A stretch of DNA of 64,000 nt. It comes from Rubrivivax sp. A210 (GTDB lineage: Bacteria > Pseudomonadota > Gammaproteobacteria > Burkholderiales > Burkholderiaceae_C). A program made the translations under genes and the position numbers. This document shows positions 1 through 64,000 of this stretch, one piece after another (positions within the stretch are counted from its first letter, which is position 1; every line of letters begins with the position of its first letter). Location: assembly GCF_904426505.1 (NCBI RefSeq), contig NZ_CAJGBN010000004.1, positions 1 through 64,000 on the forward strand. Reading direction: 5' to 3'. The notes beneath the pieces were generated by a model, which was not told the DNA's origin, made no database searches, and saw nothing but the letters and a program-made list of their open reading frames with translations.

Positions 1-126
1 CCACTGCTTGCCACCCAATGCTCCTACTCTCCAGCACACTCTTCTCCCTACGTCACTGCTTTTTTTTTCACGATACGGAGCCCACCGAGAGCTACACTCT
101 TCCCCTACCGGACGCTCTTCCGATCT
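1..126 (+). other. Sequencing-adapter contamination at contig end
   Basis: From about base 69 to 126 the sequence follows the Illumina P5/TruSeq universal adapter with scattered errors. It ends in the exact GCTCTTCCGATCT tail (114-126). A second, more degraded adapter-like stretch lies at about 35-58 (ACACTCTT, CTCCCTAC), followed by a T run. The adapter match is seen directly. It follows that bases 1-126 are not chromosomal and that open frames running through them, in particular the end of the caspase-like gene, are artificial. Confidence 0.93.
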
Positions 127-1502
127 GCCGCCTGTTGACGCGCTTGCCGCGCCGGCTCTTCCGAGGCGCCGCCCGAGCCCAGGCGCGTCGCCATCGCCAC
201 CGCCTGGCCGGCCAGCGTGCCGGTGGTGCTGACCGCGGCGCCGGCCACCGAGACCGCCGCCGCGGCCTCGGCCGCCTTGACGCCGGCCGCCACCGCGGCG
301 GCCGTGCCTGCCACGGCAGCCACCGTCCCTGCGGCGCTGGCCACGCTGCCCAGGGCCGGGCTGCCGGGGACATTGGGGGCCTCGGGCACGGTCGAACGGG
401 GCGCATCCGACGTGGGTGGCGCCTCGCTGCGCGAGCCGGAGGCCGGCGGCGGCATCTGCTGCAGCACCTCGCCCACGGCCTGCTCGCCCACGCGCGACGG
501 CCGGGTGGCGGCGCGCAGCGCCTGCTTCAGGCCTTCGCGGGCGTATTCCTCGGGCGTGGTGGGCAGCATGGCGTCGAGCAGCTTCAGCTCGGCGAATTCC
601 TCGCGGTTGTCGGTGTCGCCGCCGACCCAGGGCGCAGCCAGGCCCAGCGTGGCGTCGAAGATGACGCGGCGCGCCTCGCGCAGCGCTTCGGCGCCGGTGA
701 TGCGCGGCTTGATCAAGGTGCCGGCCAGCACGCGCGCAAAGCGCGAGGCGGCGATCTCGCGCGGATCGGCGGGCGCCGGCTCGGGCAGGGGCGCGGCCGC
801 CGGCACGTCCTGCAGCGCGCCCAGGCCGAGGCCGAAGAGGGCCATCATGCCCGGCGGCAGGCGCTGCTCGGCCAGGCCGGGCTGGGACAGCGCGGCCAGC
901 GCCGGGTGGCGGTAGGCGGCGTCGACGACCAGCAGGCGCGGGCTGTCGGCGGTGCCGATGAGGGCGTCCACCAGCTCCTGCAGTGGCACGGTCTGGGCCG
1001 CCAGGCGTGCCTCCAGGCCCGGGCCTTCGAGCACGGTGTCACGCGCCAGCAGCAGGTTGCGGCCGTTCACCTGGGCGCCCAGGCCGGTGAAATAGGCGAA
1101 GCCGAGGCCGCCTGGCTGCAGGCGCTCGCGAAACTCCCGCAGCGCCTCGCGCAGCTCGCCGGCAGTGGCGTCCTCGCGCAGCATCACGACGAAGCCGCCA
1201 GCGCGCAGCGCCGCCGCCAGCGCCCGGACGTCGCGCGGCGCGCTGTCCACGGCCAGCCGCGGGCCGTTGCGGGCGATGCCCACCACCAGGGCCAGGCGCT
1301 GCCGGCCCTGGCCCAGCGCGGCGTCGATGGCGCGCACCGCACGCGGCACCTGCAGCTTCATATCCTTGGCCTCGGGCAGCTTCAGCTCGGGCGCCGGCAC
1401 GACGGGCGCGGAGCCCTCCTGCGCCGAAGCCGGCACGGCCGGCAGCAGCAGCAGCACACAGAAGGCGAGGCGGGTGCAGAAGGGGCGGATGGCGGTGGTC
1501 AT
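127..1502 (-). CDS. Caspase-fold (peptidase C14-like) secreted protein, catalytic dyad lost, 3' truncated
   Basis: The ATG at 1502 opens a signal peptide (hydrophobic core [14 protein letters not shown], cut near AQE). The caspase p20-like fold follows, with recognisable strand landmarks [40 protein letters not shown] and [12 protein letters not shown]. In orthocaspases these last two read YFxGHGxQ and LDACRxxP. Here the histidine is Leu and the cysteine is Ala, so proteolysis is unlikely. A low-complexity Ala/Val-rich C-terminal part runs into the adapter at the contig end, so the true stop is missing. A scaffolding or pseudoenzyme role is inference. The start was chosen because the signal peptide begins there; a longer frame up to 1631 looks like upstream GC-rich noise. 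Confidence 0.75.
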
Positions 1503-1774
1503 GGCGGTGGGATCTCGTCGGCACCCGGCGCGCAGCGCGCCAGGCGGCCCGGCCGACTGTGGCAGAAGGCATGGCCTCCGGCGGCATCGGCCCGCTGCGC
1601 CTGTGCCAAGCAGTTGGCATGGATGCCGCACCGCTGCGGCCAGGGCGCCCGGCGGGCGGCCGGGGTGGCGCCGCGCTCAAGTTCGGGCCCGGACCGCCGA
1701 TGTCTTTCCGGGTGGGCGGCAACCGGTGTGCGGCGCGAGGGCGGCCGTGCCTGCCGACCGAAGGAGTTCTGCGC
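1503..1774. other. Intergenic region between divergent caspase-like and chemoreceptor genes
   Basis: This 272-bp GC-rich stretch should carry the promoters of both flanking genes. I see no convincing -10/-35 pair. The only clear element is the AAGGAG ribosome-binding site at 1761-1766 for the chemoreceptor. Confidence 0.4.
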
Positions 1775-3328
1775 GTGACCAGGAATCTCAGCATCAAGGC
1801 CCAGATCGGCCTCGCCTTCGCCTGCCTGACCGGCATCTTCGGCATCACCCTGCTCGCGCTGGGCGTGCTGCTGTCGGGCATGTCGCGCCAGGTCAGCGAG
1901 ATGAACGAGGTGAGACTGCCCTTCGTGCTGGTGGCCGACGAGATGAACCTGGCGCGCGCCGACGTGCAGCAGTTCCTCACCGACGTCTCGGCCACCCACG
2001 ATCCGGCCGGCTACAAGGACGCCCGCGCCGCCGCCGACACCTTCATGGCCGGCCTGCAGAAGTTTCGCCAGCTCTACCACGGCGACCCGAGCCAGCTGCA
2101 GGAGCTGGACCTGCTGGAGCGCGACTTCAAGCGCCTGGTGGCCACCGGAGAGGCCATGGCCGCGGCCTACATCGAGCAGGGCATGGAGGCGGGCAATCGG
2201 CTGATGAAGGGCAGCGACGGCCAAGCCGGCTTCGACCAGGACAGCGCGACGCTGGGCCAGCGGCTGGACCGCTTTCGCCAGCAGCAGGTGGCGCAGGCCA
2301 GCTCGGTGGCCGCCGCGGGCGTGGCGGTGGCGTGGCGCATGAACGTCGGCATGGCCATCGCCGGCGCGGTCTCGGTGCTGCTGGCGGTGTTGCTGGGCAG
2401 CCTGATCGTGCCCTCGATCACGCGGCCTCTGGAGCAGGCGGTGGGCATCGCGCGCCGCGTGGCCGCCGGCGACCTGGGCGTGGCCATCGCCTGCGAGGGC
2501 CGCAACGAGACCGCCAGGCTGCTGCAGGCCCTGCGCGACATGCAGCAGCAATTGGCCGAGGTGGTGCTGCGCGTGCGCGGCGCGGCCAATGGCGTGGCCG
2601 ATTCCAGCGCCGCCATCGAGCGCGGCGACGTCGACCTCTCCAGCCGCACCGACAGCCAGGCCGCGTCGCTGGAACAGACCTCGGCCGCGGTGCTGGACCT
2701 GGGCCAGCGCATCCGCCAGAACGCCGACAGCGCCAACCAGGCCAACCGGCTGTCCATCGCCTCATCGGACATCGCGGCCAAGGGCGGCGAGGTGGTGGCC
2801 CAGGTGGTCGACACGATGAAGGGCATCCACGACGCCTCGCGCCGCATCGCCGACATCATCCAGGTCATCGACGGCATCGCCTTCCAGACCAATATCCTGG
2901 CGCTCAACGCGGCGGTGGAGGCGGCACGCGCCGGCGAACAGGGCCGCGGCTTCGCGGTGGTTGCCGGCGAGGTGCGCCTGCTGGCCGGGCGCGCGGCCCA
3001 GGCTGCGCAGGAGATCAAGACGCTGATCTCGGCCAGCGTCGAGCGGGTGGAGAGCGGCAGCGAACTGGTCGACCGCGCCGGCTCCACCATGAGCCAGATC
3101 GTCGCCAGCATCCGCGAGGTGACGGTGCTGATGGGCACCATCAGCAGCGCCAGCCAGCGCCAGAGCGAGGACGTGGCCCAGCTCGGCGAAGCGGTGACGC
3201 TGATGGACGGCATGACGCAGCAGAACGCGCGCCTGGTGGAGAACATGGCCGACGCGGCGCACGGCCTCAAGGGCCGCGCCGACGAGCTGGTGCGCTCGGT
3301 GGCGGTGTTCAGCGTGGGGGGGAGGTAG
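1775..3328 (+). CDS. Methyl-accepting chemotaxis protein
   Basis: Inner-membrane chemoreceptor that would signal to CheA/CheW. The GTG at 1775 is preceded by AAGGAG 8 bases upstream and gives a 517-residue protein whose first helix starts about residue 8 ([20 protein letters not shown]). The frame stays open further upstream but lacks an RBS there. Order: TM1, a periplasmic four-helix-bundle type sensor, TM2 ([20 protein letters not shown]), HAMP, then the cytoplasmic coiled coil. The conserved hairpin tip is intact ([32 protein letters not shown]). No C-terminal CheR-tethering pentapeptide is present. The ligand cannot be told from sequence. It is unrelated to the convergent operon that follows. 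Confidence 0.92.
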
Positions 3329-3465
3329 GGGCGTGGGGTGTGGGCTTGGCGGCGGTTTGATCGACGCTGCGAAGTGACTCGAAGCCTGCCAGGAACTGAA
3401 TCCCTTCAGGGGGCACGCTGGCGGTTCCCGGCCGCGACGACGCCACTCTTCAGTGGACGACCCAA
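3329..3465. other. Left boundary of the defence island; weak hairpins
   Basis: Space between the convergent chemoreceptor and mad8. It holds two short hairpins, CTGAA-tccc-TTCAG (3396-3409) and CCACT-cttc-AGTGG (3443-3456), neither followed by a T run. They could end transcription of the mad operon, but the support is weak. No copy of the tRNA-Arg 3' end is visible here. Confidence 0.35.
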
Positions 3466-6400
3466 TCACGCCTTGACCGCAACCCGGGTCGCCCCACCAT
3501 GCTGCGTGACGCGAGGCCTGCAGCGCAGTTTGACGGCACCCTTCGAGAAGGACTCGTCCGTCGCCTTGCTTGACCAGACGTAGGCCTCACCCGCCTTCAG
3601 CAAGGCCATGCGCTCAGGCGTCAGATTGCCCAGCGCGGCGTTGGCCTTCTGAATGTGCTTCAGCCAAGCGGGCGAGTTGAACTTGTGCAGGATGATCTGG
3701 CTGGACAGTTCGATCAGGCTGACCGGCACGGACGGCGGGTCTTGGCTGGCCACCATGATGCTGACGCCCTTGTGCCGCATCTCTCGAACCACTTCGATCA
3801 GCCCGGCGACCAGATCCGGGCTTTCGATGTACTTATGGGCCTCGTCGAACACCACCAGTTTGTTGAAGTTGCGTCCATCGATCCGTGCATCAGCAAAGAG
3901 CTGCAGGAGCACGACGAAGAGCCCTAGAGCCTGATCCTTCTCGATGTACTCATCCCGAAGGTCGACGATGATCAATCGCCCGGGCTTGACGACTTCGGTG
4001 AGCGAAGCCGAATCATTGATGTAGTCGGCCGCCAACTCCAGGCGCATGCGAGCCAATTCCTTCAAATGCTCTGGTATCGACGACGCCTCGACACCTGCGC
4101 GGAGTCCTTCAAGAGAAATGTCGTCGCGCATGGCTTTCATGATGCGCATGATCTGGCGGATGTAGGTGGCTTGATTGCCTACGGCTCCCATCAGGAATTT
4201 CCAGTGCGATGCCTTCAGTTCCGAGGCCGAGAATTGCAAGGGCAGCACTTCGATATCCGGGTACTCCGCCTGCCGCTCCTCTATCTTGTCCGCGGGCACG
4301 AGCAACAAGACATCGTCGAGCGCCTTCGGCTCCGCGCCATACGCTTCCTTCAGCGCCCGAACCTGATCTTCAACACTGTTCGCGTCCACCATCGACGTGA
4401 ACTCGGGCTTGTAGTCCATGGTCGGGCTGTAGTGGAAGATCACCGTGGACAGCGGCTCGGGCAGGCAGTTGATGCCAGGGATTGCCAACGAGGCCATCTC
4501 CGCGACGCTGCCCAACGTGTAGCTCTTTCCGCCCCCCTGAACGCCGAACAGACTGATGGTGTGGGTCTGATTGAGGTCGAGCGCAACCTTGCGCCCGGAC
4601 ACCTCGCCCAGCAAGCCGTACTGAGGCGTTGTCCCGGTGGCGCCGAGCATGATGTCGTAGGCAACCTGGGTCTCGGGAGAGTGGCCAGCCGAAGCTCGAG
4701 GGGCAATGGTTGGGCCTGCCGCTGACACCACCGCCTCGAACTCTGGCACCAGAGTTAGGTTCTGATCGTCCGCAGCGGGTGGCGTTGGTTCCGGAGTTGC
4801 GATCAATGCTTGGGCAGGTGTGATCGCTGCAGGGGTCAACGTTGACAAAGGCCGGGGCTCGCGCGCCTTCGGCGCGGGGATGGTCTCGGGCGGCCGATAG
4901 GTCTCACGTGGGCTGTCTTCCCATGCCAAAGTGCGATCACGGGGTCGACTCAGAAACGCCGCGGTTTCAAATGTCGGCACGGCTGGTGCCAACTCTCTGC
5001 GGCGCAGCAGTTCCTGGGTGACTTCCCGCGCCACATCTGCAGGCCGGGACGTCAGCAAGTTGGCGATGGTCTCGGAATCGGTCACTGCCGACTCGACCAG
5101 CTGCCGAATGAGGTCACTGCCGATTCGGTAAAACTCGATGCCGTTCTCGTGCTCGGCCGGCTCGGTACCTGGTTTGCTGAAGTCAAATACCACGGCGCTG
5201 CGCGTGAACTTCAGCGTGTAAGGTCGCTGGTCCAGGCGGCGCAAGAAGTAGTGCGCTTCCTCTGCAGCTTCGGGCAAAACGACGCCATACCGCTCTGATC
5301 GATCCAAGTAGAAACCCAGCAATGCTGCGAGGTCACGGTTCTTGATCGGTCGATCCGGACGATCCACCTCAGCGCGCTTAGGGTCGAAGTGGTAGGAGAG
5401 GACTTGCTCCGTCTGCGTGATTTGCTCGGCAATCGACGCCTTCAATTGGCCGTAGGCCGCCACATCGCCCACTTGGCTGTAGCACTTGACCTCAACCAAC
5501 CTGCAAGTCACTTCGCGGCTGGCCGGGTCAAGATCGAACAGGGCAAGATCGGTGCGCCTGAAGTTGACCTCATCCCCCATCTCTGCCGCGTTCTGCCTGA
5601 GGGCCTTGTACAACTCCAGATGCGCGTCCAAGGGCACCACGACCTGATTCTGGAAAACGCCTTGATGCTCGAGGAACAAGCGGGAAAGGGCAAGCCCCAT
5701 CGCCTCGGCTCTTTGCGTCGACGAGGACAACAACTTCAGGGCCAAGCGGCCCGACAGCGAGCGCAACTGATCCAGCATCACCAAGGCGTGCCGACTTGTA
5801 CTTGGCAGGCCATACTCGCCCAGAATGGGCACCAACAGTGACTCCAGCTCGGCGACCGAGCGCGAAGTGATGGCCAAGCGATGGCTCATCGCATTCGCCA
5901 TGTCAGGAGAGTGGTCGATCAGATAGTCTGGGCGCGTGGAGTGCCGGCGGTGATCAAAGAACTCGATGCCAAGGTTCCGGTCAATCGTGAGCACCCAATC
6001 GCTCACCTCGTGTACCTGATGGAGCATCGCACGCTCGTCGGCCGACAGGCTCAATGCCACCACGGGCCGCGCATGGGGCAAGTACTGGCTGCGTGCGACG
6101 GTCGCCACGGCAACCGATACTGCGCGTGAGATGCCCCCCATCAGATCAGACAACGCCTCGGCTCCCTCAATCGGCTGCGGGGCGCCATGCAGTGGGCGCC
6201 GAAGCCAGGTAATGGATTGCTCGTCCTCCCGATAGTCCACTTCGAAGGGCTGAACCAGGCCATGGACAAAGGAGGAATCATCCGAGTCGTGGACGTCTAC
6301 GGCGCGAATCTCCTCGGCGGGAAACAAGTCAAACAGGAAGGACAGATGTGCTGCATGCGAGTCCGGTTCGTCTCGGAACTCCTTGATCGCGCGGACAGCC

Positions 6401-9018
6401 AAGCGCAGCTTAGGGCGCAGATGGCTGTCCGTTGGCGTTGAAAATGCATCCGCTTCCTTCGCGCTGGTTCCGGAGTCCGGGGCCAGTAACTCCAGCAAAG
6501 CGTCCCCAGTCGATGGGGCCGCCGGATCGAGGACGAACAGCCTGATGTCGTAGCGAAGATCAGCAAACTCGGGGTGACGCTGCAGTGTCAGCAGTATCTC
6601 GGCCAGGGCGGCTGCTCGACCAGCGTTGAAAGCGTTGATCGTCAGGGTTTCGACATAGGGGTGCTGAATCAGATAGCGCTGTACCCTCGCCGCTAGATAG
6701 GCGCTGTCGATGGTCGCCCCCCCGATGGCAGGCTCGGGCAAACCGAGCGCTGCACACACCTCCCCAATCAGACCCCGGGGATCCTTCTCGTCGGTTGCGG
6801 CATACAGTGACCAGAACGGGCTGATGCTGTCCACGGCCAGCGCCGTGCGACCCAATTCCTCGCCGAACGGAAGCACCGGAGGAAAAGCGGCCGGCGCAAG
6901 CTGCTTGATCACCGCGTCGCGGGTCGGGACCACGAACTCACGACTGCTCGACCGACTTCGCTCTACCCAGGTCTGTCCGAGCTGGCTCCAGGCGACATGC
7001 CAGTTCGCGCGCAGAGGATGCGTCGGGCCGAGAAGCACGACGTCTCGCCGCCTGCCTTGATAGTCCTCCAACACCAGGGCCACCGAATCGATGGTGAGTG
7101 CGCAGCGCGCCTCATCCAGTGCCTGGCGCGCGACCGCGGCGTCGGTTGAACCGGACCGGGCCAGAACGGCATCAATCCAGGCCAGATAGGCGGCGGCATA
7201 GTTTTGAGCCGGCTCCTGCAGGTGCAGAAGATCGCTCGCCTGCATGATCAATCGCTGATCCCCTTGCAGGATGGCGCCAAAGAGCGTGGCCCGAGCTTCT
7301 CTGAATCGCGTCACCTCGTCCGAGGCGGGCCATTTGAAGCTTGTCGTGGCGCGCGTGGCAACACCGGAGGCGCTGACCGAAAGCCGCAATCGGTTGAGGC
7401 CATCCGGATCCTCAAGAAACGCACGTTCCAGGCTGGCCAATACACCAGACACCAAGACGTTCGCCTTTCCCTCCTTGCCTAGCCGAATCTCCAGCGTTTC
7501 GCCGCTGGTCGCGGCCTTGCTGCTTCGCTCCACCCACGCACACCCCGTGATCGTGACGGAACTGGGGTCACGATCCTGAGTCACCGCCGCGAAACGCGCG
7601 CGCAGCAACGCATGCATCAGGCTGGGCTCTCGCGGCACCGCACGCTGAGGAGGCTCCACCTCCACCTCGTCGTCGGTGACGACGTAGAAGAGGTCGCTCT
7701 CGTTGGCATTGACATGCGTCTCCGACGCATCGCCGTTGAAGCGAACAGGGTTGCCTTCGCCGTCAGCGAGCGGAATGCGGTCTCCGTCTTCGGCTTCCGC
7801 ATACACACGCACGAAGTGCCAGCCTTCCTCCCAGTCGATCTTGCCAATTGACGGAAAGGAGATCACACCCGAATCCGTGCCCTTGGTCCATGCCGCTTTG
7901 CGTCGACGCAATCCGGTTGGACCGTTGTCGCGCGAAACAACCTCCGCCACGAAGCGGGACAAGCCCTCCACCTTCGATGGCACGGGATCGACCCGGAACG
8001 CGACACTGAACTTCTTCAGTCCGGTCTTCGAGATGGGCAACACCCTGTGACCCATCAACTCGGCCAGACGAGGGTCTTGGTTGTCAGCCTTCACCACCGG
8101 CAAGTCGGGCAGGACGACATCACCAATAAAGATCGCGTCCGGGTTGACGCCCCCGTCCTCAAACAGCCATTTGTTGAAAGCCAGAGGCCAATGCAAGCGG
8201 TCGCGGACGATCAGCGAAGTCCAATCCTTTGGGTTGGCAACACCGACGCGCGAAAAGAACTCACCCAGCTGCCGGCAGAACACGGGGTCAAGCAGGCCCA
8301 AGTCCAGGGCGCGCACGCGCTCGGTCTTGTTGGACCAGGTGACGCGCTCCACACACTCGCGGTTGCGTGAGATCCGTGCAGGCGCGCGCTCGGCCTGTTG
8401 AAACAGCTCGAAATCGGGCACCAGAGCCAGCTCGAAAAGCGCCGCGCCCATGGCATCCTGATCAAAGTCGTTGACCTGGCAGGTGAGCAGATACCGGGCC
8501 ACTGCCGCATCGCCGGCAAACTGCCAGCGGGCCTCGCTTCGGCGCAGTTCACCCAAGCAGGCCTCGACGGCCACACGGAGATGGACCGGAACCTGCGTCA
8601 CCAGCTGAGCATTCAGCTCGGTGTAGGCGCCCTCGATCGACACCTCTTCAAACGTCGCTACGCCAAAGGAGTCTTCTGCCGAGGCACGCAGATCGTTGGG
8701 TACGAACACCATCAACGGTGGTCGCAGCTCGTCATCGGGCAGGGGGTTTCGCAGCTCCACCAGCTTGGTGCTGCTGACGGCCAGCTCTGGTGCCATTGCA
8801 CGGAGGCTGTCGTCTGCCAGAACCACCACGTTGGCTGAGGGAACGGCCGCACGGAGGCCGCCTGCCAAGCGAATCATCAGCTCACGATCCAAATCGGTGA
8901 CGCGCATGCAATGCCCGAGGTCTCGGGCCGCCAGAAGCCTGGACAGCTTGGGCAGCAGCACCGATTCAAGTGCGGCGTTCAGTTCCTGGCTGGTGAGTTC
9001 ACGCAGTCCCTGGCTCAT
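3466..9018 (-). CDS. mad8: MAD8: giant HerA-like ATPase with PD-(D/E)xK-like motif
   Basis: 1,850 residues, last gene of the defence operon. The C-terminal third is a HerA/FtsK-type P-loop ATPase. Walker A is GVQGGGKSYT near residue 1490 and Walker B is KLVVFDEAHKY near residue 1720, followed by a VASQDP sensor segment typical of HerA relatives. In the middle, near residues 1150-1180, ALFDLD then LVEVKC about 14 residues on has the spacing of a PD-(D/E)xK nuclease core. The N-terminal part is not recognised. The gene starts by ATGA overlap with mad7. Members of this family are called the MAD8 ATP-binding protein; large HerA-type proteins such as DptH also act in DNA-modification-linked restriction. 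DNA translocation and cleavage are inferred, not shown. Confidence 0.85.
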   Translation of the reverse strand: MSQGLRELTSQELNAALESVLLPKLSRLLAARDLGHCMRVTDLDRELMIRLAGGLRAAVPSANVVVLADDSLRAMAPELAVSSTKLVELRNPLPDDELRPPLMVFVPNDLRASAEDSFGVATFEEVSIEGAYTELNAQLVTQVPVHLRVAVEACLGELRRSEARWQFAGDAAVARYLLTCQVNDFDQDAMGAALFELALVPDFELFQQAERAPARISRNRECVERVTWSNKTERVRALDLGLLDPVFCRQLGEFFSRVGVANPKDWTSLIVRDRLHWPLAFNKWLFEDGGVNPDAIFIGDVVLPDLPVVKADNQDPRLAELMGHRVLPISKTGLKKFSVAFRVDPVPSKVEGLSRFVAEVVSRDNGPTGLRRRKAAWTKGTDSGVISFPSIGKIDWEEGWHFVRVYAEAEDGDRIPLADGEGNPVRFNGDASETHVNANESDLFYVVTDDEVEVEPPQRAVPREPSLMHALLRARFAAVTQDRDPSSVTITGCAWVERSSKAATSGETLEIRLGKEGKANVLVSGVLASLERAFLEDPDGLNRLRLSVSASGVATRATTSFKWPASDEVTRFREARATLFGAILQGDQRLIMQASDLLHLQEPAQNYAAAYLAWIDAVLARSGSTDAAVARQALDEARCALTIDSVALVLEDYQGRRRDVVLLGPTHPLRANWHVAWSQLGQTWVERSRSSSREFVVPTRDAVIKQLAPAAFPPVLPFGEELGRTALAVDSISPFWSLYAATDEKDPRGLIGEVCAALGLPEPAIGGATIDSAYLAARVQRYLIQHPYVETLTINAFNAGRAAALAEILLTLQRHPEFADLRYDIRLFVLDPAAPSTGDALLELLAPDSGTSAKEADAFSTPTDSHLRPKLRLAVRAIKEFRDEPDSHAAHLSFLFDLFPAEEIRAVDVHDSDDSSFVHGLVQPFEVDYREDEQSITWLRRPLHGAPQPIEGAEALSDLMGGISRAVSVAVATVARSQYLPHARPVVALSLSADERAMLHQVHEVSDWVLTIDRNLGIEFFDHRRHSTRPDYLIDHSPDMANAMSHRLAITSRSVAELESLLVPILGEYGLPSTSRHALVMLDQLRSLSGRLALKLLSSSTQRAEAMGLALSRLFLEHQGVFQNQVVVPLDAHLELYKALRQNAAEMGDEVNFRRTDLALFDLDPASREVTCRLVEVKCYSQVGDVAAYGQLKASIAEQITQTEQVLSYHFDPKRAEVDRPDRPIKNRDLAALLGFYLDRSERYGVVLPEAAEEAHYFLRRLDQRPYTLKFTRSAVVFDFSKPGTEPAEHENGIEFYRIGSDLIRQLVESAVTDSETIANLLTSRPADVAREVTQELLRRRELAPAVPTFETAAFLSRPRDRTLAWEDSPRETYRPPETIPAPKAREPRPLSTLTPAAITPAQALIATPEPTPPAADDQNLTLVPEFEAVVSAAGPTIAPRASAGHSPETQVAYDIMLGATGTTPQYGLLGEVSGRKVALDLNQTHTISLFGVQGGGKSYTLGSVAEMASLAIPGINCLPEPLSTVIFHYSPTMDYKPEFTSMVDANSVEDQVRALKEAYGAEPKALDDVLLLVPADKIEERQAEYPDIEVLPLQFSASELKASHWKFLMGAVGNQATYIRQIMRIMKAMRDDISLEGLRAGVEASSIPEHLKELARMRLELAADYINDSASLTEVVKPGRLIIVDLRDEYIEKDQALGLFVVLLQLFADARIDGRNFNKLVVFDEAHKYIESPDLVAGLIEVVREMRHKGVSIMVASQDPPSVPVSLIELSSQIILHKFNSPAWLKHIQKANAALGNLTPERMALLKAGEAYVWSSKATDESFSKGAVKLRCRPRVTQHGGATRVAVKA

Positions 9019-10688
9019 GTGCGCGCTCCTTCCGCCCGTTCTGCAATCGTGTAGCGCGGCACCACCGTTTGCGTCACATAGGCGTCGGACAGGTCTCGAT
9101 AGAAGCCGATTTCACGCAGGCGCCCCGTGAAGGCTTGCACGTTGCTCCGCAAGGCCTTGCGCTCGTCGATGGTGGGCGTGGCGAAGCCTTCGCCGGGCGG
9201 CAGTTGATCGATGCACAGGCCGTAGCGCTCGCGCAGGAAGCGCAGCAGATCATCGATCCGCATTTCACCCGTGAAGTAGCCTTGCTCCCCTCCCGGCCGC
9301 AAGACCGCGATCTGGAGAAGCACCTCCAGCAAGCGGCTTTCGAGCGTGAAGCGTCGTGGCGCGTTGCGTGCGCGGGTTTGCGCAAGCAGCGCACCCGACT
9401 TGTTCTTCAGCATCGTCGCATCCAGCGACTCGATGATGTACTTCCGGTGAAAGGCGCCGCGAATGGCCAACAGAATCTCGATGTAGGTTTCGAAATCCGA
9501 AAGCCCCATTCTGGTGATGGCCTCGACCTCGCCATCCAATCCCGCATCACCCTCCGACAGGGACTCCAGAAGCCCGGCCAGGCGCTCACCGAAGAACTTG
9601 TCGCGCTCCTCCGCGAAAGGCACGCCTTGCAGCCCGTACAGCTCGCCAACCGAGAACACCGTGTTCAAGGGGCGAATCAGCTTGCCGCGCCGGACCAGAT
9701 GCTCGGAGAACTCGTCGAGCTTCTTGGCCATGAAGTAGGCGCGGACAAAGCTTGGGATGTGCCGGTAATACCCATCGGCACTGCGCTCGGCGAGCGTCGC
9801 CGTTGCCGAATCCGCGCTGCCGGAGAGATCGACAAACAGGCCCAGCTTGTAGGGGCAATCCCCCTGCGGATCACGCGGCTGCCGCGGCTTCATCGGGCAG
9901 GCCGACTCGGCGCACAGCGAATTCGCACCCTCCAGCTTCTGCCAGGCAGGCAGCAGCTTTAACAAGCGCAAGTGATACAGCGCCAGGTGGAAGGAGAGCA
10001 GCACCTTCAGGTACTCCACCATCACCGAGCGCGGCATGAAGGGCTTGTAGAACAGCAGTCGCTGGATGTCCTCGGCCATCAGGTCCGCCGACCCGATGCA
10101 CACCGGTGCGAAGCGGTCGCCTCCGGCACGCGTGTCTGCCGTGTCCTTGCGCTGGGACAAGAAGTGCAGCAGCGTGGCCGTCTCGATGTCCGTCAATGCC
10201 TTGTCGTTCAACTCGCGCGTGAGCTTGTCGAAGCCATCGAAGAAGAAGCCCTTCAGGTGCTCGATGGCCTTGTGGCCCGAAAGACCCCGGGCGTGGTGCA
10301 GCATCTGGTAGAGGTGCTGGGCCGCGCCGTAGTCGCGCGAATGCTTGGGGTTGCGAAAGCGGTAGGTGTAGCCATGCAGGGGACGTGGGCCGGCCACGGC
10401 CGCGTTCTTCCTGCCCCGGTTGACGATGTCCATCAGGTGGGTCTCCACCCAACGCTCCACCATGTCCCGGTGCTGCGCGAAGCCCAGGAACTTGTCGCGG
10501 GCGTCGAGGATGTCGTCCACGAACTTGTCAACGGTCAGCTCGCGCTTGTCGCGAAACACGCTGGGATAGCCACCGTGCTCCAGGCGCTCGAATAAGCCCG
10601 TGAGCACCCGATCCATCTCGATGGTCTTGAAGTCGAGATGGCTGATTTTCGGGAGTCGGAACTCCCGGTCTTTCTTCTGCAATGCCAT
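9015..10688 (-). CDS. mad7: MAD7: defence-system protein of unknown fold
   Basis: 557 residues with no motif I can assign to an enzyme. It is soluble, rich in charged helices, and carries a small cysteine cluster (CAESACPM then DCPY) near residues 260-285 that could bind a metal. The C-terminal 100 residues (FTGEMRIDDLLRFLRERYGL to the end) look like a winged-helix type module. It overlaps mad8 by ATGA and shares one base with the mad6 stop (TGATG), so it is translated in step with the two large ATP-binding proteins and probably acts in a complex with them. The name rests on operon position between the MAD6 kinase and MAD8 ATPase. A resemblance in position and size to DptG is a hypothesis only. 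Confidence 0.72.
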   Translation of the reverse strand: MALQKKDREFRLPKISHLDFKTIEMDRVLTGLFERLEHGGYPSVFRDKRELTVDKFVDDILDARDKFLGFAQHRDMVERWVETHLMDIVNRGRKNAAVAGPRPLHGYTYRFRNPKHSRDYGAAQHLYQMLHHARGLSGHKAIEHLKGFFFDGFDKLTRELNDKALTDIETATLLHFLSQRKDTADTRAGGDRFAPVCIGSADLMAEDIQRLLFYKPFMPRSVMVEYLKVLLSFHLALYHLRLLKLLPAWQKLEGANSLCAESACPMKPRQPRDPQGDCPYKLGLFVDLSGSADSATATLAERSADGYYRHIPSFVRAYFMAKKLDEFSEHLVRRGKLIRPLNTVFSVGELYGLQGVPFAEERDKFFGERLAGLLESLSEGDAGLDGEVEAITRMGLSDFETYIEILLAIRGAFHRKYIIESLDATMLKNKSGALLAQTRARNAPRRFTLESRLLEVLLQIAVLRPGGEQGYFTGEMRIDDLLRFLRERYGLCIDQLPPGEGFATPTIDERKALRSNVQAFTGRLREIGFYRDLSDAYVTQTVVPRYTIAERAEGART

Positions 10689-13600
10689 CAGTTCCCCCTG
10701 GAGCCGTGTTCTTGGGCTTCCTTCTTGCGCGTCGCCGTCACCGGCCCTTGCAGCAAACGCATTTCCACGCGGCCGTCGTCATGGCGGGCCAGGCGATAGA
10801 AATCGTGCCCGGTCGTGGTCAGCAGAATTTCACGATAGGGCTGCGCGTTGAGGCTGTTCTTGAAAACGCCAAGACAGAGATAGAAACCCTGCATTTCCTC
10901 GACGCTGGGCCGGTAGCCTTCATTCAGGCGCACCAACATTTCGAACACGTCCAGGTTGATGATCAGCTCGCTCGTGATGGCGCCTGCACCCTGGCCCTGG
11001 AACTTCAGCAGCAGCCCGGTGGGCAGATGCTCGACGAAGCGAGCCTTGGCCGCGAAGTCTTGCACCTGCAGTCCAAAACCCTCCACCGGAAAGAGCCGGT
11101 AGCTGCGAACCGTACCGTGTTCGACCTGCCGCAATTGCAGGGCCAGGCTGGCTCCCAGGCGCTCGGGTCGCTGCAGCCCTTCGCCGCGGTTGATCGCGTG
11201 CAGAATTTCGCGCGTAAGTTCGGCAATGGGCGTTGCGCCCCGAACGATCTCTACCATGCGCTTGGCCGAGCGGTAAGGCAGCATCTTCTCCCAGCTTGTG
11301 TCGCGTCGCTCGAAGAAGTGTTTGCGGCGAGCCATCGCCACGTACTCCCTGTGCTTGCGCGCACGCTGACGCACCGACGAATCCGACAGCCCACGCGGCA
11401 AGTCGCCGAACAGGCGCTTCAACACCTCGAAGTCGAACTGTCCCCGGCGCTCGAAGCGGAACAGGGCGCGGTCATCCGGTTGCACGAAGTCCAGCCCGCG
11501 GTCAAAGCGCGGGTCTTCCTGCTTGCCCACATCCAGGCCGCTCAGCAAGGTGAGCAGCCGATCCGAAGTGGGCTGCCCGCCGCCCATCCAGCTGTTGAAG
11601 TAGAAGCTGCGTGCCACGTCGCCGTGCTTGCCGGCCGCGTACATCGCATGAATCTCGCCGCAGTCGCGATTGCCGATCAGCATGAACGACAGGGCCGAGC
11701 GCAGGTCGCGCATCGTGATGTGCAGGCGCCCGCGCAGATGGGCCATGGTGTACAGGGTCTTGAGACGTTCCAGCAGGCGCGGGCCGGCAATCTCGTCCTG
11801 GAAGCTGCGCGCGTTGTGCAGGGCGTAGCAGCTGTCCTTCAAATCGCAGCGCTCGCAGGCGGTCCAGTTCCTGGCTTGCACGATGCTTTGCAGCGTGCGC
11901 TCCAGAATCGAGCCGCCGTCGGCGTCAGCCACGACGCTGCGCAGGTTCAGGTTCACCACCGCCACGCCCGCGTCGGCTTCACCGGTGGAGAACGCCCGCC
12001 TGACCAGGGCCGTCAGCGCCGGAAATTCGCCTTCGTGCGCGGCCAGGAAGTCCACCAGGCGGCCTTCGTTGATCGCTATCAGGCGCGTCTCTCGAGGCTG
12101 CCAGGCGCGGGCATCACTGCCCTTGAACGGGGCCAGGAAATCCAGCAAGACCTGGTTGTTGTCCTTGTTGCCCTCGTCCTGGCTGCCGTCGTAGTTGATC
12201 AGGTAGCGCTTGCCGTCCAAGCTCAGTTCGCTGCCATTGGGCAGGCCGCGATGGGCCGAGCCGCCGCGGGCTTCAACCTCCTTTTCCAGGCGTTGCAGGA
12301 AGGCCGTCTTGCCATCGCCGGCATTGCCCGAGATCAGTACCAACCGAAACTCGCCCTGCAGCACCGCGGGCAGCAAGGCCCGATCCAGTGCCGTGTCCAC
12401 ATAGGCAGAGAAGCCCAGGGCATCCATGCCCCGTGTGCCGGCATTGCTACGGCGGCTCTGGCTGTATAGCGTCAGCAGATGCGAGACAAAGGCGTTGCTG
12501 TTGGGCGCAGATTCGGCCAACGCGGCATGGCCGCTGCCGGCCGCGGCCGCCACCGCCGCCAGGCTCAGCGTTTGGATGCGCCGCGCATGGCGCAGCTGCA
12601 CCAGGGCGTCGCGGAAGTCCGTGGCGTTGGCATAGCGCTCGGCCCGGCGCGGAGCAATGGCTTTCAGCACCACGGCGACCAGCTCTGGCGCCAGATCGGC
12701 AAAGCCCGACAGCTCGCGCGGGTCTGGCGCGGGCTTGTTGATGGGCGGTTCGGTCGTGTCCCAGGGGTAGCGAGAGGTCAGGGCCTCGTACAAGGTCAGG
12801 CCCAGGGCATACAGATCGCGGTCTGCACGCTCGCCGTTGTGCGGGATGACCTCGGGGTCGAAGTCCGGCGGCAGATAGCGTCGAGAACCACCGCCGCGCG
12901 ACTCCTTGTCATCGGCTCGCACCGAGACATTGAAGTCGATGATCTTCGCCCCCCGCTGGGTCCACAGCAGGTTGCGAGGCTTGATGTCGCAGTGATGGAA
13001 GCCCTGCGCATGCAAGTGCACCAGGCCTTCAATCACCTGCTTGCCCAGCTCCAGCGCATCCTCGGGCGACAGCAGGCGTTCTTGAATCATGTCGCCAACG
13101 TCCGAGCCCTCCACGTACTCGAACACGAGGAAGGGGATGTCGCGGCCCGGAATCACATCCGCATCCAGCACGCGCACCACATGCGGGTGCTCCGGGATGT
13201 GCGCCAGGTGGCGGTACTCCTTCTTCAGGCGGTCCAGGGTCGAGTGCCGGTCGCTGACGATGAGCTTGACCGTGCGCGCCACATCACCCAAGGTATCGAT
13301 CACCTTGTAGACCACGCCAAAGCTGCCGCGCCCGAGCTTCTTCTCGACGATGAACTTGTGGGTCAGCCGGTAGCCGGCCGGCAGGTTCAAGTAGTCGGCT
13401 TGATCATCCGGCGCTTCAATGGGGGCGGACCTCGGCGCTTCGGCGGGCCCGGCCGCCGGCAGCGCCACCGGTTGCAGCAGGGCATTCAATGCGGCCAGCG
13501 CGCTCGAAGCGGGTGGCCGCTGGTGCTCGTCAAAGGCACACAGGCTTTGCAGCCATGCGTCGAAGGCGTCATTCAGTTCCGGCCGCAGTGCCGAGGGTTT

Positions 13601-14851
13601 GCTCAGGAACTCGCCCGCCCTGTCCCATACCGTGGTGGGGTCGCCCGCGAAGGGGCGTTCCGCGGTGAACAGCTCGTAGAGGATGACGCCCGCCGAGAAA
13701 ATGTCCGATGCCGTGGATGCTGCGCCGGGCTCGCGAAACGCCTCGGGCGCCACATAGGCCCGCTCGACCAGATCAATGATGTCCGCCGCGATGGTGAGGC
13801 TGCGGTCCGCGCTGGGCTTGGCGAAATCGAAGTCCGTGATGCGGGTGGTGCCGTCCTGGCCGATCAAGATCGCGCCCGGGGCCAGATTGCGATGCACCAC
13901 GCCGTGGTGGTGTGCATGGGTCAGCGCGGCCAGCAGGTCTTTGGCGACACGCCACTTCTGATCCAGGGTCAGCGTCAGCTGCGGCCTGGCCATGTGCACG
14001 GTGAGGGCCTGGCCGGGCGCATCGTCCAGGATCAGGATGAAGGACTTGTCGTCGTCGGTCGGGAAGAAATCCCGTGCGGCGACGATGTTGGGGTGCAGGG
14101 GCAGTCTGGACAGCGCCCGGTAGGCATTGGCAATGCGATTGACCTGGGCCTTGCGCACCTCTTCAGGCTGGTAGGGGTCTGCCTGGTACACGCGCAGGCG
14201 GGCCGTGCCCCCCGCAAAGGCGTTCTCGGCCCGGAACTCGGTGTAGGCCTGGGCCGCGCCCAGCTTCTCCTTGACTTCCCAGTGCCCGAAGCGCTGCACG
14301 GCCTTGGCAGGCTTGACCACCTTCAAGGCGTGCAGGATCAACCCCTGCTGCTGCAGGATGCTCCTGGAAAAGCGCGACGGGATGCGGGTGGCGTCTTTGA
14401 AGTAGCGCTCGGCATCCTTGAGCTTCACGGTGCGGTCCGCGTCCAGCTGCTCGCGGTCGATCAGGTGCGCGTCGGGCGCGGTCAGCAGGATGGCCGCATC
14501 CACATAGATGCCGTCCAGCTCAAGCCGCCCCGGATTGGCCTGGGTCACCAGGCCCTTCACCGTGCGGGCGTGCCCGCTCAGCTTGCCCAGCGGTGACGGA
14601 TAGGGCGCGCGTCCCTCGGGGTACCACTTGTTGCCGTACACATCGATGCTGCCGCGCGTGCCCTTCACGTCGATGAGGTACAGCGCGTGCGGCGTCAGCA
14701 GCGCGATGTCGATCTCGAAGCGTTCGCCCTGGCGCTCGATCTCGAAGTTGTGCAGCAGCACATAGCTGTCTGGCAAGCGATCCCGAAGGTAGGCAATCGC
14801 CGTGCGTTCGGCGTCGTTGACCGGCTGGCCTATCGGGATCACTTTGGCCAT
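10688..14851 (-). CDS. mad6: MAD6: NERD + pseudokinase + Ser/Thr kinase + P-loop ATPase
   Basis: 1,387 residues in four modules. Residues 10-120 form a NERD-type nuclease-related domain (FEID at 45-48, DVKG at 61-64). Residues 188-450 form a Hanks-type kinase fold with a decayed active site: HRN at 320-322 in place of HRD, and DFD at 340-342. Residues 499-760 form an intact-looking kinase: GRGSFGV 507-513, Lys529, HCDIKPRN 620-627, and a DFN metal loop at 639-641. After about residue 800 comes a P-loop domain with Walker A SGNAGDGKT (841-849) and a cysteine motif CERCDLKDSC further on. This matches the MADS protein kinase, the likely signalling component. The target of phosphorylation is unknown. 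Its start lies one base beyond the mad5 stop. Confidence 0.88.
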   Translation of the reverse strand: MAKVIPIGQPVNDAERTAIAYLRDRLPDSYVLLHNFEIERQGERFEIDIALLTPHALYLIDVKGTRGSIDVYGNKWYPEGRAPYPSPLGKLSGHARTVKGLVTQANPGRLELDGIYVDAAILLTAPDAHLIDREQLDADRTVKLKDAERYFKDATRIPSRFSRSILQQQGLILHALKVVKPAKAVQRFGHWEVKEKLGAAQAYTEFRAENAFAGGTARLRVYQADPYQPEEVRKAQVNRIANAYRALSRLPLHPNIVAARDFFPTDDDKSFILILDDAPGQALTVHMARPQLTLTLDQKWRVAKDLLAALTHAHHHGVVHRNLAPGAILIGQDGTTRITDFDFAKPSADRSLTIAADIIDLVERAYVAPEAFREPGAASTASDIFSAGVILYELFTAERPFAGDPTTVWDRAGEFLSKPSALRPELNDAFDAWLQSLCAFDEHQRPPASSALAALNALLQPVALPAAGPAEAPRSAPIEAPDDQADYLNLPAGYRLTHKFIVEKKLGRGSFGVVYKVIDTLGDVARTVKLIVSDRHSTLDRLKKEYRHLAHIPEHPHVVRVLDADVIPGRDIPFLVFEYVEGSDVGDMIQERLLSPEDALELGKQVIEGLVHLHAQGFHHCDIKPRNLLWTQRGAKIIDFNVSVRADDKESRGGGSRRYLPPDFDPEVIPHNGERADRDLYALGLTLYEALTSRYPWDTTEPPINKPAPDPRELSGFADLAPELVAVVLKAIAPRRAERYANATDFRDALVQLRHARRIQTLSLAAVAAAAGSGHAALAESAPNSNAFVSHLLTLYSQSRRSNAGTRGMDALGFSAYVDTALDRALLPAVLQGEFRLVLISGNAGDGKTAFLQRLEKEVEARGGSAHRGLPNGSELSLDGKRYLINYDGSQDEGNKDNNQVLLDFLAPFKGSDARAWQPRETRLIAINEGRLVDFLAAHEGEFPALTALVRRAFSTGEADAGVAVVNLNLRSVVADADGGSILERTLQSIVQARNWTACERCDLKDSCYALHNARSFQDEIAGPRLLERLKTLYTMAHLRGRLHITMRDLRSALSFMLIGNRDCGEIHAMYAAGKHGDVARSFYFNSWMGGGQPTSDRLLTLLSGLDVGKQEDPRFDRGLDFVQPDDRALFRFERRGQFDFEVLKRLFGDLPRGLSDSSVRQRARKHREYVAMARRKHFFERRDTSWEKMLPYRSAKRMVEIVRGATPIAELTREILHAINRGEGLQRPERLGASLALQLRQVEHGTVRSYRLFPVEGFGLQVQDFAAKARFVEHLPTGLLLKFQGQGAGAITSELIINLDVFEMLVRLNEGYRPSVEEMQGFYLCLGVFKNSLNAQPYREILLTTTGHDFYRLARHDDGRVEMRLLQGPVTATRKKEAQEHGSRGN

Positions 14852-14852
14852 T

Positions 14853-16253
14853 TCACTCCCCTCGCTGAATTCTTGCTTCGAGCATGTCTCGTGCTTCGCG
14901 CTCCCAAACGCAGGCCTGATCCCTCAGTTCGCGGGCTTGAATGGCAGGGGTACCGATGTGTTCTCGGTCCTCCCGCGAAGGCCACGGCACATGAATCCGC
15001 TTGACACGATGCTCATCGGTGTGAGGAATGCTGGAGCCCGCAGCTTCTCGCGACAGCAGCCGAACCCCGTGCTCGCCGGAGAGCAGCGTGAAGAGATAGC
15101 CACCGTCGATGTCGTCTTCCGGGACGATCCGAATCATGTTGTTGCTGCAGGAGAACCCATCGAGATAGCCACCAACCATCACCGAGCGTCCGATCAAGCC
15201 ACCAAGCTGACCGGCCTCCTGCACAACGATCATTCCTTTTCGCAATAGCAAGCGATATTCAGCAGCCAAGCGCTTCATCAGGTACTTTTCAGAGGTGGGT
15301 GCCAGTTCGAACACGTCCCCTCCCGTGATGTAGGGGCTACCGAACTGCGGGTCGGACGCATACAGCCGCTTAAAGATGCCAGGAATGAAGACCTCGGCTA
15401 CCCCGCTCAACATACGGCTTACCGCCACGCCATCAAACGCGGCACGGGACTCCGCATTGCGGCTGCTGTAGTAGTACGCATCCCCTCGATCCTTAAAGAG
15501 TTCGCTGGAAACTGCGCTGAAGTCTGGCTTTGGCAATAATGCGACTGAAGTTGGCTGCTTGAGGCCAAGCCTCTTGTACAGACGACTGGAAGCCGCGTGC
15601 AACAGTTCGACCGCCTGGGTGCGTACTTGTGCCGCCGCATCGACCTTGGCCGCAATTACTTCTTCGGTCGTTGGGTCAAATCTCGGCACAGGCAAATCGG
15701 CGATGTGCTCAGGCTCGATGTGTTGAATGATGGCGCCATAGGTTCCAGAGACCACCAAGGGCACGCCATAGCGACTGGACAAGAAGGCATACAGGTAGCC
15801 CGGTGGAATGCGCTCTGGGTCGGGCACAACGCGCAATACATCCTCGGAGCATGCAAGGCCCACCATATCGGGTCGAACATACGCCATGCGCCCGATGGTT
15901 CCAGATCGAGTGATCAATGACCACTCTCCTTCGACCAGCAACTTCGGGTTTTTGGCTACTTGTTTCTTCGAGATCAGAGGCAGGCTTGAGAGGTCAGATA
16001 GGCCAATAGCCGAACTTCCCATGTAACGAACCCCATACCGTGAATCGTCTACCCAGGTTCGACTTTCGCGGCCGGAGTCAAACATGCTTAGAGTCACGTC
16101 ACTCAGTCGATCCTTCTTGCATGTGAGTTGCTTTAGTGCTTCCCTCGCCTCCAGCGCACCCGACATATACGGATTGCAATCAAGCCGCCGCCCGCCTTCA
16201 CCGAGCCAGGCAGCGCGGACGATGCGAGCGTTCTTGAAACTGACGAAGCTCAT
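14853..16253 (-). CDS. mad5: MAD5: type I-like DNA specificity subunit (HsdS-like)
   Basis: 466 residues when started at the ATG at 16253, which overlaps the mad4 stop as ATGA; an upstream in-frame ATG (16277) lies inside mad4. Two target-recognition domains with the usual HsdS signatures are visible: the first around GEWSLITRSGTIGRMAYV and GYLYAFLSSRYG, the second around KGMIVVQEAGQLGGLIGR and GYLFTLLSGEHG. Each is followed by a helical spacer (VDAAAQVRTQAVELLHAASS; ARELRDQACVWEREARDMLE). It would pair with MAD2 to set the methylated sequence. Base composition here looks more AT-rich than in the neighbours, common for fast-evolving specificity genes. The recognised site cannot be read from sequence. 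Confidence 0.87.
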   Translation of the reverse strand: MSFVSFKNARIVRAAWLGEGGRRLDCNPYMSGALEAREALKQLTCKKDRLSDVTLSMFDSGRESRTWVDDSRYGVRYMGSSAIGLSDLSSLPLISKKQVAKNPKLLVEGEWSLITRSGTIGRMAYVRPDMVGLACSEDVLRVVPDPERIPPGYLYAFLSSRYGVPLVVSGTYGAIIQHIEPEHIADLPVPRFDPTTEEVIAAKVDAAAQVRTQAVELLHAASSRLYKRLGLKQPTSVALLPKPDFSAVSSELFKDRGDAYYYSSRNAESRAAFDGVAVSRMLSGVAEVFIPGIFKRLYASDPQFGSPYITGGDVFELAPTSEKYLMKRLAAEYRLLLRKGMIVVQEAGQLGGLIGRSVMVGGYLDGFSCSNNMIRIVPEDDIDGGYLFTLLSGEHGVRLLSREAAGSSIPHTDEHRVKRIHVPWPSREDREHIGTPAIQARELRDQACVWEREARDMLEARIQRGE

Positions 16254-16894
16254 GCCGGCACCGCCGCCGGAAACCACGCCTGCAATTGCGCCACAAGACG
16301 GCGGAACTCAGCGTCTTCGCACCGGGCCACGGGCACCCGGGTCGCAATCCGCTTGAAGATGGAGGAGGACAGCTTGACGTTGTTCTCCCGCCGCAGCCGG
16401 TTGAACAAGTCCTTGGGGGACGGCGGCTTGGTGGCGTCTTCGGGCCACAGGCCGCGCTGGGCCAGCGTCGCCTTGAGTCCACCCGGGGCATGCAGGCGCA
16501 ATTCTTCGGCCAGCACGGGCGAGTCTTGCCAGATCCACTGTTCCAGCTCCGGGTCGATGGCGATGACGATCACGTCTTCGGGTGCCCAGCCGCCCTGGTG
16601 CAGTTGCGTGCTGACGTTCTGAATGATCCGGGCCTGTCCGGGGGAACCCACCCAGTCGCAGTCGAGCGCCACGACGGCCTTGCGGTGGCTGTGAAAAAAG
16701 GGGCTCAACAGCAGCCCCGCCCGGGTGTTCAAGCCGGGGTCGTTTTGCCCCGCGGCGAAGAAAAGGTCTTCCGCGGCATCAAAGGCGAAGTGGCCGCAGC
16801 CCAGTTGCGCCGCGCGGTCCTCGCGGCCGAGGAAACCCAGAAAGGTCTCGCGCATGGTCTTGTCGGCAACAAAGAAGAGGCAGTCCCGCTTCAT
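16250..16894 (-). CDS. mad4: MAD4: small TOPRIM-like protein
   Basis: 214 residues, overlapping mad3 (ATGA) and mad5 (ATGA). The segment VVALDCDWVG (about 73-82) and the later VIAIDPELEQWIW (about 109-121) resemble the DxD strand and the Glu/Trp segment of TOPRIM domains found in OLD-type nucleases and related DUF4435-like proteins. The N-terminal acidic residue of a classic TOPRIM site is not obvious, so catalysis is uncertain. It follows an OLD-like ATPase (mad3), which suggests a split ATPase-TOPRIM pair. The name MAD4 is given from its position in the eight-gene set. The fold call is inference. Confidence 0.68.
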   Translation of the reverse strand: MKRDCLFFVADKTMRETFLGFLGREDRAAQLGCGHFAFDAAEDLFFAAGQNDPGLNTRAGLLLSPFFHSHRKAVVALDCDWVGSPGQARIIQNVSTQLHQGGWAPEDVIVIAIDPELEQWIWQDSPVLAEELRLHAPGGLKATLAQRGLWPEDATKPPSPKDLFNRLRRENNVKLSSSIFKRIATRVPVARCEDAEFRRLVAQLQAWFPAAVPA

Positions 16895-18252
16895 CCCAGA
16901 ATCCCCGCTGCGAACAGGCTGCCGAGGTCTATGCCGCCGCGCCAGTCTCTGAGGCGCGGGTGCGCTTCACCGGCCACGACCACCACGCCGTTTTCGGGGG
17001 TCTGCCGGGCGCACAGCAATTGCTCAAGCTTGCTGGCTGCCAGAACGACGGGCGAGTGGGAAGAAATCCAGACCTGGCTGCCGTACAGCGATTCCAGAGA
17101 TTGCAGGATGGCCTCGATGGCACTGGGATGGATGCCGTTCTCGGGCTCCTCGGTGACCACCAGCCGGGGGGCATCGGGCAGGTAGGCGAGCAGGGTGAGG
17201 GTCAGAATCCGCAAGGTGCCATCCGACAGGCCGCTGGAAGTGACGCTGTAGCCGCCGCTGTAGCGCAGGCTGAAATAGGCGCGATGGTCTTCCTCGCGCT
17301 CCTTGATGTCGATGTCTTCGACTTGCGGCAGCGCGGTCTTGACGTGGTCAACCCAGTCATTGAAGTCGCGGCTGCGATAGCTCTTCTGTTCCTCGGCCGT
17401 GGCCTCGTCGGGCAGGCCTTGGCGCTTGAGGTTCAAGGCCAGCCAAGGCAGGTTGAGGGCGGAGGCGATCAGCGTCTTTTCCTGCCCCGTTGCGCTGGCG
17501 GCGCGCAGCTGTTCCCACTCCGGCGCCAGAAACACCACCTTCTCGGTCAACAGCTCGTAGAGCCAGCCCGCGGCGGGGAAGGCGTCGGGCTTGTACTTCA
17601 CGGCCGACATGGCGAGCAGGCCCGGCTTGATGCGAACCTTGTCTTCCCGATCGGCATCGCGCAGGCCGGTCTTGGCCTCGTCGACGAAAACGGCGGGGCC
17701 GCCGTACTCGCGGCGCAGCATGAAGTGCCAATCTTCCCTGTCCTGGTTGGCTTCGCCCAGCAGGCCGCCCACGGACCGATCAGGTGCGGCGGCTGGCGGG
17801 TAGGCGAAGAGGTATTCGTTCTTGACGTTGAGTTCCCGCTCGTTGAAGACCTCCAGGCGCAACTCGTAGCGCAGGTGACCAGGCCATTTGGCGGGTGAGT
17901 TGCGAAACACCTCTTGCTGGCGCTTGCTCTTGATGTTGGCGAGCAAGGCATCGGCCCAGGCGTGGCGCAGATCCTCGGGCAGCTCGACTTCAAGTGCCAA
18001 GGAGAAATCGTCACCACGCCCCGCAAACACCAGCTCGCGAAGCGCGGCCGCCCGCGCGGGCAGGTTGCCCCGCTTCAAGGTGAAGACGGAGGCAATGTTG
18101 TCGGCGCGCAGCAGTTCGCCGAAGAGGCTGGGCAAATCGATCAAGGTGGTCTTGCCAGACCCGTTGGCGCCGACGATGACCTGGAATGCGGACATGTCCA
18201 CGCCCAGCTGCTCGAAGCAGCGATAGCGCGTGGCTTCGAGGCGCGTGATCAT
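16891..18252 (-). CDS. mad3: MAD3: AAA (OLD/RecF-like) ATPase
   Basis: 453 residues. The ATG at 18252 is chosen because it overlaps the mad2 stop (ATGA) and begins with the family opening MITRLEATRYRCFE. The longer frame upstream lies inside mad2. Walker A VGANGSGKTT at 27-36, an ABC-type signature region (LSDGTLRILTL), Walker B LVVTEEPENGIHP near residue 364, and the switch histidine ISSHSP just after it are all present. The layout is that of AAA_15/AAA_21 ATPases such as OLD nucleases, but the C-terminal TOPRIM domain is absent here and a TOPRIM-like protein is encoded next (mad4). Likely role: ATP-dependent DNA-end or phage-DNA sensing in the defence complex (inference). Confidence 0.86.
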   Translation of the reverse strand: MITRLEATRYRCFEQLGVDMSAFQVIVGANGSGKTTLIDLPSLFGELLRADNIASVFTLKRGNLPARAAALRELVFAGRGDDFSLALEVELPEDLRHAWADALLANIKSKRQQEVFRNSPAKWPGHLRYELRLEVFNERELNVKNEYLFAYPPAAAPDRSVGGLLGEANQDREDWHFMLRREYGGPAVFVDEAKTGLRDADREDKVRIKPGLLAMSAVKYKPDAFPAAGWLYELLTEKVVFLAPEWEQLRAASATGQEKTLIASALNLPWLALNLKRQGLPDEATAEEQKSYRSRDFNDWVDHVKTALPQVEDIDIKEREEDHRAYFSLRYSGGYSVTSSGLSDGTLRILTLTLLAYLPDAPRLVVTEEPENGIHPSAIEAILQSLESLYGSQVWISSHSPVVLAASKLEQLLCARQTPENGVVVVAGEAHPRLRDWRGGIDLGSLFAAGILG

Positions 18253-20291
18253 TTGCCGGGCTCCGGGTGTTGGGCGCGGAACTCGCCGTAGGCTTTGGCG
18301 ATTTCGGGCAGATCGTCGTCGAGGATTCGCTCCTTGCGGTGCAGCGTGCGCACCTGCAGGCCGCCGCCGATGCGGACCTTCTCCTCGTGGCTCACGTCGC
18401 GGAGGATTTCTTCGCCGTCCGGGTGGCGCTTGTAGAGCGTGTTGCCACGGCGGTCGAAGCCCACCTTCTCGGCCACCGCCATGAACACGGGGTAATCCTT
18501 CTTCTGGCCCAGGTCTTCTGCCTGAATCACCTCGGCAGGCTTGCGCTTGAGGAAGAGCAGGCTGGTGAGGATGTTGACGTTGGCCTCGACGATGAAGGAC
18601 TCCACCGGCAGGTCGATGCTGGCCAGCACCCAGCAGTGGCGAAGAATCCAGTAGCGGATGTACTCGTCGCCGGGGTTGCCCAGGATGCCATCGGGCAAGA
18701 CGATGCCCGCCCGGCCGCCCGGCTTGAGCCATTTCACGCACCGTTCGACGAACAGAACTTCCGGCGAGACCGCCGGCTTGAGGGCATGGGTCATCACGAA
18801 GCCATCGCCCTGCCGCTCCCAGCGGCGTGCCAGCTCGTACTGTTCCAGGATGGTTTTCTCGGTGACCGGGATGTCCGAGCCGAACGGTGGGTTGGTCATC
18901 AAGACATCGATGCTGCCCAGCGGTATGCTGAGCTTGGCCGGGGCCACGCCGGGCAGGTCACCGCGCGGGAATTCCAGCGAGTTCATGTGATACAGCTGAC
19001 CGAGCGAATTGCCCGCCATCATCACGTTCATCTGCGCGGCCTTCACGAGGAAGGGATCGAAGTCGGCGCCGAACAGGTTCTTGGCCGCGTAGTTGGCGAG
19101 CCGGTCACGGATGGAGACGAACTCCTCGGTGTTCTCGTCGCCAGCCTTGATGCGCTTTTCTTCGTGAAAGACCTTGTTCAGGTAGTTCAGGGTTTCGACC
19201 AGGAAGCCGCCCGTGCCGCAGGACGAATCCAGCACCCGCTCGTGCTCTTTGGGGGCCAGCATCTTGACCACCAGGCTGATGGCACCGCGCGGCGTGAAGT
19301 ACTGGCCGCGATCTCCGCGCAGGTTGGTACCCACTATCTCCTGGTAGGCCGTGCCTTTGGCATCCACGTCGGTGCGGCCGAAGTCGTAGCGGGCCAGTTC
19401 CGAGACGATGAAGGCCAGGGCCCGGTCGGACAGGGTGATTTCTTCGTTGCCCTTGAAGAGGCCGCCGTACTTCTTCTTCACCGCCTCGAAGAGCGGCTTG
19501 ATGCGAAGGCGGATCTGCTCGCGGCCGGCGGCCTCGAACGGCTCGAACGGCCCCACCCAGAAGCGACGCGCGTCGTTGGGCTGCTGTTCGTCATGCATCT
19601 TGCAGAAGATGAGGTACAGAAACTGCCAGAAGGCAGCGTCCTTGGGCATGCCTTCGTTGCCGTGGATGTAGTTGTGGCAGCGGCGGAACGCGGTGCGCAA
19701 CATCACCGGATCGGCACGACGCAGGCGCCCCATCGAGCGGCCTTCGACGCTGAAGCTGTCGTCACCCAAAGGCCAGTCGCCGATGGGCTTGAACTTGGTA
19801 TCGAAGCGGGTGACCGCCTTCTTGAAGAAGAAGAACTCCAGGCCGTTGGTCCACAAGCCGTATTCGCAGCTCTCGACTTCGGCCATCACGGCTTCCAGCA
19901 CATCGAACTCTTTGCGGGCTTCGTCGGGGTCGCGCATGCGGTACGCGCCTTTGGTGCCGAGCCTGGGTTCCTTTTCTACAACCACGGCCCGGTAAAGGTT
20001 GTCTGCGGTATGTGCCGTGCCGGGCTTGAAGATGGCGATATCGAGCTTGCGATTCTTGCCATCCGCCTTGACCTTGAAGTCGGGCTGCATGTCTTCGGCG
20101 GCAATGCCGTACTCATGGATGATGGCGCGCGCGATGCGCTGGCGCACTTGCTCCTTGTCGCTGTCCTTCACCGGGTTGCCGGTGATGTAGTCAAAGACCT
20201 TGCCCTCTTCGAGCGCGCTCTCGGGCGCCGGGGTTTCTTGGTCAGGGTCGCTCATGTCGTTGTTGTCCTGTGCGGAGCGCTGCTTAGGCAT
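18249..20291 (-). CDS. mad2: MAD2: N6-adenine DNA methyltransferase (HsdM-like)
   Basis: 680 residues from the ATG at 20291, which has GGGAG about 9 bases upstream and overlaps the last codons of mad1. Another ATG exists at 20255. An N-terminal half includes a type I restriction R-N/HSDR-N like segment (residues about 20-230, with DIAIFKPG and VVVEKEPR). The catalytic domain follows, with SAM-binding motif I VLDSSCGTGGF (near residue 355) and the N6-adenine motif NPPFGSD (near residue 470). It would methylate host DNA under direction of MAD5. The lack of any HsdR gene nearby argues against a plain type I restriction system and for the multi-gene MADS. Confidence 0.9.
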   Translation of the reverse strand: MPKQRSAQDNNDMSDPDQETPAPESALEEGKVFDYITGNPVKDSDKEQVRQRIARAIIHEYGIAAEDMQPDFKVKADGKNRKLDIAIFKPGTAHTADNLYRAVVVEKEPRLGTKGAYRMRDPDEARKEFDVLEAVMAEVESCEYGLWTNGLEFFFFKKAVTRFDTKFKPIGDWPLGDDSFSVEGRSMGRLRRADPVMLRTAFRRCHNYIHGNEGMPKDAAFWQFLYLIFCKMHDEQQPNDARRFWVGPFEPFEAAGREQIRLRIKPLFEAVKKKYGGLFKGNEEITLSDRALAFIVSELARYDFGRTDVDAKGTAYQEIVGTNLRGDRGQYFTPRGAISLVVKMLAPKEHERVLDSSCGTGGFLVETLNYLNKVFHEEKRIKAGDENTEEFVSIRDRLANYAAKNLFGADFDPFLVKAAQMNVMMAGNSLGQLYHMNSLEFPRGDLPGVAPAKLSIPLGSIDVLMTNPPFGSDIPVTEKTILEQYELARRWERQGDGFVMTHALKPAVSPEVLFVERCVKWLKPGGRAGIVLPDGILGNPGDEYIRYWILRHCWVLASIDLPVESFIVEANVNILTSLLFLKRKPAEVIQAEDLGQKKDYPVFMAVAEKVGFDRRGNTLYKRHPDGEEILRDVSHEEKVRIGGGLQVRTLHRKERILDDDLPEIAKAYGEFRAQHPEPGK

Positions 20292-20499
20292 TGCGCGGCT
20301 CCCGGTCGTCAAAGTCATCGCTGCTGGCAGCGGCGCCGCCCTCGCGCACCCAGGCGTCCACGTCTTCCTTCTTGAACTTCCAGAAGCGCCCGACCTTGTG
20401 CCCCGGCATGCCCTTGGAGGTCACCCAGGTGTAGATCGTGTCTTTGGCCACGCCGAGGTAGTCGGCGATTTCATCGACGGATAGCCAGCGGTCGTCCAT
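20284..20499 (-). CDS. mad1: MAD1: excisionase/MerR-type helix-turn-helix protein
   Basis: 71 residues, first gene of the defence operon. The ATG at 20499 begins MDDRWLSVDEIADYLGVAK, a HTH_17/AlpA-type DNA-binding fold (helix-turn-helix residues about 6-30, then the wing GHKVGRFWKFKKEDVDAWV). The tail is acidic and disordered. A longer frame to 20796 has no family similarity and no good RBS. Proteins of this type are small regulators, so it may control the operon through the repeats at 20564-20603; this is inference. Confidence 0.8.
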   Translation of the reverse strand: MDDRWLSVDEIADYLGVAKDTIYTWVTSKGMPGHKVGRFWKFKKEDVDAWVREGGAAASSDDFDDREPRNA

Positions 20500-20563
20500 G
20501 ACTTCGTCCAGGTGGTTTGATCGCCCGTTCGGCGGCAGTTGCGCAGAGTCTAGGTCAATCAAA

Positions 20564-20603
20564 TAGGGTTGGATAGGGTGAAGCTGGGTTTGGGCCGGTT
20601 GAA
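20564..20603 (+). promoter_or_regulatory. 10-bp-period direct repeats upstream of mad1
   Basis: Three imperfect decamers, TAGGGTTGGA (20564), TAGGGTGAAG (20574) and CTGGGTTTGG (20584), plus a weaker fourth (GCCGGTTGAA), sit head to tail 65-105 bases upstream of the mad1 ATG. The flank at 20551-20566 is unusually AT-rich. A period of one helical turn places all copies on one DNA face, as expected for cooperative regulator binding. MAD1 is the obvious candidate binder, by inference. Confidence 0.45.
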
Positions 20604-20794
20604 TCTGCTTCTGTCGGATTTGCTCGCCATGCTGCTGGCGACGACGACCAAAGCGATAGCGCGGCGCGAGGCCGAGGAGGCTCACCGCCTGGCGGCTATC
20701 CGGAAGGCGACGGCGTGCAATCTGGCGACGCGCAGATGTTCCGGCTATGTTCGCCGTTGAACCGAGGCCCAGAATGCGAGGCCCTGAAACAAGC

Positions 20795-20827
20795 AAGCCG
20801 CTGGTCGGGCATCGCCCGCAGCGGCTT
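20795..20827 (-). terminator. Strong hairpin, probable terminator of tRNA-Arg
   Basis: AAGCCGCTG (20795-20803) pairs with CAGCGGCTT (20819-20827), and an inner CGGGC/GCCCG pair extends the stem. On the minus strand the stem is followed by GCTTGTTTC, moderately T-rich, 120 bases beyond the tRNA 3' end. It may also shield the tRNA unit from the defence operon. Confidence 0.6.
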
Positions 20828-20950
20828 TGTCGTTGGTACGGCAGGGAGGGCGGTCGCCGCTTGGGGTGGCAAAGCCATGAGCGGGCTTACCGCGCATCAG
20901 CCATCATGTGGCAGACCCGCCGCGAATGTCTCTCACGCAAGCGTAGCGCC

Positions 20951-21025
20951 TGGTGCGACCGGCAGGAATCGAACCTGCGACGTGGCCTTCGGAGGGCCGC
21001 ATGATATCCACTTCACCACGGTCGC
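20951..21025 (-). tRNA. tRNA-Arg (anticodon CCG)
   Basis: Folds as a complete cloverleaf with an encoded CCA (20951-20953). The acceptor stem is GCGACCG/CGGTCGC, the anticodon loop is CTCCGAA giving CCG, and the T arm is GCAGG-TTCGATT-CCTGC. The D arm is short with one G-T pair, and the top pair of the anticodon stem is C-A. The 3' end faces the mad operon, the usual geometry for an island inserted downstream of a tRNA gene. Confidence 0.95.
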
Positions 21026-21100
21026 CGGGTGGACCGCGGATTCTAGCGCCCTGGGGCGCGAGGCCGCGAAAACCCGGGCGGTGGCCCTGGGGGCGCTGCC

Positions 21101-21106
21101 TATAAT
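21101..21106 (+). promoter_or_regulatory. -10 element of the cytochrome c5-like gene
   Basis: A consensus TATAAT stands alone in GC-rich sequence 34 bases before the ATG at 21140. No matching -35 is evident. Confidence 0.6.
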
Positions 21107-21139
21107 CGCCCGCTTTTGCCCGCCCCGACCGAGGACTTC

Positions 21140-21697
21140 ATGAGCGATCCCCACGCCCACGCGCAAGACGGCACGCCCCACGACGACGGTCCCCACGAGG
21201 GCCCGATACGCACGCCCAAGCAGCTGGTGGTGGCGGTGGTGGCGTCTTTCCTGGTGCCCATCATCGTCATCATCATGCTGGTGAACTTCGTCGACATGGG
21301 TGCCAAGCCGGGCGCCGGCAGCGACGGACTGGAGGCCGAGGCGGTGGGCAAGCGGCTGCAGCGCGTGGGCTCCATCGTCATCAAGGATCCGGCCAATGCC
21401 GGCCCGGCGCGTGGCGGCGAAGACGTGTTCAAGGGCCAGTGCGCGGCCTGCCATGCCACCGGCGCCGCCGGCGCGCCCAAGCTCGGCGACGCCGCCGCCT
21501 GGGGCCCGCGCGTCAAGAACGGCTTCGATGCGTTGCTGACTTCGGCCCTCAAGGGCAAGGGTGCGATGGCGCCCCAGGGCGGCGGCGAGTTCAGCGCCTA
21601 CGAGATCGGCCGCGCCGTGGTCTACATGGCCAACCAGGGCGGCGCCAAGTTTGCCGAGCCGCCGGCGCCCGCCGCCTCGGCGGCCAGCGCGCCCTGA
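21140..21697 (+). CDS. Membrane-anchored c-type cytochrome (cytochrome c5-like)
   Basis: 185 residues from the ATG at 21140 (GAGG 6 bases upstream). A charged N-terminus is followed by one membrane helix (residues about 28-52, VVAVVASFLVPIIVIIMLVNF) and then a periplasmic cytochrome c domain with haem motif CAACH at 101-105 and a distal Met in the AMAPQGGG segment. The tail is Pro/Ala-rich. It likely shuttles electrons in the respiratory chain at the periplasmic face of the inner membrane. The exact redox partners are not indicated by the neighbours. Confidence 0.88.
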   Translation: MSDPHAHAQDGTPHDDGPHEGPIRTPKQLVVAVVASFLVPIIVIIMLVNFVDMGAKPGAGSDGLEAEAVGKRLQRVGSIVIKDPANAGPARGGEDVFKGQCAACHATGAAGAPKLGDAAAWGPRVKNGFDALLTSALKGKGAMAPQGGGEFSAYEIGRAVVYMANQGGAKFAEPPAPAASAASAP

Positions 21698-21727
21698 GCT
21701 GTTGGTGCTGAAGCCGCGCCGCGCCCC

Positions 21728-22261
21728 TCAGGGCGCGGGCCGCAGGCAGTAGCCGAAGCGCGCCGGCATCTCGGCGAAGGGCAGTTCGCGCGGCTGCCAG
21801 GCTGGGTTCTCGCCGGCCTCGATGGCCTCGGCCGCGATGCCGGTGTCCAGCGTGTGGACGAGGCCGAAGCCGGCTTCGGTATGCAGGAAGAGCCGGCCCG
21901 TTTCATCCATCCAGCTGGCGCGCACCACGCCCGCCGCGGCGCCGGTGTGGCTGTGCACCGGCCAGCCGGGCGCAGCCGTGATGCGCCAGACCCACGGCGC
22001 GGCTTCCAGCTCGACGTAGACGCGCTGCGGCCCGTTCTGGAAGAACCAGGCGCCGCGCCCATCGGCGGCGTAGTTGCGGTGGATGAAGCCCAGCAGCTTG
22101 TCGTGCAGGATGCGGCTGCCCTTGACGCGCGGAAAGGGGCCGGCGGCCTGGATGCGCTCATCGCGCATGTACCAGTCGCCGCGTGCGTCCAGCGCCAGCC
22201 AGCCGTGGCAGTGCGGCACGTTGGGCCATTTGCGCAGCGCGGCGGCGACGATCTCGTCCAT
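21728..22261 (-). CDS. Conserved hypothetical protein (DUF2946/2944-like; family number uncertain)
   Basis: 177 residues, cytoplasmic, no signal peptide. It begins MDEIVAAALRKWPNVPHCHG, with several aromatic-rich strands (GWLALDARGDWYMRD, GAWFFQNGPQRVYVELE, WVWRITAAP). I recognise it as a protein common in Burkholderiales, usually annotated only as a DUF, and can give no function. It ends convergently with the cytochrome gene and follows the YheT-type hydrolase gene on the same strand by about 27 bases, so the two may be co-transcribed. Confidence 0.7.
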   Translation of the reverse strand: MDEIVAAALRKWPNVPHCHGWLALDARGDWYMRDERIQAAGPFPRVKGSRILHDKLLGFIHRNYAADGRGAWFFQNGPQRVYVELEAAPWVWRITAAPGWPVHSHTGAAAGVVRASWMDETGRLFLHTEAGFGLVHTLDTGIAAEAIEAGENPAWQPRELPFAEMPARFGYCLRPAP

Positions 22262-22288
22262 GGCCGCGAAGGTACTACAGACGGCCCG

Positions 22289-23299
22289 TCACGACAGGCT
22301 GGCCGCGTGTACCGCCAGCCACCCGCATACCGCCGCCGGCATGGCCAGCACCTGGGCCGGAAAGCCGCCCGCCGGAAAGCCGCAGTGCCCGCCCTGGGCC
22401 GGCTGCCACAGCGTGGCCCAGCGGCCGCCGTCGTGCGGCAGCGAGGCCGCCGGCACGAAGGGATCGTTGCGCGCATTGAGCAGCAGTGCCGGGATGCGCA
22501 GCCGGCCCAGGTGGGGCGCAGCCGAGGCGCGCGCCCAGTAGTCGGCCGTGCCGCGAAAGCCGTGCAGCGGTGCGGTGAAGGCGTCGTCGAACTCAAAGAT
22601 GGTGCGTGCCGCGGCCACGCGCTCGCGGTCGAACAGGCCCGGGTGCTGCTGCCACTTGGCCATCGCCTTGGGCTTCATCGTGCGCAGGAAGTTGCGCGCA
22701 TAGACCTGGCGGTTGAAGCCGGCGTCGATGGCAGCACCGGCGGCGGCCAGGTCCAGCGGGGCGCTGATGGCGGCCACGGCGGCGGCGCTGGCGGCGGCGG
22801 ACTCGCCCGCCTCCTGGGCCCAGCGCATCAGCGCGTTGCCGCCCAGCGAGACCCCGGCCACCAGCAGCGGCGCGGCGCTGTGCTGGCGCAGGCGATGCAG
22901 CATCCAGCCAACTTCTTCGAAATCACCCGAGTGGTAGGCGCGCGGCGCGTGGTTCAGCGCACCCGAGCAGCCGCGGAAATGCGGCACGCTGAAGGCCCAG
23001 CCGCGTTGGCGCGCGATGCTGGCAAAGGCCTGGGCATAGGCGCTGGCGCTGCTGCCCTCGAGGCCGTGGAAGAGCACCAGGTGCTGGCGCGGTCCGCTGC
23101 CGCCGTCGGCAGGCAGGGCCTGGTGGTCGACATCGACGAAATCGCCGTCGGGCGTGGCCCAGCGTTCGCGCTGCCAGACCGCGGCGCGGCCGTCATGGCG
23201 GCGCGCCCGCGTGGCGGCCCAGAGGGTTTGCAGATCGCCGCCGGGCAGCCAGCGCGGGGCGCGGTAGTTGAAGCCGTCGAAGGCAGGGGTCGCTGACAA
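22289..23299 (-). CDS. YheT-family alpha/beta hydrolase
   Basis: 336 residues. It has the alpha/beta hydrolase pattern of the YheT/COG0429 family: oxyanion region LFHGLEGSSAS, nucleophile elbow GVSLGGN, catalytic Asp in LLNARNDPFVP, and catalytic His in GGHCGFP. The frame begins with TTG at 23299. No ATG lies upstream before the next gene and the family N-terminus (FDGFNYRAPRWLPGGDLQTLW) starts immediately after, so an alternative start is likely. The substrate is unknown, probably an ester or lipid-like molecule. It sits downstream of the NTF2-like gene, 33 bases apart. Confidence 0.85.
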   Translation of the reverse strand: MSATPAFDGFNYRAPRWLPGGDLQTLWAATRARRHDGRAAVWQRERWATPDGDFVDVDHQALPADGGSGPRQHLVLFHGLEGSSASAYAQAFASIARQRGWAFSVPHFRGCSGALNHAPRAYHSGDFEEVGWMLHRLRQHSAAPLLVAGVSLGGNALMRWAQEAGESAAASAAAVAAISAPLDLAAAGAAIDAGFNRQVYARNFLRTMKPKAMAKWQQHPGLFDRERVAAARTIFEFDDAFTAPLHGFRGTADYWARASAAPHLGRLRIPALLLNARNDPFVPAASLPHDGGRWATLWQPAQGGHCGFPAGGFPAQVLAMPAAVCGWLAVHAASLS

Positions 23300-23332
23300 G
23301 TGGTGGGGTGGGCAGGGCCGCGCGCCGGCGCC

Positions 23333-23794
23333 TCAGTGCAGTGTGGACGGTGGCTCGACGGTGACGGCCAGCGTCGTCGGCTCCTGCACCATGGCGGGGC
23401 TGGCGTGGTGGGCGGCCAGGCGCCAGCCCTGGGCCGTCTTGACGTAGAGGTTGGTGGCCAGCACCCAGCCGGTCTGGGGGCCGTCCTCGCCCATGGCATC
23501 GATGCGCTCGACCAGGTGGTGCAGCGCGCTGCCGGGCAGCATCAGGCGGTGTACCGCCTGGGGCTGTACGGGCACGCCGCCCTGGGCGAAGACGGCCTCG
23601 AAGCTGGCGCGGATGGCGATGGGCCCCACCACGCGCGGGCCGCCGGGGTGGATGCAGACGATCTCGTCGTCGTCGGCCCACACGGCCATCATGCGGTCGA
23701 GATCGCCGCGCTGCAGGGCCTCGTAGAACTGGGCCTCGACATCGTCGGGGCTGCCACCGAGCGTGGCGGCCGGCGGTAGCGGATGCCGGCTCAT
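23333..23794 (-). CDS. NTF2-like/SnoaL-like domain protein
   Basis: 153 residues from the ATG at 23794; the frame upstream is not coding-like. The cone-shaped NTF2/DUF4440 pattern is seen: AQFYEALQRGDLDRMMAVWADDDEIVCIHPGG, then VVGPIAIRASFEAVF, and the closing strands GWRLAAHHASP. Such proteins are small ligand-binding or stress-associated factors, and no specific activity can be assigned. It precedes the YheT-type hydrolase and likely shares its transcript. Confidence 0.78.
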   Translation of the reverse strand: MSRHPLPPAATLGGSPDDVEAQFYEALQRGDLDRMMAVWADDDEIVCIHPGGPRVVGPIAIRASFEAVFAQGGVPVQPQAVHRLMLPGSALHHLVERIDAMGEDGPQTGWVLATNLYVKTAQGWRLAAHHASPAMVQEPTTLAVTVEPPSTLH

Positions 23795-23883
23795 CGCGGC
23801 GAGAGGGTGCGAACGGTCAAAGGGCGCATGCTGCCGATTGTAGGAAGGCGCGGCCCCGGCCCGCCGCATCCCGCCTTGCCGCA

Positions 23884-25800
<1,917 letters not shown>

Positions 25801-25921
25801 GGACCGGGCTCCTGTGCAAGCCTGCTGACGGGGCCGGCGGGTCTCGGGCCCTGATTGGCTCATGGTTTTCGGCCATTCTGGGGCGATCTGAAGCACCGCG
25901 CGCAGCGCTTATGCTGGCCCG

Positions 25922-27106
25922 ATGTTCAAGCAGTTCTCGCTTCCGGCCCTGGTCTCGGGCTTCGTCGCCGTGCTGGTGGGGTTCACCAGCTCGGTGGTCA
26001 TCGTCTTCCAGGCCGCGGCGGCGCTGGGCGCCACGCCGGCGCAGACGGCCTCGTGGATCTGGGCCCTGGGCCTGGGCATGGGCGCCACCAGCCTGGGCCT
26101 GAGCCTGTGGTACCGCCAGCCGGTGCTGACCGCCTGGTCCACGCCCGGCGCGGCGCTGCTGGTCACCGCTGGCGCCGGCGTGCCCATGGCCGAGGGCGTG
26201 GGCGCCTTCATGCTCTGCGCCGCCCTCATCACCGTGGCCGGCGCCAGCGGCTGGTTTGCGCGCGTGATGGACCGCATCCCGCAGGCGCTGGCGGCGGCGC
26301 TGCTGGCCGGCGTGCTGGCGCGCTTCGCCTTCGACGCCTTTGCCTCGCTGCAGCGCGAGTTCACGCTCGTCAGCGTGATGTTCGCCGTCTACCTGATCGG
26401 CCGCCGCTTCTGGCCGCGCTATGCCGTGCCCTCGGTGCTGGTGGCCGGCGTGGCGGTGGCGTTGGCGCGCGGCCAGCTGCATTTCGAGGGCGTGCAGTGG
26501 GCGCTGGCGGTGCCGGTGTTCACGGCGCCGCGCTTCAGCCTGGCGGCGGCCATTGGCGTGGCGCTGCCGCTCTTCGTGGTCACCATGGCCTCGCAGAACC
26601 TGCCCGGCGTGGCGGCCCAGCGCGCCGCCGGCTATGCCGTGCCGGTGTCGCCGGTGATCACCACCACGGGCCTGGCCACGCTGCTGCTGGCGCCCTTCGG
26701 TGCCTATGCCCTCAACCTGGCGGCCATCACCGCGGCCATCTGCATGGGGCGCGAGGCCCACGAAGACCCGGCGCGGCGCTGGGTGGCCAGCGCCGCGGCC
26801 GGCGTGATCTACATCGTCGTGGGCCTGCTGGGCGGTGCGGTGGTGGGGCTCATCGCGGCCTTTCCGAAGGAGCTGGTGCTGGCGGTGGCGGGCCTGGCCC
26901 TGCTGTCCACCATCGGCGGCGGGCTGGCCGCGGCGATGCGCGACGAGGGCCAGCGCGAGCCGGCGCTGATCACCTTTCTCGTCACCGCCAGCGGCCTCAC
27001 GCTGTGGGGCGTCGGCGCGGCCTTCTGGGGCGTGGTGGCCGGCGTGCTGGCGCTGGGGGTGCAGCGCCTGCGCCTGCCGCCATCGGCGCCGCGCCGCCTG
27101 TTGTGA
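25922..27106 (+). CDS. benE: Benzoate/H+ symporter family protein BenE
   Basis: 394 residues, almost entirely hydrophobic, with about 12 predicted membrane helices. BenE-family landmarks are present: the start LPALVSGFVAVLVGFTSS, the substrate-region segment AWSTPGAALL, and FVVTMASQNLPGVAAQRAAGY in the middle. It would import benzoate or another aromatic acid with protons. No benzoate-degradation genes lie nearby, so the substrate is not confirmed by context. The next gene, gshB, begins 37 bases later on the same strand. Confidence 0.9.
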   Translation: MFKQFSLPALVSGFVAVLVGFTSSVVIVFQAAAALGATPAQTASWIWALGLGMGATSLGLSLWYRQPVLTAWSTPGAALLVTAGAGVPMAEGVGAFMLCAALITVAGASGWFARVMDRIPQALAAALLAGVLARFAFDAFASLQREFTLVSVMFAVYLIGRRFWPRYAVPSVLVAGVAVALARGQLHFEGVQWALAVPVFTAPRFSLAAAIGVALPLFVVTMASQNLPGVAAQRAAGYAVPVSPVITTTGLATLLLAPFGAYALNLAAITAAICMGREAHEDPARRWVASAAAGVIYIVVGLLGGAVVGLIAAFPKELVLAVAGLALLSTIGGGLAAAMRDEGQREPALITFLVTASGLTLWGVGAAFWGVVAGVLALGVQRLRLPPSAPRRLL

Positions 27107-27143
27107 CACAGTGGCGGCCCCACCGCCCGAGAGGCCCGACGCC

Positions 27144-28097
27144 GTGAACCTGCTCTTCGTTGCCGACCCGCTGGAAACGTTCAAGACCTACAAGGACAGC
27201 ACTTTCGCGATGATGCGAGAGGCCGCCGCCCGCGGCCACGCCATCTGGGCCTGCGGCCCGCAGGACTTGCGCTGGCAGCGCGGCGCCCCGGTGACGGCCG
27301 CGGCACGCGCCATCCGCCTGACCGGCCACACCGACGATCCCCACGACTGGTTCACCGTGCTGAGCGAGGAGCCGCTGGCCCTGCGCGACGCCGGCGCGGT
27401 GATCATGCGCAAGGATCCACCCTTCGACAGCGAGTACTTCTACGCCACTCACCTGCTGGGCCAGGCCGAGCGCGAGGGCGCACGCGTCTTCAACCGGCCG
27501 CAGGCGCTGCGCGACCACCCCGAGAAGCTGGCCATCCTCGAGTTTCCCGAGTTCATCGCCCCCACCCTGGTGGCGCGCGACGAGGCCGCCATCCGCGCCT
27601 TCCACGCCGAGCACCGCGACATCATCCTGAAGCCGCTGGACGGCATGGGGGGCATGGGCATCTTCCGCGTCGGCGCCGATGGCCTCAACCTCGGCAGCAT
27701 CATCGAGACGCTCAACCGCGGCGGCGCGCAGACGGTGATGGTGCAGAAGTACCTGCCCGAGATCGTCAAGGGCGACAAGCGCGTGCTGGTGATAGGCGGG
27801 CAGGCCGTGCCGTATGCGCTGGCGCGCATCCCCCAGGGCAGCGAGATCCGCGGCAACCTGGCCGTCGGCGGCAAGGGCGTGGCCCAGCCGCTGAGTGCGC
27901 GTGACCGCGCCATCGCCGAGGCCCTAGGCCCGGTGCTGGCGGCGCGCGGCCTGCTGCTGGTGGGGCTGGACGTGATCGGCGACTGCCTCACCGAGATCAA
28001 CGTCACCAGCCCGACCTGCTTCCAGGAGATCACGCAGCAGAGCGGCTTTGACGTGGCGAAGATGTTCGTCGATGCGCTGGAGCGGGCGCTGCAGTGA
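27144..28097 (+). CDS. gshB: Glutathione synthetase
   Basis: 317 residues from the GTG at 27144 (GAGAGG upstream), the usual family length. An ATG at 27111 would add eleven atypical residues. It joins gamma-glutamylcysteine and glycine using ATP in the cytoplasm. Visible motifs: the N-terminal LLFVADPLETFKTYKDST, the RKDPPFDSEYFYATH loop, ATP-grasp segments ILKPLDGMGGMGIFRV, and the C-terminal TEINVTSPTCFQEI that binds glutathione and Mg. It shares GTGA with the following questin oxidase-like gene. Confidence 0.95.
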   Translation: MNLLFVADPLETFKTYKDSTFAMMREAAARGHAIWACGPQDLRWQRGAPVTAAARAIRLTGHTDDPHDWFTVLSEEPLALRDAGAVIMRKDPPFDSEYFYATHLLGQAEREGARVFNRPQALRDHPEKLAILEFPEFIAPTLVARDEAAIRAFHAEHRDIILKPLDGMGGMGIFRVGADGLNLGSIIETLNRGGAQTVMVQKYLPEIVKGDKRVLVIGGQAVPYALARIPQGSEIRGNLAVGGKGVAQPLSARDRAIAEALGPVLAARGLLLVGLDVIGDCLTEINVTSPTCFQEITQQSGFDVAKMFVDALERALQ

Positions 28098-29059
28098 GCC
28101 TGCACGCGCTGATCGACGCCGGCCGAGGCTGGGATGCCGAATACGCCAGCGGCCTGTCCAACCACCTGCCGATGGCACTGACGGCCCTGGCTGCGCTGGG
28201 CGCCGACGAGGCGCGGCTGCAGCAGTTTGCGGCCGGCTACAGCACCCGCCTGCGGCCGGCGCCGGCACGCGAGGAATGGCCGGCCGGCGACCCCTGGGCC
28301 GGCCGCCTGGGCGATGTGGCGGCCTGGCCGGCCTACCGCTCGCTGTTCGGCCAATGGCTGCAGTACGAGAGCGTCGATGCCGTGCTTGCCCAGGCCCTGC
28401 CCCAGCTGATGCCGGGCGTGGGCGCGGCGGCCTTCCACGGCCTCATCCGTGTGGCCGCGGCGCTGCGCGCCGGCCATGCAGATGAGCTGGCCGATGCCCT
28501 GGCCTACTGGGCCTGCCGCTGGCTCGATCTGGGCCAGCATCAGGCGGCCGGCCGCGTGGCCGACCCGGCGCGTCTGCTCGCCCGCCTGCCGGCGGCGGCC
28601 ACGAGCGGCGGGCTGATCTTCGAGCGCATGCGTGCCGCCGCGGCCCAGCCCGGCTTCAACGCCGTGGTGGCGCAGTGGAAGCCCGGCGAGCAGGCCGAGC
28701 AGGGCCTGGCCCGCCTGGCGCGGCTGGCGGCGCGCATCCATGCCGCCAGCGGCGGCTTCACGGCGCTGCACCTGGTGACCAGCGCCCACGCGATGCGCCT
28801 GCTGCTGCCCTTCGTCGACGAGCCCCTGCCGGCCCTGCGCAGCTACTGGCGCGCCTTCGCCGCGGCGGTGGCGGCCAGCGGCGCGGCCGATGGCGCGCTG
28901 CCGGACCCCCGGCCCTGGGACGAGTTGGTGGCGGCGGCGCTGGCGCAGGCCGACGACCATGTGATCAAGCTCGTCGACGCCTGCCGCGAGGAGCAGCAGG
29001 CCCATGGCGGCGACTGCGACTGGCAGCGCGCCGCCACGCGTGCGCTGGCCGGCGCCTGA
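28094..29059 (+). CDS. Questin oxidase-like (DUF4243) protein
   Basis: 321 residues, helical, starting at a GTG that overlaps the gshB stop (GTGA). Family cues are SNHLPMALTALAALGADEARLQQFAAGYSTRL near the start and the histidine-bearing AAFHGLIRVAAALRAGHADELADALAYWA. Relatives include fungal questin oxidase, a Baeyer-Villiger-type enzyme, but bacterial members are mostly uncharacterised. Translational coupling to gshB hints at a glutathione- or thiol-linked oxidation; this is inference only. Confidence 0.72.
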   Translation: MSLHALIDAGRGWDAEYASGLSNHLPMALTALAALGADEARLQQFAAGYSTRLRPAPAREEWPAGDPWAGRLGDVAAWPAYRSLFGQWLQYESVDAVLAQALPQLMPGVGAAAFHGLIRVAAALRAGHADELADALAYWACRWLDLGQHQAAGRVADPARLLARLPAAATSGGLIFERMRAAAAQPGFNAVVAQWKPGEQAEQGLARLARLAARIHAASGGFTALHLVTSAHAMRLLLPFVDEPLPALRSYWRAFAAAVAASGAADGALPDPRPWDELVAAALAQADDHVIKLVDACREEQQAHGGDCDWQRAATRALAGA

Positions 29060-29114
29060 GCGTGGGGCTACGATAGGTCGCAGCGGCAGCAATCCCGGCC
29101 GCGGGAGCTTGACG

Positions 29115-29681
29115 ATGAAGCCGAAACTTCCGAGCCGCCACTGGCTGCTGGCCGGCGCCCTGGCCGCCGCCGCCTGCGCCGCCCAGGCCCAGAGCGCGCC
29201 GCGCGCCGGCCCCTTCATGGTCGCCGCCGTCGGCCGCAGCGACTACAACTACGACTGCTACATCTTCGCCGACTGCAGCAACGCCCGCGCCACCAGCGGC
29301 AAGCTGGGCTTCGGCTATCGCTTCGGCACCTTTGCCGTCGAGGGCTGGTGGAGCGACTTCGGCCGCGGCAACACCAATGACCCCGGCGGCAGCCTGCGCC
29401 TGCAGGGCCTGGGCGCCAGCGCGAGCTGGCTGATGCGCTTTGGCGAGGTCGCCGAAGGCCTGCTGCGCGCCGGCCTGGCCGACACCCGCTACACGCGCAC
29501 CCGCTTCGGCGACCGAACCACGGCCAGTGAATTCCAGCCCACCTTCGGCCTCGGCATCGGCTTCATCGTCACGCCGCAGATCTCGGTCGAATTGGCCTGG
29601 GACGTGACGCGTGGTGACGCGCCCGACACCGGCACCGTGCTCGTCAACGCCGCCTCGGTGGGCCTGCGCCTGCGCTTCTGA
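29115..29681 (+). CDS. Outer-membrane beta-barrel protein (OmpW/opacity-like size)
   Basis: 188 residues. The ATG at 29115 follows GGGAG and opens a clear signal peptide (HWLLAGALAAAACAAQAQ). The mature part alternates polar and hydrophobic residues in eight or so strands and ends in a terminal Phe (SVGLRLRF), the outer-membrane assembly signal. Two cysteines (YDCYIFADCSN) may form a surface-loop disulphide. Function is unknown. Confidence 0.82.
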   Translation: MKPKLPSRHWLLAGALAAAACAAQAQSAPRAGPFMVAAVGRSDYNYDCYIFADCSNARATSGKLGFGYRFGTFAVEGWWSDFGRGNTNDPGGSLRLQGLGASASWLMRFGEVAEGLLRAGLADTRYTRTRFGDRTTASEFQPTFGLGIGFIVTPQISVELAWDVTRGDAPDTGTVLVNAASVGLRLRF

Positions 29682-29726
29682 GCCGGGGCCGGCTTGGGGC
29701 CATGACCCAGGCCTGACAATGCCGGC

Positions 29727-31634
29727 ATGGCCCTGCTCACCCTTGCCGACGCCCATCTCGCGTACGGCCACGTTCCCCTGCTCGACGGCGCCGCGCTGGC
29801 TTTGGAGGCCGGCGAGCGCGTCGCGCTGATCGGCCGCAATGGCGCCGGCAAGTCCAGCCTGCTCAAGATCCTGGCCGGGCTGGAAAAGCCCGACGATGGC
29901 CAGCTCCAGCTCCAGGGCGGGCTGCGCCGTGTCTACGTGGCGCAGGAGCCGCTGTTCGACCCCGGCCACACGGTCTTCGAGGCGGTGTCGGAAGGCGTGG
30001 CCGAGGCGCGCGAGCTGCGCGAACGCTTCGAGCGCCACGCGCCGGAAGACGATCTCGACGCCCTGCAGACCCGGCTCGAGGCTCTGGGCGGCTGGACCTG
30101 GGAGCAGCGCGTCGAGCAGGCGCTGCAGCGCCTGCGGCTGCCTCCCGAGGCGGTGGTGGACGATCTTTCGGGCGGCACCCGCAAGCGCGTCGCGCTGGCA
30201 CGCGCCCTCGTCACCGCGCCCGAGCTGCTGCTGTTGGACGAGCCCACCAACCACCTCGACGTCGACGCCATCGAATGGCTGCAGGAGCTGCTGCGCGACT
30301 GGCGCGGCGCCCTCGTGCTGGTCTCGCACGACCGCGCCTTCATCGACGCCGTCGCCACGCGCATCGTCGAGCTCGACCGCGGCCAGCTGCGCAGCTATCC
30401 GGGTTCGTTCGCGACCTATGAGGCGACCAAGGCGCGCGAGCTGCAGGACGAGGCGCTGGCCAATGCCCGCGCCGAAAAGCTGCTGGCGCAGGAAGAGGTG
30501 TGGATACGCAAGGGCGTCGAGGCGCGGCGCACGCGCAGCGTCGGCCGCGTCGCGCGCCTGGTGAAGCTGCGCGAGCAGCGCGCCGCGCGCCGCGACACCC
30601 TGGGTCAGGTGAGGCTGGAGGTGGGCAGCGGCCTGCCGCCGGGCAAGATCGTCGCCGAGCTCACCGATGTGGGCATGCGCTTCGGCGACAAGCAGCTGAT
30701 CACGGGCTTCACCGCCACCATCCTGCGCGGCGACAAGGTCGGCCTCATCGGCCCCAACGGCAGCGGCAAGACGACGCTGCTCAAGCTCATCCTGGGCGAG
30801 CTGCAGCCCACCAGCGGCAAGATTCGCCAGGGTGCGCGGCTGCAGGTGGCCTATTTCGACCAGATGCGCGCCGCGCTCGACCTCGACGCCACGCTGGCCG
30901 ACACCATCAGCCCGGGCAGCGAATGGATAGAGATCGGCGAAGGGCCCAAGGCGACGCGCAAGCACGTCATGAGCTACCTCACCGACTTCCTGTTCTCGCC
31001 CGAGCGCGCCAATTCGCCGGTGCGCACGCTCTCGGGCGGCGAGCGCAACCGCCTGCTGCTGGCGCGATTGTTCGCGCTGCCGGCCAATGTGCTGGTGCTG
31101 GACGAGCCCACCAACGACCTCGACATCGACACGCTGGAGCTGCTGGAAGAGCTGTTGCAGAGCTATGCCGGCACCGTCTTCCTGGTCAGCCACGACCGCC
31201 GCTTTCTCGACAACGTGGTCACCAGCACCATCGCCTGGGAAGGCGACGCCGCTTTCGGCGGCCGCCTGGGCCTGTGGCGCGAGTACGAGGGCGGCTACGA
31301 GGACTGGAAGCTGCAGCGCAGCCGCGCCAAGGTGGCAGCCGCGGCGGCGCCGTCAGCGTCCACTCCCGGCGCTGCCGCGGCCCCGGCGCGCTCGGCGGCG
31401 CCGGCCAAGGCCAAGCTCAGCTACAAGGAGCAGCGCGAGCTCGACGGCCTGCCGGCGCGCATCGAAGCGCTGGAGGCCGAGCAGAGCGAGATCCACACCC
31501 AGCTCGCCGACGGCAGCCTCTACGGCCGCGAGCCCCAGCGCGCCGCCACGCTGGGCCAGCGCGCCGAGGCCATCGAGGGCGAGCTGATGGCGGCGCTGGA
31601 GCGCTGGGAACTGCTGGGCAGCCGCCAGGGATGA
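29727..31634 (+). CDS. uup: ABC-F ATPase Uup
   Basis: 635 residues with two ABC ATPase domains and no membrane segments. The Walker A motifs are GRNGAGKSS and GPNGSGKTT, the signatures LSGGTRKRV and LSGGERNRL, and the Walker B motifs LLLLDEPTNHLD and VLVLDEPTNDLD. The linker between them is charged. The C-terminal region is an Ala/Pro linker followed by a coiled coil (LDGLPARIEALEAEQSEIH), which marks Uup rather than EttA. Uup acts on ribosomes and branched DNA. The M16 peptidase gene overlaps its stop by ATGA. Confidence 0.92.
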   Translation: MALLTLADAHLAYGHVPLLDGAALALEAGERVALIGRNGAGKSSLLKILAGLEKPDDGQLQLQGGLRRVYVAQEPLFDPGHTVFEAVSEGVAEARELRERFERHAPEDDLDALQTRLEALGGWTWEQRVEQALQRLRLPPEAVVDDLSGGTRKRVALARALVTAPELLLLDEPTNHLDVDAIEWLQELLRDWRGALVLVSHDRAFIDAVATRIVELDRGQLRSYPGSFATYEATKARELQDEALANARAEKLLAQEEVWIRKGVEARRTRSVGRVARLVKLREQRAARRDTLGQVRLEVGSGLPPGKIVAELTDVGMRFGDKQLITGFTATILRGDKVGLIGPNGSGKTTLLKLILGELQPTSGKIRQGARLQVAYFDQMRAALDLDATLADTISPGSEWIEIGEGPKATRKHVMSYLTDFLFSPERANSPVRTLSGGERNRLLLARLFALPANVLVLDEPTNDLDIDTLELLEELLQSYAGTVFLVSHDRRFLDNVVTSTIAWEGDAAFGGRLGLWREYEGGYEDWKLQRSRAKVAAAAAPSASTPGAAAAPARSAAPAKAKLSYKEQRELDGLPARIEALEAEQSEIHTQLADGSLYGREPQRAATLGQRAEAIEGELMAALERWELLGSRQG

Positions 31635-32965
31635 GCGGCGGCATCGACATCCCGGCCTCGGAGCCGCAGCTGGCCACCCTGGCCAACGGCCTGCGCGTCG
31701 TCACCCTGGCCCAGCCCTGGCGCCAGACCCTGAGCCTCAGTCTCTTCGTGCGCACCGGCAGCCACCACGAGGCCCCGGGCCAGAACGGCATCAGCCACGT
31801 CGTCGAGCACATGGCCTTCAAGGGCACGCGCACGCGCGACTGCCAGTGCATCAACCTCGACGCCGAGCGCCTGGGCGCCGAGGTCAATGCCCACACCGAC
31901 AAGGATCACACGGCCTTCCACATCGACGGACTGGCGCGCGACCTCGAGGTTTTCGTGCCCATGCTGGCCGACATCGTGCTGGACAGCACCTTCCCGGCCG
32001 ACGAGCTGGAGCGCGAGCGCCAGGTCATCCTGCAGGAGCTGGCCGAGTACGACGAAGACCCCGAGGCCATCGCCTTCCAGCTCTTCGACCGCGCCTGCTG
32101 GGGCCTGCACGCGGCGGCCCAGCCGGTCATCGGCCGGCGCGCCAACATCGCCCGCTTCACGCGCGACGACCTGCTGGCCTACGTGACGCGCCAGTACACG
32201 GCGCGCAACGTGGTGGTGGCGCTGGCCGGCGACCTCGATCCTGACCGCTGCCTGCGCGTGGTGGAGGCCGGCTTCGGCGCCATGGCCGCAGGTGCCGAAA
32301 ACGCGGTGGCCGCGCCCGCCTGGCATGGCGGGCTCAAGCTGCGCCGCATGGCCGGCAGTGGTCAGACCCACATGGTGCTGGGCTTCCAGGCGCCCACGCT
32401 CGCCGATGACGCCCATCTGCCCTATGTGATGGCGGCGGCGGTCTTCGGCGAGGGCATGAGCTCGCCCCTGCTCGACCAGATCCGCGAGCGCCGCGGCCTG
32501 GCCTATTACGCCGCCTGCTCGGCCGATCTGCTGGCGCTGACTGGCCAGTTCGTGGTCGAGGCCAGCACCGCGCCCGAGCGCGCCGGAGAATGCCTGGGCG
32601 AGATCGCCCGCCTGCTGCGCCAGCAGGCCGAGGCGCCCGACGCCGTGGCCTTCGAGCGCGCCCGCCAGCAGCTCGTCGTGCGCGCGCTGCGGGCTCACGA
32701 GCAGCCGGCGCGGCGGCTGGAGGCGGCGGTGCAGGAGGTCTACACCCACGGCCGCCCGCGCAGCACGGCTGAACACTTGGCGCGCCTGCAGGCGGTGACG
32801 CCCGATCAGGTGCAGCAGACCTTTGCCACCCTGCTGGCCAGCCCGCCCGCCGTGGCCCTGGCCGGCAGCGTGCCGGCACGCATGCGCGAGCGCGTGGCGG
32901 CGCTGTTCAGCCCCGATGCGGCGACCCACGCGCCGCCAGTCGCGCGACGGCCTCTGCGGCGGTGA
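31631..32965 (+). CDS. M16 (pitrilysin/processing-peptidase-like) zinc protease
   Basis: 444 residues starting at the ATG that overlaps the uup stop. The inverted zinc motif HVVEH (56-60) and the downstream acidic residues in LDAERLGAEVNAHTDKDHTAFH define the M16 catalytic domain. The second, non-catalytic half follows (PYVMAAAVFGEGMSSPLLDQIRERRGLAYY). It resembles mitochondrial processing peptidase beta-like enzymes of bacteria. No signal peptide is seen, so it is probably cytoplasmic. Its last 59 bases overlap the convergent PIN-domain toxin gene. Confidence 0.9.
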   Translation: MSGGIDIPASEPQLATLANGLRVVTLAQPWRQTLSLSLFVRTGSHHEAPGQNGISHVVEHMAFKGTRTRDCQCINLDAERLGAEVNAHTDKDHTAFHIDGLARDLEVFVPMLADIVLDSTFPADELERERQVILQELAEYDEDPEAIAFQLFDRACWGLHAAAQPVIGRRANIARFTRDDLLAYVTRQYTARNVVVALAGDLDPDRCLRVVEAGFGAMAAGAENAVAAPAWHGGLKLRRMAGSGQTHMVLGFQAPTLADDAHLPYVMAAAVFGEGMSSPLLDQIRERRGLAYYAACSADLLALTGQFVVEASTAPERAGECLGEIARLLRQQAEAPDAVAFERARQQLVVRALRAHEQPARRLEAAVQEVYTHGRPRSTAEHLARLQAVTPDQVQQTFATLLASPPAVALAGSVPARMRERVAALFSPDAATHAPPVARRPLRR

Positions 32966-33347
32966 CGATGGCAATGCCCTGCACGCTGCCCAACGGCAGG
33001 AGGTCGCGCTTGTCGCCCGAGGCGATGAGATCGGCCTGTCCGCTGACGGCCGCGGCGATGACGTGATCGTCATCAGGATCGGTGGGGACGATGCGCGGGG
33101 TCTCCGCGGGTGAGACCACGACGGCAATGCGCCGCAGATCGTCGACCAGGCCCTGCGGCGTGAGCCCGGCCTGGGCCAGCCTGGCAGCGAACTTGGTGCG
33201 CATCAGCACCCGCAGCAACTCGGCAAGCAGCGCCTCGCTGGTGCAGAGTTCGAATTCGCCGGCCTTTGCACCATCGATCAGCCGCCGCGGCAAGCCGGCG
33301 GCGATCACGCCCGAGACGAGCAGGTTGGTGTCCAACACCATGCGCAC
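32907..33347 (-). CDS. PIN-domain toxin (VapC-like)
   Basis: 146 residues; starts at GTG 33347 or the ATG two codons later. PIN-fold acidic residues are visible in VLDTNLLVSG (first Asp), SEALLAELLRVL (Glu), and DPDDDHVIAAAVSGQADLIASGDKRD (the third and fourth acidic positions). Such proteins cut RNA when freed from their antitoxin. The upstream small gene (33362-33649) is the expected partner, 14 bases away. The 3' end overlaps the M16 peptidase gene by 59 bases on the opposite strand. Confidence 0.85.
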   Translation of the reverse strand: MRMVLDTNLLVSGVIAAGLPRRLIDGAKAGEFELCTSEALLAELLRVLMRTKFAARLAQAGLTPQGLVDDLRRIAVVVSPAETPRIVPTDPDDDHVIAAAVSGQADLIASGDKRDLLPLGSVQGIAIVTAAEAVARLAARGSPHRG

Positions 33348-33361
33348 GGGCGAGGACCGGG

Positions 33362-33649
33362 TCAGGTGGCCAGCGTCGTGCGCCCTTGCTGCCGCGCCGC
33401 CTGAATCTCGGCCTCGACCTCGTCTTCGCTGAGGCCAGGCAGACTCAGCGCGTCCAGACGCGCCAGGCCCTCGGTGAGTCGCTGCGCCGCTGCCGCGCGT
33501 TCCTCGCGAGCGGCCAGGAACTCGACGAAGTCTGCCACCTCGGCCACGCGGCTGGGCGGCAGCTTCTTCAGCCGCTCGATCAACTGTGCCTCGACTGCCG
33601 TCACTGCCTGCTCCTTCTGCGCTTTACCCTGGCCGGTGGTTCTCATCAT
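33362..33649 (-). CDS. Antitoxin partner of the PIN toxin (DUF2281/VapB-like)
   Basis: 95 residues. It has the pattern of short helical antitoxins: AVEAQLIERLKKLPPSRVAEVADFVEFLAAREE, then a tail rich in Glu and Leu (LSEDEVEAEIQAARQQG). It directly precedes the PIN gene on the same strand. The start is taken at the first of two adjacent Met codons; a later GTG is possible. Confidence 0.75.
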   Translation of the reverse strand: MMRTTGQGKAQKEQAVTAVEAQLIERLKKLPPSRVAEVADFVEFLAAREERAAAAQRLTEGLARLDALSLPGLSEDEVEAEIQAARQQGRTTLAT

Positions 33650-33697
33650 CGCCCGCGTGTCGGCTCACGGCAAGCACGGCGCCGGCCGTCAACGCAA

Positions 33698-35140
33698 CTA
33701 TCCCGCCCGCAGCGCCGCCAGCCGCTGCCAGAAGCGTGGCTCCTGCGCGCTGGCGAAATTGATGCGCATCAGCGTCGTCGGCCTTGGCGTGGCGTGGAAG
33801 AGGGTGCCGGGGGCGGTGAGCCAGCCTTCGTCCAGCAGGACCAGCGCCAGGGCCTCGGTGTCGCAGCCGACGTCGATCCAGCCGAAGAGCCCGGCCGGCG
33901 GCGTGACGAAGCGGCAGCCGGCACCGCGCGCCAGCGCCACCGTGCGCTCGCGCGCCGCGTCCAGGCGCGCCGTCACGCGCTCGGCATGGCGGCGCAGGCT
34001 GCCCTGCTGCAGACACAGGCCCACGGCATGTTCCAGCGGCGCGGGCGTGGTCAGCGTGGTCACCAGCTTGGTGTCGATCAGGCGCTCGGCCAGGGCCGGC
34101 GCGGCGGCGGCATAGCCCACGCGCCATTGCGGCACCAGGATTTTCGAGAAGCCCGAGACATAGACCGTGCGGCGCAGGCCGTCGAGCTGGGCCATGCGCG
34201 TGGCGTGGGCCGGCGCCAGCCAGCTGTAGGTGTCGTCCTCGACGACGGTGAAGTCGTGCGCCTCGGCCAGGCGCAGCACCTGGTGGGCCTGGGCCGGCGT
34301 CAGCGTCTGGCCGGTGGGGTTGTGCAGCACCGAGACGGTGACGTACAGGCGCGGCCGGTGCTCGCGCAGCAGCGCCTCCATCACCGCCAGGTCGGGCCCG
34401 CCGTCGGCGCCGCTGCCGCGCGGCACCGGCAGCAGCTTGACGCCCATGCGCGTGAGGCGGGCGTACTCGACAGCCCAGCCGGGCTCGTCGACCAGCACCG
34501 CGTCGCCCGGCTGCAGCAGGGTGCGGGCGACGAGGTCCAGCGCATGCGTGGCGCCCACGGCCGTGACGATCTGCCCGGGCGCGGCGGCGATGCCGATGTC
34601 GGCCAGGCGGCGCGACAGCGCGTTGCGCAGCGTCGCGTCGCCGGCCGGCTCGCCATAACGCAGCCACGCCGCCGGATCGGCGCAGACGCGGCGCAGCGCG
34701 CGTTGCAGCAGCGGCGCGTCCAGCCAGCCCTCGGGCAGGGTGCCCATGCCGGGCGCGGAAAGGCTGCCCTGGGCCTGGAACATGCCGCGGATCAGCGCCG
34801 TGGCGTCCACCGGCGCCGGCAGGGCCGAGCGTGCCGCGGCCGGCGCCGCCGGGGCGGTGCTCTCGCGCACGAAGAAGCCGCGCTGCGGACGCGCCTGCAC
34901 CAGGCCGCGCGCCTGCAGCAGGTCGTAGGCGCCGACCACGGTGCTGGGGCTCACGCCCTGGCGCGTGGCGCAGTCGCGCACCGAGGGCAGGCGGGCGCCC
35001 GGTGCCAGCAGGCGCTGGGCGATGCGCTCGGCGATGCGCGCCGCCAGCTGCTCGGCCAGCGTGGCCCCGGCGGCACGCGGCAGCAGCGGGTGATCGGAAG
35101 GGCTGGGGGTGTCTGGCGCGCTCTGTGTGGTTGTCATCAT
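33698..35140 (-). CDS. MocR-type transcriptional regulator (GntR HTH + aminotransferase fold)
   Basis: 480 residues. The N-terminal winged helix (TLAEQLAARIAERIAQRLLAPGARLPSVRDCATRQGVSPSTVVGAYDLLQARGLV, about residues 27-82) is joined to a fold-type I aminotransferase-like domain that holds the PLP lysine in VSGFSKILVPQWRVGY. MocR proteins sense PLP or amino acid adducts and bind direct or inverted repeats in the adjoining promoter. Here it is divergent from an exporter-aminotransferase operon with a 71-bp gap, so that operon is its likely target. Confidence 0.9.
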   Translation of the reverse strand: MMTTTQSAPDTPSPSDHPLLPRAAGATLAEQLAARIAERIAQRLLAPGARLPSVRDCATRQGVSPSTVVGAYDLLQARGLVQARPQRGFFVRESTAPAAPAAARSALPAPVDATALIRGMFQAQGSLSAPGMGTLPEGWLDAPLLQRALRRVCADPAAWLRYGEPAGDATLRNALSRRLADIGIAAAPGQIVTAVGATHALDLVARTLLQPGDAVLVDEPGWAVEYARLTRMGVKLLPVPRGSGADGGPDLAVMEALLREHRPRLYVTVSVLHNPTGQTLTPAQAHQVLRLAEAHDFTVVEDDTYSWLAPAHATRMAQLDGLRRTVYVSGFSKILVPQWRVGYAAAAPALAERLIDTKLVTTLTTPAPLEHAVGLCLQQGSLRRHAERVTARLDAARERTVALARGAGCRFVTPPAGLFGWIDVGCDTEALALVLLDEGWLTAPGTLFHATPRPTTLMRINFASAQEPRFWQRLAALRAG

Positions 35141-35145
35141 CGGTA

Positions 35146-35160
35146 CAGATTGCTGATCTG
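35146..35160. promoter_or_regulatory. Candidate MocR operator
   Basis: Inverted repeat CAGAT-tgctg-ATCTG at 35146-35160 lies just upstream of the MocR start in the 71-bp divergent gap. Nearby TGTACTGCTTCTGTATCG adds partial repeats of GTAC/CTGTA. The location is what auto- and cross-regulation would need. A possible -10 for the rightward operon (TAAACT, 35200-35205) lies too near the ATG to be sure. Confidence 0.45.
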
Positions 35161-35211
35161 TGGCTGTTAATGTACTGCTTCTGTATCGATGCTGTCGCCT
35201 AAACTGAGGCC

Positions 35212-36156
35212 ATGCCCAGCGCCCACGATCCTGCCCAGACCGACCTCCGCCGCGGCTACGCGCTGGGCGCCCTGGGCGTGGTGATCTTCGCGATGACGCT
35301 GCCGATGACCCGTCTGGCTGTGGGCGGCAGCGACGATCCGCAGCTGCCGCCGGCCTTCGTCACCGCTGGCCGCGCCGCGGTGGCCGGGCTGCTGAGCGTG
35401 CTCTATCTGCTGGCGGTGCGCGCGCCCCGACCGCAGCGCCGCCACCTGCCGGCGCTGGTGCTCAGCGCCCTGGGCACGGTGCTGGGTTTTCCGCTGTTCC
35501 TGTCGCTGGCGCTGAGGCAGGTGGATGCCATGCACGCCGCCGTCGTCACCGGCGTGCTGCCGCTGGCCACGGCCGTGGTGGCGGCGCTGGCGTTGCGCCA
35601 GCGGCCCTCGGCCGGGTTCTGGGCCTGCGCGGTAGCCGGCTGCGCCCTGGTGCTGGCCTTCGCGGCCTGGAAGGGCAGCGGCCAACTGGTGCCGGCCGAC
35701 GGCTGGCTGCTGCTGGCGGTGGGCTCGGCCGCGGTGGGCTATGTGGCTGGCGCACGCGTCTCGGCCGTGCTGCCGGCGCCCCAGGTCATCTGCTGGCTGT
35801 TGGTGGGCGCGCTTCCGCTCACGCTGCCGGCCATGCTGATGCTGTGGCCGCAGGCCACCGTGCGCGCCTCGGCCTGGCTGGGATTTGCCTATGCCTCGGT
35901 GTTCTCGATGTGGCTGGGCTTCTTCGCGTGGTACCGCGGCCTGGCGCTGGGCGGCGTGGTGCGCGTGAGCCAGGTGCAGTTGCTCCAGCCCTTTCTGGCC
36001 CTGCTCTTCGCGGTGCCGGTGCTGGGCGAGACACTGGAGCCCCTGACCTTGTTGTTCTCGCTGGCGGTGATCGCCGTCGTCTTTGTCGGCCGGCGCATGC
36101 CGGTCCGCGTGCCGGCGCCGCCGGTGCGTGTTCTTCCTGGGGAGCGTCCTGCATGA
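35212..36156 (+). CDS. EamA-family (DMT) exporter
   Basis: 314 residues with ten predicted membrane helices in two EamA repeats. Landmarks include GVVIFAMTLPMTRLAV near the start, FVTAGRAAVAGLLSVLYLL, and the second-repeat end VSQVQLLQPFLALLFAVPVLGE. DMT transporters of this kind export amino acids or related metabolites. It is first in a five-gene operon in which each gene overlaps the next, under the divergent MocR regulator. The downstream aminotransferase suggests the cargo is an amino acid, by inference. Confidence 0.9.
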   Translation: MPSAHDPAQTDLRRGYALGALGVVIFAMTLPMTRLAVGGSDDPQLPPAFVTAGRAAVAGLLSVLYLLAVRAPRPQRRHLPALVLSALGTVLGFPLFLSLALRQVDAMHAAVVTGVLPLATAVVAALALRQRPSAGFWACAVAGCALVLAFAAWKGSGQLVPADGWLLLAVGSAAVGYVAGARVSAVLPAPQVICWLLVGALPLTLPAMLMLWPQATVRASAWLGFAYASVFSMWLGFFAWYRGLALGGVVRVSQVQLLQPFLALLFAVPVLGETLEPLTLLFSLAVIAVVFVGRRMPVRVPAPPVRVLPGERPA

Positions 36157-37328
36157 CGAGTTGGCACATGGCCCGCCGCGCCGAGCGGCTGAATCCTTCC
36201 ACCATCCGCGAGATCCTCAAGATCACCGAGCGGCCCGGCATCATCTCGCTGGCCGGCGGCCTGCCGGCCACCGAGAGCTTTCCGGTCGCGGCGCTGCAGG
36301 AGGCCACCGCCCGCGTGCTGCGCGAGACGCCGCGCGAGGCGCTGCAGTACGCCGCCAGCGAAGGTTTTGCGCCGCTGCGCGCCTGGGTCGCCGACGAACT
36401 CTCGGCCCAGGGCCTGAGCGCCAGCGCCGACCGCGTGCTCATCACCACCGGCTCGCAGCAGGGCCTGGACCTGGTGGCCAAGGTGCTGGTCGACCCCGCC
36501 AGCCGCGTCGCGGTGGAGGCCCCCACCTACCTGGGCGCGCTGCAGGCCTTCGCGCCCTACGAGCCCGAGTTCACCGAGATCGAGGGCGATGCCGAAGGCC
36601 CGACGCCGGCGGCGCTGGACGCGGCGCGCGGCGCCCGCTTTCTCTACCTGTTGCCCAATTTCCAGAACCCCAGCGGCCGCTGCCTGGGCGCGGCGCGGCG
36701 CGATGCGCTGGCCGAGCGGGCGCTGGAAATCGGGCTGCCGGTGGTGGAGGACAACCCCTATGGCGAGCTCTGGTACGACGCGCCGCCGCCGCCGCCCATC
36801 GCGGCGCGCCTGGGCGATGGCGCCGTCTACCTCGGCTCCTTCAGCAAGGTGCTGGTGCCGGGCCTGCGCCTGGGCTATGTGCTGGCACCTGCGGTGCTTT
36901 ACCCCAAGCTGCTGCAGGCCAAGCAGGCGGCCGACCTGCACACGCCGGGCTTCAACCAGCGCGTCGTGTACGAGGTCATCAAGGACGGCTTCCTGGCGCG
37001 CCATGTGCCCACCATCCGCGCCCGCTACAAGAGTCACCGCGACGCCATGCGCGTGGCGCTGGAACAGCACATGCCCGCGGGTTGCCGCTGGAACGTGCCG
37101 GCCGGCGGCATGTTCTTCTGGGTCGAGCTGCCGCCGCAACTGGACGCCACCGCCTTGCTGCCGCGCGCCGTCGCCGCCGGCATGGCCTATGTGCCGGGAG
37201 CGCCCTTCTTTGCCGGCGGCGGCCACGCCAACACGCTGCGCCTGAGTTTCGTCACCGTGGCGCCCGCGCTGATCGAAGCCGGCATCGCCGCCCTCGCCCA
37301 GGTGTTGAAGGAGACCCTTGCATCATGA
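36153..37328 (+). CDS. PLP-dependent aminotransferase (class I/II, LysN-like)
   Basis: 391 residues from the ATG at 36153, overlapping the exporter stop (ATGA), with GGGGAG upstream. Fold-type I cues: SLAGGLPATESFPV, LITTGSQQGLDLVAKVL, LPNFQNPSGR, VVEDNPYGELWY, and the PLP lysine in LGSFSKVLVPGLRLGY. Relatives act on 2-aminoadipate, branched or aromatic amino acids. It is the catabolic or detoxifying enzyme of the MocR-controlled operon; the substrate is not determined. Confidence 0.9.
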   Translation: MTSWHMARRAERLNPSTIREILKITERPGIISLAGGLPATESFPVAALQEATARVLRETPREALQYAASEGFAPLRAWVADELSAQGLSASADRVLITTGSQQGLDLVAKVLVDPASRVAVEAPTYLGALQAFAPYEPEFTEIEGDAEGPTPAALDAARGARFLYLLPNFQNPSGRCLGAARRDALAERALEIGLPVVEDNPYGELWYDAPPPPPIAARLGDGAVYLGSFSKVLVPGLRLGYVLAPAVLYPKLLQAKQAADLHTPGFNQRVVYEVIKDGFLARHVPTIRARYKSHRDAMRVALEQHMPAGCRWNVPAGGMFFWVELPPQLDATALLPRAVAAGMAYVPGAPFFAGGGHANTLRLSFVTVAPALIEAGIAALAQVLKETLAS

Positions 37329-38170
37329 AGCGCGCTTTCCACCAGCTCGATGTCTTCAGCGCCGTGCCGCTCAAGGGCAACCCGCTCGCCGTGGTCCATG
37401 CCGCCCAGGGCCTGAGCGAGGCGCAGATGGCCGCCTTCGCGCGCTGGACCAATCTTTCCGAGACCACCTTCCTGCTGCCGCCCACTGAAGCAGCGGCGGC
37501 CGCTGGGGCCGATTACCGCGTGCGCATCTTCACCCCCGGCGGCGAGCTGCCCTTTGCCGGCCACCCCACGCTGGGCAGCTGCCACGCCTGGCTGGCGGGC
37601 GGCGGCCAGCCGCGCGAGGCCGGCGTGGTGGTGCAGGAATGCGGCGTCGGCCTGGTGCGCATCAGGCGCAGCGGCAGCCGGCTGGCCTTTGCGGCACCGC
37701 CGCTGCGTCGCACGGGGCCGGTCGAGCCCGACCTGCTGGCGTGCATTGCACGCGGCCTGGGCCTGGGCCTGGACGACATCCTGCAGCACCAGTGGGTCGA
37801 CAACGGCCCTGGCTGGTGCGCGGTGATGCTGCGCTCGGCCGCCCAGGTGCTGGCCGTCAGGCCCGACTGGGCGGTGCTGGGCGATCTCAAGCTGGGACTC
37901 GTGGGCGCTCAGCCGGCCGGCCAGGACACGCTGTTCGAGGTGCGGGCCTTCGTGCCCTCGCTGGGTGTGTCCGAAGACCCTGTCACCGGCAGCCTCAATG
38001 CCAGCCTGGCGCAGTGGCTGATTGGCGCTGGCCTCGCGCCAGCCAGCTACGTCGCGGCCCAGGGCGCGGCGCTGGGCCGGGCCGGCCGCGTCTTCGTCGA
38101 GCGCGAAGGCGCCGACATCTGGATCGGCGGCGACGTCGTCGCCTGCATCGCCGGCGAGGTCGATCTCTGA
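37325..38170 (+). CDS. PhzF-family isomerase
   Basis: 281 residues, starting in ATGA overlap with the aminotransferase. PhzF/diaminopimelate-epimerase-like fold: start FHQLDVFSAVPLKGNPLAVV, catalytic Glu in WTNLSETTFLLPP, FTPGGELPFAGHPTLGS, and the second-half GVSEDPVTGSLNASLAQWL. PhzF isomerises a dihydro-hydroxyanthranilate in phenazine synthesis. Most homologues, including this one with no phz genes around, have unknown substrates. Confidence 0.9.
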   Translation: MKRAFHQLDVFSAVPLKGNPLAVVHAAQGLSEAQMAAFARWTNLSETTFLLPPTEAAAAAGADYRVRIFTPGGELPFAGHPTLGSCHAWLAGGGQPREAGVVVQECGVGLVRIRRSGSRLAFAAPPLRRTGPVEPDLLACIARGLGLGLDDILQHQWVDNGPGWCAVMLRSAAQVLAVRPDWAVLGDLKLGLVGAQPAGQDTLFEVRAFVPSLGVSEDPVTGSLNASLAQWLIGAGLAPASYVAAQGAALGRAGRVFVEREGADIWIGGDVVACIAGEVDL

Positions 38171-38835
38171 TGGCGCCGGCGCGCGTCGACCACCTGGTCG
38201 TCGCCGCGGCCAGCCTGGAGCAGGGCGTGGCCTGGTGCGAGGCCACGCTGGGCGCGACACCCGGCCCCGGCGGCCGGCACGCGCTGATGAGTACGCACAA
38301 CCGGCTGCTCGACATTTCGAGTGCCAACTTTCCCGCCTGCTACCTGGAGATCATCGCCATCGACCCCGAGGCGCCACCGCCCGGCCGCGTGCGCTGGTTC
38401 GGGCTCGACGAGCCGGCGCTGCAGGCGCAGTTGGCGCGGGCGCCGCGGCTCGTCCACTTCGTCGCGCGCAGCGAGCGGCTCGACGAGCATCGCCTGGGCT
38501 TGGCGGCGCTGGGCCTGGACCCGGGTGAGCCGGTGGCCGCCAGCCGCGAGACACCTACCGGCCGCCTGGCCTGGACGATTGTTCTGCGCGCCGATGGCCA
38601 CTTGTTGTGCGGCGGCGCGCTGGCCACGCTGATCGCCTGGCAGGGCGTGCATCCAACGGCGCGCATGGCGCCATCCGGCGTCGCGCTGCGGGGGCTGGAA
38701 CTGCGCGGCGTGCCGGCGGCGGCGCAGGCGCTGCTGCAGGTGAGCGGCGTGCCTCACGCCGCCGGCCCCGGCCCGGCACTGCAGGCCACTCTGGCCACGC
38801 CGCGCGGCGAGATCACTCTGCACAATCGAGCATGA
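38170..38835 (+). CDS. Glyoxalase-like (VOC superfamily) protein
   Basis: 221 residues, starting in TGATG contact with the PhzF stop. It shows the Glyoxalase_3 pattern: RVDHLVVAAASLEQGVAWCEATLG (metal-binding His early), GGRHALMSTHNRLLDI, and ACYLEIIAIDPEAPPP. It probably binds a metal and a small carbonyl metabolite. The specific reaction is unknown. It is translationally coupled to both neighbours. Confidence 0.85.
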   Translation: MAPARVDHLVVAAASLEQGVAWCEATLGATPGPGGRHALMSTHNRLLDISSANFPACYLEIIAIDPEAPPPGRVRWFGLDEPALQAQLARAPRLVHFVARSERLDEHRLGLAALGLDPGEPVAASRETPTGRLAWTIVLRADGHLLCGGALATLIAWQGVHPTARMAPSGVALRGLELRGVPAAAQALLQVSGVPHAAGPGPALQATLATPRGEITLHNRA

Positions 38836-39578
38836 CCGAAGAACTCTTCCGCGACGATGCCAACTTGTTCAAGTGCGAGGCCACGGTCGTCGCCATCGAC
38901 GACGAGGGCCTGGTGCTGGACCGCAGCGTCTTCTACCCGCTGGGCGGCGGCCAGGCCGGTGATGCCGGCGTGCTGGTGGCCGCAGACAGCGGCGCCGAAC
39001 TGGCCATCGTCGACACGCGCAAGCACAAGGCGCGCGCCGGCGACATCGCCCATGTGCCGGCGGCCGGCGCCGATCTCGCCGCCTTTGCGCCCGGCACCCG
39101 CGTCGTGGCGCGCATTGATGGCGCGCGGCGCCAGGCCCACCGGCGCTTCCACACCGCCACGCATTTGCTGTGCGCCCTGGTGCCGCATCCGGTGGACGGC
39201 TGCTCCATCACCGCCGGCTATGCGCGGCTGGATTTCCACATGGCCGAGCCGCTGGACAGGGAGGCGCTCAGCGCCGGCATCGCACGCCTGGTGGCCGAGG
39301 CCCATCCGGTGCACCAGCGGTCCATCAGCGAGGCCGAGCTCGACGCCAACCCGCAGCTGGTGCGCAGCATGCGCGTGCAGCCGCCGCGTTCCGAATCGGG
39401 CCAAGGCCGGGTGCGCGTGATAGCGATCGAGGGCGTCGACGAACAACCCTGCGGCGGCACGCACGTCGACAACACGGCCGAGATCGGCGACGTGGTGGTC
39501 ACCAAGATTGAGAAGAAGTCAGCCATGACCCGCAGGGTCGTGCTCGGCTTTGCCGAGCCGGCCGCAGGCCGGGGCTGA
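38832..39578 (+). CDS. Alanyl-tRNA editing protein (AlaX)
   Basis: 248 residues, ATGA overlap with the glyoxalase-like gene. The AlaRS editing-domain fold has zinc motif HTATH (107-111) and the second zinc segment EQPCGGTH near residue 205. It removes wrongly attached Ser or Gly from tRNA-Ala in trans. Its place in an amino-acid exporter/aminotransferase operon suggests protection against a mischarged amino acid. The last 67 coding bases are duplicated just after the gene. Confidence 0.9.
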   Translation: MTEELFRDDANLFKCEATVVAIDDEGLVLDRSVFYPLGGGQAGDAGVLVAADSGAELAIVDTRKHKARAGDIAHVPAAGADLAAFAPGTRVVARIDGARRQAHRRFHTATHLLCALVPHPVDGCSITAGYARLDFHMAEPLDREALSAGIARLVAEAHPVHQRSISEAELDANPQLVRSMRVQPPRSESGQGRVRVIAIEGVDEQPCGGTHVDNTAEIGDVVVTKIEKKSAMTRRVVLGFAEPAAGRG

Positions 39579-39695
39579 CGATATCGGGGAGCGCTCATAT
39601 CCGCGCAGCGGATGTGAGCGATCACCAGAAGAAGTCAGCCATGACCCGCAGGGTCGTGCTCGGCTTTGCCGAGCCGGCCGCAGGCCGGGGCTGAC
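39511..39695 (+). repeat. Duplicated 69-bp unit with nested palindromes at the end of alaX
   Basis: Bases 39511-39579, covering the alaX 3' end and stop, recur apparently exactly at 39627-39695. Each unit has two hairpins: GCTCGG-cttt-GCCGAGC and CCGGCC-gca-GGCCGG. The 47-bp spacer contains a 13-bp stem with a 3-base loop (39592-39604 with 39608-39620). The whole looks like a REP-type palindromic cluster and may end transcription. The copy number elsewhere in the genome cannot be seen here. Confidence 0.85.
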
Positions 39696-39754
39696 ACAAT
39701 CGCCGTTAGAGGCCGGCCATCGGGGTGGATGGATCGGGCCCGAACGGAGGATCC

Positions 39755-41551
39755 ATGCTGCTGCTTCGAGCTCATGTCAAGGCACTGTTGTCGGTCGCAG
39801 GCCTGTTGGCGCTGGTGGCCTGCGGCGGTGGCGGGGGTGCTTCCGTCGAGGCCTCGACCGCGGTCGACAACGGCCCGCGTCAGCCCCAGGCCACGGTGGT
39901 TCGCGACGACAATCCCACCGCAGCGCGCATGGCGCTGGGGCCGGCGGATTTCTTGCCTACGGGTGCCGCCGGGCAATGGGTCTACAACCGCCTGGATGAC
40001 GCCGGCCAGCGCTTGGGTGGCACAAGGATTGAATCCACGCCGGGTCGCGACAGCCTGCAGGTGGTGGAAACCGACGAAGGTTTCGCGCCCGACTCCACCA
40101 CCTACAGGCTGGATGCGGCCGGTTGGGTGTTGGCCAGTCTGGCCAACACGCAATTGCCGGCCGGCGCCATTGCGGTCATCGGCGAGATCACGCAGTACCC
40201 CAGCCCGTTCCACGGTATCGGGTCCACCCGCGTGCAGTTTCGCAGTGGCGACTTCGGGCGCGACCTGGACGGTGATGGTGTCAACGAGAGTTTCGAATTC
40301 CAGTTCCGCCAAACCATGTTGGGCTACGAAGCGGTTGCCGGCCCCTACGGCGAGGTCGAGGCGCTGCACATCCGCGACGAGTTGCTGCTCACGGTGATTC
40401 CGTCCAAGCGCGGCAGTGCCAACGCGACGGCCCGCGTGGAGGTGGATGACTGGCTGGTCAAAGGCGCGGGCCTGGTGCGCGAGCGGGTGCGCTCGCTGGG
40501 AGCGGACGGCAACGATGTCTTTCCGCCCTACACACTGGCTTTGGCGTCGGTGCGCATAGGCGGGGCAGATCCGCTGGATGTCAACGCCATCAGCCAGATC
40601 CGGTCGCTGGCTGTCACCAACCGGGATCTGGTGTACGACGCCGCGCGCCTGCGCTACTACGCCAGCGTGCCCGGCAGCGTGCTGGGACAAGGCAACCGCA
40701 TCGCGGTGATAGATGCGGCCAGCGGCGCCGTCAACTATTCGGCCGTGGTGGGCTCGGAGCCCGGTGCGATGGCACTGGCGGCCGATGGCGCCTCGCTCTA
40801 CGTGGCGCTGGACGGCAGCAGCGAGTTGCTGCATCTGGCCTTGCCCGGCCTTACCGAGATCGGCCGCGTGCGGCTGCCGGCCGATTCCATCTTCGGACCC
40901 TATGTCACGGAGACCTTGGCCGCATCCCCGGTGGATCCGCGGGTGGTGGCTGTGTCGCTGGCCTACACCGGCTCGAGCCCGCGCCATGCCGGTGTGCTGC
41001 TGGTGCGCAACCTGCAAGCTATGCCGCAACGCACAGCCGGCCACACCGGATCCAACGTCATCGCGTTCGGCGCCGACGGCGGCTGGCTGTATGGCCTCAA
41101 CAACGAGACCACCGAATTCGGCCTGCGACGCATCGAGGTGCTGGCCGACGGTCTGGCCGAGCGCCAGGTGCTTCCAAGTGCGGTGCCGCAGTTCTACCTG
41201 CGGTCCCTCCAGAGGAGCGCCAGCGGGCTGGTCCTGGGCAACCGCCTGTATGCCGAGGGCAGCCTAGCGCCGCTGGGCCAGATCAGTGGCGCGGCCGAAT
41301 GCTGGCCGCTGGCCGCACCGAAGCTGGCCTGCATCACGCACACCTTCGGATCTGACTTTGACCTGCTCGTGGCCGATGCCGGCCGAAGCAGCCTGCTGGC
41401 CAGGCTGCATGCGCCCACCGACAACCAGGCTTCACGCCGCATCCTGGTGGCTGGACCGCCCGGGCAACTGGCGGTGCGCGACCGCATCGACCATCCTGCC
41501 CGGAACGAATCCACCCGCATCCTGCTGCTGAGCCATCCGGCCCTCAACTGA
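39755..41551 (+). CDS. Lipoprotein with beta-propeller-like repeats, function unknown
   Basis: 598 residues. The ATG at 39755 is preceded by CGGAGG. Signal peptide with lipobox LVAC (mature Cys followed by GGGGG), so it is membrane-anchored in the periplasm or outer membrane. The N-terminal domain is unrecognised (WVYNRLDDAGQRLGGTRI and an EF-hand-like DLDGDGVNE segment). The C-terminal half has YncE-like propeller strands (GNRIAVIDAASGAVNYSAVVG, AADGASLYVALDG). No specific role can be given. Confidence 0.72.
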   Translation: MLLLRAHVKALLSVAGLLALVACGGGGGASVEASTAVDNGPRQPQATVVRDDNPTAARMALGPADFLPTGAAGQWVYNRLDDAGQRLGGTRIESTPGRDSLQVVETDEGFAPDSTTYRLDAAGWVLASLANTQLPAGAIAVIGEITQYPSPFHGIGSTRVQFRSGDFGRDLDGDGVNESFEFQFRQTMLGYEAVAGPYGEVEALHIRDELLLTVIPSKRGSANATARVEVDDWLVKGAGLVRERVRSLGADGNDVFPPYTLALASVRIGGADPLDVNAISQIRSLAVTNRDLVYDAARLRYYASVPGSVLGQGNRIAVIDAASGAVNYSAVVGSEPGAMALAADGASLYVALDGSSELLHLALPGLTEIGRVRLPADSIFGPYVTETLAASPVDPRVVAVSLAYTGSSPRHAGVLLVRNLQAMPQRTAGHTGSNVIAFGADGGWLYGLNNETTEFGLRRIEVLADGLAERQVLPSAVPQFYLRSLQRSASGLVLGNRLYAEGSLAPLGQISGAAECWPLAAPKLACITHTFGSDFDLLVADAGRSSLLARLHAPTDNQASRRILVAGPPGQLAVRDRIDHPARNESTRILLLSHPALN

Positions 41552-41573
41552 GCGTCGCCGGCCAGAGCCGGCG

Positions 41574-41912
41574 TCAGGGCGCCCCGCCCGTCACCTTCGA
41601 CACGTAGGCGGCCAGCGCCTCGATCTGCGCCTCGTTCAGGCGCTCGCGGAACGAGGGCATGGCGCCGACGCCGTTGCGCAGCGCGGTGGCCACGCGGCGG
41701 GCATCGGGCTTGATTTCGTCCAGCACCGGCCCCACCGCGCCGGCGCTGCCGGCATCGGCCAGCGTGTGGCACAGCGCGCAGGGCGGCACGGCGTCCTGCG
41801 TGAAGAGGCGGCGGCCCAGCTCGATCTGGGCGGCGGCATCGGTGGCTTGCACGGCCGGCGCCGTGCAGGCCGCCGCCAGGATCAACGAGAAAGCGGCTGC
41901 GCCCAGCTTCAC
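41574..41912 (-). CDS. c-type cytochrome subunit of sulfite dehydrogenase (SorB-like)
   Basis: 112 residues from a GTG overlapping the molybdoenzyme stop (GTGA). Signal peptide (KLGAAAFSLILAAACTAPAVQA), one haem motif CALCH (45-49), and a distal Met in VGAMPSFRERL. In SorAB the small cytochrome takes electrons from the molybdenum subunit and passes them to cytochrome c. The coupling and size support that role. Confidence 0.85.
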   Translation of the reverse strand: MKLGAAAFSLILAAACTAPAVQATDAAAQIELGRRLFTQDAVPPCALCHTLADAGSAGAVGPVLDEIKPDARRVATALRNGVGAMPSFRERLNEAQIEALAAYVSKVTGGAP

Positions 41913-43123
41913 GCCACCGTCACCTTCACCGCGTGGTCGGCCCAGCTGTTGTTGTTGTAGCCACCGGCGTTCTCGAAGCGCTGTTCGGGCTGCACATTGC
42001 CGGCGCTGTCGGTGGCGCGGCTGGCCAGCACGAAGCTGCCGGCCGGCAGCTTGGTGGCCAGCGCAAACTGGCGCCAGGCGTAGCGGCCGAGATCGGGGCC
42101 GACGAAGCGGGCGACGCTCCAGCTCTTGCCGCCGTCCAGCGAGACCTCGACCTTGGCGACCGGATTCAGCCCGCCAAAGGCCACGCCCAGCACCTGCACC
42201 AGGCCGGCCTTGAGCGTGCCGCTCTCGGCCGTGGGCGTGTTGATCCAGGACTTGACGCCCATCTCCTGCACCGAGGGCTGGCTGGGATCGCCCTTGCCGC
42301 CCGGGGGCGAGAGGCGGTAGCCGTGCGACATGATGCGGGCGTCGGTCTCCTGCGCCGTGAAGGCCAGTTGCTTGACGTACTTGATGCTGTTGACGCCGGT
42401 ATAGCCCGGCACGATCAGGCGCAGCGGGCCGCCGTGGGCCAGTGGCAGCGGCGCGCCGTTCATCTCCCAGGCCAGCAGCGCGTCGGCCATCGCGGCCAGC
42501 GGCACCGAGCGCTCGACGACCACGCTCTTGGGGTCCACGCCCGCGGGCAGCTTCTCGCCACCAGTGCCGGTGATGAACTTCATGCCGTCGGCGACGCCGC
42601 CCAGGGCCTCGGCCACCCAGCGCAGCGGCACGCCGCTCCACATCACGCAGCCGGCGGCGCCCACCTGCCAGGGCGTGCCGCTGGGCTTGCTGGGGAAGAA
42701 GCCGCGGCCATTGCCCGAGCACTGCAGCACCATGGCCACGCTCTCGACGCCCAGGGTCTTGAGTTCGGCCAGCGTCAGCGTGCGCGGGTTCTTGACGCCG
42801 GCGATGCTCACCTCCCAGGCATTGCGGTCGGCCACGATGGCGGCATCGGGCGCGGGCAGGTTGTTGCGGATGTAGAGCTGGTCGGCCGGCGTGATGACGC
42901 CGTTGCCGAAGGCGCTGCGCCGGGTCTCGATGGTGGTGCCGCTGTGGACGATCATGCTCGCGGCGTCTTTCCAGCCGGCAAAGGGCGGCAGCGGCTTGGG
43001 CGCAGCGGCGGCGGTCTGGGCGGCGGCGCCGCGCGCAAAGGTGGCCAGGCCGGCCGCGGCCAGGGCGCTGGCGCTGCCGGCGAGCAGGTGGCGGCGGGGC
43101 AGGGAGGCGAGATCGGGCTTCAT
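41909..43123 (-). CDS. Sulfite dehydrogenase molybdopterin subunit (SorA-like)
   Basis: 404 residues from the ATG at 43123. The Tat signal peptide RRHLLAGSASALAAAGL leads to a sulfite-oxidase-type fold. The Mo-ligand cysteine lies in VLQCSGNGRGFF, and further conserved segments are GVPLRWVAEALGG, LPLAHGGPLRLIVPGYTGVNSIKYVK and the C-terminal dimerisation domain (VEVSLDGGKSWSVA). It is exported folded to the periplasm and oxidises sulfite to sulfate. With the following cytochrome it forms the SorAB enzyme. A role in sulfur-compound oxidation or detoxification is inferred. Confidence 0.88.
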   Translation of the reverse strand: MKPDLASLPRRHLLAGSASALAAAGLATFARGAAAQTAAAAPKPLPPFAGWKDAASMIVHSGTTIETRRSAFGNGVITPADQLYIRNNLPAPDAAIVADRNAWEVSIAGVKNPRTLTLAELKTLGVESVAMVLQCSGNGRGFFPSKPSGTPWQVGAAGCVMWSGVPLRWVAEALGGVADGMKFITGTGGEKLPAGVDPKSVVVERSVPLAAMADALLAWEMNGAPLPLAHGGPLRLIVPGYTGVNSIKYVKQLAFTAQETDARIMSHGYRLSPPGGKGDPSQPSVQEMGVKSWINTPTAESGTLKAGLVQVLGVAFGGLNPVAKVEVSLDGGKSWSVARFVGPDLGRYAWRQFALATKLPAGSFVLASRATDSAGNVQPEQRFENAGGYNNNSWADHAVKVTVA

Positions 43124-43221
43124 GGGTTCTCCGGGGCTGTCGGTTGCGGGCTCAACACGATTCTGATGCCGCCACAAGGCATTTTTGTCACGCTGTGCTT
43201 AAGACTTTTGGAGCCGGCACG

Positions 43222-43243
43222 AAAAGGCCCGCCGAAGCGGGCC
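43222..43243 (-). terminator. Intrinsic terminator of the cytochrome c' gene
   Basis: On the minus strand GGCCCGC-ttcg-GCGGGCC followed by TTTT, 31 bases beyond the cytochrome c' stop. A classic GC stem with UUCG tetraloop and T tract. Confidence 0.85.
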
Positions 43244-43273
43244 CGGTTCAGCGCCGACGCAGGCGCGCCGCGA

Positions 43274-43729
43274 TCACTGATTGCGGAAGTCGTCGTGGCA
43301 GCCCTTGCAGGTCTTGCCGACTTCGCCGAAGGCCGGCTTCAGCGTGTCCAGGCTGTTGGACTTGGTGGCAGCGACGAGCTTGACCATCGCGTCCTGCATC
43401 GCCTTGGCGCCGCTGTCGAACTTGGCGCGGTCGCTCCAGATGGCGGCCTTGGCCTTGCCCTTCTCGGTGCTGGACGTGCCTTCGACGAAGCCGGCGAAGG
43501 GCAGCTTGGCGAGACTGGCCACGACCTCGATGTTGGCGGCGGCGGCGGCGGCGTCATAAGGCGCCTTGCCCTGCACCATGGCGCCGACGCGGCTGAAGTG
43601 CTGGCCGATCACGAACATCGCGCTCTGGCGGTACTTGACGGCGTCCTCGGGCTTCTGGAACTGGGCTGCGGCGGGCAGGGCGGTGGCGAGGCCGGCCACG
43701 GTGGCGGCGGCCAGGATGAAACGCTGCAT
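43274..43729 (-). CDS. Cytochrome c'
   Basis: 151 residues from the ATG at 43729 (GGAG upstream). Signal peptide (FILAAATVAGLATALPAAAQ), then a four-helix bundle with the haem motif CKGCH close to the C-terminus, followed by DDFRNQ, the hallmark of cytochrome c'. It is periplasmic, binds NO or CO, and is often linked to nitrosative stress. It is divergent from a cytochrome b561-type gene, a frequent pairing. Confidence 0.93.
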   Translation of the reverse strand: MQRFILAAATVAGLATALPAAAQFQKPEDAVKYRQSAMFVIGQHFSRVGAMVQGKAPYDAAAAAANIEVVASLAKLPFAGFVEGTSSTEKGKAKAAIWSDRAKFDSGAKAMQDAMVKLVAATKSNSLDTLKPAFGEVGKTCKGCHDDFRNQ

Positions 43730-43929
43730 CGGGATACTCCGAAAGAAAGGTGTTTGGGTAGGTGAACTGCGTGCTGCTTGGCACACCCGGCGCGAGTGTA
43801 CGGAGCGTTTACGCCCGGGGCAGCGCATCAATTTCAGGACCAAGGGTAACTCCCGGTAAGCGGTGAGGGAGTGCGCGCCGCACCCAAGTCGCGGTATGGT
43901 TGCGCCCCTCACCGTACCGATCCGCCACC

Positions 43930-44613
43930 ATGCCCGAACGCTCCTACCAGCCCGTGCGCGTGTGGGATCTGCCCACCCGCCTTTTCCACTGGGTGCTGGC
44001 GCTGTGCATCGTCGCCTCGGTGGTGACGGCCAAGATCGGCGGCGGCGCCATGGACTGGCATTTCCGCTGCGGCTATGTCGTGCTCACGCTGCTGGCCTTC
44101 CGCGTCGTCTGGGGCCTGGTGGGCGGGCGCTGGTCGCGCTTTGCCAGCTTCATCTACGCGCCGGCCACGGTGCTGCGCTACCTGCGCGGCCAGGTCAAGC
44201 CGGGCGAGCACCTCGACGTGGGCCACAACCCGCTGGGCAGCTTCTCGGTCTTCGGCCTGCTTGCCATCCTCGCGCTGCAGGTGGCCACCGGCCTGGTGGC
44301 CGACGACGAGATCGCCTACTCCGGCCCGCTCAACCGCCTGGTCGAGACCGCCACTGCCGAGGTGGCGACGAGCTGGCACAAGACCTGGGGCCAGTGGATC
44401 ATCCTCGGCCTGGTGGCGCTGCACATCGCGGCCATCGTCTACTACCTGCGCCGCAAGCGCGTCAACCTGGTCCGGCCCATGGTGCTGGGCGACAAGCGCC
44501 TGCCGCCGGGCACGCCGGCCAGCGCCGACGGCACGCCGCAGCGCGTGCTGGCGGTGCTCATCGTCGCGCTGTGCGCGGTGGGGGCCTACTGGGTGGCGGT
44601 GCAGGGAGGATGA
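43930..44613 (+). CDS. Cytochrome b561-type membrane protein
   Basis: 227 residues with four main membrane helices and a weak fifth at the C-terminus. Haem-ligand histidines are visible in LPTRLFHWVLALC, GEHLDVGHNPLG, TSWHKTWGQWIILGLVALHIAA. It belongs to the Ni-hydrogenase/b561 cytochrome family, which reduces periplasmic c-type cytochromes. It is likely the electron donor or partner of the divergent cytochrome c'. Confidence 0.88.
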   Translation: MPERSYQPVRVWDLPTRLFHWVLALCIVASVVTAKIGGGAMDWHFRCGYVVLTLLAFRVVWGLVGGRWSRFASFIYAPATVLRYLRGQVKPGEHLDVGHNPLGSFSVFGLLAILALQVATGLVADDEIAYSGPLNRLVETATAEVATSWHKTWGQWIILGLVALHIAAIVYYLRRKRVNLVRPMVLGDKRLPPGTPASADGTPQRVLAVLIVALCAVGAYWVAVQGG

Positions 44614-44617
44614 GGCC

Positions 44618-45145
44618 GTGAAGGGTGACGCGCGGATCGTGCAGCCCCGCATCGAGGTGCTCCAGGTCGAGACCGCGGCCCGTTTGGACGACGTGCGCGC
44701 GCTGTTCCGCGAATACGCGGGCACGCTGACGGTGGACCTGTGCTTCCAACGCTTCGATGAAGAGCTTGCGGCGCTGCCCGGCGAGTACGCGGCGCCGGCC
44801 GGGGCGCTGTTGCTGGCCCTGGTCGACGGCCGGCCGGCCGGCTGCGGTGCGCTGCGCTCTCTGCGCGACACCGACCACGTCAACGCCTGCGAGATGAAGC
44901 GGCTTTACGTGCCGCGCGCCTTTCGCAGCCTGGGCCTGGGTCGCCTGATCGCACAGCGCCTGATGGACCTGGGCGCGCAGGCCGGCTATTCCTGCATGCT
45001 GCTCGACACGCTGGATGAGATGGAGGCCGCTCGCGGCCTCTACGAATCGCTGGGCTTCGAGGAAATTCCACCCTACTACTTCAACCCGATTCCAGGCGCG
45101 CACTACCTCAAGGCCGAGCTCGACGCGCTCGGTTCGCGCTGGTAG
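44618..45145 (+). CDS. GNAT-family N-acetyltransferase
   Basis: 175 residues. The GTG at 44618 follows GGGAGGA and lies 4 bases after the b561 stop. Acetyl-CoA motif A is MKRLYVPRAFRSLGLGRLIAQRLMDL, and motif B is LYESLGFEEIPPYYFNP. It resembles the family of putative acetyltransferases acting on small molecules. The substrate is unknown. Confidence 0.88.
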   Translation: MKGDARIVQPRIEVLQVETAARLDDVRALFREYAGTLTVDLCFQRFDEELAALPGEYAAPAGALLLALVDGRPAGCGALRSLRDTDHVNACEMKRLYVPRAFRSLGLGRLIAQRLMDLGAQAGYSCMLLDTLDEMEAARGLYESLGFEEIPPYYFNPIPGAHYLKAELDALGSRW

Positions 45146-45182
45146 CGGCGGGGCCGCCTGCGGCTTGCGGCATCATCGGGGG

Positions 45183-46034
45183 ATGAGCATCCCCCCTCTC
45201 GAATTGCGCCAGGGCGAGCTTCGCCTGGCCCTGCGGCCCGAACTCGGTGGCGCCATTGCCGGCCTCTGGCTGGGCGACACCGAGGTGCTGCGCAGCAGCG
45301 AAGCGGCCGATCTGGCATCGGCGCGCGCCTCGGCCTGCTACCCGCTGGCGCCGTATTCCAACCGCCTGGGCTACCGGCGCTTCCGCTGGCAGGGCCAGGA
45401 CCACACCACGGCGCCCAACTTCGACGACAGCCCGCATTCGCTGCACGGCGTGGCCTGGCTGCGCGCCTGGGAGCGCGTCTCGGCCAGCGATGACCAGGCC
45501 GAGCTGCGCTACGCCCATGCCGCCGACGCCCACTGGCCCTTCGCCTTCGAGGCACGCCAGCGCTTCGTGCTGACGCCGGGATCGCTGGAGGTACACCTGT
45601 CCTTCACCAACCTGGCCGACCAGCCCCAGCCGGCCGGCCTGGGCTGGCACCCGTATTTCCCCAAGCGCCACCGCAGCCGCCTGCACATCGAGATCAGCGA
45701 GCGCTGGGAAAGCGATGCCAGCGGCCTGCCGACGCGACAGGTGCCCCAGCCCGGCATCGACGGCGATGTCGCCCACCTGGCCTTCGACAACTGCTTCGAA
45801 GGCTGGCGCGGCCCGGCGCGCATCCGCGACGAGAAGCTCTCGCTGCGCCTCACGTCGTCGCTGCCCTACCTGGTGGTCTACACGCCCGACACCAAGCCCT
45901 ATTACTGCGTCGAGCCGGTCAGCCACGTCAGCAACGCCATCCACATGTCCAACCCGGCGGCCCATGGCCTGCGCGCGCTGGCGCCGAAAACCACCTTCGA
46001 CGCCTGGATGAAGCTGGAAATCGACAAGGCCTGA
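45183..46034 (+). CDS. Aldose 1-epimerase-like protein
   Basis: 283 residues from the ATG at 45183. GalM fold: LALRPELGGAIAGLWLGD, YPLAPYSNRLGYRRFRW, HSLHGVAWLRAW (catalytic His region), GWHPYFPKR, and the C-terminal VVYTPDTKPYYCVEPVSHVSNA with the catalytic Glu. It interconverts alpha and beta sugar anomers in the cytoplasm. Two bases separate it from the SMP-30 lactonase gene, so both likely serve one sugar oxidation route. Confidence 0.9.
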   Translation: MSIPPLELRQGELRLALRPELGGAIAGLWLGDTEVLRSSEAADLASARASACYPLAPYSNRLGYRRFRWQGQDHTTAPNFDDSPHSLHGVAWLRAWERVSASDDQAELRYAHAADAHWPFAFEARQRFVLTPGSLEVHLSFTNLADQPQPAGLGWHPYFPKRHRSRLHIEISERWESDASGLPTRQVPQPGIDGDVAHLAFDNCFEGWRGPARIRDEKLSLRLTSSLPYLVVYTPDTKPYYCVEPVSHVSNAIHMSNPAAHGLRALAPKTTFDAWMKLEIDKA

Positions 46035-46036
46035 CG

Positions 46037-46930
46037 ATGGCGTTCGAGGCCCTGCCGCTGGCGCCGGCGCTGCTCGGCGAATCGCCCTTCTGGCATCCCG
46101 AGCAGGGCTGCCTCTACTGGGTCGACATCCCCGGCAAGGCCTTGCACCGCTACCACCCGCCCAGCGCTGCCCACCGGATGTGGCCCCTGGATAGCGAGGC
46201 CGGCTGCTGCGCGCCCCTGCCCGGCGGCGACCTGCTGCTGGCCCAGCGCGACGGCCTGCACCGCTTCAACCCCGAGACCGGCCAGCGCGAGCCCCTGGCC
46301 GAGCCGCCCTACCAGCCCCAGGAAGAACGCTTCAACGACGGCAAGGCCGACGCCCAGGGCCGGCTGTGGGTGAGCACCCTCTATGAGCCGCGCCAGCCGC
46401 CGCGGGCCGCGCTCTACCGCTGGGCCGCCGGCAAGCTCGCGCGCATGGCCGGCGACATCACGGTGGGCAACGGCCTGGCCTTCAGCCCCGACGGCGCCAC
46501 GATGTACTGGAGCGACACCACCTCGCACCGCATCTTCGCCTTCGATTTCGATGGCGCCGAGGGCACGATCTCGCGCCAGCGCGTGCTGGCCGAGTTTGCG
46601 CTGCGGCAACCCGGCCAGGAGCTGGCCAGCTACGGCGGCCGCCCCGACGGCGCCGCGGTCGACGCCGAGGGCGCCTACTGGTGCGCGATGTTCGAGGGCC
46701 AGCGCCTGCTGCGCCTGGCGCCCGACGGCCGCTTGCTGCAGGAGCTGAGGCTGCCGGTGCGCTGTCCCACCATGCCCTGCTTCGGCGGGCCCGACCTGCG
46801 CACGCTCTACATCACCACCGCCCGCCACAACCGCCCCGCAGCCGAACTCGCGGCCCAGCCGCTGGCCGGCTGCGTGCTGGCCACGCGCGTGGACGTGCCA
46901 GGCCTGCCGGTGAACTTCGCCCGGGGTTGA
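46037..46930 (+). CDS. SMP-30/gluconolactonase-family lactonase
   Basis: 297 residues. Six-bladed propeller pattern with metal-binding residues: LLGESPFWHPEQGCLYWVDI (Glu), RFNDGKADAQGRLWVST (Asn/Asp), GNGLAFSPDGATMYWSDT (Asn/Asp), and the lid segment GRPDGAAVDAEGAYWCAMF (Asp). It hydrolyses sugar lactones with a divalent metal. It is co-transcribed with the aldose epimerase. The sugar (galactose, arabinose or gluconate type) is not known. Confidence 0.9.
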   Translation: MAFEALPLAPALLGESPFWHPEQGCLYWVDIPGKALHRYHPPSAAHRMWPLDSEAGCCAPLPGGDLLLAQRDGLHRFNPETGQREPLAEPPYQPQEERFNDGKADAQGRLWVSTLYEPRQPPRAALYRWAAGKLARMAGDITVGNGLAFSPDGATMYWSDTTSHRIFAFDFDGAEGTISRQRVLAEFALRQPGQELASYGGRPDGAAVDAEGAYWCAMFEGQRLLRLAPDGRLLQELRLPVRCPTMPCFGGPDLRTLYITTARHNRPAAELAAQPLAGCVLATRVDVPGLPVNFARG

Positions 46931-46942
46931 GGCCGCCAGGCC

Positions 46943-47557
46943 TCAGAGGTTCGAGTACTTGACCGAGCAGCCATAAGGCCGCGTCGCCGCCTGGCTGATG
47001 GTCTTGCCGGCCAGGGCCTCGGCCAGCGCCAGCTTGACGTGGTTGGTGGCACCCGGGATGTCGGCCGGGTCGGCGGTGGGACGGTTGTCGATGCCGCCGG
47101 CATAGACCAGCTTGCCCTGCGGGTCGACGATGTACATGTGCGGCGTCGTGCGGGCGCCATAGGCGCGCCCGATGCGGCCGTCGCTGTCCATCAGCGTGGC
47201 GCTGGCGGCGGCTTTCTGTGCCTTCATCCACTGCGCCATCTCGGCCGGCTTCTTGTAGTCGCCATGCTCGGGGGTGGTGGAGTTGATCGCCAGCCAGACC
47301 ACGCCCTGGGAGGTGGCGTCCTTCTGCGTCGCCTGCATATTGGCCGCGCCATAGTGCTTGTCGACGAAGGGGCACTCGGGATTGACCCATTCCAGCACCA
47401 CATGCCGGCCCTTGAAGTCGGACAGCTGAACCGTCTTGCCGGTGGTGTCGACGGCGCTGAAGGCGGGCGCGGGCTGGCCCACGGCGGCGGCGGCTCGGGC
47501 GCCACTGCCTTGGGCAAAGGCCACGGCCAGCACGGTGGCGGCGATCAGGGTCTTCAT
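46943..47557 (-). CDS. Exported thioredoxin-fold redoxin
   Basis: 204 residues. Signal peptide (TLIAATVLAVAFAQGSGARA), then an AhpC/TSA-type redoxin fold with the single early cysteine in WVNPECPFVDKHYG and the conserved ARTTPHMYIVDPQGKLVYAGGIDN. Only one further cysteine occurs near the C-terminus (YGCSVKY). It is probably a periplasmic thiol peroxidase or reductase. It lies 14 bases downstream of the dsbD gene on the same strand, so DsbD may be its electron source. Confidence 0.85.
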   Translation of the reverse strand: MKTLIAATVLAVAFAQGSGARAAAAVGQPAPAFSAVDTTGKTVQLSDFKGRHVVLEWVNPECPFVDKHYGAANMQATQKDATSQGVVWLAINSTTPEHGDYKKPAEMAQWMKAQKAAASATLMDSDGRIGRAYGARTTPHMYIVDPQGKLVYAGGIDNRPTADPADIPGATNHVKLALAEALAGKTISQAATRPYGCSVKYSNL

Positions 47558-47571
47558 GCTCGGTCTCCGGG

Positions 47572-49707
47572 TCAGGTGCGGGGCAGGGCAGCGACCGTGC
47601 GGCGCAGTTCGTCGGTGCTCAAGATTTCGCTCAGCAGCACAGGCGCCGGCGCGCCCGGAGCGTGGAAGACGTAGACCGGCACGCCGCTGCGGCCCATGCG
47701 CGCCAGTTCGGCGCTGATGGCGGCGTCGCGGCGCGTCCAGTCGGCGCGCAGCAGCAGCACGCGGGCGGCCGCGAAATCGGCCTTGACCTGGCGGTCGGCC
47801 AGCGCCGTGCGCTTGTTGAACTGGCAGGTCACGCACCAGGCGGCGGTGAAGTCGACGAAGACCGGCCGCCCCTCGGCCAGGGCCTGGGACACGCGCTCGG
47901 CCGACCAGGGCTGCCACTCGTCGGCCGCGCCCGTCACCTGGGCCTGGGCCTCGTGGCGCAGCGTCGGCACGGCCCAGAACAGCGCCACCGCCAGCAGCGC
48001 CAGCGCGGTGGCGCCGAAACCGGCGCGGGCGCGCGGCCCCAGCGCCGGCGAGCCCAGGGCCCAGGCCGCAAAGGCCAGTGCCACCAGCAGGCCCAGCAGC
48101 GCCGCGGCGCCGTCTATGCCCGATTGCTGGCCCAGCACCCAGACCAGCCAGACCACGGTGGCGAACATCGGGAAGGCCATCAGCGACTTGAAGTGCGCCA
48201 TCCACACCCCTGGCCGCGGCAGCCGCCGCGCCAGCGCCGGCCAGGCGCTGGCCGCCAGATAGGGTAGGGCCATGCCCAGGCCCAAGGCGGCAAACACCGC
48301 CAGCGCCTGCGCCGTCGGCAGGGTCACGGCCGCGCCCAGGGAGGCGCCCATGAAGGGCGCCGTGCAGGGCGAGGCCACGGCCACCGCGAGCACGCCGGTG
48401 AGCGCCGAATCGACGACCGGATGCCGCGCCCTTGCGCTGGCCCAGGCGCTGGGCAGCACGGACGAAAACTCGAAGACGCCGGCGAGGTTGAGGCCGATGA
48501 GCGTGAACAGCGCCGCCAGCACCGCCACCACCGCCGGCTGCTGCAGCTGGAAGCCCCAACCGAGCTGCTCGCCGCCGGCGCGCAGCGCCAGCAGCAGGGC
48601 GGCCAGCGTGACGAAGGACAGCACCACGCCCACCGTGTAGGCGATGCCGCCGGCCAGCAGGCGCCGTCGCGCATCGGGCTCGGCGGCATGGGCGGCAAAG
48701 CCCAGCACCTTGAGCGAAAGCACCGGAAAGACGCAGGGCATCAGGTTGAGCAGCATGCCGCCCAGCAGGGCCAGGCCCAGCGACAGCGCCAGGCTGGCGT
48801 CGGCTTGCGGCGGTGGTGCGGGTGCGGCCGCTGGCGCGGGTGCCGCGCCCGGTGTTCCAGGCGCGGCGGCAGCCGGCCAGGGCGTGGTCACCGCCACCTG
48901 CAACTGCACGCCGGCGGCACCGTCGCCCGCCAGCACGGCGGGGATGGCGTTGGGCGCGTCGGTGCGCTGCTCGTCCAGCGGCACGCGGGCGGTCCATTCG
49001 GCACCCTGCCAGCGGCCCTGCTGGAGGCCCGCGTTGGCAATCAAGCCCGAAGTCTCGGGAAAGAAGCGCAGTTCGCGGCCCTGCCAGGCCGCGGGCAGGC
49101 CGGCCACGCGCAGCAGCAGCGCACCGGGCTCAACCGTGGCCGTGGCCTGCGCCGCTGCCAGCGTTTGAGGCGTGGCGGCGCGTGCGGCCTCGAAGAGCGC
49201 GCCATGGCCGGCGGTGGCGGCCTGGGCCGGCAGGCGCAGTGCGAAGTCGCCGTTCTCGGGGATGCAGACGTCCTTGCACACCAGCCAGGTGGCTTGCAGC
49301 TTGATGTCCAGCGCCTCGCCCTTCCAGCCGGCCGGCACGGCGAGCGCCACCGGCAGCAACAGCGTGCCCTCGTAGCCGAAGTTCATCAGCGGGCCAATGG
49401 GCAGGCGCAGCGGCGTCGGCCACTCGATGGGGCCGGCGGCAACGCCCGCGGGCAGCTGCCAGTTCAGTGTCGTCGGCAGGCCGGAGTCGCCCGGGTTCTT
49501 CCAGTAGGTGTGCCAGTGCGGCTGGTGCTCGATCTTCAGGCCCAGCCACATGGGCTTGCCGGCCTGCACGCCCTCGGGCGCGTGCGCCACGAGTTCGGCG
49601 CGCACCTGCGGCGTGGTGACGACGGCGCCGGGGCTGGCATGGGCGCCGGTGCCGGCGAGGGCGGCCAGGGCGACGAAGAGGGCGAGGCCGGCGAGGGTGG
49701 TCTTCAT
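47572..49707 (-). CDS. dsbD: Thiol:disulfide interchange protein DsbD
   Basis: 711 residues from the ATG at 49707 with a signal peptide. The N-terminal DsbC-like periplasmic domain (HWHTYWKNPGDSGLPTTLNW and CKDVCIPENG) is followed by the eight-helix DsbD core (LLNLMPCVFPVLSLKVLGF; the second core cysteine in VAVASPCTAPFMGASLGAA). The C-terminal thioredoxin domain has FTAAWCVTCQFNK. It moves reducing power from cytoplasmic thioredoxin to periplasmic partners, including cytochrome c maturation. Confidence 0.92.
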   Translation of the reverse strand: MKTTLAGLALFVALAALAGTGAHASPGAVVTTPQVRAELVAHAPEGVQAGKPMWLGLKIEHQPHWHTYWKNPGDSGLPTTLNWQLPAGVAAGPIEWPTPLRLPIGPLMNFGYEGTLLLPVALAVPAGWKGEALDIKLQATWLVCKDVCIPENGDFALRLPAQAATAGHGALFEAARAATPQTLAAAQATATVEPGALLLRVAGLPAAWQGRELRFFPETSGLIANAGLQQGRWQGAEWTARVPLDEQRTDAPNAIPAVLAGDGAAGVQLQVAVTTPWPAAAAPGTPGAAPAPAAAPAPPPQADASLALSLGLALLGGMLLNLMPCVFPVLSLKVLGFAAHAAEPDARRRLLAGGIAYTVGVVLSFVTLAALLLALRAGGEQLGWGFQLQQPAVVAVLAALFTLIGLNLAGVFEFSSVLPSAWASARARHPVVDSALTGVLAVAVASPCTAPFMGASLGAAVTLPTAQALAVFAALGLGMALPYLAASAWPALARRLPRPGVWMAHFKSLMAFPMFATVVWLVWVLGQQSGIDGAAALLGLLVALAFAAWALGSPALGPRARAGFGATALALLAVALFWAVPTLRHEAQAQVTGAADEWQPWSAERVSQALAEGRPVFVDFTAAWCVTCQFNKRTALADRQVKADFAAARVLLLRADWTRRDAAISAELARMGRSGVPVYVFHAPGAPAPVLLSEILSTDELRRTVAALPRT

Positions 49708-49860
49708 GCGGAAGGCTTGGATGCGGGGCGGCGGTGCGGGTTCCGTCGAGCCCTGCATTGTCCGCCGCCCGGTCGCAGCCTGCCGGGCCCTCAAGGGCCG
49801 CCTGACCGCCAAGAAATCCCTCGATCTTTGATGGAAAGCAGAGGGCTGCGGGTTTGTTCG

Positions 49861-49866
49861 TATAAT
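49861..49866 (+). promoter_or_regulatory. -10 element of the ATP synthase operon
   Basis: Consensus TATAAT 28 bases before the atpI start, in a locally AT-richer gap between divergent dsbD and atpI. No good -35 match at 16-18 bases. Confidence 0.6.
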
Positions 49867-49893
49867 TCCGAGGCTTTGCTGACCTCACCCACC

Positions 49894-50388
49894 ATGGCGA
49901 TCGACCGGAAGCTCCGCAACGAACGCTGGGACGAAGATGAGGCAGACGGCCAGGGAGGGGCGGCGCGGTTCAAGCCGCTGACGAAGGAGGAAGCATCGCA
50001 GTTGCGCAAGCGCCTGCCGTCACTGTCGCCGTGGCGGGTGGTGGCTGTGCAGGTTGCGGTGGGTGTGGTGGCGGCGCTGCTGGCGGCGCTGGTCACACAA
50101 AGATTGGAGCTGGCGTGGTCGGTGCTTTACGGCGCCGCCACGGTGGTGGTGCCGGGGGCCTTGATGGCGCGCGGCATGACCAGCCGGCTCAGCAGCATGT
50201 CGCCTGGTGGCAGCGCCGTCAGTTTCATGTTGTGGGAGTTTGTCAAGATCGCGGTTTCGGTGGTCATGCTGGTGCTGGCCCCGAAGCTCGTGCAGCCCCT
50301 GAGCTGGCCAGCCTTGCTGGTGGGCTTGGTGCTGTGCATCAAGGTGTACTGGGTCGCGCTGGCTTGGCGCGGCCGCATCAACGGCTGA
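49894..50388 (+). CDS. atpI: ATP synthase protein I (AtpI)
   Basis: 164 residues: a charged N-terminus (about 45 residues) then four membrane helices ([76 protein letters not shown]). AtpI assists assembly of the c-ring and is not part of the final enzyme. It is the first gene of the operon, with atpB 19 bases on. Confidence 0.88.
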
Positions 50389-50407
50389 ACGGACGAGACG
50401 AAAACAC

Positions 50408-51654
<1,247 letters not shown>

Positions 51655-51733
51655 GCGCTGAGCTTGCCGCAATCGTGGGCGCCGAAGCCGCACGGCTTCG
51701 CTGCCCTCCCGTCACCGTGACCGAGGCATAAAA

Positions 51734-52204
51734 GTGAGCATCACCGGTACCCTCATCGTCCAGATGATCGTGTTCCTGATCCTGGTCTGGTTCACGATGA
51801 AATTCGTGTGGCCACCGATCACCGTCGCGCTCGACGAGCGCGCCAAGAAGATCGCCGACGGCCTGAGCGCCGCCGACAAGGCCAAGACCGAGCTGAGCGC
51901 GGCCAACAAGCGCGTCGAAGCCCAGTTGTCCGCTGCCCGTGACGACGCCGCCAAGCGTCTGGCCGATGCCGAGCGCCTGGCGCAGCAGATGGTGGAAGAC
52001 GCCAAGGGCCGCGCCAGCGAAGAAGCCGCCAAGATCGTCGCTGCTGCCCGTGCCGAGGCCGAGCAGGAGTCGATGAAGGCGCGCGAGATCCTGCGCGAGC
52101 AGGTGGCCGGGCTCGCCGTCAAGGGCGCCGAGGCCATCCTGCGCAAGGAAGTCAACGCCGCTGCGCACGCCGACATGCTCGGCCGCCTGAAAGCCGAGCT
52201 GTAA
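51734..52204 (+). CDS. atpF: ATP synthase F0 subunit b
   Basis: 156 residues beginning at GTG. One N-terminal helix ([20 protein letters not shown]) and a long charged coiled coil ([29 protein letters not shown]). It forms the peripheral stalk joining F0 to F1 through the delta subunit, whose gene starts two bases later. Confidence 0.97.
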
Positions 52205-52206
52205 CC

Positions 52207-52740
52207 ATGGCCGAGCTGGCAACCCTGGCGCGCCCCTACGCCGAGGCGCTGTTCAAGTCAGTGTCCATCACCGACGCGCAATCGACCGTGACGCAGCTTT
52301 CCGAAGCGGCCCAGGTGGCTGCCGATGAAGCGCTGCGAAGCTTCGCCGACAACCCGCGTGTCAGCGTCGACCAGGTCTTCGGCATCGTCTCGACGGCGAC
52401 GAAGACGCAGCTCGGCGAGCGCGTGAAGAACCTGCTGCGCGTGGTCATCGAGAACGGCCGCCTGGCGGCGCTGCCCGAGATCTCGGCGCAGTTCCAGCAC
52501 CTGGTCAATGCGCGCTCGGGCTCGTCGGATGCCACCATCTACAGCGCCTTCGCGATCGAGGGCGATGCGTTAGCCGAAGTCGTGGCCATGCTCGAGAAGC
52601 GCTTCGACCGCAAGCTCAAAGCCCGCGTCGAGATCGTTCCCGAATTGATCGGCGGCATCCGTGTCGTCGTCGGCGACGAGGTGCTCGACACCTCGGTGAA
52701 GGCCCGTCTTGAACAAATGAAGGTCGCGCTGACCGCATAA
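52207..52740 (+). CDS. atpH: ATP synthase F1 subunit delta
   Basis: 177 residues. It has the opening [14 protein letters not shown], the middle [17 protein letters not shown], and the C-terminal [37 protein letters not shown] that are typical of delta. It caps F1 and binds the b stalk. Confidence 0.97.
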
Positions 52741-52780
52741 GGTCGCTGACGCCCCGTGCGCGTGACGTGAAGGAAACAAC

Positions 52781-54334
<1,554 letters not shown>

Positions 54335-54364
54335 AGCCCCCGACCCTACCCAGGAGCACAGACC

Positions 54365-55261
54365 ATGGCGGTCGGCAAAGAGATACGCGGCAAGATCAAA
54401 TCGGTGGAGAACACCAAGAAGATCACCAAGGCCATGGAAATGGTCGCCGCTTCGAAGATGCGCAAGGCGCAGGAGCGCATGCGCGCGGCGCGTCCGTACG
54501 CCGACAAGATCCGCAACATCACGGCCCACTTGGCCGAGGCCAACCCCGAGTACAAGAGCCCGTACATGCGCGACGTGGCCAAGGGCGGGCCGGCGGCCAA
54601 GGCGGTGGGCTTCATCGTCGTGACCACCGACAAGGGTCTGTGCGGCGGCCTCAACACCAATGTGCTGCGCGTCGTCACGAACAAGATGAAGGAAGTGCAG
54701 GCCGCCGGCAACGCCATCCAGGCGGTGGCCATCGGCAACAAGGGCCTGGGTTTCCTCAACCGCATCGGCGGCAACGTCATCAGCCACGCCACGCAGCTGG
54801 GCGATGCGCCCCAGCTCGAGAAGCTGATCGGCCCGGTGAAGGTGATGCTCGACGCCTTCGTCGCCGGCAAGCTCGACGCCGTGTACCTTTGCTTCACCAA
54901 GTTCATCAACACGATGAAGCAGGAGCCCATGGTCGAGCCGCTGCTGCCGCTGGCACCGCAGCGCCTTGAGCAGACGGCGGCCGAAAAGAAGCAGTACGGC
55001 TGGGATTACATCTACGAGCCCGATGCGCCCACCGTCATCGACGACCTGCTCACGCGCTACATCGAGGCCCTGGTCTACCAGGCGGTGGCCGAGAACATGG
55101 CCAGCGAGCAGAGCGCGCGCATGGTGGCCATGAAGGCCGCCACCGACAACGCCGGCACGCTGATCGGTGAGCTCAAGCTCATCTACAACAAGACCCGGCA
55201 AGCGGCGATCACCAAGGAACTGTCCGAGATCGTCAGCGGCGCGGCGGCCATCAGCGGCTGA
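54365..55261 (+). CDS. atpG: ATP synthase F1 subunit gamma
   Basis: 298 residues. It opens with [21 protein letters not shown] and ends with [19 protein letters not shown] and [19 protein letters not shown], the two coiled-coil halves of the rotor. It couples c-ring rotation to the catalytic head. Confidence 0.98.
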
Positions 55262-55303
55262 TGCCACGCCAACCGAACACCGAATTCAGCGAATCAAGTT
55301 TGA

Positions 55304-56728
<1,425 letters not shown>

Positions 56729-56756
56729 CCGGCGCATACGGGCGCCTGGCGTCGTT

Positions 56757-56793
56757 GCGCTCCTCGCCGTACGGGTGTACGGCTGCGGGGCGC
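56757..56793 (+). repeat. Palindromic element between atpD and atpC
   Basis: GCCGTAC (56766-56772) pairs with GTACGGC (56777-56783) around a four-base loop, and outer GCGC arms (56757-56760, 56790-56793) extend the stem. It occupies a 128-bp gap that is unusual within this otherwise compact operon. It has the look of a dispersed REP-like element and may lower or fix atpC expression (inference). Confidence 0.65.
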
Positions 56794-56856
56794 GCCTAGC
56801 CAGACATCCGTCTGCTTGGTTCTTGAACCTTTTTCAACAGTAGCGGGATTCCAAAC

Positions 56857-57273
56857 ATGGCCACCATTCACGTCGACGTCGTCTCCGCCGAAGAGAGCAT
56901 CTTCAGCGGCGAGGCCAAGTTCGTCGCGCTGCCGGGCGAGAACGGTGAGCTCGGCATCCTGCCGCGCCACACGCCGCTGATCACGCGCATCAAGCCGGGC
57001 GCGGTGCGCATCCAGCGCGCCGACAATGACGAGGAAGAGTTCGTCTTCGTTGCCGGCGGCATCCTCGAAGTGCAGCCGGGCACGGTTACCGTCCTGGCCG
57101 ACACCGCCATCCGCGGCAAGGATCTCGACGAGGCCAAGGCGCTGGAAGCCAAGAAGATCGCCGAAGAGGCGATGAAGAACGCCAAGAGCGACATCGACCT
57201 CGCCGCCGCCCAGGGCGAGTTCGCGGCCATGGCGGCCCAGCTGGCGGCGATCCAGAAGCTGCGCAAGAAGTAA
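56857..57273 (+). CDS. atpC: ATP synthase F1 subunit epsilon
   Basis: 138 residues. N-terminal beta-sandwich with [37 protein letters not shown] and a C-terminal two-helix region ([27 protein letters not shown]). It is an intrinsic inhibitor and rotor component. It is separated from atpD by the palindromic element. Confidence 0.97.
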
Positions 57274-57313
57274 GCGCAGCGACGGTCCGCCCTTGCGGCG
57301 GCACCTCAAACAG

Positions 57314-57347
57314 AAAACCCGCCCGGCAGCACTGCCCGGCGGGTTTT
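57314..57347. terminator. Bidirectional terminator between atpC and ccmI
   Basis: AAAACCCGCC (57314-57323) pairs with GGCGGGTTTT (57338-57347), with an inner GGCA/TGCC pair. A/T tracts on both sides let it serve both converging genes. Confidence 0.92.
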
Positions 57348-57378
57348 GTCTTGCTGGGCCCCGGCGGCCCGAGGCGGG

Positions 57379-58191
57379 CTATTTCTTGGGTGCGGCCGGT
57401 GGCTGCTGGGCGGCGCGACGGCGGGCCTCGGCCACGCCCTCACCGAGCTGGCGCACGATGGGGTGATCGGGCGGGCCGGACTTGATGGCGCGCTCCCAGT
57501 GCTGGGCCGCGAGGGCGAAGTTGCCGCGGTTGAAGGCCACCGTGCCGGCCAGTGCCAGCGCCTTGACATTGACCGGGTCGGCCTTGAGCGCGCGGTCTAT
57601 CCACTGCAGCGGCTCGCCCTCGAGATTGCGGCCGTTCTGGATGGCCAGCGCGTCGGCGTAATCAGCCATCACGGCGGCATCGTCGGGGCGCAGCTTCAGC
57701 ACGCGCTTGTAGGCCTCGATGGCCTCGGCCGGCCGGCCGGTGGCGGCGTAGGAGCGGCCCAGCATGGCCCAGCCGTCGGCGTCGTCGGGCTGGTTCTTCA
57801 GGCGCTCGGCCAGGCGGTCCGTCATCGCGGCCATCTGGTCCTTGCCCATCGCGTGCGGCGAGGCGCCGGAGGCACCGCCGGCCACAGCCGGCGCGGCTTC
57901 GTCTGCGGGCGCCGGGTTGCGCGACTGCCACCAGGCGCCCGCGGCGACCACCCCCACCACCAGGGCCACGGCGCCCAGCATCAGGCCGCGGGACATGCCG
58001 GCGGCGGCGGGTGCAGCCACGGCGGCCGCCGCCGCGGCCGGCGTGCCGGTGACGGCGGCGACGATCTGCGCCTCGAGTGCCGCGCGGGCCGCGCCATAGG
58101 CTTCATCACCCAGGCTGCCGGCGGCGTGCCGCGCCTGCAACTGCTCCAACTGCGCGCGCAGGGCCTGCAGATCCTTGGGCTGCTCGCTCAT
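57379..58191 (-). CDS. ccmI: Cytochrome c biogenesis protein CcmI-like (TPR)
   Basis: 270 residues. The N-terminal part is DLQALRAQLEQLQARHAAGSLGDEAYGAARAALE, then one membrane helix (GLMLGAVALVVGVVAAGAWW). A periplasmic TPR region follows (LKNQPDDADGWAMLGRSYAATGRPAEAIEAYKRVLKLRPDD), typical of CcmI/CycH/NrfG. It presents apocytochrome c to the haem ligase. It overlaps the ccmD stop by ATGA. It stands directly after ccmD, without ccmE-H between them. Confidence 0.85.
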   Translation of the reverse strand: MSEQPKDLQALRAQLEQLQARHAAGSLGDEAYGAARAALEAQIVAAVTGTPAAAAAAVAAPAAAGMSRGLMLGAVALVVGVVAAGAWWQSRNPAPADEAAPAVAGGASGASPHAMGKDQMAAMTDRLAERLKNQPDDADGWAMLGRSYAATGRPAEAIEAYKRVLKLRPDDAAVMADYADALAIQNGRNLEGEPLQWIDRALKADPVNVKALALAGTVAFNRGNFALAAQHWERAIKSGPPDHPIVRQLGEGVAEARRRAAQQPPAAPKK

Positions 58192-58352
58192 AGACCCTCA
58201 TCCTGGGCCGCGGCGGCCAGTGCGGCGCGGTGGCGGCGTGCCGCCATCAGCGGCTCGACCACCATGATCAGCAGGGCCATGCCATAGGAGCCCCAGACAT
58301 AGAGCCCGTAGCCGCCCATGGCGAAGAACTCGGAGGCGCTGTTCCATTGCAT
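58188..58352 (-). CDS. ccmD: Haem exporter protein CcmD
   Basis: 54 residues with one membrane helix (YGLYVWGSYGMALLIMVVEPLM) and a basic tail (AARRHRAALAAA). It releases holo-CcmE from the CcmABC complex. The start lies one base after the ccmC stop; the longer frame upstream belongs to ccmC. Confidence 0.9.
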   Translation of the reverse strand: MQWNSASEFFAMGGYGLYVWGSYGMALLIMVVEPLMAARRHRAALAAAAQDEGL

Positions 58353-58353
58353 A

Positions 58354-59145
58354 TCAGTGTCCTTGCCGGCTGGCGGCGAGATCGTTGACCCAGCCCGTGC
58401 CCTGTTCGCGTTCGAGGATGACGGCGCGCGTGCGCATGAAGACCACGGCAAAGGCGTAGGCCCAGCAGGCCAGCGCCATCAGCAGCATGCCGGTAAGCAT
58501 GGTGCTGGCCATCGTGGGTGCGGAGGTCATGCTGACGCTGGCGCCCTGGTGCAGCGTGTTCCACCACTTCACCGAGAAATAGATGATGGGCACGTTGACC
58601 GCCCCCACCAGGGCCAGCAGGGCGCCGGCCTGGTCGCCGCGGCGCACGTCGTCGATGGATTCGACCAGGCCCATGTAGCCGAGGTAGAGGAAGAGCAGGA
58701 TCAGCTCGGACGTGAGGCGGGCGTCCCACACCCACCAGGCGCCCCAGGTCGGCTTGCCCCAGAAGGCGCCGCTCCACAGCGCCACCACGGTGAAGAGCGC
58801 GCCGGTGGGCGCGATGGCGCGCGCCAGCATCGAGGCCATGCGGGCCTTGAAGGCCCAGCCGATGGCGGCCCAGAAGGCCATCGCCAGGTACAGCACCATC
58901 GACATCCAGGCCGAGGGCACATGGATGAAGATGATGCGGTAGGCGTCGCGCTGCACCGCGTCGGTGGGCGCCACGAAGAAGCCGACCCAGAGTCCGGCGG
59001 CCGTGAGGCCCAGGGTCGCCAGCCACAGCCAGGGCAGCAGCTTGCCGCTGAGGCTGTAGAAGCGCGAGGGCGCGGCAAAGGTCGACCAGCGCAGGCCGGG
59101 GCTGTCGGGCGGGGCCTTCTTGGGAGCGATGGGAGAGTCGGTCAC
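58354..59145 (-). CDS. ccmC: Haem transporter/lyase subunit CcmC
   Basis: 263 residues from the GTG at 59145, close to the family length; the frame upstream is not conserved. Six membrane helices, the haem-handling tryptophan-rich motif WGAWWVWDARLTSE, and two conserved His (IIFIHVPSAW; WWNTLHQGASV). It loads haem onto CcmE in the system I pathway. No ccmA or ccmB precedes it: the upstream neighbour is divergent. Confidence 0.92.
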   Translation of the reverse strand: MTDSPIAPKKAPPDSPGLRWSTFAAPSRFYSLSGKLLPWLWLATLGLTAAGLWVGFFVAPTDAVQRDAYRIIFIHVPSAWMSMVLYLAMAFWAAIGWAFKARMASMLARAIAPTGALFTVVALWSGAFWGKPTWGAWWVWDARLTSELILLFLYLGYMGLVESIDDVRRGDQAGALLALVGAVNVPIIYFSVKWWNTLHQGASVSMTSAPTMASTMLTGMLLMALACWAYAFAVVFMRTRAVILEREQGTGWVNDLAASRQGH

Positions 59146-59418
59146 GGCGAGCTTTGATTCGGGTTGCGGGGGCGGGCTTGGAGGCACAAAAACTCGGGCC
59201 TTGGCGGGCGGGCCGGCACCGTGGCGGCGGGCGAAACGGGCTCGGATGCTGACAGGCCGGCGATGTTCTGCCAAGTCGGCCGTGTCATCTTGCAAAAGAT
59301 CAAACCGCCATGTGAATTTTCTTCATCCTCCCATGAGCTGCATCGCCATTTTGACGTGGCTCAAGATGAGCGCCTGCCCAAGGCAGACCATGGGCGCCTT
59401 TCGCGAGGAGCGTCCACG
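59146..59418. other. Divergent intergenic region, ccmC / oxidoreductase operon
   Basis: 273 bp. A TTGACG at 59351-59356 may be a -35 for the rightward operon, but no convincing -10 follows. A small CTGCC-caa-GGCAG hairpin lies near 59374. GAGGAG at about 59405-59410 serves the first gene. Confidence 0.35.
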
Positions 59419-60009
59419 ATGCTGCAGATTCGGATACACGGCCGCGGCGGCCAGGGGGTGGTGACGGCGGCCGAGATGCTGTCGATTGCCGCCTTTGAAC
59501 AGGGCCGGCATGCGCAGGCCTTTCCGAGCTTCGGCTCCGAACGCACCGGTGCGCCGGTGGTGGCCTTCTGCCGCATCTCCGAGCGCGAGATCCGGCTGCG
59601 CGAGCCCATCCTCGCGCCCGATGTGCTGATCGTGCAAGACCCGACGCTGCTGCACCAGGTGGATGTCTTCCAGGGCCTGCAGCCCGATGGCTATGTGCTG
59701 ATCAACAGCAAGCGCAGCTTTGACGAACTGGGCCTGTCGGAAGTGGCGGCGCGCTACCGCCGCGAGCGCCTGGTGACGGTGCCGGCCACCGAGATCGCGC
59801 TGCGCCACCTGGGCCGTCCGCTGCCCAATGCGGTGCTGCTGGGCGGCTTCGCGGCGCTCGCCGGCCTGGTCTCGCTGGACGCGGTGGCGCACGCCATCCG
59901 CGACAAGTTCAGCGGCAAGGTGGCCGAGGCCAATGTGGCGGCATCGGCCGAGGCCTTTGCCTACGTGCAAAACGAGATGAAGGAACTGGCCCATGCTCAA
60001 GCAGATTGA
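59419..60009 (+). CDS. 2-oxoacid:acceptor oxidoreductase, gamma subunit
   Basis: 196 residues from the ATG at 59419 (GAGGAG upstream). The gamma-domain fold is seen: IRIHGRGGQGVVTAAEMLSIAAFEQG, then SFGSERTGAPVVAFCRIS and LPNAVLLGGFAAL. It is first in a four-gene operon for a CoA-dependent 2-oxoacid (pyruvate-like) ferredoxin oxidoreductase. The next gene overlaps it by 17 bases. Confidence 0.9.
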   Translation: MLQIRIHGRGGQGVVTAAEMLSIAAFEQGRHAQAFPSFGSERTGAPVVAFCRISEREIRLREPILAPDVLIVQDPTLLHQVDVFQGLQPDGYVLINSKRSFDELGLSEVAARYRRERLVTVPATEIALRHLGRPLPNAVLLGGFAALAGLVSLDAVAHAIRDKFSGKVAEANVAASAEAFAYVQNEMKELAHAQAD

Positions 60010-61246
60010 AGGCTCGCACGCCGTGGCCGAGGCGGTGGCGCTGAGCCGCCCCGAAGTCATCTGCGCCTACCCGATCTCGCCCCAGACCCACATCGTCGAG
60101 GGCCTGGGCGAACTGGTGAAGGACGGCTCGCTCGCGCCCTGCGAGTTCATCAACGTCGAGAGCGAGTTCGCGGCCATGAGCGTGGCCATAGGCTCGTCGG
60201 CGGCCGGCGCGCGCACCTATACGGCCACCGCCAGCCAGGGCCTGCTCTTCATGGCCGAGGCGGTCTACAACGCCAGCGGCCTGGGCCTGCCCATCGTGAT
60301 GACGGTGGCCAATCGCGCCATCGGTGCGCCCATCAACATCTGGAACGACCACAGCGACAGCATGAGCCAGCGCGACTGCGGCTGGATCCAGCTCTTCGCC
60401 GCGCACAACCAGGAGGCGCTGGACCTGCACATCCAGGCCTTCAAGCTGGCCGAGGAACTGAGCATGCCGGTGATGGTGTGCATGGACGGCTTCATCCTCA
60501 CCCACGCCTACGAGCGCGTGGACATGCCTTCGCAGGCCGATGTCGACGCCTTCCTGCCGCCCTACGAGCCGCGTCAGGTGCTGGACCCGGCCGATCCGGT
60601 GAGCATCGGCGCCATGGTCGGCCCCGAGGCCTTCATGGAAGTGCGCTACCTGGCCCACGCCAAGCAGACCATGGCGCTGGAACGCATCCCGCAGATCGCC
60701 GCCGAGTTTGCCGAGCGTTTCGGCCGCAACACCGGCGGCCTGGTGCGCAGCTACCGCTGCGAAGACGCCGAGACCATCGTCGTCGCACTCGGCTCGGTGA
60801 TAGGCACCATCAAGGACACCGTCGACGAGATGCGCGACGCCGGCGTGAAGATCGGCGTGCTGGGCATCCACTCCTTCCGCCCCTTCCCGCTGGCCGCGGT
60901 GCGCGCCGCGCTGCAGGGCGCCAAGCGCGTGGTGGTGCTGGAAAAGAGCTTCTCGGTCGGCCTGGGCGGCGTCGTCTCCACCGACGTGCGCCTGGCCTTG
61001 TCGGGGCTGGACATGCAGGGCTACACCGTGGTGGCCGGCCTGGGCGGACGCGCCATCACCAAGGCCTCGCTGGCACGCACCTTTGCCGAGGCGGTGGCCG
61101 ACAAGCTGCCGCCGCTGAGCTTCATGGATCTCGACTGGGGCATCGTCAACCGCCAGCTCCAGCGCGAAGCCAGCATGCGCCGCAGCGGCCCCATCGCCGA
61201 AAACCTGCTGCGCGACGTCGGCACCATCGCCTCGAAAGTGAGCTGA
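59993..61246 (+). CDS. 2-oxoacid:acceptor oxidoreductase, alpha subunit
   Basis: 417 residues. PorA-type opening GSHAVAEAVALSRPEVICAYPISPQT, the glutamate that activates TPP in INVESEFAAMSVAIGSSAAGAR, and the CoA-domain segment ALQGAKRVVVLEKSFSVGLGG. Family members use pyruvate, 2-oxoglutarate or phenylglyoxylate; the sequence alone does not fix which. It contains no Fe-S motif, so electrons leave through the beta and FAD/Fe-S subunits. Confidence 0.9.
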   Translation: MLKQIEGSHAVAEAVALSRPEVICAYPISPQTHIVEGLGELVKDGSLAPCEFINVESEFAAMSVAIGSSAAGARTYTATASQGLLFMAEAVYNASGLGLPIVMTVANRAIGAPINIWNDHSDSMSQRDCGWIQLFAAHNQEALDLHIQAFKLAEELSMPVMVCMDGFILTHAYERVDMPSQADVDAFLPPYEPRQVLDPADPVSIGAMVGPEAFMEVRYLAHAKQTMALERIPQIAAEFAERFGRNTGGLVRSYRCEDAETIVVALGSVIGTIKDTVDEMRDAGVKIGVLGIHSFRPFPLAAVRAALQGAKRVVVLEKSFSVGLGGVVSTDVRLALSGLDMQGYTVVAGLGGRAITKASLARTFAEAVADKLPPLSFMDLDWGIVNRQLQREASMRRSGPIAENLLRDVGTIASKVS

Positions 61247-61247
61247 C

Positions 61248-62267
61248 ATGACCCAGGTTGTCCACTTCTACCAGACCGGCACCTTTACCGTCGGCAACCG
61301 CTTGCTCGCGCCCGCGCAGCGCAGCGTGCAGAGCAGCGCCGAGCGCAGCAATGCGCTCAACTCCGGCCACCGCGCCTGCCAGGGCTGCGGCGAGGCGCTG
61401 GGCGCGCGCTACGCCATCGACGCCGCCATGCGCGCCACCGGCAACCGCCTCATCGCGGCCAATGCCACGGGCTGCCTCGAGGTCTTCTCGACGCCGTATC
61501 CAGAGACCAGCTGGCAGCTGCCCTGGATCCACTCGCTGTTCGGCAATGCCGCGGCGGTGGGCACGGGCATCGCGGCGGCGCTCAAGGTCAAGGCCATCAA
61601 GGCCGGCCGCACGCACAGTGAGACCCGCGTCGTGGCCCAGGGCGGCGACGGCGGCACCACCGACATCGGCTTTGGTTGCCTCAGCGGCATGTTCGAGCGC
61701 AACGACGACGTGCTCTACATCTGCTACGACAACGAGGCCTACATGAACACCGGCGTGCAGCGCAGCAGCGCCACGCCCTTTGCCGCACGCACCGCCACCA
61801 CCATGGCGGTGGGCACCGAGCCGGGCGCGCCCAAGGGCCAGGGCAAGAACCTGCCGCTGATCGCGATGGCGCACGAGATTCCCTATGTGGCCACCGCCAC
61901 CGTGGCCGACCTGCACGACCTGGAAGACAAGGTCGAGAAGGCCATGAGCATCCGCGGCGCGCGCTACCTGCACATCCTCGTGCCCTGCCCGCTGGGCTGG
62001 GGCTCGGCCAGCCACGACACCATCAAGCTGGCGCGGCTGGCGCGCGAGACCGGCATCTTCCCGGTCTTCGAGGCCGAACACGGCGAGCTGAGCTCGGTCA
62101 CCCAGATCCGCCGCCGCGTGCCGGTGGACGAATACCTGCGGCCGCAGAAGCGCTTCGCCCACCTCTTCGGCAAGCCGGGCCAGCCGGACATGCTGGCCGC
62201 CATCCAGGCCGAGGCCGACCGCAACATCCGCCGCTTCAAGCTGCTGGCCGACGACCAGGTGAACTGA
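61248..62267 (+). CDS. 2-oxoacid:acceptor oxidoreductase, beta subunit (TPP-binding)
   Basis: 339 residues. TPP-binding motif GGDGGTTDIGFGCLSGMFERNDDVLYICYDNEAYMNTG, and the cysteines of the proximal 4Fe-4S cluster in RACQGCGEALG and ATGCLEVF with one more Cys toward the C-terminus (LVPCPLGW). It decarboxylates the 2-oxoacid with the alpha subunit. One base separates the two genes. Confidence 0.92.
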   Translation: MTQVVHFYQTGTFTVGNRLLAPAQRSVQSSAERSNALNSGHRACQGCGEALGARYAIDAAMRATGNRLIAANATGCLEVFSTPYPETSWQLPWIHSLFGNAAAVGTGIAAALKVKAIKAGRTHSETRVVAQGGDGGTTDIGFGCLSGMFERNDDVLYICYDNEAYMNTGVQRSSATPFAARTATTMAVGTEPGAPKGQGKNLPLIAMAHEIPYVATATVADLHDLEDKVEKAMSIRGARYLHILVPCPLGWGSASHDTIKLARLARETGIFPVFEAEHGELSSVTQIRRRVPVDEYLRPQKRFAHLFGKPGQPDMLAAIQAEADRNIRRFKLLADDQVN

Positions 62268-62268
62268 C

Positions 62269-63900
62269 ATGGACAAACCTTTTGCCATCACGCTGGACCC
62301 GGGTTCCTCGCTGGCCAACAAGACCGGCACCTGGCGCACCTCGCGCCCGGTCTACGTCGACCGCCTGCCGCCCTGCAACTTCCAATGCCCGGCGGGCGAG
62401 GACATCCAGGGCTGGCTCTTCCATGCCGAAAGCGGCGACTACGAAACGGCCTGGCGCCACCTCACGCGCGACAACCCCTTCCCGGCCGTGATGGGCCGCG
62501 TCTGCTACCACAGCTGCGAGACGGCCTGCAACCGCGGCAAGCTCGATGCGGCCGTGGGCATCAACTCGGTCGAACGCTTCCTGGGTGACGAGGCCCTGCG
62601 CCAGGGCTGGAAGTTCGAGCCGCCGGCGCAGGCCACCGGCCGCCATGTGCTGGTGGTGGGCGCCGGGCCCTCGGGCATGTCGGCCGCCTACCACCTGCGC
62701 CGCCTGGGCCACGAGGTCACGGTGCTCGAAGCCGGGCCGCTGCTGGGCGGCATGATGCGCTTCGGCATCCCCAAGTACCGCCTGCCGCGCGAGGTGCTGG
62801 ACGCCGAGATGCAGCGCATCCTGGACATGGGCGTCACGGTGCAGCTGGGCACCAAGGTGCTGGATGTGGACGCCACCATCCGCGAAGGCGGCTTCGACGC
62901 CTGCTTCCTGGCCGTCGGCGCCCACATCGCCAAGCGCGCCTACATCCCGGCCAAGGACAGCTCGCGCATCCTCGACGCCGTCTCGGTGCTGCGCAGCATG
63001 GAGGGCGAGGAGCAGCCGCTGCTGGGCCGCCGCGTCGTCGTCTACGGCGGCGGCAACACCGCCATCGACGTGGCGCGCACCGCCAAGCGCCTGGGCGCCA
63101 CCGAGGCGGTGATCGTCTACCGCCGCACGCGCGAGAAGATGCCGGCGCACGATTTCGAGGTCGAGGAGGCGCTGCAGGAAGGCGTGATGGTCAAGTGGCT
63201 GTCCACCATCAAGCAGGCCGGCGAGGGCGGCTCGCTCACGATCGAGAAGATGGTGCTGGACGACAAGGGCAACCCCCAGCCCACCGGCGAATACGAGACG
63301 CTGGAGGCCGACAGCCTGGTGCTGGCCCTGGGCCAGGATGTCGACCTCACGCTGCTGGACAACGTCGAGGGCCTGCAGGTCAAGGACGGCGTGGTGCAGG
63401 TCGACCCGGCCACGATGATGACCGGCCACGCCGGCCTCTTCGCCGGCGGCGACATGGTGCCGGCCGAGCGCAACGTGACGGTGGCCGTGGGCCACGGCAA
63501 GAAGGCGGCGCGCCACATCGACGCCTGGCTGCGCGGCACCCGCTACGAGGCCGCGCCCAAGCACGCCATCGCCACCTTCGACAACCTCAACCCCTGGTAC
63601 TACAGCGACGCACCCAAGACCATGCGCCCGCTGCTCGACCTGGCGCGCCGCACCAGCAGCTTCGACGAGGTGCAGGGCGGCCTCTCGGCCGACAACGCCC
63701 TCTTCGAGGCGCGCCGCTGCCTGAGCTGCGGCAACTGCTTCGAATGCGACAACTGCTACGGCGTCTGCCCCGACAACGCCGTCATCAAGCTGGGCCCCGG
63801 CAAGCGCTTCGAGTTCAACCTCGACTACTGCAAGGGCTGCGGCGTCTGCGTGTCCGAATGCCCTTGCGGGGCGATTGAGATGGTGGCTGAGCAGGTTTAG
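62269..63900 (+). CDS. FAD/Fe-S oxidoreductase subunit (GltD-like with C-terminal ferredoxin)
   Basis: 543 residues. N-terminal Fe-S domain as in glutamate synthase small subunit (CNFQCPAGED; CYHSCETACNRG), a FAD site VLVVGAGPSGMSAAYHL, an NAD(P) site VVVYGGGNTAIDVART, and a C-terminal two-cluster ferredoxin (CLSCGNCFECDNCYGVCP; CKGCGVCVSECPCGA). It would pass electrons between the 2-oxoacid oxidoreductase and NAD(P)H, as KorC/PadH-type proteins do in denitrifying betaproteobacteria. Starts one base after the beta subunit stop. Confidence 0.9.
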   Translation: MDKPFAITLDPGSSLANKTGTWRTSRPVYVDRLPPCNFQCPAGEDIQGWLFHAESGDYETAWRHLTRDNPFPAVMGRVCYHSCETACNRGKLDAAVGINSVERFLGDEALRQGWKFEPPAQATGRHVLVVGAGPSGMSAAYHLRRLGHEVTVLEAGPLLGGMMRFGIPKYRLPREVLDAEMQRILDMGVTVQLGTKVLDVDATIREGGFDACFLAVGAHIAKRAYIPAKDSSRILDAVSVLRSMEGEEQPLLGRRVVVYGGGNTAIDVARTAKRLGATEAVIVYRRTREKMPAHDFEVEEALQEGVMVKWLSTIKQAGEGGSLTIEKMVLDDKGNPQPTGEYETLEADSLVLALGQDVDLTLLDNVEGLQVKDGVVQVDPATMMTGHAGLFAGGDMVPAERNVTVAVGHGKKAARHIDAWLRGTRYEAAPKHAIATFDNLNPWYYSDAPKTMRPLLDLARRTSSFDEVQGGLSADNALFEARRCLSCGNCFECDNCYGVCPDNAVIKLGPGKRFEFNLDYCKGCGVCVSECPCGAIEMVAEQV

Positions 63901-63911
63901 GGGGCGCCGCC

Positions 63912-64000
63912 ATGAAGCCGGGGCGGCTATGGCGGCAATGGTGGCTTGTGCCGGCGCTGCTGGGCCTGCTCTGCGCCGGCCCCGCGCCGGCCGCACCTGA
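63912..64000 (+). CDS. Secreted protein, 5' end only
   Basis: The ATG at 63912 opens a signal peptide (basic start KPGRLWRQ, core WLVPALLGLLCAG, PAPAA cleavage region) and runs off the window after 29 codons. It lies 11 bases after the oxidoreductase operon. Nothing more can be said. Confidence 0.55.
   Translation, partial: MKPGRLWRQWWLVPALLGLLCAGPAPAAP

What the first reader, a model, noticed from the sequence alone, without database searches (positions are those of the whole stretch)
3466..20499. Complete eight-gene MADS-type defence operon
Eight co-directional genes run HTH, N6-methylase, OLD-like ATPase, TOPRIM-like protein, HsdS-like, kinase, unknown protein, HerA-like ATPase, with overlaps or 1-base gaps throughout. 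This is the content and order known for the methylation-associated defence system described in Pseudomonas. All eight seem intact, so it is likely active in this betaproteobacterium. It is the strongest candidate for the notable system in the window.
Basis: partly seen in the sequence, partly recalled or inferred. Interest (0 to 1): 0.9.

Follow-up and report, generated by a model that had tools for sequence, protein, structure and literature searches.

The report
Intact MADS anti-phage operon, composite build
A bacterium carries a complete copy of the known eight-gene MADS phage-defence system, and comparing it with relatives suggests that MADS is a layered machine: a DNA-marking and DNA-cutting core plus a replaceable two-gene module that probably serves as a second line of defence.

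Summary
The eight genes are real, intact and tightly packed at 3466-20499 on the minus strand. All eight pass NCBI's curated MADS1-8 cut-offs.

The comparison adds three things. (1) The restriction half, the C-terminal part of Mad6 plus Mad7 and Mad8, is distantly homologous to SspF, SspG and SspH (hhalign probability 98.7, 95.5, 96.8). Mad8 joins an invariant D/ExK site (20 of 20 rows) with a PD-(D/E)XK-like predicted fold to a HerA ATPase. (2) Mad4 is predicted to have the OLD-type TOPRIM fold. (3) The operon interior, mad3-mad4-mad5, is exchanged between operons whose other proteins are 82-99% identical to the window's, and trees conflict strongly. Mad3-mad4 is deleted in frame in Aeromonas popoffii, absent from four distant MADS-like loci, and a related pair stands apart from MADS in 7 genomes.

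Best reading: methylation-coupled SspFGH-type restriction with a replaceable OLD/TOPRIM backup module. Domain content rests on computation; activities and order of action are inferred.

The parts
20284..20499 (-). mad1, HTH_17/excisionase-type DNA-binding protein (71 aa)
   Evidence: NCBIfam MADS1 95.1 bits (cut-off 80); PADLOC mad1
18249..20318 (-). mad2, N6-adenine DNA methylase with N-terminal HSDR_N-like domain
   Evidence: NCBIfam MADS2 1009 bits; Pfam N6_Mtase and HSDR_N_2; TNPPF motif in the sequence
16891..18252 (-). mad3, OLD/AriA-like ABC ATPase (exchangeable cassette)
   Evidence: NCBIfam MADS3 533 bits; Walker A and TEEPENG motif
16250..16894 (-). mad4, OLD-type TOPRIM nuclease by predicted fold (exchangeable cassette)
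   Evidence: NCBIfam MADS4 235 bits; Foldseek top 4 all OLD C-terminal region, prob 0.99-1.00; VIA-align Z 10.2; D11, D78, E116, E118 in 22 of 22 rows
14853..16277 (-). mad5, HsdS-like specificity subunit with exchangeable target-recognition halves
   Evidence: NCBIfam MADS5 495 bits; C half 83-86% to 3 loci and 19-33% to 9 others
10688..14851 (-). mad6: NERD nuclease, pseudokinase, Ser/Thr kinase, SspF/DndF-like P-loop domain
   Evidence: NCBIfam MADS6 752 bits; Pfam NERD and Pkinase; motif counts over 21 rows
10691..12496 (-). SspF-like part of Mad6 (residues 786-1387)
   Evidence: hhalign against SspF prob 98.7, E 1.8e-16
9015..10688 (-). mad7, SspG-like protein
   Evidence: NCBIfam MADS7 646 bits; hhalign against SspG prob 95.5, E 1.6e-8
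3466..9018 (-). mad8, SspH/DndH-like protein with PD-(D/E)XK domain and C-terminal HerA ATPase
   Evidence: NCBIfam MADS8 232 bits; hhalign against SspH prob 96.8, E 2.3e-10
5239..5721 (-). PD-(D/E)XK nuclease core of Mad8 (about residues 1100-1260; D1157, E1176, K1178)
   Evidence: invariant in 20 of 20 rows; model and fold comparison
3475..4659 (-). HerA-like ATPase domain of Mad8 (residues 1454-1848)
   Evidence: PADLOC mad8 and HerA hits; Walker A and B invariant in 20 of 20 rows
20951..21025 (-). tRNA-Arg(CCG) next to the island
   Evidence: ARAGORN; same tRNA at the matching place in 8 of 8 relatives fetched
20783..20837 (.). terminator-like stretch after tRNA-Arg that matches one relative (L075), so the island probably begins downstream of it and not in the tRNA gene
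   Evidence: blastn match to L075 only of 8 relatives, 80% over 56 columns, E 6e-6

Best explanation
This is a complete MADS anti-phage system. Mad2 with Mad5 works like a type I methylase pair and marks the cell's own DNA with N6-methyladenine at a two-part site set by Mad5. The C-terminal part of Mad6 with Mad7 and Mad8 forms an SspFGH/DndFGH-type machine: the HerA motor of Mad8 moves on unmarked DNA and its PD-(D/E)XK domain nicks or cuts it, while Mad6's kinase (with its pseudokinase partner) switches the complex and its NERD domain may add a second cut. Mad3-Mad4 is an OLD/PARIS-like pair: the ATPase senses failure or inhibition of the first line and frees the TOPRIM nuclease, which stops the infected cell. 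Shown here: identity, intactness, domain content, homologies, conserved sites, and exchange or loss of the mad3-mad4 and mad5 modules. Inferred: all activities, the order of events, and the second-line role of Mad3-Mad4.
For: Identity. Restriction half related to SspF, SspG, SspH: with PADLOC hits between single proteins (an SspH protein hits the mad8 model over the HerA part with 85 bits). Mad8 D1157, E1176, K1178 in 20 of 20 rows. In the Mad8 fold comparison the rows with Z of 5 or more are dominated by McrC, HamA and SduA, with Cfr10I and a Shedu nuclease below them; I know these as PD-(D/E)XK enzymes (recalled). Mad4 fold. Core/cassette split. Tree conflict: p 4e-97 (mad3) and 5e-5 (core); 4e-107 (mad4). 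Loss. Related pairs apart from MADS. DndFGH nickase and translocase activity in print: PMC11662687, abstract start seen in listing. PARIS AriA/AriB mechanism: PMC12409363, passage read. OLD-TOPRIM pairs proposed as backup layer in BREX: PMC12839542, passages read.
Against: No activity was measured. The Mad8 nuclease fold match is middling: best Z 6.9, no Foldseek match at E <= 0.001, and unrelated folds such as LytR-family proteins among Foldseek's rows at E 0.2. Position 80 of Mad4, the second D of a TOPRIM DxD, is not conserved: D in 3, E in 11, and H, A or Q in 8 of 22 rows. Mad4 comes out nearest OLD, and no AriB is among the 50 rows listed. The SspFGH profiles are thin (3 or 4 rows). For the two solo ATPases tested, PADLOC ranks HEC-01A and AriA above mad3, and its mad4 model hits only 1 of 3 solo Mad4-like proteins tested, so those pairs are relatives and may not be Mad3-Mad4 proper. 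The A. popoffii deletion may mark a decaying locus, because mad1 is missing too. The conflict tests used groups chosen after seeing the identity tables.
Confidence: 0.6

Rival explanations
1. Mad3-Mad4 belongs to the primary restriction step. The OLD-like ATPase is the DNA sensor and Mad4 the enzyme that cuts phage DNA, and their variation reflects different phage DNA targets, not a backup role.
For: They sit between the two methylation genes in all 13 loci of the close set that keep mad3-mad4 (12, L030) and in L087 and L088. OLD-family TOPRIM nucleases are in general described as DNA nucleases (recalled).
Against: MADS-like loci without them exist: L031, L032, L033 and L091. A related pair also occurs apart from MADS. 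Mad8 has its own invariant nuclease site.
Confidence: 0.25
2. The variation of mad3-mad4 is fast sequence evolution under phage pressure, not module exchange.
For: Mad3, Mad4 and Mad5 are the three most diverged proteins against 11 of 12 loci compared; against L006 they are Mad5, Mad4 and Mad8.
Against: L006 is 88-100% identical in DNA to L008 over mad2 and mad6-mad8, but 78% or less or unalignable over mad3-mad4, with sharp edges, while Mad3 of L006 is 89% identical to the window's. Trees conflict with p 4e-97.
Confidence: 0.05
3. The locus is a BREX/Pgl or type I restriction variant and not MADS.
For: Partial similarity of Mad6 to PglW (215 bits) and of Mad5 to HsdS; Mad2 scores higher against a generic MTase_II model than against mad2 in PADLOC.
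Against: PglW score is far below its cut-off of 990; no PglZ, BrxC or HsdR is among the NCBIfam and Pfam hits of the eight; all eight MADS cut-offs are passed.
Confidence: 0.01
4. The operon is intact in sequence but silent or inactive in this host.
For: No sigma-70-like promoter was found by the consensus scan of 20200-21200 (0.1 expected by chance).
Against: All frames are open and active-site residues are conserved. The promoter scan covers one promoter type only.
Confidence: 0.15

Closest known systems
MADS (methylation-associated defence system), NCBIfam NF047733, NF047734 and NF047737-NF047742
   Same: All eight proteins over the curated cut-offs. The gene order mad1-mad8 here follows NCBI's numbering.
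   Different: Nothing that breaks the family. The window's Mad3 and Mad4 belong to a minority type shared with 1 of the 13 other loci that hold both genes (54-58% and 39-45% identical to the other 12).
SspFGH / DndFGH restriction modules
   Same: Three-protein restriction unit of SspF-like P-loop protein, SspG-like protein and SspH-like nuclease-HerA protein in the same order.
   Different: Paired here with an adenine methylase and HsdS-like subunit. The HerA part of Mad8 falls outside the hhalign span (columns 566-1283). Phosphorothioation genes elsewhere in the genome were not searched.
PARIS (AriA-AriB) and OLD-family nucleases
   Same: OLD/AriA-like ATPase next to a TOPRIM-fold protein.
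   Different: Mad3 scores higher as mad3 than as AriA (154.8 against 95.2 bits). Nearest solved fold of Mad4 is the OLD C-terminal region, and no AriB is among the listed rows.
[quoted passage not shown]
   Same: NERD, inactive kinase, active kinase in a row; described in PMC10853773 and PMC12839542 (passages read).
   Different: In Mad6 the C-terminal half is SspF-like; PMC12839542 describes wHTH and iSTAND domains there in PglW.

Membership tests
MADS | All eight MAD proteins recognised by curated models | tested here: met
   8 of 8 over NCBIfam cut-off; 8 of 8 hit by PADLOC mad models
MADS | Genes in one operon in the order mad1-mad8 | tested here: met
   Coordinates and frames; order follows NCBI's numbering, the type locus was not seen
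MADS | Active methylase with specificity subunit that methylates a defined motif | not testable with these tools
   Motifs present; needs a methylome
MADS | Protects against phage, with self/non-self set by methylation | not testable with these tools
   Needs phage assays
SspFGH/DndFGH | F, G and H homologues encoded in order | tested here: met
   hhalign prob 98.7, 95.5, 96.8, by homology, not by family cut-off
SspFGH/DndFGH | Scores as SspG or DndH itself | tested here: not met
   Only partial hits, SspG 30 bits and DndH 23 bits, against 856 bits for mad7 and 185 for mad8
SspFGH/DndFGH | Paired with phosphorothioation genes | not tested
   None among the eight genes; the rest of the genome was not searched
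PARIS | AriA-like ATPase | tested here: inconclusive
   AriA hit E 1.7e-27 but mad3 model scores better
PARIS | AriB TOPRIM nuclease that cuts tRNA | tested here: inconclusive
   TOPRIM fold nearest OLD; no AriB row listed; activity not testable
BREX type 2 / Pgl | PglW, PglZ and BrxC present | tested here: not met
   PglW-like score 215 against cut-off 990; no PglZ or BrxC among the eight proteins
Type I restriction-modification | HsdR motor-nuclease subunit | tested here: not met
   Only an HSDR_N-like N-terminal domain inside Mad2; no HsdR helicase among the Pfam hits of the operon

The most novel reading that the evidence does not exclude
MADS is not one eight-gene machine but a stack of three separable layers: a methylase-coupled SspFGH-type restriction core (a minimal form without NERD, kinases, Mad3 and Mad4 appears in L091), a NERD-kinase switch fused to its SspF-like subunit, and an exchangeable OLD/TOPRIM suicide module that operons trade among themselves, lose cleanly, or that lives alone elsewhere in related form. 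Trading the backup module and the recognition subunit independently would let one chassis change both what it recognises and how it punishes.
Probability: 0.45. Interest if true: 0.65.

Novelty: new member of a known kind. Interest (0 to 1): 0.42.

Why it matters
A 2026 review lists MADS among systems whose way of restricting DNA is unknown (PMC12904381, passages read). Linking Mad6-7-8 to SspFGH and pointing to three residues of Mad8 makes that question directly testable. The traded mad3-mad4 module gives a natural experiment: nearly identical operons that differ in the presumed second line of defence, including one that has lost it.

Tried and rejected
Ninth gene: the ORF at 2762-3469 overlaps the end of mad8 but is antisense to a chemotaxis gene and hits no family.

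Integration in the tRNA: no direct repeat over 10 bases between the tRNA-Arg side (20501-21060) and the left edge (3201-3700) was found, and none of the eight genes is an integrase. The 200 bases printed after tRNA-Arg differ among the 8 relatives fetched (8 chosen from the 36 of 41 genomes with a match, own included), so it looks like a variable site, but the empty site itself was not found.

CRISPR partner: MADS is reported to work with CRISPR-Cas (recalled; title seen in reference lists). No Cas1 was found in the window's genome; CRISPR types without Cas1 were not searched.

MADS in E. coli genomes: no match of mad7 DNA. Mad7 in viral contigs: none. Mad4 in viral contigs and phages: none; in plasmids: one, inside the MADS locus of Piscinibacter. 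Solved structures by sequence alone gave nothing useful for Mad7 and Mad4 and only HerA-type ATPases for Mad8.

Mad4 of L030 as a separate class: identity is 52-57% to the majority type, although its Mad3 is 95% identical to L008's. The test did not reject L030 with L008 and L018 on mad4 (p 0.24), so exchange of mad4 apart from mad3 is not proven.

Degenerate nuclease in Mad2: the N-terminal HSDR_N-like domain shows (E/D)KE where ExK is expected, so it is taken as probably not catalytic; not tested further.

Print search: searches found no paper in their listings that links MADS to SspFGH or DndFGH or describes mad3-mad4 exchange; only the listed rows were looked at, and passages on MADS were read in PMC12904381, PMC12409363, PMC11842806 and PMC12629846, the last of which names MADS among systems at a hotspot of Pseudomonas PAGI-1 islands. 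The MADS discovery paper (10.1016/j.chom.2024.07.005) is not held and was not read, so it may already say so; what I say of it is recalled.

Full report
WHAT IS THERE. The eight genes at 3466-20499 (minus strand) are open, co-directional and packed with overlaps or a 1-base gap. Every protein passes the curated NCBIfam cut-off for its MADS family: MAD1 95.1/80 bits, MAD2 1009/720, MAD3 533/420, MAD4 235/160, MAD5 495/400, MAD6 752/460, MAD7 646/410, MAD8 232/175. PADLOC mad models hit all eight, though Mad2 scores higher against a generic MTase_II model (863 against 419 bits). The operon lies on a stretch of 57-66% G+C between flanks of 68-75%, with tRNA-Arg(CCG) about 450 bases before mad1 and a chemotaxis gene after mad8. 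A terminator-like stretch after the tRNA is shared with 1 of the 8 relatives fetched, L075, so the island probably starts downstream of it. In 8 of 8 relatives fetched the tRNA sits at the matching place. I found no flanking repeat, and none of the eight genes is an integrase. The MAD7 model over its cut-off occurs in 1 of 61 genomes of the relatives sample (the window's own), 1 of 369 of the class sample (its own) and 4 of 398 of the phylum sample (its own included).

DOMAINS. Mad1: HTH_17. Mad2: N6_Mtase plus an HSDR_N-like start. Mad3: AAA_21/AAA_15 ABC-type ATPase. Mad5: HsdS-like. Mad6: NERD, two kinase domains, then a P-loop domain. Over 21 rows the NERD residues D48 and K63 are invariant and position 61 is D in 18 and E in 3. 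The first kinase domain has N for the catalytic aspartate in 19 of 21 rows and D in 2. The second keeps its lysine and both aspartates in 21 of 21 (L019, cut by its contig end, was left out). So the first is a pseudokinase in most members and the second looks active.

THE RESTRICTION HALF IS SspFGH-LIKE. Loose hits of the MAD7 model in three other genomes proved to lie in an SspF-SspG-SspH unit (L038, L039, L040). L038 scores 747, 666 and 2374 bits against those PADLOC models; L039 and L040 were not scanned but align with it at 74-82% and 34-39% identity. L041 entered the G and H alignments too, at only 21% and 18%. Profile comparison gave: Mad6 residues 786-1387 against SspF, probability 98.7, E 1.8e-16 over 467 columns; Mad7 against SspG, 95.5, E 1.6e-8; Mad8 against SspH, 96.8, E 2.3e-10 over 631 columns that include the nuclease motif. 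These E-values are for single comparisons of thin profiles. Hits between single proteins and models are weak (Mad7 to SspG 30 bits, Mad8 to DndH 23 bits; SspH of L038 to mad8 85 bits), so this is distant kinship. Prior work described DndFGH as P-loop protein, triple-wHTH protein and a REase-HerA protein, and noted DndF proteins with NERD, inactive and active kinases at the front (PMC10853773, passages read). Mad6 has that architecture. A listing abstract states that DndFGH has nickase and translocase activity (PMC11662687, listing only).

MAD8 CARRIES A NUCLEASE SITE. D1157, E1176 and K1178 are invariant in 20 of 20 rows, Bacteroidota included, as are the Walker A lysine and Walker B residues of the HerA domain. 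L006 (broken gene) and L020 (cut by its contig end) were left out of that count, and L013 and L014 were never in the set; L020 shows the same nuclease motif. A model of residues 1000-1330 (mean pLDDT 75.9) gave no Foldseek match at E <= 0.001; the best was HamA of Hachiman at 8e-3, and unrelated folds stand among the weaker rows. In the VIA-align list the rows with Z of 5 or more are McrC (best 6.9), HamA (6.5), SduA (6.4), a further Hachiman entry (6.3), Upx (5.6), YDJA-YDIS (5.4), the Bacillus cereus Shedu nuclease (5.2), DdmD (5.1) and Cfr10I (5.0). I know McrC, HamA, SduA, Shedu and Cfr10I as PD-(D/E)XK enzymes (recalled); the others I did not check. Z below 8 is weak on its own; the agreement of these rows and the invariant triad make the case.

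MAD4 HAS THE OLD-TYPE TOPRIM FOLD. The model of Mad4 (mean pLDDT 77.1) has as its four best Foldseek matches the C-terminal regions of the Xanthomonas and Burkholderia OLD proteins, probability 0.99-1.00, and Z 8.6-10.2 with them in VIA-align; PH0156, a protein of unknown function, scores 9.3, and Gabija GajA 5.5. D11, D78, E116 and E118 are invariant in 22 of 22 rows, but position 80 is not conserved (6 of the 7 solo relatives below are among the rows, L110 and L116 are not). That MADS holds an ABC-ATPase/TOPRIM pair is already in print (PMC12409363, passage read).

THE INTERIOR IS TRADED. The genome-contig scan for Mad7 gave 17 loci, and a plasmid search added Piscinibacter (L030). Of these 18, four (L013, L014, L019, L020) end before mad4, so they say nothing on mad3-mad4; 13 hold mad3 and mad4; one (L012) does not. 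Against ten loci (L006-L011, L017, L018, L021, L030) the window's identities are Mad1 92-99%, Mad2 88-94%, Mad6 84-92%, Mad7 90-95%, Mad8 82-88%. Mad3 is 89% to L006 but 54-57% to the other nine; Mad4 75% to L006 but 39-45% to the other nine; Mad5 72-83% to L007, L017 and L030 but 42-53% to the other seven. DNA profiles show sharp edges. L008 against L006 is 92-98% in mad2, 78% or less or unalignable over mad3-mad4, 80-81% or unalignable in the first part of mad5, 95-100% in the second half of mad5, and 88-100% from mad6 almost to the end of mad8 (200-base bins). Mad5 exchange is by halves: the C half is 83-86% identical to three loci and 19-33% to nine. On a tree of Mad2+Mad6+Mad7 from 13 operons (L012 and L022 left out), L006, L007, L008, L018 and L030 form one clade; the Mad3 data reject that clade (p 4e-97), and the core data reject window+L006 as a clade (p 5e-5). 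The Mad4 data reject the first clade too (p 4e-107). These groups were chosen after seeing the identity tables, so the p values are not those of a planned test. Mad3-mad4 type does not follow the Mad5 type: the window and L006 share the first and differ in the second. A test for exchange of mad4 apart from mad3 (L030) was not significant (p 0.24).

IT CAN BE LOST, AND RELATIVES OF IT STAND ALONE. In Aeromonas popoffii (L012) mad2 is followed by a 58-codon frame that joins the first 5 residues of Mad3 (by eye) to the last 52 of Mad4 (69% to that of L007) in frame, then mad5. Mad1 is missing there as well, so decay is possible. Three Bacteroidota plasmid loci (L031, L032, L033) hold mad2, mad5, mad6, mad7, mad8 and no mad3-mad4 match (mad2 of L033 is in two pieces). 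L091 holds an SspF-like protein without NERD and kinases, then Mad7, Mad2, Mad5 and the first 1200 residues of Mad8, where the stretch ends; upstream lie tRNA genes and a gene that I read as an integrase without a family search. On the other side, in the phylum sample the MAD4 model hits 13 of 398 genomes at E <= 0.001, 4 over cut-off. Of the 10 places below the cut-off, 7 are full-length (129-156 bits) and 3 partial. In 7 of these 7 a Mad3-like gene is adjacent and no Mad1, Mad2, Mad5, Mad6, Mad7 or Mad8 match is in the 9-19.5 kb held (in L109 the contig ends 266 bases past the Mad3-like gene). For the two ATPases tested (L111, L114) PADLOC ranks HEC-01A and AriA above mad3, and its mad4 model hits 1 of 3 proteins tested, so these are relatives of the pair. 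Two lie next to rlmN (L112, L114).

MODEL AND CONFIDENCE. Mad2/Mad5 mark self DNA; Mad6C-Mad7-Mad8 restrict unmarked DNA by HerA-driven movement and PD-(D/E)XK cleavage; the kinase regulates; Mad3-Mad4 is a second line in the manner proposed for OLD/TOPRIM pairs beside BREX (PMC12839542, passages read) and described for PARIS (PMC12409363, passage read). Identity as MADS is near certain. The SspFGH kinship I hold at about 0.85, a nuclease role for Mad8 at 0.75, and the second-line role of Mad3-Mad4 at 0.45. A 2026 review calls the restriction mechanism of MADS unknown (PMC12904381, passages read). The discovery paper was not read.

VERDICT. The finding is right and the locus itself is an ordinary full member of a known, uncommon system. 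What lifts it is the comparative anatomy, which makes the mechanism testable.

Noticed in passing
window 69-126 (contig end): The contig begins with what looks like Illumina adapter read-through (50 of 58 positions match the adapter as I recall it), so the caspase-domain gene at 105-1631 (minus) is cut by an assembly artefact.
   Followed up: yes
window 105-1631: Peptidase_C14 (caspase-like) domain protein beside a chemotaxis receptor gene.
   Followed up: no
L030 24217-31271: The plasmid MADS of Piscinibacter gummiphilus is followed by TnsA-, TniB- and TniQ-type transposition genes and a recombinase, a possible vehicle.
   Followed up: no
L032 21118-21783: In a Bacteroides MADS-like locus a PP2C-type phosphatase gene overlaps the end of mad8 by 4 bases, a natural partner of the Mad6 kinase.
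   Followed up: no
L109-L115: Solo Mad3/Mad4-like pairs, two of them next to rlmN, may be a separate two-gene defence unit.
   Followed up: partly
L007 and L008, from 17250 on: Zoogloea ramigera and Pelomonas sp. share 99-100% identical DNA after mad8 in the bins examined, to 18600, a very recent transfer; the Pelomonas side goes on with helicase, PIN-domain and AAA genes and a tyrosine integrase; Aquitalea (L006) also has a tyrosine integrase on that side.
   Followed up: partly
L034 7331-18055: NERD-kinase SspF-like, Mad7/SspG-like and DndH/SspH-like genes beside recC, with no Mad2 or Mad5 match in the 20 kb contig.
   Followed up: partly
L012 1-2076: Aeromonas popoffii MADS lacks mad1 as well as mad3-mad4; a Fic-like gene lies upstream (name by my reading).
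   Followed up: no
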